A DNA stretch of 64,000 bases, from the NCBI GenBank assembly GCA_037043015.1, contig CM073323.1, positions 30,500,086 to 30,564,085 of the forward strand, given 5' to 3'. The notes below the pieces were generated by a model. It was given only the letters and a program-made list of their open reading frames with translations. It searched no databases and was not told where the DNA came from. The position numbers were made by a program, and so were the translations under genes. Shown piece after piece: positions 1-64,000 of the stretch (its first letter is position 1; the number at the start of each line of letters is the position of its first letter). The stretch comes from Bryum argenteum (taxonomy: Eukaryota; Streptophyta; Bryopsida; Bryales; Bryaceae).

Positions 1-150
1 ACGTACAGGGACCTTGAAAAAGTCAGCGTCCTCGCCTCTCCGTGGAGCCCTAATCCTTAACCCGACTACATGCTGATTTCCAAATGACGACAGACGCTGG
101 TACTACGTATTGGTGTTGAAGGGATTGAAAGAAGTGGAGTGATCAAGTAG

Positions 151-1349
151 CTATGGTGAAGCATCGCCTGGTTTGCAGAGAAGAAGCCAGCAAGAGACCA
201 AGAAGATTGAAGAGAAACAGAGCAGCACTATCACCACTCCGATCGTATACAATCTCGCTGTTAAGGACGGCCTAGTCATATCTCCAACCGCTCTGTCCCT
301 GGCGTTTATACGGAAGTTGAAATGCTGAGGCCCAACATGCAGCTTCACGTCATTGATACTCTGTTTTAACACCTGTGTATACAAGGGAAGAGAAGTACAA
401 AACTCGCTATCAGTATCTAGTAAGCAATTAGAGCACCTCGTTCTTCTTATGTGCCTAATGCCGTAAGGATGCTCCGGTTTACGTCAGACTTCGACTCTAC
501 TGTTTCGAGCGCGACTACATTTCCAGATATTCAGCTAGAGTATACGAACATGCATTGGGTTAGGCGATACTCAGACCTTCTTACCGACAAAAGTCTAATT
601 CTCTCTCACCGTGAGCATGAAGCTCTAAGCAAATTTGCAATCAAACGAAATAATGAGAGATTTCTACAGGGTTGGCACTAGAGGTTTTAAGGGAAAGGGT
701 GCAATTGACGAGGCTGTGGTACCTTACAGGTCTGTCTTGAATGAGCAATGGTGATTTCTAATTTCCACAAGAGAGTGAGCTTCTGTATCACCACAACAGT
801 GGTAACCAACGATGTCCACAATGATAAGAGAAATGCTGTCCACCAGTTATGGCACCGCAACATGGACGATTGTGCCACCGCCGTGAAAAGCACGCCCTGG
901 AACACGATGTAAAACCCAATGACTTGGTAGATCTCGTTGCGGATGCTATTCTGCTTCGCCTCGAAGAAAGGTAGTGCGTTGTTTATGTAGTGCTCAACTT
1001 TCTTCTGTCAGTCTTGAAACGCAATCCTTAGTTTCTCGTACTTGCCGCTGTTGAGCTCATGCAAGTTTGTGGCCTCCATTTCCGCTACGCACAGCCCCTC
1101 GTCATCGTCGCTCTATACCTTGCTCAGATCCACCACGTGCCCATTTCCGATTCCGGCATCATTATTGCTATCGCTGTGCTCGGGGCCCGCGCTAGTGGGC
1201 AAACTGGTGCCGACAGTGAAAGAACTGGTTGTGGCGACGCCAGAGCATGTGCAACCTGCGCAGTGCCGGGTAGTGCCGCAGCTGGGGAGCGGAAGGAGTT
1301 CCTGCTCCTCAGCCGTCGTGAGAGGGACGATTTCCTGCATCTCAGCCAT
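151..1349 (-). pseudogene. Membrane-protein pseudogene, U1 copy (two in-frame stops)
   Basis: Two-exon reading on the minus strand. Exon A runs from an ATG at 1349 down to 723. A 350-bp intron has donor AAG|GTACCA and acceptor TACACAG. Exon B (372-151) ends in TAG. The conceptual product is 282 residues with stops at codon 79 (TAG, 1115-1113) and codon 114 (TGA, 1010-1008). After the second stop the frame reads like a genuine protein: a charged helix (KKVEHYINNALPFFEAK), hydrophobic stretches at about 141-162 and 171-190, and a C-terminal membrane segment at about 250-275 before a short tail. The layout resembles an uncharacterised membrane-protein family I associate with mosses; this is family-level recall with no search behind it. 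The TGA stands where a Trp codon (TGG) would be one base away. The start and the intron are inferred. No function is known to me. Confidence 0.55.
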
Positions 1350-1999
1350 CAAAGAAGTGAGTGACTAACGCGGGGAGATCCTGAAGCTCGATTTCAATCG
1401 CCATTGCTACTTAGGTATCGCTATCCGCAGCTCGTTGAACAGAGTCACAAATAGTCACTGCTCAGAACCCTTGATGATGCGCTTCAGCTTCCAACTCAAT
1501 GTCGTCGTGTCGTAGAGCGAGTCAGGGAAGTTCAACCCTCTCTGATCCTCGCCACCTGCATGGGAGAGCAACACAGCCGCTTGAACAATGTGGCGAGCAA
1601 CACAGCCACACCCACAACGATCCCCACTGCCGGCTTCGCTTGAGATCATTACTGCCACTACCGCCGGTCAACGAAGCTGATACAGTGTTGCCTGGGCTCA
1701 AGCCTGGCGCTCGTGGCGCAAGCCCGCTGATACCTGGCTGGCGACGGACCATCGCTGAATGAGCCCAAAGTTGACGAGGCTGCAATCACAGACCACAGGT
1801 CTCAATATGATCAGCTAGTGGAGTTTGACAGATCCTAACAATCGAAGCAGCTCTGATATGGTTTGGCAATCAATTCGAACAGGAAGTCGCATAAGTAGAG
1901 ACTACCTTGTGTGTGTGTGGCGCTTGTGCTGAAGCTCCAGGAGATGATCCTCTTCCACACTCCATTCTACCGTTACAGCTCACACAACACACCAATTCG
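1350..1999. other. Gene-poor stretch upstream of the membrane pseudogene, U1
   Basis: No recognised gene. On the minus strand, 1645-1532 is a 37-codon frame after a stop. It reads as a possible membrane segment (about AVGIVVGVAVLLATLF, then a Lys/Arg/Cys-rich tail). It could be the last exon of a second, older membrane-protein relic. Alternative frames over the same bases are also open, so the evidence is weak. The equivalent stretch recurs in every unit. Confidence 0.3.
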
Positions 2000-2787
2000 A
2001 TCAAGCAAGGGTGGCCTTGGCTGCGAATCCATGATCTGTTCCTACCACGACATGAACAATGAGAAGAATTCAACACAATTCAAGTATAAACTCACGTTCA
2101 CAGCAATCCAAATTTGAATTTCCATCTTTTCCCGCGCCTAGGCAGCTCCGCCCTCCCGCTCACTGGTGCCGCCGTCGCTGTCAGGGCATAGCATTCAAAC
2201 CGCCGCCCTTCTTCATCGGTATCTTATTTGTTGGTGTAAGAGGAATCTTGTTTCTTACAATGCCACACCAATTCATTCTACTTTAGCAAATAATCTAATC
2301 AATTTGGTAGTCTAGGTATGTCAAAATGGCACTGTCTTGAATTAATGTCATTTCATTCACATCGTCCATGACTGTACTTTTAATGCGTATATTTGATGAA
2401 TGGGTACTAACACTTAAACCTCTTTCAAATCACTTTTCATAATTTCACGATTTGAGACAAGATTGCCGGGGTGCAAAAATCTTCTTGTGCTTTCAATTTT
2501 CAACCACAAATATTTGTCCTGAATTATATATACTTACAAACAAAAATATTGATTCAAATGGTACTTATTAATAGTTACCTATACTCAAAATATTGTACTA
2601 ACACACGTTAAAAGTAATAAAAAGTTTGTATCATATGAATGATACCTATATTATATATAATTTTGTGATTATTACAAACATGACATATTTCCTTTACATT
2701 GATATATTTTATAAATTAGGTTAAGTTGAGCAATTTAGATTGACGAGTTCACACACATAGTATTATCTAGGTGTGCCACCTCGAGGC
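2000..2787 (+). repeat. Forward arm of the U1 inverted repeat
   Basis: This stretch recurs as the reverse complement at 5393-6182, with about 2.6 kb between the arms. It contains no recognised gene. The second half (from about 2290) is AT-rich DNA that leads into the minisatellite in every unit. The arms are similar but not identical. The forward arm has CTCGAGGCGTGAC at its inner end where the inverted arm has the CTCGGCGTGAC form, and it has four rather than five T in the run near 2126. Confidence 0.85.
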
Positions 2788-3692
2788 GTGACAATGAGGG
2801 GGTGGTTCACAATAGGGGGTTGATCACAATAAGAGGTTGTTCGTAATAAGGGGGTTGTTCACAATAGGGGTTGATCACAATAAAGGGGTTGTTCACAATA
2901 AAGGGGGTTGATTACAATAAGGGGTTGTTCACAATAAGGGATTAAGGGGGTTGTTCACAACAAAGGGGGTTGATCACAATAAAGGGGTGGTTCACAATGA
3001 GGGGTTGATCACAATAAGGGGTTGGTCACAACAAGGGGGTTGTTCTCAATAGGGGGTTGATCACAATTAAGGGGTTGTTCACAATAAGGGATTAAGGGGT
3101 TGTTCACAACAAAAGGGATTGATGACAATAAGGGGGTTGATCACAATCGAAGGTTATTTACAATAAGGGATTGTTCACAATAAGAGGTTGATCACAATAA
3201 GGGGTTGATCACGATAAGGGGGTTGTTCTCAATTGGGGGTTGATTACAATAAGGGGTTTCTTAATAGGAAGGTTGATCACAATAAAGGGTGATTACAATA
3301 AGGGGGTTGTTCACAATAAGGGGTTGTTGTTCACAATAAGGGGTTGTTTGAGTAAACTTATTATTTTATTACGTAAGGGGTTGATCACAATAAGGGGTTG
3401 GTCACAATAAGGGTTTGATTCATTCGCTTTAAGGTTGAACAAATACTGTTTCATTTTAGGAAATTGGATCACATCAGTAGGTGGATGATCACAATAAGGG
3501 GGATGATCACAATAAAGAGGTTGTTCACAATAAGAGGGTTGATGACAATAAAGGGTTGTTCACAATAAGGGATTAAGGGGTTCTTCACAATAAGGAATTG
3601 ATCAGGGGTTCCACCAATTCCATTAAGTAGAGTTGTTCTCAATAGGAAGGTTGATCAAAATAAAAAATTGGGGTTGTTCACAATAAGGGTTG
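2788..3692 (+). repeat. 17-bp minisatellite, U1 forward array, partly scrambled
   Basis: Tandem monomers of the form TTGATCACAATAAGGGG or TTGTTCACAATAAGGGG. From about 3340 the order no longer follows U2. Short pieces of the right-hand AT-rich flank are embedded among monomers: GAGTAAACTTATTATTTTA near 3351 and TTTTAGGAAATTGGA near 3455. In U2 these lie outside the array. The patch is either a rearranged breakpoint or a mixed consensus. Confidence 0.85.
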
Positions 3693-6182
3693 ATTTTGTA
3701 TATCTAAGAAACTTTATTAAATGTTTTTGAGTCAAATCTGAAACCTTCAGGGGTTTCTAACCTCAACCTTTTGGATTATCAATGTCGAACTTTATGGGGG
3801 GTTAAGATTTGGTCCAAGGAAATAAAAGCGCAAATGAGGGAAAATAAATAATAAGTGGGTTGTTTGATCAAATAGTTTTGGGTTTGATTACAAGGGGGAA
3901 AGAACGACATTGGTCACAATAGTGAGATTGTATTGATTAAATATTATGCTTTGATATTTGATTTGAAGTTTTGAAAAGGAAGAACGAAGGTGAATGAAGC
4001 AAATAATGCCAACCATTGTTCTCAAATATTTAATATGCTTAGATAATATTATTTTTGCACCCTAAACCCCAAATTAGTTGGTCCAATTTCCTAAAATAGG
4101 TAGTTTTGTTTTATACTTGATTTAAAAGAGAAATAATTTGAAAATCAATATAAAATGGACTTATTTAATTAGAAATTGATATTATTTTATGATAAAATGG
4201 GTTGCACAAGAAACCCATGAGGAAGCTTATTAGTTTCCTAAATAATAAGTTTACTCAAACTAAGAAAAATCTAGTCCTATTTGATTTTAAAGGCTTATTG
4301 AACAACCCTCAACCCTTGATCAACCCCCTTATAACAGTTCACCCCTTGTTCTAATCAACCTCCTGCATAGGGTGACCAACCCCCTTATTGTGATCAACCC
4401 CTTTTTGTAATCAACCCCTATTGAAAACCCCCTTATTGTAATCAACCTTATTGTGACTAACCCCCTTATTGTGAACAACCCTTTATCAAGCCCTGTATCA
4501 ACCCTTACGTAACAACCCCTTTTATTGCAACCTTCCTATTGAGAACAACCCCTTATCGTAATATAACCCCTTATTGAGAACAACCCCTTATCGTGATTAA
4601 CCCCTTGTGATCAACCCCTTATTGTAACAACCTTATTGTGAATAACCCCTTTATTATGATCAATTCCTTATTGTGAAGAACCCCCTTAATCCCTTATTGT
4701 GAACAACCCTTTATTGTCATCAACCCTCTTATTGTGAACAACCTCTTTATTGTGATCATCCCCTTATTGCGATCATCCCCTATTGCGATCAACCCCATCG
4801 CCAACAACCCCTTATACGACTAACCCCTTATTGTGATCAACCCTTATTGTGAACAACCCCCCTTATTGTGAACAACCCCTTTATTGTGAACAACCCCTTA
4901 TTGTAATCCCTTTATTGCGATCAACCTTCCTATTAAGAACCCCTTATTGTAATCAACCCCCCAATTGAGAACAACCCCTTATCGTGATCAACCCCCTTTG
5001 GCTGCGATCAACCTCTTATTGTGAACAATCCCTTATTGTAAATAACCTCGATTGTGATCAACCCCCTTATTGTCATCAATCCCTTTTTTGCAACAACCCC
5101 TTAATCCCTTATTGTGAACAACCCCTTAATTGTGATCAGCCCCCTATTGAGAACAACCCCTTGTTGTGACCAACCCCCTTATTGTGATCAACCTCATTGT
5201 GAACCACCCTTTATTGTGATCAACCCCTTGCTGTGAACAACCCCTAATCCCTTATTGTGAACAACCCCTTATTGTAATCAACCCCTTATTGTGAACAACC
5301 CTTTATTGTGATCAACCCCTATTGAACAACCCCTTATTCCGAACAACCTCTTATTGCGATCAACCCCTATTGTGAACCACCCCCATTGTCACGCCGAGTG
5401 GCACACCTAGATAATACTATGTGTGTGAACTCGATCAATCTAAATTGCCTAACTTAACCCTAATTTATAAATATATCAATGTAAAGGAAATATGTCATGT
5501 TTGTAATAATCACAAAATTATATATAATATAGGTATCATTCATATGATACAAACTTTTTTGTACTTTTAACGTAAGTTAGAAGTACAATATTTTGAGTAT
5601 GGGTAACTATTAATAAGTACCATTTGAATCAATATTTTTGTTTGTAAGTATATATAATTCAGGACAAATATTTGTGGTTGAAAATTGAAAGCACAAGAAG
5701 ATTTTTTGCACCCGGCAATCTTGTCTCAAATCGTGAAATTATGAAAAGTGATTTGAAAGAGGTTTAAGTGTTAGTACCCATTCATCAAATATACGCATTA
5801 AAAAGTACAGTCATGGACGATGTGAATGAAATGACATTAATTCAAGACAGTGCCATTTTGACATACCTAGACTACCAAATTGATTAGATTATTTGCTAAA
5901 GTAGAATGAATTGGTGTGGCATTGTAAGAAACAAGATTCCTCTTACACCAACAAATAAGATACCGATGAAGAAGGGGCGGCGGTTTGAATGCTATGCCCT
6001 GACAGCGACGGCGGCACCAGTGAGCGGAGGGCGGAGCTGCCTAGGCGCGGGAAAAAGATGGAAATTCAAATTTGGATTGCTGTGAACGTGAGTTTATACT
6101 TGAATTGTGTTGAATTCTTCTCATTGTTCATGTCGTGGTAGGAACAGATCATGGATTCGCAGCCAAGGCCACCTTGCTTGAT
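3693..6182 (-). repeat. Inverted segment of a macrosatellite unit inside U1
   Basis: Reverse complement of unit sequence corresponding to U2 from about 14090 to 16865. Reading left to right it holds AT-rich right flank (3693-4293, shorter than in U2), C-rich-strand minisatellite (4294-5392), then left flank and gene-poor DNA (5393-6182). It ends at the N gap. Several alleles match U4/U5 and not the U1 forward arm: CGCCGAGTG near 5392, the five-A runs near 5803 and 6053, and GCGAT forms of minisatellite monomers at 4770, 4786 and 4918. Confidence 0.88.
4294..5392 (-). repeat. 17-bp minisatellite, inverted array in U1
   Basis: The same 17-bp repeat read on the other strand, as CCCCTTATTGTGATCAA and CCCCTTATTGTGAACAA. 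At 1099 bp it is slightly shorter than the intact arrays. Monomer order broadly mirrors U4/U5, including the doubled GATCATCCCC block near 4755-4790. Some monomers keep the U2/U3 form (ATCGTGAT near 4585 and 4981). Confidence 0.92.
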
Positions 6183-6282
6183 NNNNNNNNNNNNNNNNNN
6201 NNNNNNNNNNNNNNNNNNNNNNNNNNNNNNNNNNNNNNNNNNNNNNNNNNNNNNNNNNNNNNNNNNNNNNNNNNNNNNNNNN
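6183..6282. other. Assembly gap of 100 N
   Basis: Exactly 100 unknown bases, a length often used as a placeholder for a gap of unknown size. The left side is inverted unit sequence. The right side is forward-strand PLD exon 6. The gap therefore joins two pieces that are not adjacent in U2-U5, and the orientation across it is unproven. Confidence 0.97.
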
Positions 6283-7956
6283 ATGTGGCCCTAGGGTGTC
6301 TCCTGTGGTGCAGCCTCTGTCAAGAAATTCCTGCATTTTCAGGTAATCAACTAATCCCACTATCTAAACAATAACGCATCAGACTTTCAATAACTTGAAA
6401 AGATTTCGCCTATTCTTCCGCTATGTAAGAGGCTATGGATGGACCCTGATTGATGCCTACTTCTTCATGTAAGATATTTGGCAATTTTCATAGTGTAGAT
6501 ATTGATGCAATTCGTCTGATAATAATGACAGGAATGGGGAATCCTCAATGCACGATATTCTTTTTCTTTCTTATTGCATAATAGGTCAGAAAAGAGTTGC
6601 TCAATTTACGAATTTGACTATTTTGCAGTGAAGGTGTTGATCGATTTTGATTGCTTCTTTTTGATTTGTGACCAGTCGCAAAACGATGAAGATGATGTAC
6701 GCCAGAGTTGCAGGTGCGCTACGAGAATATGGCCCGTGCATGCAAAGCCAACAGATTACTTGAATTTCTACTGCCTAGAGACGAGAGAGATCACAAACCA
6801 ACAGAGTTTGTACCGGCAGCCCCCGGATAACAACCTCATCATGTAAGTAATATGAAAACGCATGCTCATGTTTTTGAGGTTATAAAGATTCATTGTGGTA
6901 CTTTGAAGCAGCCTGGTGATTGAAAGCTTGCCTGGGAGCATGCAGACTTTCAAAAAAGTCAATAGACGGATGATGATATATGTGCACGCGAAAGGAATGA
7001 TCGTAGACGACGAGTTGCAGGAACGTGGGGCTCCGCCAATATCAATCAACGATCCATGGATGGCTCCAGAGACAGAGAAATTGCCATGGGCGGCTATCAA
7101 CCGCAACACACGTGGTATCAGAAACAAGGCCATCCTCGGTCAGGTGGGTTCATATCTGCTAAAGTCTACCCCAGTCGTACATTTCAGGCCTTCCTACCTT
7201 ATGGTGGGTCGAATTGGGGTGGAGAGCCAATCTGAGCTCAAGTGACATGACTTTGAGCTTGAGCTGAAAGTAATAAATAAACAATTCAGTTGTTCGTGCC
7301 GTTGAAGCAGACAAACAAAAACAGATCACGATCAGCCGTTCCAATTTTAAATTCAGCGGATAGTGTTAGTACTTTTAATCAATTGGTTCTTACTAATTAA
7401 TTGGTTCTTACTATAATCAGTGTAACTGCTGACAACCTGTTTTTGATAACATCAGAGCTTCTATCTCTAATGTAAATTCAAACAGACAGACCTCACCAAT
7501 GGGAGGATTGAATACAATGCAACCCACCTTCAGTGTAAACTCACCTTTAGGAGTATAAAAGTCTTTGAAGCTTTACGCCTCGACGAGGAGTTTATGGATC
7601 TACTCACCTGATCTCTACTTCTGTGAAGCTTGGCTCATCAGATTTGAAATGGCGTGCAGGTATATGGCTACCGGATGTCGTTGTGGGCGGAGCAGGTGGG
7701 AGGCTTGGAGCAAGAGTTTGAGGAGCCAGAGAGCGTGGAGTGCGTGCACAGGTTGAACTTCATCGCAGACAGGAACTGGGAGCAGTACGCAGCTCCACAA
7801 ATCACCGACATGAGGAGTCATCTGATCCGCTACCCGCTCAAAGTGGAGGATGATGGCACAGTCACCAATTTGCCGGGCTTCATCACCTTCCCCGACGTCG
7901 GAGGGAAGATCATGGGCTCCAACCAGCCCAACATTCCTGACGACTTAACAACCTGA
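6283..7956 (+). pseudogene. Phospholipase D pseudogene, U1 copy (exons 6-9 only)
   Basis: The 3' part of the PLD relic, resuming after the N gap. Partial exon 6 is 6283-6342 and already contains the shared nonsense codon (TAG, 6292-6294). Exon 7 is about 6676-6842, with an extra A near 6683 and further small indels that break the frame. Exon 8 is about 6946-7143. The second catalytic motif ([12 protein letters not shown]) survives there, but the following GSAN region of the other copies is scrambled by indels from about 7015. Exon 9 (7660-7956) is intact to its TGA and encodes the usual PLD C-terminus (YGYRMSLWAEQ near the start, TFPDVGGKI near the end). Exons 1-5 are absent. This copy is the most degraded, and the decay fades with distance from the gap. 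Confidence 0.9.
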
Positions 7957-10900
7957 TCCACATTAATTGTAACCGTACTTGAACAATGTATCCATACTTA
8001 GTGTTTTGTAGCGAGATGTCCTCGAAGTGAGAGACAGATTTCATTGCAGGTGGTGAAGCCATTCTGAACCAAAGGTGTGGTATAATCCTGTACATAGGAA
8101 GCTCTTTGCTTCCATTAAGTAGATATTTTGTAACTCAACTTGCAGCTAGAAAAAATTCTTCAATGGAGTCCTGGCTACTGAACTCGAAGTAAGACGTTGG
8201 TTAGGTACGTTCCTTCGGATATGCTTCATAGATTAAAGTCTGGACAGTATAGATGAAAGTTGACGATCGGAAGATTTGCGTTGTGGGTTGTGAGGATCCG
8301 GAAGAAGAGTGAGGAATAATCTAGGAAATCTTTGAAGATTCACGAAGCGTGTGGAGTGAAATGTACGGGAAGCAAGATGGGATGTGCGTATGGGGAGATG
8401 GAGGGAGTGATGAAGGGGGTGGGATGTCCGAGGAAAGGACTAAGGATGGATATATATATATATGTTTGAAGCTATGGCGTAGGTTGGTAGTTTACCTACC
8501 GCGCCGGCGATGAGTGAGTGTGAGAGGCTATGGCTGTGTCTATGGCTTGATCTCATGCTCATTTGTATCGTATCGTTTGTGGGTTCCTTTCTCCAGCGGT
8601 TTTGGGTTTCTTTCTCCATCGGGACCCATTTTTGGTGTGCAATTCATCCAATGTACGAATGTCTTCTAAACAGTTTCAAGCTACAATTTGATATTACGAA
8701 ATCCCATGTACAGGTTGTTCAAATTTGGTGCGAACCTGATCAGCAATCAAATTGTGCACTAAAAATGAAACCATTATGCAATGAATCTGCTATAAATTTG
8801 CAATGATTTTGCATCTTCGTCTTTCGGTCCATATCAAAATAAACCAAACGCTTGCTTTACGTATTAAAGTTTCAATGACTTTGTGTTAGAGGTGACCCAA
8901 ATTCTGAGGTGCCCCAGTTGACTTTGACATGTACCGTATTGACGAATACTAACATTGAAATTATTTATTCAAGCTTACAGTTCATGCGATCAGTTTATTT
9001 GATTTCACATTATATTTCCCTGGAAGTTTTCTGACTTCTTTTCATACCAATTGCGGACGTCCAGTATTCTACCTCTCAAGAAAGAGTTCTAGACTCATAA
9101 TTCTGTCGGAACATTCAAGTCAACTCTTAATTTCAATATGGAAATCATGCATGATTACTCAGTCACAAGCTTCTCGAAAGAATGGTTGCCATTTCAACAC
9201 GATCAATTTCCCGCATCAAAACTTTATTAGAAAACGGAAGAATCCACGAGCTCGCACAGTAGCTTACGTGTAAGCTAATGACGGCAATGTGAGGGTTGTC
9301 CTCGGCCACCTGCAACTTGACATTCCCCTTTCCACCAACAATGAAAGCTCCGCTGACGACATGACTAGACGCACCAAAACAGCACCACATGCGTCGTCGT
9401 CGTCGTCGTTACATGGTGGACGGAAAGAAACGGAAACGAATCCAGTACGTACGTTTGGTGTTATTGATAAAGTAGCAACTCCGCAGTTGTAACGCTTCAA
9501 ATGGCTCCTTCCGCGTAGAAGTTCAACGATCCAATTTACCAACCGGTCCAGGGGTGCCCGCTGGTATACTTAGTCATGCGTATCATGTTTCCCAAATAAT
9601 AATCGCGCGTGGTGTAACTAAGGTCAAATAGGGCCAGGAACAATCAATGCGTCTCCACCACTTCTGTAACGGTACTGGGTTTCCATTGCATGCACAACCT
9701 CGGTCATGGGCATGTAGCCCATGCATTCACCTCTGAAATCTGAGCCATGTGATCAACTTAGAGCAGTCTACAAGAATTAAGCTGACGATTGTAATGCTGT
9801 GATCAACAACATCTTGGTCCATATCTGACTTCATGAGATCATCGACGTTCTTCCGTCCTTGGCCGAGCATCCATCTGGAACAGATTAGTACCGAAACCGC
9901 TGGTCACCATTTCTCCCACAGAGAAAATCCTGGAACCTGTAGGATTGAGCAGAGTGCACACGGATTAATCTGATGACCAAAGTTTGCACTTCATAGGCTT
10001 CAATGCTCTAAATCAAGCTCTACATCGTCATAGTTACATCAACTGCCCATCCACATGACCGTGATGAAATGGAATTGACGACTTCGCACGTCGTAGTTAG
10101 TAGTGGCATGGTTCAAGAGCTCAACCGCAGCACGCGGACCGTCTTGCTCGCAAACATGAAAGAGGGGAGTGACTACAGGCGAGTTGGGGATTCAAAAGAA
10201 AATTTCTCGGTGCATTCGCGGCTCATATCCATCCAGTGCATGCACTCGCCGTAAGCTTATACAGATGGGCATCGAAATCGTTTTCAAAAAACTGTCTAAA
10301 CTCAAACCAGAAGCTAGAAAATGATCCAGTAAGCTACAACTCATTCGCATGCTCCTCTATGGTTTGCACACGGTGCTCGAATTCTCTCCCAGAAAACCAG
10401 GGATGAGACTGCAGACAAGTAACTTTTATCTCAATTTTTGGCCTGCATGCAGCCCATGCAACCCAAATTACGATCGCTAGCGGACTCGTGAAACCCACCC
10501 CACGTTTGGAATCCACTTATCCGAATTCGAGTTCCGACCAGCAACCTACTAGCTAACTAAATGGCTAACTATGATTGACTGCTCATCAAGAGACTGAGGT
10601 AGACCGATCATCAACTTACATGTCTCCTTGGGATGAACGCGCGCCCTCCTTGGCCCACGCATTAATTGCAACAATCACTTGGTACTCCAAGCCCATATGT
10701 GCCTGGGAGTTTCATTGATCACTTCGCACACGCACTACAAACACCTTAGAAGCCAGCATGAGGGGTCTTACTTACCTGCAACACAGCAATGCTGGAATCT
10801 CAAGGCTATGGAATCGATTGCGCATGAATCAAGCATTCTTGTGTAATCGAATGACAGCCTGTATGCTCGACCGCGGATACTAGAAAGAGGACCTCCCAGC

Positions 10901-12090
10901 TCTGCCCCAGTCCTACCAATCTCTGCTCCTTTTGGAAGCGCATCACGTATCGGTAAACGACTTTCTGTCATTTTCTATTGAGATATTGCCCGACTCTTGT
11001 TCTAGCATATTAATCCTTGCACACTACCCAGGACGCAAGGTCCGTTTCTTGCATGAATCCTAGTACGTTTTTGGAAATATTGTTTCAAGAGCGACGTGAT
11101 CGGTCAAGGGATGCGGTCTAAGCATGTGAGCATGCAACCGCTTGCAAGAAACCCCAGTGCTTTGCATGATCATTGTAACCACACCTGTAGAGACGACCCC
11201 ATGCACAAGAATCAAGCTCACAATTATGGTTACTCGAAACTCGGCTTCTACGTTGCACACAAACTCAGTCTGCATGAGGTTCAACTTATTACTATACATC
11301 CTACGGTGGTGAATGCAAGGTGACAATACGCGTTCGTATTCGGAAATGCTAGAAGAATGCGAGGAAGGTAGGCACGAGCTTTCCGTAGAGCGTTACTCAC
11401 ACCTCTATACCAATGAATTCATTCCAAGAACGTCGGGTTCATCTAAACCTGTGTGCAGACTTTTCAATCCAGATCTACTGAATTCAACTCTCTTGAAACT
11501 ACACCAGTTCCCATGCTAAACCACCGATCTAGAGAAAATTGAGGTTGAACACCATTTATGTAGTGTCATGTAACAATTACGATCATGGCAGATCGATGGA
11601 TGCGAGCTTACCAGTGGGATCCACCGATGGGATGGAACTTGGGGATGGGTCATTGCAAAAGAAGTGGCCACTCAAGCAAGCAGGCCAGGGATGGTGCCAG
11701 TGACCGAGAATTTCCACGTGCAGCCCTCATCTCCTCATCTTCTCTGTCCCATGAATCGTCACCCGCCGCCCAAGTCATGACTTTCAGCTCCACATGATCA
11801 CACACAGATGCCGCCCACGTCATGACTTTCAGCTCCACATGATCACACACAGATGCCGCCCACGTCGATTGCGGCCTCAACAAAATCATGACTAGCGAAG
11901 TTACAGCTAATTCTACTTCTATGGGTTCCAAGTTGAGCATAACTCATGGTTCAGGAACGGTTTTATCTTGCTTCAGTTTCAGATTGATACAACTGATAGT
12001 GCTCAGAGCAAGCAAAGGAATCGGTACCGACTCAACGTCAACGGATACAGATGAGTATCTCTGCATGCATGCATGCAAGGCAAGGATTTC
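7957..12090. other. Gene-poor 3' region of U1
   Basis: About 4.1 kb between the PLD stop and the next unit. Small open frames exist on both strands, but none is recognisable, and several are interrupted by indels in other units. It holds a short TA run near 8449, a (CGT)n run near 9391 (about six copies), a 45-bp duplication (11774-11863) and a TGCATGCATGCATGCA run near 12062. One minus-strand stretch near 9260-9390 ends in a plausible donor (CAC|GTAAGC) and could be an old exon, but I cannot name it. Confidence 0.5.
11774..11863. repeat. 45-bp tandem duplication, U1
   Basis: Two perfect copies of a 45-bp element beginning GTCATGACTTTCAGC. Because 45 is a multiple of three, both strands keep their frames across it. 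A minus-strand frame shows a repeated 15-residue block (WAASVCDHVELKVMT), but there is no other sign of a gene. Confidence 0.9.
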
Positions 12091-12240
12091 ACGTACAGGG
12101 ACCTTGAAAAAGTCAGCGTCCTCGCCTCTCCGTGGAGCCCTAATCCTTAACCCGACTACATGCTGATTTCCAAATGACGACAGACGCTGGTACTACGTAT
12201 TGGTGTTGAAGGGATTGAAAGAAGTGGAGTGATCAAGTAG

Positions 12241-13440
12241 CTATGGTGAAGCATCGCCTGGTTTGCAGAGAAGAAGCCAGCAAGAGACCAAGAAGATTGA
12301 AGAGAAACAGAGCAGCACTATCACCACTCCGATCGTATACAATCTCGCTGTTAAGGACGGCCTAGTCATATCTCCAACCGCTCTGTCCCTGGCGTTTATA
12401 CGGAAGTTGAAATGCTGAGGCCCAACATGCAGCTTCACGTCATTGATACTCTGTTTTAACACCTGTGTATACAAGGGAAGAGAAGTACAAAACTCGCTAT
12501 CAGTATCTAGTAAGCAATTAGAGCACCTCGTTCTTCTTATGTGCCTAATGCCGTAAGGATGCTCCGGTTTACGTCAGACTTCGACTCTACTGTTTCGAGC
12601 GCGACTACATTTCCAGATATTCAGCTAGAGTATACGAACATGCATTGGGTTAGGCGATACTCAGACCTTCTTACCGACAAAAGTCTAATTCTCTCCTCAC
12701 CGTGAGCATGAAGCTCTAAGCAAATTTGCAATCAAACGAAATAATGAGAGATTTCTACAGGGTTGGCACTAGAGGTTTTAAGGGAAAGGGTGCAATTGAC
12801 GAGGCTGTGGTACCTTACAGGTCTGTCTTGAATGAGCAATGGTGATTTCTAATTTCCACAAGAGAGTGAGCTTCTGTATCACCACAACAGTGGTAACCAA
12901 CGATGTCCACAATGATAAGAGAAATGCTGTCCACCAGTTATGGCACCGCAACATGGACGATTGTGCCACCGCCGTGAAAAGCACGCCCTGGAACACGATG
13001 TAAAACCCAATGACTTGGTAGATCTCGTTGCGGATGCTATTCTGCTTCGCCTCGAAGAAAGGTAGTGCGTTGTTTATGTAGTGCTCAACTTTCTTCTGTC
13101 AGTCTTGAAACGCAATCCTTAGTTTCTCGTACTTGCCGCTGTTGAGCTCATGCAAGTTTGTGGCCTCCATTTCCGCTACGCACAGCCCCTCGTCATCGTC
13201 GCTCTATACCTTGCTCAGATCCACCACGTGCCCATTTCCGATTCCGGCATCATTATTGCTATCGCTGTGCTCGGGGCCCGCGCTAGTGGGCAAACTGGTG
13301 CCGACAGTGAAAGAACTGGTTGTGGCGACGCCAGAGCATGTGCAACCTGCGCAGTGCCGGGTAGTGCCGCAGCTGGGGAGCGGAAGGAGTTCCTGCTCCT
13401 CAGCCGTCGTGAGAGGGACGATTTCCTGCATCTCAGCCAT
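12241..13440 (-). pseudogene. Membrane-protein pseudogene, U2 copy
   Basis: Exon A 13440-12814 and exon B 12462-12241. Both stops of the U1 copy are present: TAG at 13206-13204 and TGA at 13101-13099. The intron is one base longer than in U1, from a CT insertion near 12696 and nearby single-base changes. The coding portion is otherwise unchanged as far as I can see, so this copy is no more decayed than U1. Confidence 0.55.
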
Positions 13441-14881
13441 CAAAGAAGTGAGTGACTAACGCGGGGAGATCCCGAAGCTCGATTTCAATCGCCATTGCTA
13501 CTTAGGGTATCGCTATCCGCAGCTCGTTGAACAGAGTCACAAATAGTCACTGCTCAGAACCCTTGATGATGCGCTTCAGCTTCCAACTCAATGTCGTCGT
13601 GTCGTAGAGCGAGTCAGGGAAGTTCAACCCTCTCTGATCCTCGCCACCTGCATGGGAGAGCAACACAGCCGCTTGAACAATGTGGCGAGCAACACAGCCA
13701 CACCCACAACGATCCCCACTGCCGGCTTCGCTTGAGATCATTACTGCCACTACCGCCGGTCAACGAAGCTGATACAGTGTTGCCTGGGCTCAAGCCTGGC
13801 GCTCGTGGCGCAAGCCCGCTGATACCTGGCTGGCGACGGACCATCGCTGAATGAGCCCAAAGTTGACGAGGCTGCAATCACAGACCACAGGTCTCAATAT
13901 GATCAGCTAGTGGAGTTTGACAGATCCTAACAATCGAAGCAGCTCTGATATGGTTTGGCAATCAATTCGAACAGGAAGTCGCATAAGTAGAGACTACCTT
14001 GTGTGTGTGTGGCGCTTGTGCTGAAGCTCCAGGAGATGATCCTCTTCCACACTCCATTCTACCGTTACAGCTCACACAACACACCAATTCGATCAAGCAA
14101 GGGTGGCCTTGGCTGCGAATCCATGATCTGTTCCTACCACGACATGAACAATGAGAAGAATTCAACACAATTCAAGTATAAACTCACGTTCACAGCAATC
14201 CAAATTTGAATTTCCATCTTTTCCCGCGCCTAGGCAGCTCCGCCCTCCCGCTCACTGGTGCCGCCGTCGCTGTCAGGGCATAGCATTCAAACCGCCGCCC
14301 CTTCTTCATCGGTATCTTATTTGTTGGTGTAAGAGGAATCTTGTTTCTTACAATGCCACACCAATTCATTCTACTTTAGCAAATAATCTAATCAATTTGG
14401 TAGTCTAGGTATGTCAAAATGGCACTGTCTTGAATTAATGTCATTTCATTCACATCGTCCATGACTGTACTTTTAATGCGTATATTTGATGAATGGGTAC
14501 TAACACTTAAACCTCTTTCAAATCACTTTTCATAATTTCACGATTTGAGACAAGATTGCCGGGGTGCAAAAATCTTCTTGTGCTTTCAATTTTCAACCAC
14601 AAATATTTGTCCTGAATTATATATACTTACAAACAAAAATATTGATTCAAATGGTACTTATTAATAGTTACCCATACTCAAAATATTGTACTAACACACG
14701 TTAAAAGTACAAAAAAGTTTGTATCATATGAATGATACCTATATTATATATAATTTTGTGATTATTACAAACATGACATATTTCCTTTACATTGATATAT
14801 TTTATAAATTAGGGTTAAGTTGAGCAATTTAGATTGATCAGAGTTCACACACATAGTATTATCTAGGTGTGCCACTCGAGG
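13441..14881. other. Gene-poor stretch and left AT-rich flank, U2
   Basis: Between the membrane pseudogene and the minisatellite. The first 900 bp is moderately GC-rich without a recognised gene. It includes the possible minus-strand membrane-segment frame equivalent to 1645-1532 of U1, here at about 13737-13624. From about 14340 it turns AT-rich and ends at CACTCGAGGC just before the array. Confidence 0.5.
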
Positions 14882-16083
14882 CGTGACAATGAGGGGGTGG
14901 TTCACAATAGGGGGGTTGATCACAATAAGAGGTTGTTCAGAATAAGGGGGTTGTTCACAATAGGGGGGTTGATCACAATAAAGGGGTTGTTCACAATAAA
15001 GGGGTTGATTACAATAAGGGGTTGTTCACAATAAGGGATTAAGGGGTTGTTCACAACAAAGGGGGTTGATCACAATAAAGGGGTGGTTCACAATGAGGGG
15101 GTTGATCACAATAAGGGGGTTGGTCACAACAAGGGGGTTGTTCTCAATAGGGGCTGATCACAATTAAGGGGTTGTTCACAATAAGGGATTAAGGGGGTTG
15201 TTCACAACAAAAGGGATTGATGACAATAAGGGGGGTTGATCACAATCAGAAGGTTATTTACAATAAGGGATTGTTCACAATAAGAGGTTGATCACAATAA
15301 GGGGTTGATCACGATAAGGGGTTGTTCTCAATTGGGGGTTGATTACAATAAGGGGTTCTTCTTAATAGGAAGGTTGATCACAATAAAGGGGCCGATTACA
15401 ATAAGGGGTTGTTCACAATAAGGGGTTGTTCACAATAAGGGGTTGTTCACAATAAGGGGTTGATCACAATAAGGGGTTGGTCACAATAAGGGGTTGTTCA
15501 CGGTGAAGGGGTTGATCACAATAGGGGGATGATCACAATAAGGGGGATGATCACAATAAAGAGGTTGTTCACAATAAGAGGGTTGATGACAATAAAGGGG
15601 TTGTTCACAATAAGGGATTAAGGGGTTCTTCACAATAAGGGGAATTGATCATAATAAGGGGTTATTCACAATAAGGGGTTGTTCACAATAAGGGGTTGAT
15701 CACAATAAGGGGGTTAATCACGATAAGGGGGTTGTTCTCAATAGGGGTTATATTACAATAAGGGGTTGTTCTCAATAGGAAGGTTGATCACAATAAAGGG
15801 GTTGTTCACAATAAGGGGTTGATCACAATGAGGGGCTTGATCACAATAAGGGGTTGTTCACAATAAGGGGTTGGTCACAATAAGGGGTTGATTACAATAA
15901 GGGGTTGTTCTCAATAGGGGGTTGATTACAAAAAGGGGTTGATCACAATAAGGGGTTGGTCACAATAAGGGGGTAGTTCTCTATAGGAGGGTTGATTAGA
16001 ACAAGGGGTGAAGGGGGTTGTTCTCAATAGGGGGGTTGATCACAATAAGGGGTTGATCACAATAAGGGGTTGTTCACAATAAG
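14882..16083 (+). repeat. 17-bp minisatellite array, U2
   Basis: 1202 bp of 17-bp monomers, about 70 by length. The consensus is TTG[A/T/G]TCACAATAAGGGG, with position 4 the main variable site. Less common forms are TTGATTACAATAAGGGG, TTGTTCTCAATAGGGG and a short GGGATTAAGGGG insert. The plus strand is G-rich and C-poor, with a run of three to six G every 17 bases. The array begins at GTGACAATGAGG and stops sharply at AATAAGCCTTTAAAATC. The period is not a multiple of three and there are no unique spacers, so this is neither coding DNA nor a CRISPR array. Confidence 0.96.
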
Positions 16084-17303
16084 CCTTTAAAATCAAATAG
16101 GACTAGGTTTTCTTAGTTTGAGTAAACTTATTATTTTAGGAAACTAATAAGCTTCCTCATAGGTTTCTTGTGCGCTCACTCCATTTTATCATATACTATG
16201 TTATTTATGCCAATAATATCAATTTCTAATTCGTGATAATAGAAAGTACATTTTATATTGATTTTCAAATTATTTCTCTTTTAAATCAAGTATAAAACAA
16301 ATACTACCTATTTTAGGAAATTGGACCATGTAGATCTAATTTGGGGTTTAGGGTTTTTATGAAAGCAAAAATAATATTATCTAAGCATATTAAATATTTA
16401 ATCAATACAATCCCACTATGACATTATGAGTTGGCATTGGATTCTACTTCATTCACCTTATCATTATTTCCCCTTAACTTTCAAAACTTCAAACTTTGTC
16501 CCACAAATATCAAAGCATAAGTATTTAATCAATACAATCTCACTATGACATTATGAGTTGGCATTGGATTTTACTTCATTCACCTTATCATTCTTTCCCC
16601 GTAACTTTCAAAATTTCAAACTTTCCCCTCAAACATCAAAACATATATATTTAATCAATACAATCCCACTATGACATTATTTATTTTCCCTCATTTGCGC
16701 TTTTATTTCCTTGGACCAAATCTTAACCATTCACCTACATTATCTTTAGCATAAAGTTCGACATGATAATCCAAAAAGGTTGAGGTTAGAATGTGGAGTT
16801 CCCAACTGAAGGTTTCAGATTTCAAATGAGAAACTCAAAAACATTTAATAAAGTTTCTTAGATATATACAAAAGTATCACGCAAGGAACACAAGTTAACC
16901 ACGTTGAACACCCAATTTTGTAATTTTCCTACATAGCAGTAATATAAAATAAAGGGGACTACTGAGTATACTCATGGAAGTTGGTGGAACATGTACAGTA
17001 CAACAATTTCACACGCATCAAAAGGGACAATTTGAAAATTTGAACACCCAAATTTGAGATTTCAAACGCATAGAAAGGGACAATTTGAAAATTTGAACAC
17101 CCAAACTTGTGATTTTGTAACTTTCCTACATAATGTTCAGTAGTATAAAATAAAGGGGACTACTGAGTATACTCCTGGAAGTTGGTGGACTATGTACAGT
17201 ACCAAAATTTCACACGCATAAAAAGGGACAATTTGAAAATTCAAATAAATAAATGAATTACTGATGATGGATGTACAGCGGTTTGGAATTGTGCTTCTTT
17301 CAG
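16084..17303. repeat. AT-rich flank with two tandem duplications, U2
   Basis: No gene. A block of about 127 bp starting TATTTAATCAATACAATC is repeated at 16395, 16522 and (partly) 16648. A second block of about 189 bp starting GAACACCCAA is repeated at 16906 and 17095 and carries the motif AAAGGGACAATTTGAAAA up to three times. The stretch ends in the polypyrimidine tract and CAG acceptor of the first surviving PLD exon. It occupies the place where upstream PLD exons would be expected. Confidence 0.85.
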
Positions 17304-20300
17304 GCGGGTGTAATGAACACTCATGACGAAGAGACGAAGAAGTTTTTCAAGGGTACATCAGTTCGATGTATTCTAGCTCCACGCTATGGTGCATCGAAGT
17401 CAACTTGGTTCAGGCAAAAGGTAGGTTGGGTTCATTGCGAGACTACAGTATTAAACAATTCAGGAGGTTGATGTTTGAGTTTTAGAAGTTGCCTGCTGAA
17501 CACAGACTCCATAATGTTGATTGCTCAACAGTTGTGGATCCACTGATGGAGGCTAACAAGCATGTTGTGATTAATAGAATATGTGACCCGTGATGATTCC
17601 ATGTCAGGTCGTGGGGTCGCTCTACACGCATCACCAAAAGACCGTGATCGTTGACAGCGGACCTATCGGTCAAAGGAGATTGTCCGCCTTCGTCGGTGGC
17701 TTGGACTTGACAGGAGGCCGATGGGACACGCCTGCACATCACATTTTTGCTTCACTTCAGAATGAGCACAAGGGTGACTTCCGTAACAAATCCTGGGAGG
17801 TGAGTGACAAGTAAAGAGTCAAGATGCGATCATGCTTTAAGATAGAGAACCGTCATAACAAATTTCCTTTTTATCGTGTTGGCAGTATGAACCAGAGAGT
17901 GGAGGACCCAGGGAACCGTGGCACGACTGGCACTGCAAGATTGAAGGTCACGCTGCGTACGATGTCCTCACGAACTTCGAGCAGCGGTGGAGAAAAGCCA
18001 CTTCACGGCATGACGACGAGCTGATTGATATCGATCGCCATGACGGTATTTGGAGTCCTTCGAACCGTGCTCCGGATGCTGGCGATCCTGCCCTTTTCGT
18101 AAGCAATGAGCGTGACCCGGAAACTTGGCATGTGCAGGTTTTACCTCCCTCCATTACATGCCACTTTGAATTACATGAATAGTGTCCTTATCTCGATATC
18201 TTCAGAAACTTTTCGTTCGTAATTGACAATTGACTGAATGGATATCGTGAGTGAGTAAACGAATGGGAACAAATTCGTCTTTTAGTGTGGGTAAAAAGCT
18301 GACAACGGTGTTAATTGTGCAGGTATTCAGGTCGATTGATGCAGGATCTGTGAAAGGTTTTCCCACCACCGTCGACCAGGTTTAAAAAGAGGTACGAAAT
18401 GCTCATGCTCATGAAGCACCTGATTGAAATTCAAGAGATTAGCAGCTATATGTGACCCTGTTGTTGTGATGCAGAAACTGGTGTGGGGTAAAAGCGTTGC
18501 CATAGACATAAGCATTCAGATGGCGTACATTATTGCAATACGATCTGCTCAACATTTCATATACATCGAGAATCAATACTTTCTGGGATCGTCGTACAAC
18601 TGGCCAGACTACAAAACAGCTGGTACTCTTTCGACCATAATCATCCTGACATGGTGATAATTTCGACATCAATAATGCCGTCGAGTAACCATTGATGTTC
18701 CACAGGTGCCAATCATCTCATTCCGATGGAACTGGCGCTGAAGATCTGCAGCAAAATCAGAGAGGGCAAGAGGTTTGCCGTGTACGTGGTCGTTCCCATG
18801 TGGCCCTAGGGTGTTCCCGGCAGTGGCCCCTGTCAAGAAATTCTGTATTTTCAGGTAATCAACTAAATCCCACCATCTAAACAACAATGCCATCAGACTT
18901 TCTCAATAACCTTCTGAAAAGATTAAGCCATTCTTCCGCTATGTAAGAGGCTATGGATGGACCCTGATTGATGCTCTACTTCTTCATGTAAGATATTATG
19001 GCAATTTTCATAGTGTAGATATTGATGCAATTGGGTTCGACAATAACGACAGGAATGGGGACCCTCACGCACGATATTCTTTCTTTCGCTGTATAATAGG
19101 TTGTGAAAAGAGTTGCTTCAATTCTACGAATTTGACTATTTTCGCAGTGAAGGTGTTGATCGGGATTTTGATTGCTTCTTTTTGATTTGTGACCAGTCGC
19201 AAACGATGAAGATGATGTACGCCAGAGTTGCAGGTGCGCTACGAGAATATGGCCCGTCGCATGCAAAGCCAACAGATTACTTGAATTTCTACTGCCTAGA
19301 GACGAGAGAGACTGCCAAACCGGGCGAGTTTGTACCGGTGCAGCCCCCGGATAACAACTCTCATCATGTAAGTAATATGAAAAAACGCATGCTCATGTTT
19401 TTGGAGGTTATAAAGATTCATTGTGGTACTTTGAAGCAGCCTGGTGATTGAAAGCTTGCCTGGGAGCATGCAGGGACTTTCGCAAGTCAATAGACGGATG
19501 ATGATATATGTGCACGCGAAAGGAATGATCGTAGACGACGAGTTGGTGATCGTGGGCTCCGCCAACATCAATCAACGATCCATGGATGGCTCCAGAGATA
19601 CAGAAATTGCCATGGGCGGCTATCAACCGCAACACACGTGGTATCAGAAACAAGGCCATCCTCGCGGTCAGGTGGGTTCATATCTGCTAAAGTCTACCCC
19701 AGTCGTACATTTCAGGCCTTCCTACCTTATGGTGGGTTTAGAATTGGGGTGGAGAGCCAATCTGAGCCCAAGTGACATGACTTCGAGCTTGGAGCTTGAA
19801 AGTAATAAATAAACAATTTGAATGCCAGTAACTGAATTCAAGTATACAGTTGTTCGGGTGCCGTTGAAGCAGACAAACAAAAACAGATCACGATCAGCCG
19901 TTCCAATTTTAAATTCAGCGGATAGTGTTAGTACTTTTAATCAATTGGTTCTTACTAATTAATTGGTTCTTACTATAATCAGTGTAACTGCTGACAACCT
20001 GTTTTTGATAACATCAGAGCTTCTATCTCTAATGTAAATTCAAACAGACAGACCTCACCAATGGGAGGATTGAATACAATGCAACCCACCTTCAGTGTAA
20101 ACTCACCTTTAGGAGTATAAAAGTCTTTGAAGCTTTACGCCTCGACGAGGAGTTTATGGATCTACTCACCTGATCTCTACTTCTGTGAAGCTTGGCTCAT
20201 CAGATTTGAAATGGCGTGCAGGTATATGGCTACCGGATGTCGTTGTGGGCGGAGCAGGTGGGAGGCTTGGAGCAAGAGTTTGAGGAGCCAGAGAGCGTGG

Positions 20301-20518
20301 AGTGCGTGCACAGGTTGAACTTCATCGCAGACAGGAACTGGGAGCAGTACGCAGCTCCACAAATCACCGACATGAGGAGTCATCTGATCCGCTACCCGCT
20401 CAAAGTGGAGGATGATGGCACAGTCACCAATTTGCCGGGCTTCATCACCTTCCCCGACGTCGGAGGGAAGATCATGGGCTCCAACCAGCCCAACATTCCT
20501 GACGACTTAACAACCTGA
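17304..20518 (+). pseudogene. Phospholipase D pseudogene, U2 copy (reference; 5'-truncated, nonsense in exon 6)
   Basis: Plant C2-class PLDs hydrolyse membrane phospholipids to phosphatidic acid using two HxKxxxxD motifs. Nine exons are readable, all with GT-AG introns: 17304-17420, 17608-17799, 17886-18137, 18323-18379, 18475-18622, 18706-18854, 19197-19367, 19474-19671 and 20222-20518 (TGA). They give about 526 codons against roughly 800 for a full PLD. The first (GVMNTHDEETKKFF) starts in the middle of the catalytic region, so the C2 domain and some following sequence are missing. Exon 2 carries the first catalytic motif (THHQKTVIVD), exon 5 the conserved [12 protein letters not shown], and exon 8 the second catalytic motif ([11 protein letters not shown]) followed by GSANINQRS. 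Exon 9 is the normal C-terminus. Exon 6 has a TAG (18807-18809) in the conserved PMWPEG segment, where Glu is expected. It lies between the two catalytic motifs, so any product would lack the second. Motif wording is closer to the beta/gamma/delta subclasses than to alpha (recall, unsearched). Confidence 0.93.
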
Positions 20519-23500
20519 TCCACATTAATTGTAACCGTACTTGAACAATGTATCCATACTTAGTGTTTTGTAGCGAGATGTCCTCGAAGTGAGAGACAGA
20601 TTTCATTGCAGGTGGTGAAGCCATTCTGAACCAAAGGTGTGGTATAATCCTGTACATAGGAAGCTCTTTGCTTCCATTAAGTAGATATTTTGTAACTCAA
20701 CTTGCAGCTAGAAAAAAATTCTTCAATGGAGTCCTGGCTACTGAACTCGAAGTAAGACGTTGGTTAGGTACGTTCCTTCGGGATATGCTTCATAGATTAA
20801 AGTCTGGACAGTATAGATGAAAGTTGACGATCGGAAGATTTGCGTTGTGGGTTGTGAGGATCCGGAAGAAGAGTGAGGAATAATCTAGGAAATCTTTGAA
20901 GATTCACGAAGCGTGTGGAGTGAAATGTACGGGAAGCAAGATGGGATGTGCGTGCGGGGGAGATGGAGGGAGTGATGAAGGGGGTGGGATGTCCGAGGAA
21001 AGGACTAAGGATGGATATATATATATATGTTTGAAGCTATGGCGTAGGTTGGTAGTTTACCTACCGCGGCCGGCGTATGAGTGAGTGTGAGAGGCTATGG
21101 CTGTGTCTATGGCTTGATCTCATGCTCATTTGTATCGTATCGTTTGTGGGTTCCTTTCCTCCAGCGGTTTTGGGTTTCTTTCCTCCATCGGGGACCCATT
21201 TTTGGTGTGCAATTCATCCAATGTACGAATGTCTTCTAAACAGTTTCAAGCTACAATTTGATATTACGAAATCCCATGTACAGGTTGTTCAAATTTGGTG
21301 CGAACCTGATCAGCAATCAAATTGTGCACTAAAAATGAAACCATTATGCAATGAATCTGCTATAAATTTGCAATGATTTTGCATCTTCGTCTTTCGGGTC
21401 CATATCAAAATAAACCAAACGCTTGCTTTACGTATTAAAGTTTCAATGACTTTGTGTTAGAGGTGACCCAAATTCTGAGGTGCCCCAGTTGACTTTGACA
21501 TGTACCGTATTGACGAATACTAACATTGAAATTATTTATTCAAGCTTACAGTTCATGCGATCAGTTTATTTGATTTCACATTATATTTCCCCTGGAAGTT
21601 TTCTGACTTCTTTTCATACCAATTGCGGACGTCCAGTATTCTACCTCTCAAGAAAGAGTTCTAGACTCATAATTCTGTCGGAACATTCAAGTCAACTCTT
21701 AATTTCAATATGGAAATCATGCATGATTACTCAGTCACAAGCTTCTCGAAAGAATGGTTGCCATTTCAACACGATCAATTTCCCGCATCAAAACTTTATT
21801 AGAAAACGGAAGAATCCACGAGCCTGCACAGTAGCTTACGTGTAAGCTAATGACGGCAATGTGAGGGTTGTCCTCGGCCACCTGCAACTTGACATTCCCC
21901 TTTCCACCAACAATGAAAGCTCCGCTGACGACATGACTAGACGCACCAAAACAGCACCACATGCGTCGTCGTCGTCGTCGTTACATGGTGGACGGAAAGA
22001 AACGGAAACGAATCCAGTACGTACGTTTGGTGTTATTGATAAAGTAGCAACTCCGCAGTTGTAACGCTTCAAATGGCTCCTTCCGCGTAGAAGTTCAACG
22101 ATCCAATTTACCAACCGGTCCAGGGGTGCCCGCTGGTATACTTAGTCATGCGTATCATGTTTCCCAAATAATAATCGCGCGTGGTGTAACTAAGGTCAAA
22201 TAGGGCCAGGAACAATCAATGCGTCTCCACCACTTCTGTAACGGTACTGGGTTTCCATTGCATGCACAACCTCGGTCATGGGCATGTAGCCCATGCAATT
22301 CACCTCTGAAATCTGAGCCATGTGATCAACTTAGAGCAGTCTACAAGAATTAAGCTGACGATTGTAATGCTGTGATCAACAACATCTTGGTCCATATCTG
22401 ACTTCATGAGATCATCGACGTTCTTCCGTCCTTGGCCGAGCATCCATCTGGAACAGATTAGTACCGAAACCGCTGGTCACCATTTCTCCCACAGAGAAAA
22501 ATCCTGGAACCTGTAGGATTGAGCAGAGTGCACACGGATTAATCTGATGACCAAAGTTTGCACTTCATAGGCTTCAATGCTCTAAATCAAGCTCTACATC
22601 GTCATAGTTACATCAACTGCCCATCCACATGACCGTGATGAAATGGAATTGACGACTTCGCACGTCGTAGTTAGTAGTGGCATGGTTCAAGAGCTCAACC
22701 GCAGCACGCGGACCGTCTTGCTCGCAAACATGAAAGAGGGGAGTGACTACAGGCGAGTTGGGGATTCAAAAGAAAATTTCTCGGTGCATTCGCGGCTCAT
22801 ATCCATCCAGTGCATGCACTCGCCGTAAGCTTATACAGATGGGCATCGAAATCGTTTTCAAAAAACTGTCTAAACTCAAACCAGAAGCTAGAAAATGATC
22901 CAGTAAGCTACAACTCATTCGCATGCTCCTCTATGGTTTGCACACGGTGCTCGAATTCTCTCCCAGAAAACCAGGGGATGAGACTGCAGACAAGTAACTT
23001 TTATCTCAATTTTTGGCCTGCATGCAGCCCATGCAACCCAAATTACGATCGCTAGCGGACTCGTGAAACCCACCCCACGTTTGGAATCCACTTATCCGAA
23101 TTCGAGTTCCGACCAGCAACCTACTAGCTAACTAAATGGCTAACTATGATTGACTGCTCATCAAGAGACTGAGGTAGACCGATCATCAACTTACATGTCT
23201 CCTTGGGATGAACGCGCGCCCTCCTTGGCCCACGCATTAATTGCAACAATCACTTGGTACTCCAAGCCCATATGTGCCTGGGAGTTTCATTGATCACTTC
23301 GCACACGCACTACAAACACCTTAGAAGCCAGCATGAGGGGTCTTACTTACCTGCAACACAGCAATGCTGGAATCTCAAGGCTATGGAATCGATTGCGCAT
23401 GAATCAAGCATTCTTGTGTAATCGAATGACAGCCTGTATGCTCGACCGCGGATACTAGAAAGAGGACCTCCCAGCTCTGCCCCAGTCCTACCAATCTCTC

Positions 23501-24666
23501 TGCTCCTTTTGGAAGCGCATCACGTATCGGTAAACGACTTTCTGTCATTTTCTATTGGAGATATTGCCCGACTCTTGTTCTAGCATATTAATCCTTGCAC
23601 ACTACCCAGGACGCAAGGTCCGTTTCTTGCATGAATCCTAGTACGTTTTTGGAAATATTGTTTCAAGAGCGACGTGATCGGTCAAGGGATGCGGTCTAAG
23701 CATGTGAGCATGCAACCGCTTGCAAGAAACCCCAGTGCTTTGCATGATCATTGTAACCACACCTGTAGAGACGACCCCATGCACAAGAATCAAGCTCACA
23801 ATTATGGTTACTCGAAACTCGGCTTCTACGTTGCACAAACTCAGTCTGCATGAGGTTCAACTTATTACTATACATCCTACGGTGGTGAATGCAAGGTGAC
23901 AATACGCGTTCGTATTCGGAAATGCTAGAAGAATGCGAGGAAGGTAGGCACGAGCTTTCCGTAGAGCGTTACTCACACCTCTATACCAATGAATTCATTC
24001 CAAGAACGTCGGGTTCATCTAAACCTGTGTGCAGACTTTTCAATCCAGATCTACTGAATTCAACTCTCTTGAAACTACACCAGTTCCCATGCTAAACCAC
24101 CGATCTAGAGAAAATTGAGGTTGAACACCATTTATGTAGTGTCATGTAACAATTACGATCATGGCAGATCGATGGATGCGAGCTTACCAGTGGGATCCAC
24201 CGATGGGATGGAACTTGGGGATGGGTCATTGCAAAAGAAGTGGCCACTCAAGCAAGCAGGCCAGGGATGGTGCCAGTGACCGAGAATTTCCACGTGCAGC
24301 CCTCATCTCCTCATCTTCTCTGTCCCATGAATCGTCACCCGCCGCCCAAGTCATGACTTTCAGCTCCACATGATCACACACAGATGCCGCCCACGTCATG
24401 ACTTTCAGCTCCACATGATCACACACAGATGCCGCCCACGTCGATTGCGGCCTCAACAAAATCATGACTAGCGAAGTTACAGCTAATTCTACTTCTATGG
24501 GTTCCAAGTTGAGCATAACTCATGGTTCAGGAACGGTTTTATCTTGCTTCAGTTTCAGATTGATACAACTGATAGTGCTCAGAGCAAGCAAAGGAATCGG
24601 TACCGACTCAACGTCAACGGATACAGATGAGTATCTCTGCATGCATGCATGCAAGGCAAGGATTTC
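20519..24666. other. Gene-poor 3' region of U2
   Basis: Same content as the U1 3' region: TA run near 21017, CGT run near 21963 and GCATGC run near 24638, with no recognised gene. Here a CT insertion near 23499 breaks the minus-strand frame that is open at 10971-10768 in U1, so that frame is not a conserved gene. Confidence 0.5.
24350..24439. repeat. 45-bp tandem duplication, U2
   Basis: Same two 45-bp copies as in U1, unchanged. Confidence 0.9.
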
Positions 24667-24816
24667 ACGTACAGGGACCTTGAAAAAGTCAGCGTCCTCG
24701 CCTCTCCGTGGAGCCCTAATCCTTAACCCGACTACATGCTGATTTCCAAATGACGACAGACGCTGGTACTACGTATTGGTGTTGAAGGGATTGAAAGAAG
24801 TGGAGTGATCAAGTAG

Positions 24817-26016
24817 CTATGGTGAAGCATCGCCTGGTTTGCAGAGAAGAAGCCAGCAAGAGACCAAGAAGATTGAAGAGAAACAGAGCAGCACTATCAC
24901 CACTCCGATCGTATACAATCTCGCTGTTAAGGACGGCCTAGTCATATCTCCAACCGCTCTGTCCCTGGCGTTTATACGGAAGTTGAAATGCTGAGGCCCA
25001 ACATGCAGCTTCACGTCATTGATACTCTGTTTTAACACCTGTGTATACAAGGGAAGAGAAGTACAAAACTCGCTATCAGTATCTAGTAAGCAATTAGAGC
25101 ACCTCGTTCTTCTTATGTGCCTAATGCCGTAAGGATGCTCCGGTTTACGTCAGACTTCGACTCTACTGTTTCGAGCGCGACTACATTTCCAGATATTCAG
25201 CTAGAGTATACGAACATGCATTGGGTTAGGCGATACTCAGACCTTCTTACCGACAAAAGTCTAATTCTCTCCTCACCGTGAGCATGAAGCTCTAAGCAAA
25301 TTTGCAATCAAACGAAATAATGAGAGATTTCTACAGGGTTGGCACTAGAGGTTTTAAGGGAAAGGGTGCAATTGACGAGGCTGTGGTACCTTACAGGTCT
25401 GTCTTGAATGAGCAATGGTGATTTCTAATTTCCACAAGAGAGTGAGCTTCTGTATCACCACAACAGTGGTAACCAACGATGTCCACAATGATAAGAGAAA
25501 TGCTGTCCACCAGTTATGGCACCGCAACATGGACGATTGTGCCACCGCCGTGAAAAGCACGCCCTGGAACACGATGTAAAACCCAATGACTTGGTAGATC
25601 TCGTTGCGGATGCTATTCTGCTTCGCCTCGAAGAAAGGTAGTGCGTTGTTTATGTAGTGCTCAACTTTCTTCTGTCAGTCTTGAAACGCAATCCTTAGTT
25701 TCTCGTACTTGCCGCTGTTGAGCTCATGCAAGTTTGTGGCCTCCATTTCCGCTACGCACAGCCCCTCGTCATCGTCGCTCTATACCTTGCTCAGATCCAC
25801 CACGTGCCCATTTCCGATTCCGGCATCATTATTGCTATCGCTGTGCTCGGGGCCCGCGCTAGTGGGCAAACTGGTGCCGACAGTGAAAGAACTGGTTGTG
25901 GCGACGCCAGAGCATGTGCAACCTGCGCAGTGCCGGGTAGTGCCGCAGCTGGGGAGCGGAAGGAGTTCCTGCTCCTCAGCCGTCGTGAGAGGGACGATTT
26001 CCTGCATCTCAGCCAT
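24817..26016 (-). pseudogene. Membrane-protein pseudogene, U3 copy
   Basis: Exon A 26016-25390 and exon B 25038-24817, with the same splice sites and the same two stops (25782-25780 and 25677-25675). No extra coding lesion was seen. The unchanged exon B still encodes the C-terminal hydrophobic segment and the ending KPGDASP. Confidence 0.55.
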
Positions 26017-27461
26017 CAAAGAAGTGAGTGACTAACGCGGGGAGATCCCGAAGCTCGATTTCAATCGCCATTGCTACTTAGGGTATCGCTATCCGCAGCT
26101 CGTTGAACAGAGTCACAAATAGTCACTGCTCAGAACCCCTTGATGATGCGCTTCAGCTTCCAACTCAATGTCGTCGTGTCGTAGAGCGAGTCAGGGAAGT
26201 TCAACCCTCTCTGATCCTCGCCACCTGCATGGGAGAGCAACACAGCCGCTTGAACAATGTGGCGAGCAACACAGCCACACCCACAACGATCCCCACTGCC
26301 GGCTTCGCTTGAGATCATTACTGCCACTACCGCCGGTCAACGAAGCTGATACAGTGTTGCCTGGGCTCAAGCCTGGCGCTCGTGGCGCAAGCCCGCTGAT
26401 ACCTGGCTGGCGACGGACCATCGCTGAATGAGCCCAAAGTTGACGAGGCTGCAATCACAGACCACAGGTCTCAATATGATCAGCTAGTGGAGTTTGACAG
26501 ATCCTAACAATCGAAGCAGCTCTGATATGGTTTGGCAATCAATTCGAACAGGAAGTCGCATAAGTAGAGACTACCTTGTGTGTGTGTGGCGCTTGTGCTG
26601 AAGCTCCAGGAGATGATCCTCTTCCACACTCCATTCTACCGTTACAGCTCACACAACACACCAATTCGATCAAGCAAGGGTGGCCTTGGCTGCGAATCCA
26701 TGATCTGTTCCTACCACGACATGAACAATGAGAAGAATTCAACACAATTCAAGTATAAACTCACGTTCACAGCAATCCAAATTTGAATTTCCATCTTTTT
26801 CCCGCGCCTAGGCAGCTCCGCCCTCCCGCTCACTGGTGCCGCCGTCGCTGTCAGGGCATAGCATTCAAACCGCCGCCCCTTCTTCATCGGTATCTTATTT
26901 GTTGGTGTAAGAGGAATCTTGTTTCTTACAATGCCACACCAATTCATTCTACTTTAGCAAATAATCTAATCAATTTGGTAGTCTAGGTATGTCAAAATGG
27001 CACTGTCTTGAATTAATGTCATTTCATTCACATCGTCCATGACTGTACTTTTTAATGCGTATATTTGATGAATGGGTACTAACACTTAAACCTCTTTCAA
27101 ATCACTTTTCATAATTTCACGATTTGAGACAAGATTGCCGGGGTGCAAAAATCTTCTTGTGCTTTCAATTTTCAACCACAAATATTTGTCCTGAATTATA
27201 TATACTTACAAACAAAAATATTGATTCAAATGGTACTTATTAATAGTTACCCATACTCAAAATATTGTACTAACACACGTTAAAAGTACAAAAAAGTTTG
27301 TATCATATGAATGATACCTATATTATATATAATTTTGTGATTATTACAAACATGACATATTTCCTTTACATTGATATATTTTATAAATTAGGGTTAAGTT
27401 GAGCAATTTAGATTGATCAGAGTTCACACACATAGTATTATCTAGGTGTGCCACTCGAGGC
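26017..27461. other. Gene-poor stretch and left AT-rich flank, U3
   Basis: Matches U2 with single-base run-length changes: CCCC near 26136, five T near 26797 and five T near 27050. U4 and U5 share these. Nothing else recognised. Confidence 0.5.
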
Positions 27462-28652
27462 GTGACAATGAGGGGGTGGTTCACAATAGGGGGGTTGATC
27501 ACAATAAGAGGTTGTTCAGAATAAGGGGTTGTTCACAATAGGGGGTTGATCACAATAAAGGGGTTGTTCACAATAAAGGGGTTGATTACAATAAGGGGGT
27601 TGTTCACAATAAGGGATTAAGGGGTTGTTCACAACAAAGGGGTTGATCACAATAAAGGGGTGGTTCACAATGAGGGGGTTGATCACAATAAGGGGGTTGG
27701 TCACAACAAGGGGGTTGTTCTCAATAGGGGGTGATCACAATTAAGGGGTTGTTCACAATAAGGGATTAAGGGGGTTGTTCACAACAAAAGGGATTGATGA
27801 CAATAAGGGGGTTGATCACAATCGAAGGTTATTTACAATAAGGGATTGTTCACAATAAGAGGTTGATCACAATAAGGGGTTGATCACGATAAGGGGTTGT
27901 TCTCAATTGGGGGTTGATTACAATAAGGGGTTCTTCTTAATAGGAAGGTTGATCACAATAAAGGGCTGATTACAATAAGGGGTTGTTCACAATAAGGGGT
28001 TGTTCACAATAAGGGGTTGTTCACAATAAGGGGTTGATCACAATAAGGGGTTGGTCACAATAAGGGGTTGTTCGCGATGGGGGTTGATCACAATAGGGGG
28101 ATGATCACAATAAGGGGATGATCACAATAAAGAGGTTGTTCACAATAAGAGGGTTGATGACAATAAAGGGGTTGTTCACAATAAGGGATTAAGGGGTTCT
28201 TCACAATAAGGGGAATTGATCATAATAAGGGGTTATTCACAATAAGGGGTTGTTCACAATAAGGGGTTGATCACAATATAAGGGGGTTAATCACGATAAG
28301 GGGTTGTTCTCAATAGGGGTTATATTACAATAAGGGGTTGTTCTCAATAGGAAGGTTGATCACAATAAAGGGGTTGTTCACAATAAGGGGGTTGATCACA
28401 ATGGGGCTTGATCACAATAAGGGGGTTGTTCACAATAAGGGGTTGGTCACAATAAGGGGTTGATTACAATAAGGGGTTGTTCTCAATAGGGGGTTGATTA
28501 CAAAAAGGGGTTGATCACAATAAGGGGTTGGTCACAATAAGGGGTAGTTCTCTATAGGAGGGTTGATTAGAACAAGGGGTGAAGGGGTTGTTCTCAATAG
28601 GGGGTTGATCACAATAAGGGGTTGATCACAATAAGGGGTTGTTCACAATAAG
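27462..28652 (+). repeat. 17-bp minisatellite array, U3
   Basis: 1191 bp, 11 bp shorter than U2, mostly from shorter G runs. Monomer order follows U2. One monomer changes from TTGTTCACGGTGAAGG (U2, near 15495) to TTGTTCGCGATGGGG (near 28069), a form kept in U4 and U5. The ATCAC state is retained at the sites that become ATCGC in U4. Confidence 0.96.
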
Positions 28653-29874
28653 CCTTTAAAATCAAATAGGACTAGGTTTTCTTAGTTTGAGTAAACTTAT
28701 TATTTTAGGAAACTAATAAGCTTCCTCATAGGTTTCTTGTGCGCTCACTCCATTTTATCATATACTATGTTATTTATGCCAATAATATCAATTTCTAATT
28801 CGTGATAATAGAAAGTACATTTTATATTGATTTTCAAATTATTTCTCTTTTAAATCAAGTATAAAACAAATACTACCTATTTTAGGAAATTGGACCATGT
28901 AGATCTAATTTGGGGTTTAGGGTTTTTATGAAAGCAAAAATAATATTATCTAAGCATATTAAATATTTAATCAATACAATCCCACTATGACATTATGAGT
29001 TGGCATTGGATTCTACTTCATTCACCTTATCATTATTTCCCCTTAACTTTCAAAACTTCAAACTTTGTCCCACAAATATCAAAGCATAAGTATTTAATCA
29101 ATACAATCTCACTATGACATTATGAGTTGGCATTGGATTTTACTTCATTCACCTTATCATTCTTTCCCCCGTAACTTTCAAAATTTCAAACTTTCCCCCT
29201 CAAACATCAAAACATATATATTTAATCAATACAATCCCACTATGACATTATTTATTTTCCCTCATTTGCGCTTTTATTTCCTTGGACCAAATCTTAACCA
29301 TTCACCTACATTATCTTTAGCATAAAGTTCGACATGATAATCCAAAAAGGTTGAGGTTAGAATGTGGAGTTCCCAACTGAAGGTTTCAGATTTCAAATGA
29401 GAAACTCAAAAACATTTAATAAAGTTTCTTAGATATATACAAAAGTATCACGCAAGGAACACAAGTTAACCACGTTGAACACCCAATTTTGTAATTTTCC
29501 TACATAGCAGTAATATAAAATAAAGGGGACTACTGAGTATACTCATGGAAGTTGGTGGAACATGTACAGTACAACAATTTCACACGCATCAAAAGGGACA
29601 ATTTGAAAATTTGAACACCCAAATTTGAGATTTCAAACGCATAGAAAGGGACAATTTGAAAATTTGAACACCCAAACTTGTGATTTTGTAACTTTCCTAC
29701 ATAATGTTCAGTAGTATAAAATAAAGGGGACTACTGAGTATACTCCTGGAAGTTGGTGGACTATGTACAGTACCAAAATTTCACACGCATAAAAAGGGAC
29801 AATTTGAAAATTCAAATAAATAAATGAATTACTGATGATGGATGTACAGCGGTTTGGAATTGTGCTTCTTTCAG
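28653..29874. repeat. AT-rich flank with two tandem duplications, U3
   Basis: Same arrangement as U2; the 127-bp block starts near 28964. C runs near 29165 and 29195 are one base longer than in U2. No gene. Confidence 0.85.
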
Positions 29875-32800
29875 GCGGGTGTAATGAACACTCATGACGA
29901 AGAGACGAAGAAGTTTTTCAAGGGTACATCAGTTCGATGTATTCTAGCTCCACGCTATGGTGCATCGAAGTCAACTTGGTTCAGGCAAAAGGTAGGTTGG
30001 GTTCATTGCGAGACTACAGTATTAAACAATTCAGGAGGTTGATGTTTGAGTTTTAGAAGTTGCCTGCTGAACACAGACTCCATAATGTTGATTGCTCAAC
30101 AGTTGTGGATCCACTGATGGAGGCTAACAAGCATGTTGTGATTAATAGAATATGTGACCCGTGATGATTCCATGTCAGGTCGTGGGGTCGCTCTACACGC
30201 ATCACCAAAAGACCGTGATCGTTGACAGCGGACCTATCGGTCAAAGGAGATTGTCCGCCTTCGTCGGTGGCTTGGACTTGACAGGAGGCCGATGGGACAC
30301 GCCTGCACATCACATTTTTGCTTCACTTCAGAATGAGCACAAGGGTGACTTCCGTAACAAATCCTGGGAGGTGAGTGACAAGTAAAGAGTCAAGATGCGA
30401 TCATGCTTTAAGATAGAGAACCGTCATAACAAATTTCCTTTTTATCGTGTTGGCAGTATGAACCAGAGAGTGGAGGACCCAGGGAACCGTGGCACGACTG
30501 GCACTGCAAGATTGAAGGTCACGCTGCGTACGATGTCCTCACGAACTTCGAGCAGCGGTGGAGAAAAGCCACTTCACGGCATGACGACGAGCTGATTGAT
30601 ATCGATCGCCATGACGGTATTTGGAGTCCTTCGAACCGTGCTCCGGATGCTGGCGATCCTGCCCTTTTCGTAAGCAATGAGCGTGACCCGGAAACTTGGC
30701 ATGTGCAGGTTTTACCCTCCCTCCATTACATGCCACTTTGAATTACATGAATAGTGTCCTTATCTCGATATCTTCAGAAACTTTTCGTTCGTAATTGACA
30801 ATTGACTGAATGGATATCGTGAGTGAGTAAACGAATGGGAACAAATTCGTCTTTTAGTGTGGGTAAAAAGCTGACAACGGTGTTAATTGTGCAGGTATTC
30901 AGGTCGATTGATGCAGGATCTGTGAAAGGTTTTCCCACCACCGTCGACCAGGTTTAAAAAGAGGTACGAAATGCTCATGCTCATGAAGCACCTGATTGAA
31001 ATTCAAGAGATTAGCAGCTATATGTGACCCTGTTGTTGTGATGCAGAAACTGGTGTGGGGTAAAAGCGTTGCCATAGACATAAGCATTCAGATGGCGTAC
31101 ATTATTGCAATACGATCTGCTCAACATTTCATATACATCGAGAATCAATACTTTCTGGGATCGTCGTACAACTGGCCAGACTACAAAACAGCTGGTACTC
31201 TTTCGACCATAATCATCCTGACATGGTGATAATTTCGACATCAATAATGCCGTCGAGTAACCATTGATGTTCCACAGGTGCCAATCATCTCATTCCGATG
31301 GAACTGGCGCTGAAGATCTGCAGCAAAATCAGAGAGGGCAAGAGGTTTGCCGTGTACGTGGTCGTTCCCATGTGGCCCTAGGGTGTTCCCGGCAGTGGCC
31401 CCTGTCAAGAAATTCTGTATTTTCAGGTAATCAACTAAATCCCACCATCTAAACAACAATGCCATCAGACTTTCTCAATAACCTTCTGAAAAGATTAAGC
31501 CATTCTTCCGCTATGTAAGAGGCTATGGATGGACCCTGATTGATGCTCTACTTCTTCATGTAAGATATTATGGCAATTTTCATAGTGTAGATATTGATGC
31601 AATTGGGTTCGACAATAACGACAGGAATGGGGACCCTCACGCACGATATTCTTTCTTTCGCTGTATAATAGGTTGTGAAAAGAGTTGCTTCAATTCTACG
31701 AATTTGACTATTTTCGCAGTGAAGGTGTTGATCGGGATTTTGATTGCTTCTTTTTGATTTGTGACCAGTCGCAAACGATGAAGATGATGTACGCCAGAGT
31801 TGCAGGTGCGCTACGAGAATATGGCCCGTCGCATGCAAAGCCAACAGATTACTTGAATTTCTACTGCCTAGAGACGAGAGAGACTGCCAAACCGGGCGAG
31901 TTTGTACCGGTGCAGCCCCCGGATAACAACTCTCATCATGTAAGTAATATGAAAAAACGCATGCTCATGTTTTTGGAGGTTATAAAGATTCATTGTGGTA
32001 CTTTGAAGCAGCCTGGTGATTGAAAGCTTGCCTGGGAGCATGCAGGGACTTTCGCAAGTCAATAGACGGATGATGATATATGTGCACGCGAAAGGAATGA
32101 TCGTAGACGACGAGTTGGTGATCGTGGGCTCCGCCAACATCAATCAACGATCCATGGATGGCTCCAGAGATACAGAAATTGCCATGGGCGGCTATCAACC
32201 GCAACACACGTGGTATCAGAAACAAGGCCATCCTCGCGGTCAGGTGGGTTCATATCTGCTAAAGTCTACCCCAGTCGTACATTTCAGGCCTTCCTACCTT
32301 ATGGTGGGTTTAGAATTGGGGTGGAGAGCCAATCTGAGCCCAAGTGACATGACTTCGAGCTTGGAGCTTGAAAGTAATAAATAAACAATTTGAATGCCAG
32401 TAACTGAATTCAAGTATACAGTTGTTCGGGTGCCGTTGAAGCAGACAAACAAAAACAGATCACGATCAGCCGTTCCAATTTTAAATTCAGCGGATAGTGT
32501 TAGTACTTTTAATCAATTGGTTCTTACTAATTAATTGGTTCTTACTATAATCAGTGTAACTGCTGACAACCTGTTTTTGATAACATCAGAGCTTCTATCT
32601 CTAATGTAAATTCAAACAGACAGACCTCACCAATGGGAGGATTGAATACAATGCAACCCACCTTCAGTGTAAACTCACCTTTAGGAGTATAAAAGTCTTT
32701 GAAGCTTTACGCCTCGACGAGGAGTTTATGGATCTACTCACCTGATCTCTACTTCTGTGAAGCTTGGCTCATCAGATTTGAAATGGCGTGCAGGTATATG

Positions 32801-33090
32801 GCTACCGGATGTCGTTGTGGGCGGAGCAGGTGGGAGGCTTGGAGCAAGAGTTTGAGGAGCCAGAGAGCGTGGAGTGCGTGCACAGGTTGAACTTCATCGC
32901 AGACAGGAACTGGGAGCAGTACGCAGCTCCACAAATCACCGACATGAGGAGTCATCTGATCCGCTACCCGCTCAAAGTGGAGGATGATGGCACAGTCACC
33001 AATTTGCCGGGCTTCATCACCTTCCCCGACGTCGGAGGGAAGATCATGGGCTCCAACCAGCCCAACATTCCTGACGACTTAACAACCTGA
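29875..33090 (+). pseudogene. Phospholipase D pseudogene, U3 copy
   Basis: Exons 29875-29991, 30179-30370, 30457-30708, 30895-30951, 31047-31194, 31278-31426, 31769-31939, 32046-32243 and 32794-33090. I see no coding difference from U2. The only change noted is one extra C in intron 3 (near 30716). The shared nonsense codon is at 31379-31381. With U2 this is the least decayed copy. Both catalytic motifs are present in the exons, but they lie on opposite sides of the stop. Confidence 0.93.
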
Positions 33091-36000
33091 TCCACATTAA
33101 TTGTAACCGTACTTGAACAATGTATCCATACTTAGTGTTTTGTAGCGAGATGTCCTCGAAGTGAGAGACAGATTTCATTGCAGGTGGTGAAGCCATTCTG
33201 AACCAAAGGTGTGGTATAATCCTGTACATAGGAAGCTCTTTGCTTCCATTAAGTAGATATTTTGTAACTCAACTTGCAGCTAGAAAAAAATTCTTCAATG
33301 GAGTCCTGGCTACTGAACTCGAAGTAAGACGTTGGTTAGGTACGTTCCTTCGGGATATGCTTCATAGATTAAAGTCTGGACAGTATAGATGAAAGTTGAC
33401 GATCGGAAGATTTGCGTTGTGGGTTGTGAGGATCCGGAAGAAGAGTGAGGAATAATCTAGGAAATCTTTGAAGATTCACGAAGCGTGTGGAGTGAAATGT
33501 ACGGGAAGCAAGATGGGATGTGCGTGCGGGGGAGATGGAGGGAGTGATGAAGGGGTGGGATGTCCGAGGAAAGGACTAAGGATGGATATATATATATATG
33601 TTTGAAGCTATGGCGTAGGTTGGTAGTTTACCTACCGCGGCCGGCGTATGAGTGAGTGTGAGAGGCTATGGCTGTGTCTATGGCTTGATCTCATGCTCAT
33701 TTGTATCGTATCGTTTGTGGGTTCCTTTCCTCCAGCGGTTTTGGGTTTCTTTCCTCCATCGGGGACCCATTTTTGGTGTGCAATTCATCCAATGTACGAA
33801 TGTCTTCTAAACAGTTTCAAGCTACAATTTGATATTACGAAATCCCATGTACAGGTTGTTCAAATTTGGTGCGAACCTGATCAGCAATCAAATTGTGCAC
33901 TAAAAATGAAACCATTATGCAATGAATCTGCTATAAATTTGCAATGATTTTGCATCTTCGTCTTTCGGGTCCATATCAAAATAAACCAAACGCTTGCTTT
34001 ACGTATTAAAGTTTCAATGACTTTGTGTTAGAGGTGACCCAAATTCTGAGGTGCCCCAGTTGACTTTGACATGTACCGTATTGTGAATACTAACATTGAA
34101 ATTATTTATTCAAGCTTACAGTTCATGCGATCAGTTTATTTGATTTCACATTATATTTCCCCTGGAAGTTTTCTGACTTCTTTTCATACCAATTGCGGAC
34201 GTCCAGTATTCTACCTCTCAAGAAAGAGTTCTAGACTCATAATTCTGTCGGAACATTCAAGTCAACTCTTAATTTCAATATGGAAATCATGCATGATTAC
34301 TCAGTCACAAGCTTCTCGAAAGAATGGTTGCCATTTCAACACGATCAATTTCCCGCATCAAAACTTTATTAGAAAACGGAAGAATCCACGAGCCTGCACA
34401 GTAGCTTACGTGTAAGCTAATGACGGCAATGTGAGGGTTGTCCTCGGCCACCTGCAACTTGACATTCCCCTTTCCACCAACAATGAAAGCTCCGCTGACG
34501 ACATGACTAGACGCACCAAAACAGCACCACATGCGTCGTCGTCGTCGTCGTTACATGGTGGACGGAAAGAAACGGAAACGAATCCAGTACGTACGTTTGG
34601 TGTTATTGATAAAGTAGCAACTCCGCAGTTGTAACGCTTCAAATGGCTCCTTCCGCGTAGAAGTTCAACGATCCAATTTACCAACCGGTCCAGGGGTGCC
34701 CGCTGGTATACTTAGTCATGCGTATCATGTTTCCCAAATAATAATCGCGCGTGGTGTAACTAAGGTCAAATAGGGCCAGGAACAATCAATGCGTCTCCAC
34801 CACTTCTGTAACGGTACTGGGTTTCCATTGCATGCACAACCTCGGTCATGGGCATGTAGCCCATGCAATTCACCTCTGAAATCTGAGCCATGTGATCAAC
34901 TTAGAGCAGTCTACAAGAATTAAGCTGACGATTGTAATGCTGTGATCAACAACATCTTGGTCCATATCTGACTTCATGAGATCATCGACGTTCTTCCGTC
35001 CTTGGCCGAGCATCCATCTGGAACAGATTAGTACCGAAACCGCTGGTCACCATTTCTCCCACAGAGAAAAATCCTGGAACCTGTAGGATTGAGCAGAGTG
35101 CACACGGATTAATCTGATGACCAAAGTTTGCACTTCATAGGCTTCAATGCTCTAAATCAAGCTCTACATCGTCATAGTTACATCAACTGCCCATCCACAT
35201 GACCGTGATGAAATGGAATTGACGACTTGATGCGTCGTAGTTAGTAGTGGCATGGTTCAAGAGCTCAACCGCAGCACGCGCGGACCGTCTTGCTCGCAAA
35301 CATGAAAGAGGGGAGTGACTACAGGCGAGTTGGGGATTCAAAGAAAATTTCTCGGTGCATTCGCGGCTCATATCCATCCAGTGCATGCACTCGCCGTAAG
35401 CTTATACAGATGGGCATCGAAATCGTTTTCAAAAAACTGTCTAAACTCAAACCAGAAGCTAGAAAATGATCCAGTAAGCTACAACTCATTCGCATGCTCC
35501 TCTATGGTTTGCACACGGTGCTCGAATTCTCTCCCAGAAAACCAGGGGATGAGACTGCAGACAAGTAACTTTTATCTCAATTTTTGGCCTGCATGCAGCC
35601 CATGCAACCCAAATTACGATCGCTAGCGGACTCGTGAAACCCACCCCACGTTTGGAATCCACTTATCCGAATTCGAGTTCCGACCAGCAACCTACTAGCT
35701 AACTAAATGGCTAACTATGATTGACTGCTCATCAAGAGACTGAGGTAGACCGATCATCAACTTACATGTCTCCTTGGGATGAACGCGCGCCCTCCTTGGC
35801 CCACGCATTAATTGCAACAATCACTTGGTACTCCAAGCCCATATGTGCCTGGGAGTTTCATTGATCACTTCGCACACGCACTACAAACACCTTAGAAGCC
35901 AGCATGAGGGGTCTTACTTACCTGCAACACAGCAATGCTGGAATCTCAAGGCTATGGAATCGATTGCGCATGAATCAAGCATTCTTGTGTAATCGAATGA

Positions 36001-37237
36001 CAGCCTGTATGCTCGACCGCGGATACTAGAAAGAGGACCTCCCAGCTCTGCCCCAGTCCTACCAATCTCTCTGCTCCTTTTGGAAGCGCATCACGTATCG
36101 GTAAACGACTTTCTGTCATTTTCTATTGGAGATATTGCCCGACTCTTGTTCTAGCATATTAATCCTTGCACACTACCCAGGACGCAAGGTCCGTTTCTTG
36201 CATGAATCCTAGTACGTTTTTGGAAATATTGTTTCAAGAGCGACGTGATCGGTCAAGGGATGCGGTCTAAGCATGTGAGCATGCAACCGCTTGCAAGAAA
36301 CCCCAGTGCTTTGCATGATCATTGTAACCACACCTGTAGAGACGACCCCATGCACAAGAATCAAGCTCACAATTATGGTTACTCGAAACTCGGCTTCTAC
36401 GTTGCACAAACTCAGTCTGCATGAGGTTCAACTTATTACTATACATCCTACGGTGGTGAATGCAAGGTGACAATACGCGTTCGTATTCGGAAATGCTAGA
36501 AGAATGCGAGGAAGGTAGGCACGAGCTTTCCGTAGAGCGTTACTCACACCTCTATACCAATGAATTCATTCCAAGAACGTCGGGTTCATCTAAACCTGTG
36601 TGCAGACTTTTCAATCCAGATCTACTGAATTCAACTCTCTTGAAACTACACCAGTTCCCATGCTAAACCACCGATCTAGAGAAAATTGAGGTTGAACACC
36701 ATTTATGTAGTGTCATGTAACAATTACGATCATGGCAGATCGATGGATGCGAGCTTACCAGTGGGATCCACCGATGGGATGGAACTTGGGGATGGGTCAT
36801 TGCAAAAGAAGTGGCCACTCAAGCAAGCAGGCCAGGGATGGTGCCAGTGACCGAGAATTTCCACGTGCAGCCCTCATCTCCTCATCTTCTCTGTCCCATG
36901 AATCGTCACCCGCCGCCCAAGTCATGACTTTCAGCTCCACATGATCACACACAGATGCCGCCCACGTCATGACTTTCAGCTCCACATGATCACACACAGA
37001 TGCCGCCCACGTCGATTGCGGCCTCAACAAAATCATGACTAGCGAAGTTACAGCTAATTCTACTTCTATGGGTTCCAAGTTGAGCATAACTCATGGTTCA
37101 GGAACGGTTTTATCTTGCTTCAGTTTCAGATTGATACAACTGATAGTGCTCAGAGCAAGCAAAGGAATCGGTACCGACTCAACGTCAACGGATACAGATG
37201 AGTATCTCTGCATGCATGCATGCAAGGCAAGGATTTC
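33091..37237. other. Gene-poor 3' region of U3
   Basis: No recognised gene. This is where U3 first differs from U1/U2: the two-for-three-base change near 34084, GATGC at 35229, and one A fewer near 35341. An extra CG near 35279 is private. Confidence 0.5.
36921..37010. repeat. 45-bp tandem duplication, U3
   Basis: Same two 45-bp copies as in U1, unchanged. The copy number is fixed at two. Confidence 0.9.
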
Positions 37238-37387
37238 ACGTACAGGGACCTTGAAAAAGTCAGCGTCCTCGCCTCTCCGTGGAGCCCTAATCCTTAACCC
37301 GACTACATGCTGATTTCCAAATGACGACAGACGCTGGTACTACGTATTGGTGTTGAAGGGATTGAAAGAAGTGGAGTGATCAAGTAG

Positions 37388-38587
37388 CTATGGTGAAGCA
37401 TCGCCTGGTTTGCAGAGAAGAAGCCAGCAAGAGACCAAGAAGATTGAAGAGAAACAGAGCAGCACTATCACCACTCCGATCGTATACAATCTCGCTGTTA
37501 AGGACGGCCTAGTCATATCTCCAACCGCTCTGTCCCTGGCGTTTATACGGAAGTTGAAATGCTGAGGCCCAACATGCAGCTTCACGTCATTGATACTCTG
37601 TTTTAACACCTGTGTATACAAGGGAAGAGAAGTACAAAACTCGCTATCAGTATCTAGTAAGCAATTAGAGCACCTCGTTCTTCTTATGTGCCTAATGCCG
37701 TAAGGATGCTCCGGTTTACGTCAGACTTCGACTCTACTGTTTCGAGCGCGACTACATTTCCAGATATTCAGCTAGAGTATACGAACATGCATTGGGTTAG
37801 GCGATACTCAGACCTTCTTACCGACAAAAGTCTAATTCTCTCCTCACCGTGAGCATGAAGCTCTAAGCAAATTTGCAATCAAACGAAATAATGAGAGATT
37901 TCTACAGGGTTGGCACTAGAGGTTTTTAAGGAAAGGGTGCAATTGACGAGGCTGTGGTACCTTACAGGTCTGTCTTGAATGAGCAATGGTGATTTCTAAT
38001 TTCCACAAGAGAGTGAGCTTCTGTATCACCACAACAGTGGTAACCAACGATGTCCACAATGATAAGAGAAATGCTGTCCACCAGTTATGGCACCGCAACA
38101 TGGACGATTGTGCCACCGCCGTGAAAAGCACGCCCTGGAACACGATGTAAAACCCAATGACTTGGTAGATCTCGTTGCGGATGCTATTCTGCTTCGCCTC
38201 GAAGAAAGGTAGTGCGTTGTTTATGTAGTGCTCAACTTTCTTCTGTCAGTCTTGAAACGCAATCCTTAGTTTCTCGTACTTGCCGCTGTTGAGCTCATGC
38301 AAGTTTGTGGCCTCCATTTCCGCTACGCACAGCCCCTCGTCATCGTCGCTCTATACCTTGCTCAGATCCACCACGTGCCCATTTCCGATTCCGGCATCAT
38401 TATTGCTATCGCTGTGCTCGGGGCCCGCGCTAGTGGGCAAACTGGTGCCGACAGTGAAAGAACTGGTTGTGGCGACGCCAGAGCATGTGCAACCTGCGCA
38501 GTGCCGGGTAGTGCCGCAGCTGGGGAGCGGAAGGAGTTCCTGCTCCTCAGCCGTCGTGAGAGGGACGATTTCCTGCATCTCAGCCAT
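37388..38587 (-). pseudogene. Membrane-protein pseudogene, U4 copy
   Basis: Exon A 38587-37961 and exon B 37609-37388. The stops at 38353-38351 and 38248-38246 are retained. The only nearby change is inside the intron, at about 37920-37930, where the A/G/T run lengths differ. The coding frame is otherwise as in U2. Confidence 0.55.
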
Positions 38588-40029
38588 CAAAGAAGTGAGT
38601 GACTAACGCGGGGAGATCCCGAAGCTCGATTTCAATCGCCATTGCTACTTAGGGTATCGCTATCCGCAGCTCGTTGAACAGAGTCACAAATAGTCACTGC
38701 TCAGAACCCCTTGATGATGCGCTTCAGCTTCCAACTCAATGTCGTCGTGTCGTAGAGCGAGTCAGGGAAGTTCAACCCTCTCTGATCCTCGCCACCTGCA
38801 TGGGAGAGCAACACAGCCGCTTGAACAATGTGGCGAGCAACACAGCCACACCCACAACGATCCCCACTGCCGGCTTCGCTTGAGATCATTACTGCCACTA
38901 CCGCCGGTCAACGAAGCTGATACAGTGTTGCCTGGGCTCAAGCCTGGCGCTCGTGGCGCAAGCCCGCTGATACCTGGCTGGCGACGGACCATCGCTGAAT
39001 GAGCCCAAAGTTGACGAGGCTGCAATCACAGACCACAGGTCTCAATATGATCAGCTAGTGGAGTTTGACAGATCCTAACAATCGAAGCAGCTCTGATATG
39101 GTTTGGCAATCAATTCGAACAGGAAGTCGCATAAGTAGAGACTACCTTGTGTGTGTGTGGCGCTTGTGCTGAAGCTCCAGGAGATGATCCTCTTCCACAC
39201 TCCATTCTACCGTTACAGCTCACACAACACACCAATTCGATCAAGCAAGGGTGGCCTTGGCTGCGAATCCATGATCTGTTCCTACCACGACATGAACAAT
39301 GAGAAGAATTCAACACAATTCAAGTATAAACTCACGTTCACAGCAATCCAAATTTGAATTTCCATCTTTTTCCCGCGCCTAGGCAGCTCCGCCCTCCCGC
39401 TCACTGGTGCCGCCGTCGCTGTCAGGGCATAGCATTCAAACCGCCGCCCCTTCTTCATCGGTATCTTATTTGTTGGTGTAAGAGGAATCTTGTTTCTTAC
39501 AATGCCACACCAATTCATTCTACTTTAGCAAATAATCTAATCAATTTGGTAGTCTAGGTATGTCAAAATGGCACTGTCTTGAATTAATGTCATTTCATTC
39601 ACATCGTCCATGACTGTACTTTTTAATGCGTATATTTGATGAATGGGTACTAACACTTAAACCTCTTTCAAATCACTTTTCATAATTTCACGATTTGAGA
39701 CAAGATTGCGGGGTGCAAAAATCTTCTTGTGCTTTCAATTTTCAACCACAAATATTTGTCCTGAATTATATATACTTACAAACAAAAATATTGATTCAAA
39801 TGGTACTTATTAATAGTTACCCATACTCAAAATATTGTACTAACACACGTTAAAAGTACAAAAAAGTTTGTATCATATGAATGATACCTATATTATATAT
39901 AATTTTGTGATTATTACAAACATGACATATTTCCTTTACATTGATATATTTTATAAATTAGGGTTAAGTTGAGCAATTTAGATTGATCAGAGTTCACACA
40001 CATAGTATTATCTAGGTGTGCCACTCGGC
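38588..40029. other. Gene-poor stretch and left AT-rich flank, U4
   Basis: As U3, with a private C loss near 39709 (GATTGCGGGG). The GA of CTCGAGGC is missing just before the array (CACTCGGCG at 40022); U5 and the inverted U1 arm share this. No gene recognised. Confidence 0.5.
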
Positions 40030-41212
40030 GTGACAATGAGGGGGTGGTTCACAATAGGGGGTTGATCACAATAAGAGGTTGTTGAGAATAAGGGGTTGTT
40101 CACAATAGGGGGTTGATCACAATAAAGGGGTTGTTCACAATAAAGGGGTTGATTACAATAAGGGGTTGTTCACAATAAGGGATTAAGGGGTTGTTCACAA
40201 CAAAGGGGTTGATCACAATAAAGGGGTGGTTCACAATGAGGGGTTGATCACAATAAGGGGTTGGTCACAACAAGGGGTTGGTTTCTCAAAGGGAAGTGAT
40301 CACAATTAAGGGGTTGTTCACAATAAGGGATTAAGGGGTTGTTCACAACAAAAGGGATTGATGACAATAAGGGGGTTGATCACAATCGAAGGTTATTTAC
40401 AATAAGGGATTGTTCACAATAAGAGGTTGATCACAATAAGGGGTTGATCGCGATAAGGGGTTGTTCTCAATTGGGGGTTGATTACAATAAGGGGTTCTTC
40501 TTAATAGGAAGGTTGATCGCAATAAAGGGGTGATTACAATAAGGGGTTGTTCACAATAAGGGGTTGTTCACAATAAGGGGTTGTTCACAATAAGGGGTTG
40601 ATCACAATAAGGGGTTGGTCACAATAAGGGGTTGTTCGCGATGGGGTTGATCGCAATAGGGGGATGATCGCAATAAGGGGGATGATCACAATAAAGAGGT
40701 TGTTCACAATAAGAGGGTTGATGACAATAAAGGGGTTGTTCACAATAAGGGATTAAGGGGTTCTTCACAATAAGGGGAATTGATCATAATAAGGGGTTAT
40801 TCACAATAAGGGGTTGTTCACAATAAGGGGTTGATCACAATAAGGGGTTAATCGCGATAAGGGGTTGTTCTCAATAGGGGTTATATTACAATAAGGGGTT
40901 GTTCTCAATAGGAAGGTTGATCACAATAAAGGGGTTGTTCACAATAAGGGGTTGATCACAATGAGGGGCTTGATCACAATAAGGGGTTGTTCACAATAAG
41001 GGGTTGGTCACAATAAGGGGTTGATTACAATAAGGGGTTGTTCTCAATAGGGGTTGATTACAAAAAGGGGTTGATCACAATAAGGGGTTGGTCACAATAA
41101 GGGGTAGTTCTCTATAGGAGGGTTGATTAGAACAAGGGGTGAAGGGGTTGTTCTCAATAGGGGGTTGATCACAATAAGGGGTTGATCACAATAAGGGGTT
41201 GTTCACAATAAG
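40030..41212 (+). repeat. 17-bp minisatellite array, U4
   Basis: 1183 bp. Five monomers differ from U3 by the same A to G change in the same motif position (ATCAC to ATCGC): G at 40450, 40519, 40653, 40670 and 40854. One monomer near 40280 is disrupted (GGTTTCTCAAAGGGAAG). Confidence 0.96.
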
Positions 41213-42432
41213 CCTTTAAAATCAAATAGGACTAGGTTTTCTTAGTTTGAGTAAACTTATTATTTTAGGAAACTAATAAGCTTCCTCATAGGTTTCTTGT
41301 GCGCTCACTCCATTTTATCATATACTATGTTATTTATGCCAATAATATCAATTTCTAATTCGTGATAATAGAAAGTACATTTTATATTGATTTTCAAATT
41401 ATTTCTCTTTTAAATCAAGTATAAAACAAATACTACCTATTTTAGGAAATTGGACCATGTAGATCTAATTTGGGGTTTAGGGTTTTTATGAAAGCAAAAA
41501 TAATATTATCTAAGCATATTAAATATTTAATCAATACAATCCCACTATGACATTATGAGTTGGCATTGGATTCTACTTCATTCACCTTATCATTATTTCC
41601 CCTTAACTTTCAAAACTTCAAACTTTGTCCCACAAATATCAAAGCATAAGTATTTAATCAATACAATCTCACTATGACATTATGAGTTGGCATTGGATTT
41701 TACTTCATTCACCTTATCATTCTTTCCCCGTAACTTTCAAAATTTCAAACTTTCCCCCTCAAACATCAAAACATATATATTTAATCAATACAATCCCACT
41801 ATGACATTATTTATTTTCCCTCATTTGCGCTTTTATTTCCTTGGACCAAATCTTAACCATTCACCTACATTATCTTTAGCATAAAGTTCGACATGATAAT
41901 CCAAAAAGGTTGAGGTTAGAATGTGGAGTTCCCAACTGAAGGTTTCAGATTTCAAATGAGAAACTCAAAAACATTTAATAAAGTTTCTTAGATATATACA
42001 AAAGTATCACGCAAGGAACACAAGTTAACCACGTTGAACACCCAATTTTGTAATTTTCCTACATAGCAGTAATATAAAATAAAGGGGACTACTGAGTATA
42101 CTCATGGAAGTTGGTGGAACATGTACAGTACAACAATTTCACACGCATCAAAGGGACAATTTGAAAATTTGAACACCCAAATTTGAGATTTCAAACGCAT
42201 AGAAAGGGACAATTTGAAAATTTGAACACCCAAACTTGTGATTTTGTAACTTTCCTACATAATGTTCAGTAGTATAAAATAAAGGGGACTACTGAGTATA
42301 CTCCTGGAAGTTGGTGGACTATGTACAGTACCAAAATTTCACACGCATAAAAAGGGACAATTTGAAAATTCAAATAAATAAATGAATTACTGATGATGGA
42401 TGTACAGCGGTTTGGAATTGTGCTTCTTTCAG
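41213..42432. repeat. AT-rich flank with two tandem duplications, U4
   Basis: Same arrangement as U2 and U3. One A of the CATCAAAAGGG run is lost near 42150. No gene. Confidence 0.85.
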
Positions 42433-45400
42433 GCGGGTGTAATGAACACTCATGACGAAGAGACGAAGAAGAAGTTTTTCAAGGGTACATCAGTTCGATG
42501 TATTCTAGCTCCACGCTATGGTGCATCGAAGTCAACTTGGTTCAGGCAAAAGGTAGGTTGGGTTCATTGCGAGACTACAGTATTAAACAATTCAGGAGGT
42601 TGATGTTTGAGTTTTAGAAGTTGCCTGCTGAACACAGACTCCATAATGTTGATTGCTCAACAGTTGTGGATCCACTGATGGAGGCTAACAAGCATGTTGT
42701 GATTAATAGAATATGTGACCCGTGATGATTCCATGTCAGGTCGTGGGGTCGCTCTACACGCATCACCAAAAGACCGTGATCGTTGACAGCGGACCTATCG
42801 GTCAAAGGAGATTGTCCGCCTTCGTCGGTGGCTTGGACTTGACAGGAGGCCGATGGGACACGCCTGCACATCACATTTTTGCTTCACTTCAGAATGAGCA
42901 CAAGGGTGACTTCCGTAACAAATCCTGGGAGGTGAGTGACAAGTAAAGAGTCAAGATGCGATCATGCTTTAAGATAGAGAACCGTCATAACAAATTTCCT
43001 TTTTATCGTGTTGGCAGTATGAACCAGAGAGTGGAGGACCCAGGGAACCGTGGCACGACTGGCACTGCAAGATTGAAGGTCACGCTGCGTACGATGTCCT
43101 CACGAACTTCGAGCAGCGGTGGAAAAGCCACTTCACGGCATGACGACGAGCTGATTGATATCGATCGCCATGACGGTATTTGGAGTCCTTCGAACCGTGC
43201 TCCGGATGCTGGCGATCCTGCCCTTTTCGTAAGCAATGAGCGTGACCCGGAAACTTGGCATGTGCAGGTTTTACCCTCCCTCCATTACATGCCACTTTGA
43301 ATTACATGAATAGTGTCCTTATCTCGATATCTTCAGAAACTTTTCGTTCGTAATTGACAATTGACTGAATGGATATCGTGAGTGAGTAAACGAATGGGAA
43401 CAAATTCGTCTTTTAGTGTGGGTAAAAAGCTGACAACGGTGTTAATTGTGCAGGTATTCAGGTCGATTGATGCAGGATCTGTGAAAGGTTTTCCCACCAC
43501 CGTCGACCAGGTTTAAAAAGAGGTACGAAATGCTCATGCTCATGAAGCACCTGATTGAAATTCAAGAGATTAGCAGCTATATGTGACCCTGTTGTTGTGA
43601 TGCAGAAACTGGTGTGGGGTAAAAGCGTTGCCATAGACATAAGCATTCAGATGGCGTACATTATTGCAATACGATCTGCTCAACATTTCATATACATCGA
43701 GAATCAATACTTTCTGGGATCGTCGTACAACTGGCCAGACTACAAAACAGCTGGTACTCTTTCGACCATAATCATCCTGACATGGTGATAATTTCGACAT
43801 CATCAATAATGCCGTCGAGTAACCATTGATGTTCCACAGGTGCCAATCATCTCATTCCGATGGAACTGGCGCTGAAGATCTGCAGCAAAATCAGAGAGGG
43901 CAAGAGGTTTGCCGTGTACGTGGTCGTTCCCATGTGGCCCTAGGGTGTTCCCGGCAGTGGCCCCTGTCAAGAAATTCTGTATTTTCAGGTAATCAACTAA
44001 ATCCCACCATCTAAACAACAATGCCATCAGACTTTCTCAATAACCTTCTGAAAAGATTAAGCCATTCTTCCGCTATGTAAGAGGCTATGGATGGACCCTG
44101 ATTGATGCTCTACTTCTTCATGTAAGATATTATGGCAATTTTCATAGTGTAGATATTGATGCAATTGGGTTCGACAATAACGACAGGAATGGGGACCCTC
44201 ACGCACGATATTCTTTCTTTCGCTGTATAATAGGTTGTGAAAAGAGTTGCTTCAATTCTACGAATTTGACTATTTTCGCAGTGAAGGTGTTGATCGGGAT
44301 TTTGATTGCTTCTTTTTGATTTGTGACCAGTCGCAAACGATGAAGATGATGTACGCCAGAGTTGCAGGTGCGCTACGAGAATATGGCCCGTCGCATGCAA
44401 AGCCAACAGATTACTTGAATTTCTACTGCCTAGAGACGAGAGAGACTGCCAAACCGGGCGAGTTTGTACCGGTGCAGCCCCCGGATAACAACTCTCATCA
44501 TGTAAGTAATATGAAAAAACGCATGCTCATGTTTTTGGAGGTTATAAAGATTCATTGTGGTACTTTGAAGCAGCCTGGTGATTGAAAGCTTGCCTGGGAG
44601 CATGCAGGGACTTTCGCAAGTCAATAGACGGATGATGATATATGTGCACGCGAAAGGAATGATCGTAGACGACGAGTTGGTGATCGTGGGCTCCGCCAAC
44701 ATCAATCAACGATCCATGGATGGCTCCAGAGATACAGAAATTGCCATGGGCGGCTATCAACCGCAACACACGTGGTATCAGAAACAAGGCCATCCTCGCG
44801 GTCAGGTGGGTTCATATCTGCTAAAGTCTACCCCAGTCGTACATTTCAGGCCTTCCTACCTTATGGTGGGTTTAGAATTGGGGTGGAGAGCCAATCTGAG
44901 CCCAAGTGACATGACTTCGAGCTTGGAGCTTGAAAGTAATAAATAAACAATTTGAATGCCAGTAACTGAATTCAAGTATACAGTTGTTCGGGTGCCGTTG
45001 AAGCAGACAAACAAAAACAGATCACGATCAGCCGTTCCAATTTTAAATTCAGCGGATAGTGTTAGTACTTTTAATCAATTGGTTCTTACTAATTAATTGG
45101 TTCTTACTATAATCAGTGTAACTGCTGACAACCTGTTTTTGATAACATCAGAGCTTCTATCTCTAATGTAAATTCAAACAGACAGACCTCACCAATGGGA
45201 GGATTGAATACAATGCAACCCACCTTCAGTGTAAACTCACCTTTAGGAGTATAAAAGTCTTTGAAGCTTTACGCCTCGACGAGGAGTTTATGGATCTACT
45301 CACCTGATCTCTACTTCTGTGAAGCTTGGCTCATCAGATTTGAAATGGCGTGCAGGTATATGGCTACCGGATGTCGTTGTGGGCGGAGCAGGTGGGAGGC

Positions 45401-45652
45401 TTGGAGCAAGAGTTTGAGGAGCCAGAGAGCGTGGAGTGCGTGCACAGGTTGAACTTCATCGCAGACAGGAACTGGGAGCAGTACGCAGCTCCACAAATCA
45501 CCGACATGAGGAGTCATCTGATCCGCTACCCGCTCAAAGTGGAGGATGATGGCACAGTCACCAATTTGCCGGGCTTCATCACCTTCCCCGACGTCGGAGG
45601 GAAGATCATGGGCTCCAACCAGCCCAACATTCCTGACGACTTAACAACCTGA
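42433..45652 (+). pseudogene. Phospholipase D pseudogene, U4 copy (extra frameshift in exon 3)
   Basis: Exons 42433-42552, 42740-42931, 43018-43267, 43454-43510, 43606-43753, 43840-43988, 44331-44501, 44608-44805 and 45356-45652. Exon 1 has one extra AAG (three Lys in a row instead of two), which keeps the frame. Exon 3 has lost two bases near 43123 (GGTGGAAAAG against GGTGGAGAAAAG), which shifts the frame 41 codons before the end of that exon. The shared TAG is at 43941-43943. Intron 5 has a 3-bp insertion near 43801. Confidence 0.93.
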
Positions 45653-48600
45653 TCCACATTAATTGTAACCGTACTTGAACAATGTATCCATACTTAGTGT
45701 TTTGTAGCGAGATGTCCTCGAAGTGAGAGACAGATTTCATTGCAGGTGGTGAAGCCATTCTGAACCAAAGGTGTGGTATAATCCTGTACATAGGAAGCTC
45801 TTTGCTTCCATTAAGTAGATATTTTGTAACTCAACTTGCAGCTAGAAAAAAATTCTTCAATGGAGTCCTGGCTACTGAACTCGAAGTAAGACGTTGGTTA
45901 GGTACGTTCCTTCGGGATATGCTTCATAGATTAAAGTCTGGACAGTATAGATGAAAGTTGACGATCGGAAGATTTGCGTTGTGGGTTGTGAGGATCCGGA
46001 AGAAGAGTGAGGAATAATCTAGGAAATCTTTGAAGATTCACGAAGCGTGTGGAGTGAAATGTACAGGAAGCAAGATGGGATGTGCGTGCGGGGAGATGGG
46101 GGAGTGATGAAGGGGGTGGGATGTCCGAGGAAAGGACTAAGGATGGATATATATATATATGTTTGAAGCTATGGCGTAGGTTGGTAGTTTACCTACCGCG
46201 GCCGGCGTATGAGTGAGTGTGAGAGGCTATGGCTGTGTCTATGGCTTGATCTCATGCTCATTTGTATCGTATCGTTTGTGGGTTCCTTTCCTCCAGCGGT
46301 TTTGGGTTTCTTTCCTCCATCGGGGACCCATTTTTGGTGTGCAATTCATCCAATGTACGAATGTCTTCTAAACAGTTTCAAGCTACAATTTGATATTACG
46401 AAATCCCATGTACAGGTTGTTCAAATTTAGTGCGAACCTGATCAGCAATCAAATTGTGCACTAAAAATGAAACCATTATGCAATGAATCTGCTATAAATT
46501 TGCAATGATTTTGCATCTTCGTCTTTCGGGTCCATATCAAAATAAACCAAACGCTTGCTTTACGTATTAAAGTTTCAATGACTTTGTGTTAGAGGTGACC
46601 CAAATTCTGAGGTGCCCCAGTTGACTTTGACATGTACCGTATTGTGAATACTAACATTGAAATTATTTATTCAAGCTTACAGTTCATGCGATCAGTTTAT
46701 TTGATTTCACATTATATTTCCCCTGGAAGTTTTCTGACTTCTTTTCATACCAATTGCGGACGTCCAGTATTCTACCTCTCAAGAAAGAGTTCTAGACTCA
46801 TAATTCTGTCGGAACATTCAAGTCAACTCTTAATTTCAATATGGAAATCATGCATGATTACTCAGTCACAAGCTTCTCGAAAGAATGGTTGCCATTTCAA
46901 CACGATCAATTTCCCGCATCAAAACTTTATTAGAAAACGGAAGAATCCACGAGCCTGCACAGTAGCTTACGTGTAAGCTAATGACGGCAATGTGAGGGTT
47001 GTCCTCGGCCACCTGCAACTTGACATTCCCCTTTCCACCAACAATGAAAGCTCCGCTGACGACATGACTAGACGCACCAAAACAGCACCACATGCGTCGT
47101 CGTCGTCGTCGTTACATGGTGGACGGAAAGAAACGGAAACGAATCCAGTACGTACGTTTGGTGTTATTGATAAAGTAGCAACTCCGCAGTTGTAACGCTT
47201 CAAATGGCTCCTTCCGCGTAGAAGTTCAACGATCCAATTTACCAACCGGTCCAGGGGTGCCCGCTGGTATACTTAGTCATGCGTATCATGTTTCCCAAAT
47301 AATAATCGCGCGTGGTGTAACTAAGGTCAAATAGGGCCAGGAACAATCAATGCGTCTCCACCACTTCTGTAACGGTACTGGGTTTCCATTGCATGCACAA
47401 CCTCGGTCATGGGCATGTAGCCCATGCAATTCACCTCTGAAATCTGAGCCATGTGATCAACTTAGAGCAGTCTACAAGAATTAAGCTGACGATTGTAATG
47501 CTGTGATCAACAACATCTTGGTCCATATCTGACTTCATGAGATCATCGACGTTCTTCCGTCCTTGGCCGAGCATCCATCTGGAACAGATTAGTACCGAAA
47601 CCGCTGGTCACCATTTCTCCCACAGAGAAAAATCCTGGAACCTGTAGGATTGAGCAGAGTGCACACGGATTAATCTGATGACCAAAGTTTGCACTTCATA
47701 GGCTTCAATGCTCTAAATCAAGCTCTACATCGTCATAGTTACATCAACTGCCCATCCACATGACCGTGATGAAATGGAATTGACGACTTGATGCGTCGTA
47801 GTTAGTAGTGGCATGGTTCAAGAGCTCAACCGCAGCACGCGGACCGTCTTGCTCGCAAACATGAAAGAGGGGAGTGACTACAGGCGAGTTGGGGATTCAA
47901 AGAAAATTTCTCGGTGCATTCGCGGCTCATATCCATCCAGTGCATGCACTCGCCGTAAGCTTATACAGATGGGCATCGAAATCGTTTTCAAAAAACTGTC
48001 TAAACTCAAACCAGAAGCTAGAAAATGATCCAGTAAGCTACAACTCATTCGCATGCTCCTCTATGGTTTGCACACGGTGCTCGAATTCTCTCCCAGAAAA
48101 CCAGGGGATGAGACTGCAGACAAGTAACTTTTATCTCAATTTTTGGCCTGCATGCAGCCCATGCAACCCAAATTACGATCGCTAGCGGACTCGTGAAACC
48201 CACCCCACGTTTGGAATCCACTTATCCGAATTCGAGTTCCGACCAGCAACCTACTAGCTAACTAAATGGCTAACTATGATTGACTGCTCATCAAAGAGAC
48301 TGAGGTAGACCGATCATCAACTTACATGTCTCCTTGGGATGAACGCGCGCCCTCCTTGGCCCACGCATTAATTGCAACAATCACTTGGTACTCCAAGCCC
48401 ATATGTGCCTGGGAGTTTCATTGATCACTTCGCACACGCACTACAAACACCTTAGAAGCCAGCATGGGGTCTTACTTACCTGCAACACAGCAATGCTGGA
48501 ATCTCAAGGCTATGGAATCGATTGCGCATGAATCAAGCATTCTTGTGTAATCGAATGACAGCCTGTATGCTCGACCGCGGATACTAGAAAGAGGACCTCC

Positions 48601-49795
48601 CAGCTCTGCCCCAGTCCTACCAATCTCTCTGCTCCTTTTGGAAGCGCATCACGTATCGGTAAACGACTTTCTGTCATTTTCTATTGGAGATATTGCCCGA
48701 CTCTTGTTCTAGCATATTAATCCTTGCACACTACCCAGGACGCAAGGTCCGTTTCTTGCATGAATCCTAGTACGTTTTTGGAAATATTGTTTCAAGAGCG
48801 ACGTGATCAGTCAAGGGATGCGGTCTAAGCATGTGAGCATGCAACCGCTTGCAAGAAACCCCAGTGCTTTGCATGATCATTGTAACCACACCTGTAGAGA
48901 CGACCCCATGCACAAGAATCAAGCTCACAATTATGGTTACTCGAAACTCGGCTTCTACGTTGCACAAACTCAGTCTGCATGAGGTTCAACTTATTACTAT
49001 ACATCCTACGGTGGTGAATGCAAGGTGACAATACGCGTTCGTATTCGGAAATGCTAGAAGAATGCGAGGAAGGTAGGCACGAGCTTTCCGTAGAGCGTTA
49101 CTCACACCTCTATACCAATGAATTCATTCCAAGAACGTCGGGTTCATCTAAACCTGTGTGCAGACTTTTCAATCCAGATCTACTGAATTCAACTCTCTTG
49201 AAACTACACCAGTTCCCATGCTAAACCACCGATCTAGAGAAAATTGAGGTTGAACACCATTTATGTAGTGTCATGTAACAATTACGATCATGGCAGATCG
49301 ATGGATGCGAGCTTACCAGTGGGATCCACCGATGGGATGGAACTTGGGGATGGGTCATTGCAAAAGAAGTGGCCACTCAAGCAAGCAGGCCAGGGATGGT
49401 GCCAGTGACCGAGAATTTCCACGTGCAGCCCTCATCTCCTCATCTTCTCTGTCCCATGAATCGTCACCCGCCGCCCAAGTCATGACTTTCAGCTCCACAT
49501 GATCACACACAGATGCCGCCCACGTCATGACTTTCAGCTCCACATGATCACACACAGATGCCGCCCACGTCGATTGCGGCCTCAACAAAATCATGACTAG
49601 CGAAGTTACAGCTAATTCTACTTCTATGGGTTCCAAGTTGAGCATAACTCATGGTTCAGGAACGGTTTTATCTTGCTTCAGTTTCAGATTGATACAACTG
49701 ATAGTGCTCAGAGCAAGCAAAGGAATCGGTACCGACTCAACGTCAACGGATACAGATGAGTATCTCTGCATGCATGCATGCAAGGCAAGGATTTC
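45653..49795. other. Gene-poor 3' region of U4
   Basis: No recognised gene. It carries the U3-type changes plus A at 46065 and 48809, shared with U5. A private G-to-A near 46429 shortens a small plus-strand frame that is 99 codons in U2 and U3, showing that it is not under constraint. Confidence 0.5.
49479..49568. repeat. 45-bp tandem duplication, U4
   Basis: Same two 45-bp copies as in U1, unchanged. Confidence 0.9.
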
Positions 49796-49945
49796 ACGTA
49801 CAGGGACCTTGAAAAAGTCAGCGTCCTCGCCTCTCCGTGGAGCCCTAATCCTTAACCCGACTACATGCTGATTTCCAAATGACGACAGACGCTGGTACTA
49901 CGTATTGGTGTTGAAGGGATTGAAAGAAGTGGAGTGATCAAGTAG

Positions 49946-51142
49946 CTATGGTGAAGCATCGCCTGGTTTGCAGAGAAGAAGCCAGCAAGAGACCAAGAAG
50001 ATTGAAGAGAAACAGAGCAGCACTATCACCACTCCGATCGTATACAATCTCGCTGTTAAGGACGGCCTAGTCATATCTCCAACCGCTCTGTCCCTGGCGT
50101 TTATACGGAAGTTGAAATGCTGAGGCCCAACATGCAGCTTCACGTCATTGATACTCTGTTTTAACACCTGTGTATACAAGGAAAGAAGTACAAAACTCGC
50201 TATCAGTATCTAGTAAGCAATTAGAGCACCTCGTTCTTCTTATGTGCCTAATGCCGTAAGGATGCTCCGGTTTACGTCAGACTTCGACTCTACTGTTTCG
50301 AGCGCGACTACATTTCCAGATATTCAGCTAGAGTATACGAACATGCATTGGGTTAGGCGATACTCAGACCTTCTTACCGACAAAAGTCTAATTCTCTCCT
50401 CACCGTGAGCATGAAGCTCTAAGCAAATTTGCAATCAAACGAAATAATGAGAGATTTCTACAGGGTTGGCACTAGAGGTTTTAAGGGAAAGGGTGCAATT
50501 GACGAGGCTGTGGTACCTTACAGGTCTGTCTTGAATGAGCAATGGTGATTTCTAATTTCCACAAGAGAGTGAGCTTCTGTATCACCACAACAGTGGTAAC
50601 CAACGATGTCCACAATGATAAGAGAAATGCTGTCCACCAGTTATGGCACCGCAACATGGACGATTGTGCCACCGCCGTGAAAAGCACGCCCTGGAACACG
50701 ATGTAAAACCCAATGACTTGGTAGATCTCGTTGCGGATGCTATTCTGCTTCGCCTCGAAGAAAGGTAGTGCGTTGTTTATGTAGTGCTCAACTTTCTTCT
50801 GTCAGTCTTGAAACGCAATCCTTAGTTTCTCGTACTTGCCGCTGTTGAGCTCATGCAAGTTTGTGGCCTCCATTTCCGCTACGCACAGCCCCTCGTCATC
50901 GTCGCTCTATACCTTGCTCAGATCCACCACGTGCCCATTTCCGATTCCGGCATCATTATTGCTATCGCTGTGCTCGGGGCCCGCGCTAGTGGGCAAACTG
51001 GTGCCGACAGTGAAAGAACTGGTTGTGGCGACGCCAGAGCATGTGCAACCTGCGCAGTGCCGGGTAGTGCCGCAGCTGGGGAGCGGAAGGAGTTCCTGCT
51101 CCTCAGCCGTCGTGAGAGGACGATTTCCTGCATCTCAGCCAT
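49946..51142 (-). pseudogene. Membrane-protein pseudogene, U5 copy (extra frameshift)
   Basis: Exon A 51142-50517 and exon B 50167-49946. A single G is lost near 51119 (GAGAGGACG against GAGAGGGACG). This shifts the frame about eight codons after the ATG, before the two older stops are reached. The U6 copy has the same one-base loss, so it is not random noise private to U5. The intron is also slightly shorter, near 50180. Confidence 0.55.
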
Positions 51143-52585
51143 CAAAGAAGTGAGTGACTAACGCGGGGAGATCCCGAAGCTCGATTTCAATCGCCATTGC
51201 TACTTAGGGTATCGCTATCCGCAGCTCGTTGAACAGAGTCACAAATAGTCACTGCTCAGAACCCCTTGATGATGCGCTTCAGCTTCCAACTCAATGTCGT
51301 CGTGTCGTAGAGCGAGTCAGGGAAGTTCAACCCTCTCTGATCCTCGCCACCTGCATGGGAGAGCAACACAGCCGCTTGAACAATGTGGCGAGCAACACAG
51401 CCACACCCACAACGATCCCCACTGCCGGCTTCGCTTGAGATCATTACTGCCACTACCGCCGGTCAACGAAGCTGATACAGTGTTGCCTGGGCTCAAGCCT
51501 GGCGCTCGTGGCGCAAGCCCGCTGATACCTGGCTGGCGACGGACCATCGCTGAATGAGCCCAAAGTTGACGAGGCTGCAATCACAGACCACAGGTCTCAA
51601 TATGATCAGCTAGTGGAGTTTGACAGATCCTAACAATCGAAGCAGCTCTGATATGGTTTGGCAATCAATTCGAACAGGAAGTCGCATAAGTAGAGACTAC
51701 CTTGTGTGTGTGTGGCGCTTGTGCTGAAGCTCCAGGAGATGATCCTCTTCCACACTCCATTCTACCGTTACAGCTCACACAACACACCAATTCGATCAAG
51801 CAAGGGTGGCCTTGGCTGCGAATCCATGATCTGTTCCTACCACGACATGAACAATGAGAAGAATTCAACACAATTCAAGTATAAACTCACGTTCACAGCA
51901 ATCCAAATTTGAATTTCCATCTTTTTCCCGCGCCTAGGCAGCTCCGCCCTCCCGCTCACTGGTGCCGCCGTCGCTGTCAGGGCATAGCATTCAAACCGCC
52001 GCCCCTTCTTCATCGGTATCTTATTTGTTGGTGTAAGAGGAATCTTGTTTCTTACAATGCCACACCAATTCATTCTACTTTAGCAAATAATCTAATCAAT
52101 TTGGTAGTCTAGGTATGTCAAAATGGCACTGTCTTGAATTAATGTCATTTCATTCACATCGTCCATGACTGTACTTTTTAATGCGTATATTTGATGAATG
52201 GGTACTAACACTTAAACCTCTTTCAAATCACTTTTCATAATTTCACGATTTGAGACAAGATTGCCGGGGTGCAAAAATCTTCTTGTGCTTTCAATTTTCA
52301 ACCACAAATATTTGTCCTGAATTATATATACTTACAAACAAAAATATTGATTCAAATGGTACTTATTAATAGTTACCCATACTCAAAATATTGTACTAAC
52401 ACACGTTAAAAGTACAAAAAAGTTTGTATCATATGAATGATACCTATATTATATATAATTTTGTGATTATTACAAACATGACATATTTCCTTTACATTGA
52501 TATATTTTATAAATTAGGGTTAAGTTGAGCAATTTAGATTGATCAGAGTTCACACACATAGTATTATCTAGGTGTGCCACTCGGC
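51143..52585. other. Gene-poor stretch and left AT-rich flank, U5
   Basis: As U4, including the CACTCGGCG form just before the array (near 52579). It lacks the U4-private C loss, so U4 is not the direct template of U5 unless that site reverted. No gene recognised. Confidence 0.5.
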
Positions 52586-53757
52586 GTGACAATGGGGGTG
52601 GTTCACAATAGGGGTTGATCACAATAAGAGGTTGTTGAGAATAAGGGGTTGTTCACAATAGGGGTTGATCACAATAAAGGGGTTGTTCACAATAAAGGGG
52701 TTGATTACAATAAGGGGTTGTTCACAATAAGGGATTAAGGGGTTGTTCACAACAAAGGGGTTGATCACAATAAAGGGGTGGTTCACAATGAGGGGGTTGA
52801 TCACAATAAGGGGTTGGTCACAACAAGGGGTTGTTCTCAATAGAAGTGATCACAATTAAGGGGTTGTTCACAATAAGGGATTAAGGGGTTGTTTACAACA
52901 AAGGGATTGATGACAATAAGGGGTTGATCACAATCGGAAGGTTATTTACAATAAGGGATTGTTCACAATAAGAGGTTGATCACAATAAGGGGTTGATCGC
53001 GATAAGGGGTTGTTCTCAATTGGGGGTTGATTACAATAAGGGGTTCTTCTTAATAGGAAGGTTGATCGCAATAAGGGGTGATTACAATAAGGGGTTGTTC
53101 ACAATAAGGGGTTGTTCACAATAAGGGGTTGTTCACAATAAGGGGTTGATCGCAATAAGGGGTTGGTCACAATAAGGGGTTGTTCGCGATGGGGTTGATC
53201 GCAATAGGGGGATGATCGCAATAAGGGGATGATCACAATAAAGAGGTTGTTCACAATAAGAGGGTTGATGACAATAAAGGGTTGTTCACAATAAGGGATT
53301 AAGGGGTTCTTCACAATAAGGGAATTGATCATAATAAGGGGTTATTCACAATAAGGGGTTGTTCACAATAAGGGGTTGATCACAATAAGGGGTTAATCGC
53401 GATAAGGGGTTGTTCTCAATAGGGGTTATATTACAATAAGGGGTTGTTCTCAATAGGAAGGTTGATCACAATAAAGGGGTTGTTCACAATAAGGGGTTGA
53501 TCGCAATGAGGGCTTGATCGCAATAAGGGGTTGTTCACAATAAGGGGTTGGTCACAATAAGGGGTTGATTACAATAAGGGGTTGTTCTCAATAGGGGTTG
53601 ATTACAAAAAGGGGTTGATCACAATAAGGGGTTGGTCACAATAAGGGGGTAGTTCTCTATAGGAGGGTTGATTAGAACAAGGGGTGAAGGGGTTGTTCTC
53701 AATAGGGGGTTGATCACAATAAGGGGTTGATCACAATAAGGGGTTGTTCACAATAAG
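52586..53757 (+). repeat. 17-bp minisatellite array, U5
   Basis: 1172 bp, the shortest complete array. It keeps the five ATCGC monomers of U4 (G at 52999, 53068, 53201, 53218, 53399) and adds three more of the same type (53152, 53503, 53520). Most G runs are four rather than five. Confidence 0.96.
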
Positions 53758-54979
53758 CCTTTAAAATCAAATAGGACTAGGTTTTCTTAGTTTGAGTAAA
53801 CTTATTATTTTAGGAAACTAATAAGCTTCCTCATAGGTTTCTTGTCGCTCACTCCATTTTATCATATACTATGTTATTTATGCCAATAATATCAATTTCT
53901 AATTCGTGATAATAGAAAGTACATTTTATATTGATTTTCAAATTATTTCTCTTTTAAATCAAGTATAAAACAAATACTACCTATTTTAGGAAATTGGACC
54001 ATGTAGATCTAATTTGGGGTTTAGGGTTTTTATGAAAGCAAAAATAATATTATCTAAGCATATTAAATATTTAATCAATACAATCCCACTATGACATTAT
54101 GAGTTGGCATTGGATTCTACTTCATTCACCTTATCATTATTTCCCCTTAACTTTCAAAACTTCAAACTTTGTCCCACAAATATCAAAGCATAAGTATTTA
54201 ATCAATACAATCTCACTATGACATTATGAGTTGGCATTGGATTTTACTTCATTCACCTTATCATTCTTTCCCCCGTAACTTTCAAAATTTCAAACTTTCC
54301 CCCTCAAACATCAAAACATATATATTTAATCAATACAATCCCACTATGACATTATTTATTTTCCCTCATTTGCGCTTTTATTTCCTTGGACCAAATCTTA
54401 ACCATTCACCTACATTATCTTTAGCATAAAGTTCGACATGATAATCCAAAAAGGTTGAGGTTAGAATGTGGAGTTCCCAACTGAAGGTTTCAGATTTCAA
54501 ATGAGAAACTCAAAAACATTTAATAAAGTTTCTTAGATATATACAAAAGTATCACGCAAGGAACACAAGTTAACCACGTTGAACACCCAATTTTGTAATT
54601 TTCCTACATAGCAGTAATATAAAATAAAGGGGACTACTGAGTATACTCATGGAAGTTGGTGGAACATGTACAGTACAACAATTTCACACGCATCAAAAGG
54701 GACAATTTGAAAATTTGAACACCCAAATTTGAGATTTCAAACGCATAGAAAGGGACAATTTGAAAATTTGAACACCCAAACTTGTGATTTTGTAACTTTC
54801 CTACATAATGTTCAGTAGTATAAAATAAAGGGGACTACTGAGTATACTCCTGGAAGTTGGTGGACTATGTACAGTACCAAAATTTCACACGCATAAAAAA
54901 GGGACAATTTGAAAATTCAAATAAATAAATGAATTACTGATGATGGATGTACAGCGGTTTGGAATTGTGCTTCTTTCAG
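53758..54979. repeat. AT-rich flank with two tandem duplications, U5
   Basis: Same arrangement, with two extra A near 54896 and one base lost near 53845. No gene. Confidence 0.85.
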
Positions 54980-57900
54980 GCGGGTGTAATGAACACTCAT
55001 GACGAAGAGACGAAGAAGTTTTCAAGGGTACATCAGTTCGATGTATTCTAGCTCCACGCTATGGTGCATCGAAGTCAACTTAGTTCAGGCAAAAGGTAGG
55101 TTGGGTTCATTGCGAGACTACAGTATTAAACAATTCAGGAGGTTGATGTTTGAGTTTTAGAAGTTGCCTGCTGAACACAGACTCCATAATGTTGATTGCT
55201 CAACAGTTGTGGATCCACTGATGGAGGCTAACAAGCATGTTGTGATTAATAGAATATGTGACCCGTGATGATTCCATGTCAGGTCGTGGGGTCGCTCTAC
55301 ACGCATCACCAAAAGACCGTGATCGTTGACAGCGGACCTATCGGTCAAAGGAGATTGTCCGCCTTCGTCGGTGGCTTGGACTTGACAGGAGGCCGATGGG
55401 ACACGCCTGCACATCACATTTTTGCTTCACTTCAGAATGAGCACAAGGGTGACTTCCGTAACAAATCCTGGGAGGTGAGTGACAAGTAAAGAGTCAAGAT
55501 GCGATCATGCTTTAAGATAGAGAACCGTCATAACAAATTTCCTTTTTATCGTGTTGGCAGTATGAACCAGAGAGTGGAGGACCCAGGGAACCGTGGCACG
55601 ACTGGCACTGCAAGATTGAAGGTCACGCTGCGTACGATGTCCTCACGAACTTCGAGCAGCGGTGGAGAAAAGCCACTTCACGGCATGACGACGAGCTGAT
55701 TGATATCGATCGCCATGACGGTATTTGGAGTCCTTCGAACCGTGCTCCGGATGCTGGCGATCCTGCCCTTTTCGTAAGCAATGAGCGTGACCCGGAAACT
55801 TGGCATGTGCAGGTTTTACCCTCCCTCCATTACATGCCACTTTGAATTACATGAATAGTGTCCTTATCTCGATATCTTCAGAAACTTTTCGTTCGTAATT
55901 GACAATTGACTGAATGGATATCGTGAGTGAGTAAACGAATGGGAACAAATTCGTCTTTTAGTGTGGGTAAAAAGCTGACAACGGTGTTAATTGTGCAGGT
56001 ATTCAGGTCGATTGATGCAGGATCTGTGAAAGGTTTTCCCACCACCGTCGACCAGGTTTAAAAAGAGGTACGAAATGCTCATGCTCATGAAGCACCTGAT
56101 TGAAATTCAAGAGATTAGCAGCTATATGTGACCCTGTTGTTGTGATGCAGAAACTGGTGTGGGGTAAAAGCGTTGCCATAGACATAAGCATTCAGATGGC
56201 GTACATTATTGCAATACGATCTGCTCAACATTTCATATACATCGAGAATCAATACTTTCTGGGATCGTCGTACAACTGGCCAGACTACAAAACAGCTGGT
56301 ACTCTTTCGACCATAATCATCCTGACATGGTGATAATTTCGACATCAATAATGCCGTCGAGTAACCATTGATGTTCCACAGGTGCCAATCATCTCATTCC
56401 GATGGAACTGGCGCTGAAGATCTGCAGCAAAATCAGAGAGGGCAAGAGGTTTGCCGTGTACGTGGTCGTTCCCATGTGGCCCTAGGGTGTTCCCGGCAGT
56501 GGCCCCTGTCAAGAAATTCTGTATTTTCAGGTAATCAACTAAATCCCACCATCTAAACAACAATGCCATCAGACTTTCTCAATAACCTTCTGAAAAGATT
56601 AAGCCATTCTTCCGCTATGTAAGAGGCTATGGATGGACCCTGATTGATGCTCTACTTCTTCATGTAAGATATTATGGCAATTTTCATAGTGTAGATATTG
56701 ATGCAATTGGGTTCGACAATAACGACAGGAATGGGGACCCTCACGCACGATATTCTTTCTTTCGCTGTATAATAGGTTGTGAAAAGAGTTGCTTCAATTC
56801 TACGAATTTGACTATTTTCGCAGTGAAGGTGTTGATCGGGATTTTGATTGCTTCTTTTTGATTTGTGACCAGTCGCAAACGATGAAGATGATGTACGCCA
56901 GAGTTGCAGGTGCGCTACGAGAATATGGCCCGTCGCATGCAAAGCCAACAGATTACTTGAATTTCTACTGCCTAGAGACGAGAGAGACTGCCAAACCGGG
57001 CGAGTTTGTACCGGTGCAGCCCCCGGATAACAACTCTCATCATGTAAGTAATATGAAAAAACGCATGCTCATGTTTTTGGAGGTTATAAAGATTCATTGT
57101 GGTACTTTGAAGCAGCCTGGTGATTGAAAGCTTGCCTGGGAGCATGCAGGGACTTTCGCAAGTCAATAGACGGATGATGATATATGTGCACGCGAAAGGA
57201 ATGATCGTAGACGACGAGTTGGTGATCGTGGGCTCCGCCAACATCAATCAACGATCCATGGATGGCTCAGAGATACAGAAATTGCCATGGGCGGCTATCA
57301 ACCGCAACACACGTGGTATCAGAAACAAGGCCATCCTCGCGGTCAGGTGGGTTCATATCTGCTAAAGTCTACCCCAGTCGTACATTTCAGGCCTTCCTAC
57401 CTTATGGTGGGTTTAGAATTGGGGTGGAGAGCCAATCTGAGCCCAAGTGACATGACTTCGAGCTTGGAGCTTGAAAGTAATAAATAAACAATTTGAATGC
57501 CAGTAACTGAATTCAAGTATACAGTTGTTCGGGTGCCGTTGAAGCAGACAAACAAAAACAGATCACGATCAGCCGTTCCAATTTTAAATTCAGCGGATAG
57601 TGTTAGTACTTTTAATCAATTGGTTCTTACTAATTAATTGGTTCTTACTATAATCAGTGTAACTGCTGACAACCTGTTTTTGATAACATCAGAGCTTCTA
57701 TCTCTAATGTAAATTCAAACAGACAGACCTCACCAATGGGAGGATTGAATACAATGCAACCCACCTTCAGTGTAAACTCACCTTTAGGAGTATAAAAGTC
57801 TTTGAAGCTTTACGCCTCGACGAGGAGTTTATGGATCTACTCACCTGATCTCTACTTCTGTGAAGCTTGGCTCATCAGATTTGAAATGGCGTGCAGGTAT

Positions 57901-58193
57901 ATGGCTACCGGATGTCGTTGTGGGCGGAGCAGGTGGGAGGCTTGGAGCAAGAGTTTGAGGAGCCAGAGAGCGTGGAGTGCGTGCACAGGTTGAACTTCAT
58001 CGCAGACAGGAACTGGGAGCAGTACGCAGCTCCACAAATCACCGACATGAGGAGTCATCTGATCCGCTACCCGCTCAAAGTGGAGGATGATGGCACAGTC
58101 ACCAATTTGCCGGGCTTCATCACCTTCCCCGACGTCGGAGGGAAGATCATGGGCTCCAACCAGCCCAACATTCCTGACGACTTAACAACCTGA
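54980..58193 (+). pseudogene. Phospholipase D pseudogene, U5 copy (several extra lesions)
   Basis: Exons 54980-55095, 55283-55474, 55561-55812, 55999-56055, 56151-56298, 56382-56530, 56873-57043, 57150-57346 and 57897-58193. Exon 1 has lost one T (near 55019, frameshift) and has TAG where the others have TGG (55080-55082). Exon 8 has lost one C near 57267 (GGCTCAGAG), which shifts the frame after the second catalytic motif. The shared exon 6 TAG is at 56483-56485. Exons 2-7 and 9 look unchanged. Confidence 0.93.
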
Positions 58194-61100
58194 TCCACAT
58201 TAATTGTAACCGTACTTGAACAATGTATCCATACTTAGTGTTTTGTAGCGAGATGTCCTCGAAGTGAGAGACAGATTTCATTGCAGGTGGTGAAGCCATT
58301 CTGAACCAAAGGTGTGGTATAATCCTGTACATAGGAAGCTCTTTGCTTCCATTAAGTAGATATTTTGTAACTCAACTTGCAGCTAGAAAAAAATTCTTCA
58401 ATGGAGTCCTGGCTACTGAACTCGAAGTAAGACGTTGGTTAGGTACGTTCCTTCGGGATATGCTTCATAGATTAAAGTCTGGACAGTATAGATGAAAGTT
58501 GACGATCGGAAGATTTGCGTTGTGGGTTGTGAGGATCCGGAAGAAGAGTGAGGAATAATCTAGGAAATCTTTGAAGATTCACGAAGCGTGTGGAGTGAAA
58601 TGTACAGGAAGCAAGATGGGATGTGCGTGCGGGGAGATGGAGGGAGTGATGAAGGGGGTGGGATGTCCGAGGAAAGGACTAAGGATGGATATATATATAT
58701 ATGTTTGAAGCTATGGCGTAGGTTGGTAGTTTACCTACGCGGCCGGCGTATGAGTGAGTGTGAGAGGCTATGGCTGTGTCTATGGCTTGATCTCATGCTC
58801 ATTTGTATCGTATCGTTTGTGGGTTCCTTTCCTCCAGCGGTTTTGGGTTTCTTTCCTCCATCGGGGACCCATTTTTGGTGTGCAATTCATCCAATGTACG
58901 AATGTCTTCTAAACAGTTTCAAGCTACAATTTGATATTACGAAATCCCATGTACAGGTTGTTCAAATTTGGTGCGAACCTGATCAACAATCAAATTGTGC
59001 ACTAAAAATGAAACCATTATGCAATGAATCTGCTATAAATTTGCAATGATTTTGCATCTTCGTCTTTCGGGTCCATATCAAAATAAACCAAACGCTTGCT
59101 TTACGTATTAAAGTTTCAATGACTTTGTGTTAGAGGTGACCCAAATTCTGAGGTGCCCCAGTTGACTTTGACATGTACCGTATTGTGAATACTAACATTG
59201 AAATTATTTATTCAAGCTTACAGTTCATGCGATCAGTTTATTTGATTTCACATTATATTTCCCCTGGAAGTTTTCTGACTTCTTTTCATACCAATTGCGG
59301 ACGTCAGTATTCTACCTCTCAAGAAAGAGTTCTAGACTCATAATTCTGTCGGAACATTCAAGTCAACTCTTAATTTCAATATGGAAATCATGCATGATTA
59401 CTCAGTCACAAGCTTCTCGAAAGAATGGTTGCCATTTCAACACGATCAATTTCCCGCATCAAAACTTTGTTAGAAAACGGAAGAATCCACGAGCCTGCAC
59501 AGTAGCTTACGTGTAAGCTAATGACGGCAATGTGAGGGTTGTCCTCGGCCACCTGCAACTTGACATTCCCCTTTCCACCAACAATGAAAGCTCCGCTGAC
59601 GACATGACTAGACGCACCAAAACAGCACCACATGCGTCGTCGTCGTCGTCGTTACATGGTGGACGGAAAGAAACGGAAACGAATCCAGTACGTACGTTTG
59701 GTGTTATTGATAAAGTAGCAACTCCGCAGTTGTAACGCTTCAAATGGCTCCTTCCGCGTAGAAGTTCAACGATCCAATTTACCAACCGGTCAGGGGTGCC
59801 CGCTGGTATACTTAGTCATGCGTATCATGTTTCCCAAATAATAATCGCGCGTGGTGTAACTAAGGTCAAATAGGGCCAGGAACAATCAATGCGTCTCCAC
59901 CACTTCTGTAACGGTACTGGGTTTCCATTGCATGCACAACCTCGGTCATGGGCATGTAGCCCATGCAATTCACCTCTGAAATCTGAGCCATGTGATCAAC
60001 TTAGAGCAGTCTACAAGAATTAAGCTGACGATTGTAATGCTGTGATCAACAACATCTTGGTCCATATCTGACTTCATGAGATCATCGACGTTCTTCCGTC
60101 CTTGGCCGAGCATCCATCTGGAACAGATTAGTACCGAAACCGCTGGTCACCATTTCTCCCACAGAGAAAAATCCTGGAACCTGTAGGATTGAGCAGAGTG
60201 CACACGGATTAATCTGATGACCAAAGTTTGCACTTCATAGGCTTCAATGCTCTAAATCAAGCTCTACATCGTCATAGTTACATCAACTGCCCATCCACAT
60301 GACCGTGATGAAATGGAATTGACGACTTGATGCGTCGTAGTTAGTAGTGGCATGGTTCAAGAGCTCAACCGCAGCACGCGGACCGTCTTGCTCGCAAACA
60401 TGAAAGAGGGGAGTGACTACAGGCGAGTTGGGGATTCAAAGAAAATTTCTCGGTGCATTCGCGGCTCATATCCATCCAGTGCATGCACTCGCCGTAAGCT
60501 TATACAGATGGGCATCGAAATCGTTTTCAAAAAACTGTCTAAACTCAAACCAGAAGCTAGAAAATGATCCAGTAAGCTACAACTCATTCGCATGCTCCTC
60601 TATGGTTTGCACACGGTGCTCGAATTCTCTCCCAGAAAACCAGGGGATGAGACTGCAGACAAGTAACTTTTATCTCAATTTTTGGCCTGCATGCAGCCCA
60701 TGCAACCCAAATTACGATCGCTAGCGGACTCGTGAAACCCACCCCACGTTTGGAATCCACTTATCCGAATTCGAGTTCCGACCAGCAACCTACTAGCTAA
60801 CTAAATGGCTAACTATGATTGACTGCTCATCAAGAGACTGAGGTAGACCGATCATCAACTTACATGTCTCCTTGGGATGAACGCGCCCTCCTTGGCCCAC
60901 GCATTAATTGCAACAATCACTTGGTACTCCAAGCCCATATGTGCCTGGGAGTTTCATTGATCACTTCGCACACACTACTACAAACACCTTAGAAGCCAGC
61001 ATGAGGGTCTTACTTACCTGCAACACAGCAATGCTGGAATCTCAAGGCTATGGAATCGATTGCGCATGAATCAAGCATTCTTGTGTAATCGAATGACAGC

Positions 61101-62328
61101 CTGTATGCTCGACCGCGGATACTAGAAGAGGACCTCCCAGCTCTGCCCCAGTCCTACCAATCTCTCTGCTCCTTTTGGAAGCGCATCACGTATCAGTAAA
61201 CGACTTTCTGTCATTTTCTATTGGAGATATTGCCCGACTCTTGTTCTAGCATATTAATCCTTGCACACTACCCAGGACGCAAGGTCCGTTTCTTGCATGA
61301 ATCCTAGTACGTTTTGGAAATATTGTTTCAAGAGCGACGTGATCAGTCAAGGGATGCGGTCTAAGCATGTGAGCATGCAACCGCTTGCAAGAAACCCCAG
61401 TGCTTTGCATGATCATTGTAACCACACCTGTAGAGACGACCCCATGCACAAGAATCAAGCTCACAATTATGGTTACTCGAAACTCGGCTTCTACGTTGCA
61501 CAAACTCAGTCTGCATGAGGTTCAACTTATTACTATACATCCTACGGTGGTGAATGCAAGGTGACAATACGCGTTCGTATTCGGAAATGCTAGAAGAATG
61601 CGAGGAAGGTAGGCTGAGCTTTCCGTAGAGCGTTACTCACACCTCTATACCAATGAATTCATTCCAAGAACGTCGGGTTCATCTAAACCTGTGTGCAGAC
61701 TTTTCAATCCAGATCTACTGAATTCAACTCTCTTGAAACTACACCAGTTCCCATGCTAAACCACCGATCTAGAAAATTGAGGTTGAACACCATTTTATGT
61801 AGTGTCATGTAACAATTACGATCATGGCAGATCGATGGATGCGAGCTTACCAGTGGGATCCACCGATGGGATGGAACTTGGGGATGGGTCATTGCAAAAG
61901 AAGTGGCCACTCAAGCAAGCAGGCCAGGGATGGTGCCAGTGACCGAGAATTTCCACGTGCAGCCCTCATCTCCTCATCTTCTCTGTCCCATGAATCGTCA
62001 CCCGCCGCCCAAGTCATGACTTTCAGCTCCACATGATCACACACAGATGCCGCCCACGTCATGACTTTCAGCTCCACATGATCACACACAGATGCCGCCC
62101 ACGTCGATTGCGGCCTCAACAAAATCATGACTAGCGAAGTTACAGCTAATTCTACTTCTATGGGTTCCAAGTTGAGCATAACTCATGGTTCAGGAACGGT
62201 TTTATCTTGCTTCAGTTTCAGATTGATACAACTGATAGTGCTCAGAGCAAGCAAAGGAATCGGTACCGACTCAACGTCAACGGATACAGATGAGTATCTC
62301 TGCATGCATGCATGCAAGGCAAAATTTC
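58194..62328. other. Gene-poor 3' region of U5
   Basis: No recognised gene. A plus-strand frame of 153 codons at 58588-59049 is the longest uninterrupted frame in the window. It exists only because U5-specific indels near 58634 and 58738 fuse two frames that are separate in the other units. Single-base losses increase toward the 3' end (near 59304, 59791, 60885, 61009, 61128, 61313 and 61615). Confidence 0.5.
62013..62102. repeat. 45-bp tandem duplication, U5
   Basis: Same two 45-bp copies as in U1. They are unchanged even though the surrounding U5 sequence has many small indels. Confidence 0.9.
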
Positions 62329-62475
62329 ACGTACAGGGACCTTGAAAAGTCAGCGTCCTCGCCTCTCCCGTGGAGCCTAATCCTTAACCCGACTACATGC
62401 TGATTTCCAAATGACGACAGACGCTGGTACTACGTATTGGTGTTGAAAGTTGAAAGAAGTGGAGTGATCAAGTAG

Positions 62476-63359
62476 CTATGGTGAAGCATCGCCTGGTTTG
62501 CAGAGAAGAAGCCAGCAAGAGACCAAGAAGATTGAAGAGAAACAGAGCAGCACTATCACCACTCCGATCGTATACAATCTCGCTGTTAAGGACGGCCTAG
62601 TCATATCTCAACCGCTCTGTCCCTTTACCAATCAAACAGAAATAATGAGATTTCTACAGGGTTGTGCTAGAGGTTTTAGGAAAGGTGCAATTGGCTTGAG
62701 GCTGTGGTACTGCAGGTCTGTCTTGAATGAGCAATGGTGATTTCTAATTTTCAATACAAGAGAGTGAGCTTCTGTATCACCACAACAGTGGTAAATTCAA
62801 CGATGTCCACAATGATAAGAGAAATGCTGTCCACCAGTTATGGCACCTGCAAACATGGACGTTATTGTGCCACCGCCGTGAAAAGCACGCCCTGGAACAC
62901 GATGTAAACCCACATGACTTGGTAGATCTCGTTGCGGATGCTATTCTGCTTCGCCTCGAGAAGAAAGGTAGTGCGTTGTTTATGTAGTGCTCAACTTTCT
63001 TCTGTCAGTCTTGAAACGCAATCCTTAAGTTTCTCGTACTTGCCGCTGTTGAGCTTCCATGCAAGTTTGTGGCCTTCCATTTCCGCTACGCACAGCCCCT
63101 CGTCATCGTCGCTCTATACACTTGCTCAGATCCATTACGTGCCCATTTCTTCTGATCTCCGGCATCATTATTGCTATCGCTGCCAGCTCCGGGGCCCGCG
63201 CTGAGTGGCAAACTGGTGCCGACAGTGAAAGAACTGGTTGTGGCGACGCCGACGCCATGCAACCTCGCACGCAGTGCCGAGGTAGTGCCGCAGCTGGGAG
63301 CGGAAGGAGTTCCTGCTCCTCAGCCGTCGTGAGAGGACGATTTCCTGCATCTCAGCCAT
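62476..63359 (-). pseudogene. Membrane-protein pseudogene, U6 copy (internally deleted)
   Basis: Exon B survives only from 62476 to 62624. A deletion of about 335 bp then joins it to sequence that lies in the intron of the other copies, removing the acceptor side of exon B and most of the intron. The donor is also lost: the other copies read GGTACCTTACAGG on the plus strand, and this one reads GGTACTGCAGG near 62707. Exon A extends up to an ATG at 63359 but holds many small indels, including the frameshift shared with U5. This copy cannot encode the protein. Confidence 0.5.
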
Positions 63360-64000
63360 CAAAGAAGTGAGTGACTAACGCGGGGAGATCCTCGAAGCTC
63401 GATTTCAATCGCCATTGCGCTACTTAGGGTATCGCTATCCGCAGCTCGTTGAACAGAGAGTCACAAATAGTCACTGCTCAGGAACCCCTTGATGATGCGC
63501 TTCAGCTTCCTTTTAACTCCAATGTCGTCGTGTCGTAGAGCGAGTCAGGGAAGTTCAACCCTCTCTGATCCTCGCCACCTCGCATGGGGAGAGCAAACAC
63601 AGCCGCTTGAACAATGTGGCGAGCAACACACCGCCACACCCACAACGATCCCCACTGCCGGCTTCGCTTGAGATCATTACTGCCACTACCGCCGGTCAAC
63701 GAAGCTGATACAGTGTTGCCTGGGCTCAAGCCTGGCGCTCGTGGCGCAAGCCCGCTTTGATACCTGGCTGGCGACGGACCATCGCTTCGAATGAGCCCAA
63801 AGTTGACGAGGCTGCAATCACAGACCACAGGTCTCAATATGATCAGCTAGTGGAGTTTGACAGATCCTAACAATCGAAGCTTAGCTCTGATATGGTTTGG
63901 CAATCAAAGATTCGAACAGGAAGTCGCATAAGTAGAGACTACCTTGTGTGTGTGTAGGCGCTTGTGCCTGAAGCTCCAGGCAGATGATCCTCGCTATGTC
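63360..64000. other. Gene-poor stretch of U6, cut by the window end
   Basis: Corresponds to about 1350-1950 of U1 with many small insertions, for example near 63414, 63511, 63583, 63757 and 63881. No gene recognised. Confidence 0.45.

Follow-up and report, generated by a model that had tools for sequence, protein, structure and literature searches.

Large tandem repeats have been defined by tandemly arranged units of 100 bp or more, and a unit of about 12.2 kb was described for the human REXO1L1 repeat, with 108-266 copies in 165 individuals (both in the available part of PMC4063668). The units of D4Z4 are 3.3 kb in size and an insulator role is named in the title of the respective report (PMC2639723, available in part). 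Furthermore, one tandem repeat of Physcomitrella patens is transcribed into a lncRNA according to the accessible text of PMC6302065.

We analyzed a window of 64,000 nucleotides of Bryum argenteum (C3:30500086-30564085, here positions 1..64000), whose last base is also that of contig C3. Self-comparison and an exact seed search showed that it consists of head-to-tail units of approximately 12.5 kb, which places it among the macrosatellites or large tandem repeats as defined above. The array resembles REXO1L1 in unit length, in its tandem copies and in carrying gene sequence within the unit. However, REXO1L1 is a primate repeat with a named multicopy gene, whereas the gene remnants of the C3 unit are broken and the assembled copies amount to roughly a tenth or less (PMC4063668, as far as its available part goes). 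Kilobase-sized units in tandem at a chromosomal location are likewise found in the D4Z4 and DXZ4 macrosatellites (same part of PMC4063668). In contrast to D4Z4, for which a role is named (PMC2639723, same part), the C3 array gave no indication of one. Tandem repeats of plants such as PpNATR76 of Physcomitrella patens are a further parallel; PpNATR76 is located in the rDNA spacer according to the accessible text (PMC6302065), whereas the C3 window and the related pieces examined had no Rfam match and hence no rRNA. Among the papers listed on plant macrosatellites and on bryophyte satellites, we found no description of the C3 array. In size and build it stays within the known kinds and is a large but ordinary tandem repeat. 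The original prediction had regarded a unit of this length, with a minisatellite and two multi-exon pseudogenes, as unusual for a plant-type nuclear locus; units of similar size are known, such as that of human REXO1L1 (about 12.2 kb; PMC4063668, available part).

Six unit starts had been proposed. An exact 40-base seed of the unit start was found at positions 1, 12091, 24667, 37238 and 49796, and the sixth start at 62329 is right as well, although one base is missing from its first 40. The complete units, all on the forward strand, are U2 (12091..24666; 12,576 bp), U3 (24667..37237; 12,571 bp), here used as the reference unit, U4 (37238..49795; 12,558 bp) and U5 (49796..62328; 12,533 bp). Their near identity over 12.5 kb, also claimed before, was confirmed: pairwise comparison gave 9-40 substitutions along with 27-50 gap events. 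The substitutions numbered 9 for U2-U3, 27 for U2-U4, 40 for U2-U5, 18 for U3-U4, 30 for U3-U5 and 22 for U4-U5.

The repeat is real, but it does not fill the window as one unbroken array, since a gap of 100 N, a noisy inverted stretch and an unpolished tail interrupt or end it. The gap (6183..6282) is a scaffold gap inside U1 and separates two assembled pieces, here named piece B and piece C. The left part of U1 (1..3689, forward; unit positions 1-3639) closes the forward array of piece B and is clean until about position 2700, then noisy towards 3689. It is followed by the inverted stretch at the end of piece B (3694..6182, reverse strand), which runs from unit position about 4783 down to 2002. 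Piece C starts with the right part of U1 (6283..12090, forward) from unit position about 6704-6708, makes up most of the window and ends with the start of U6 (62329..64000, forward) on the last base of the contig.

The inverted stretch corresponds to a part of the unit in reverse complement; small deletions are frequent in it near 3694 but rare near 6182. Outside the minisatellite, positions 3694-4900 showed 27 substitutions against U3 compared with 195 indel bases. Since the sequence decays into the fold at 3690 on both sides, an assembly artefact is favoured, and the stretch is a probable fold-back at the end of piece B. In the first 600 bases after the gap, 31 substitutions (5.0%) and 35 indel bases were counted against U3; they may reflect either noise or genuine divergence of this copy. 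Before the tail (62629-64000), about 340 unit bases are skipped; the tail itself is insertion-rich, with 59 inserted and 12 missing bases versus 19 substitutions in 62629-63992, and is read as an unpolished contig end. The indel bases per substitution were 7.2 in the noisy inverted piece, 3.7 in the tail and 1.1 at the start of piece C.

Units were found at further places of the assembly. A second cluster, inverted with respect to the window, is located at C3:26.70-26.79 Mb and includes piece D (C3:26753568-26778567; exactly 25,000 bp) and piece A (C3:26778668 to the array edge near 26789828). Contig C19 (47,500 bp) carries further units in both orientations. Its inverted stretches differed from U3 by 1.3-1.5% substitutions, and 1.8-2.4 indel bases were counted per substitution; these stretches may represent a poorly polished fold-back. 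All pieces together hold about 10-13 unit lengths by arithmetic on this one assembly.

Piece B (C3:30478768-30506267) is exactly 27,500 bp in size with gaps on both sides, and piece C (C3:30506368-30564085) is 57,718 bp; neither has a unique flank. For four array pieces both ends are known; the lengths of three of them (B, D and C19) are multiples of 2,500 bp, whereas that of piece C is not. Contig C13 (25,000 bp), which holds a related 8.8-kb repeat, is a multiple of 2,500 bp as well. Cuts at such round numbers come from Hi-C scaffolders such as 3D-DNA and may have the same origin here. The cut ends of A and B adjoin at the next unit base with none lost or gained, and so do those of C19 and D. 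Across the two joins 11 of 300 and 4 of 304 columns differed from U3, and those displayed were single-base gaps, mostly in G runs. Because of this base-exact abutment A and B, as well as C19 and D, were very probably contiguous before scaffolding, and from the junction of A and B it follows that the first 6.2 kb of the window belong beside C3:26.779 Mb, 3.7 Mb away. Piece C most likely belongs to the same locus, as judged by its near identity to A, B and D alone.

The array gives way to other DNA near 26.7898 Mb (piece A) and near 26.7607 Mb (piece D). Read together, A and B start in non-array DNA near 26.79 Mb and continue for about three head-to-tail unit lengths. For the first 4 kb beyond A (L026), the only matches at other places came from a single dispersed repeat about 260 bp long (40 candidates scored of 1,990). 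For the 6.3 kb beyond D, such matches came from a dispersed repeat about 325 bp long and from C7, where the match was 80% (40 candidates scored of 3,205). The location of the array in a chromosome with flanking DNA is thus given by pieces A and D, piece C having no flank. Beyond the 7 kb of other DNA next to D, further relic copies were present at 26.704-26.751 Mb, which makes the left edge of the array ragged.

We therefore consider the array, with a probability of about 85%, to be a chromosomal macrosatellite of units of approximately 12.5 kb, which lies on C3 near 26.70-26.79 Mb and was wrongly placed at the end of the contig. Its terminal position was very probably caused by a scaffolding error. 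A separate subtelomeric array at the C3 end, existing besides the 26.7-Mb cluster and represented by piece C, would agree with the scaffold, which puts pieces B and C there, and with the related arrays near the ends of C7 and C11; piece C, moreover, is nowhere anchored by sequence. Against it stand the abutment of piece B to the piece at 26.779 Mb, the round length of B between two gaps and the near identity of C to A, B and D. In addition, TTTAGGG or CCCTAAA motifs in runs of at least two were absent from the window. We regard such a second array as very unlikely.

Divergence was calculated as substitutions against U3 with the minisatellite left out. It amounted to 0.04% for U2, 0.04% for U4, 0.08% for U5, 0.11% for B, 0.07% for inner A and 0.15% for window positions 1-2700. 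Less uniform among the inner pieces were 6884-12090 (0.38%), the forward stretch of C19 (0.29%) and the unit part of D (0.48%). The edge copy at 26787110-26789828 differed by 3.93%, and five edge stretches in 26.727-26.746 Mb by 4.79%, 2.47%, 2.11%, 4.76% and 6.06%. Edge copies had 0.08-1.10 indel bases per substitution versus 1.5-3.8 in the clean units, and the unit differences are largely small indels of the kind left by polishing. Altogether 150 substitution-variable sites were found among eight copies; 112 were private to piece A and 11 were common to at least two copies.

Unequal crossing-over and conversion predict a homogenised centre and decayed edges. This pattern was found here, with 0.04-0.48% in the inner copies versus 2.1-6.1% at the edges and with the start of piece C (5.0%, perhaps noise) as the exception.

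The variable sites also bear on the number of units. Piece C could be an assembly-graph loop which was unrolled too often, the real units being fewer than displayed. Both of its ends are unlike the units and lead to no unique flank, and U2 and U3 are without private substitutions outside the minisatellite, all of which would fit a loop. However, two substitutions are common to U4 and U5, and four adjacent sites (10563-10566, perhaps one event) separate U3-U5 from B and U2, so that several units are distinct. A collapse of the array is also as likely as over-counting, and we consider the loop unlikely. An extrachromosomal or rolling-circle DNA concatemer, not fixed in the chromosome, would likewise yield head-to-tail order and uniform units. 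Yet pieces A and D join other DNA and the edge copies are decayed, which makes a circle highly improbable as the present state of the array; it may conceivably have been the past source of the first duplication.

The original prediction had left open the choice between a real macrosatellite, a circular concatemer and an assembly problem. The first is supported by the abutting pieces A and B, which run from non-array DNA into head-to-tail units. The second is not needed. The concern about the assembly was justified, though in a different way: a graph loop of identical copies does not fit variants shared by subsets of units, but pieces were indeed cut, moved and juxtaposed across a gap. Neither this gap nor the inverted stretch or the raw tail had been mentioned in the original prediction.

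Each of the units U2-U5 contains a minisatellite, as had been stated before, with a period of 17 bp and about 69 copies (27473..28652 in U3, forward strand). The unit was further said to carry two dead multi-exon genes, and the multi-exon build was confirmed for one of them. It is a phospholipase D (PLD) pseudogene (29872..33087 in U3, forward strand) with nine exon-like stretches, which match a paralogue at C3:9.554 Mb exon by exon (unit positions 5206-8421). Of ten proteins searched, eight were open stretches from this region, and three of these matched Pfam PLD models: the PLDc active-site motif was found in two of them, so that it is present twice in the decayed gene, and PLD_C in one (7e-29). 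Another open stretch matched the 6kz8 chain, Phospholipase D alpha 1 (E 9.7e-11). The exons of a functional phospholipase D gene are expected to be uninterrupted; here two of the nine stretches contained stop codons inside, the first of which may lie at an exon end. Before unit position 5206, where the N-terminal C2 domain would be expected, no match was found to the paralogue stretch, which may or may not include the C2 exons. Further PLD paralogues were present on C4, C6 and C11.

The second gene is a single truncated open stretch of 106 aa resembling a membrane protein (25357..25674 in U3, reverse strand), and its longer edge copies form a single frame as well. A genome search with it, in which all 46 candidates were scored, gave 39 matches. 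Identity was 100% in eight copies with an open frame of 106 aa and in a further two, open for 109 and 113 aa. Longer open copies were found at 26733820 (98%, 225 aa), 26705095 (97%, 217 aa) and 26707478 (90%, 232 aa), together with a relative of 66% at 26710614 (234 aa open). In the inverted copies on C19, 72-123 aa were open. The 225-aa frame matched DUF2207_C below the curated cut-off (21.7 vs 33 bits), and no solved structure was matched by it.

A noncoding core of 2.9 kb (33406..36291 in U3, forward strand; unit positions 8740-11625) connects the C3 unit to an older repeat family, and it is all that the two units have in common. Matches to the core at about 69-88% were found in arrays on C6, C7, C8, C9 and C11 and as single copies on C5 and C10. 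As the searches scored at most 40 candidates, the copy counts are lower bounds. The units of these arrays range from 8.8 to 9.8 kb (8.8 kb on C6, C7 and C11, 9.1-9.7 kb on C8, 9.8 kb on C9). Those of C6, C7 and C11, which are 94-99% alike, may represent parts of a single locus, and the position of the C7 and C11 arrays near contig ends may also be due to misplacement. Another fragment of the family is located at C8:13.137 Mb. The best conserved part of the core (33406..33655 in U3, forward strand) reached 82-90% against other arrays, with the first 206 bases matching contig C13 at 90%, compared with 69-83% for other core stretches.

Several origins or roles of the core were considered. A TATATA run was present in 10 of 11 aligned copies and missing in the C5 copy, which leaves a promoter reading of the 200-odd conserved bases weak. 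Open stretches of the C6 unit matched the relatives on C5, C8, C9 and C10 (best 14 matches per relative) on both strands and with stops and gaps, so that a coding origin was rejected and the family is regarded as noncoding. No Rfam match was obtained in the window, in 14 loci, in L011 (E up to 1) or in L033, and no tRNA was found in 11 loci; the core is thus no rDNA or spacer derivative, and the unit lacks the rRNA gene which an rDNA or rDNA-spacer repeat would carry. One array per chromosome would be a sign of a centromere; this reading is not supported, as the C7 and C11 arrays lie near contig ends and no long match on C1, C2 or C4 was found among the 40 candidates scored of 55, 65 and 180; in one of the core searches C1 and C2 showed only pieces of about 150-200 bases. 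The core occurs in at least four macrosatellite types and in the relics on C5 and C10. That it promotes tandem amplification, or is retained by it, is an improbable though consistent reading. Candidate roles could be a promoter of a long noncoding RNA, a hotspot of replication or recombination or a centromere-linked repeat.

Based on these comparisons, the unit may have been born as a composite of a degraded phospholipase D locus, a relic of a membrane-protein gene, the minisatellite and part of an older family of 9-kb macrosatellites. This composite would then have been duplicated in tandem, with unequal crossing-over and gene conversion maintaining its uniformity. The truncation of the gene frame may already have been present in the amplified copy, or the truncated frame may have spread by conversion. 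Most likely, the array persists as a passive by-product of recombination, with no product or function indicated.

The locus carries a caution for the reading of assemblies: scaffolding can move a part of an interstitial array to the tip of a chromosome, and base-exact cut ends expose such a move. It also provides a worked case in which the truncation of a gene is uniform in the homogenised units while the open frame is kept in older edge copies. If it were true that the core drives amplification, it would offer an entry point to the question of why certain sequences turn into macrosatellites.

Noncoding tandem units of 8.8 kb were located in the B. argenteum assembly on contigs C6 (2.05-2.15 Mb), C7 (55-97 kb), C11 (6.95-6.985 Mb) and C13. 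The units of C6, C7 and C11 were 94-99% alike, and C13 resembled them at 92-97% across the first 1.3 kb of this contig. Both the C7 and the C11 array were placed close to contig ends, which may be a scaffolding effect as for the macrosatellite array on C3.

Older relatives within this 9-kb family, which shares a noncoding core with the C3 unit, were present as arrays at C8:4.25-4.30 Mb and C9:3.77-3.80 Mb and as single copies at C5:13.21 Mb and C10:9.08 Mb. On C1, the phospholipase D part of the C3 unit had a lone match, a 740-bp fragment (C1:8332984-8333715) with 92% likeness.

Each flank of the C3 array contained one dispersed short repeat, of ~260 bp (L026:3195-3450) and ~325 bp (L022, about 6990-7320), respectively. 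Copies of these repeats, 95-98% alike, occurred across C1-C11 in a genome search per flank with 40 candidates scored each.

Additionally, a segment resembling positions 26132-27000 of the window (80-84%) was found on C9 in four copies spaced 16.5-18 kb (3.555-3.607 Mb) and in two copies 14.5 kb apart (6.625-6.640 Mb). These two regions are probably additional tandem arrays with large units.
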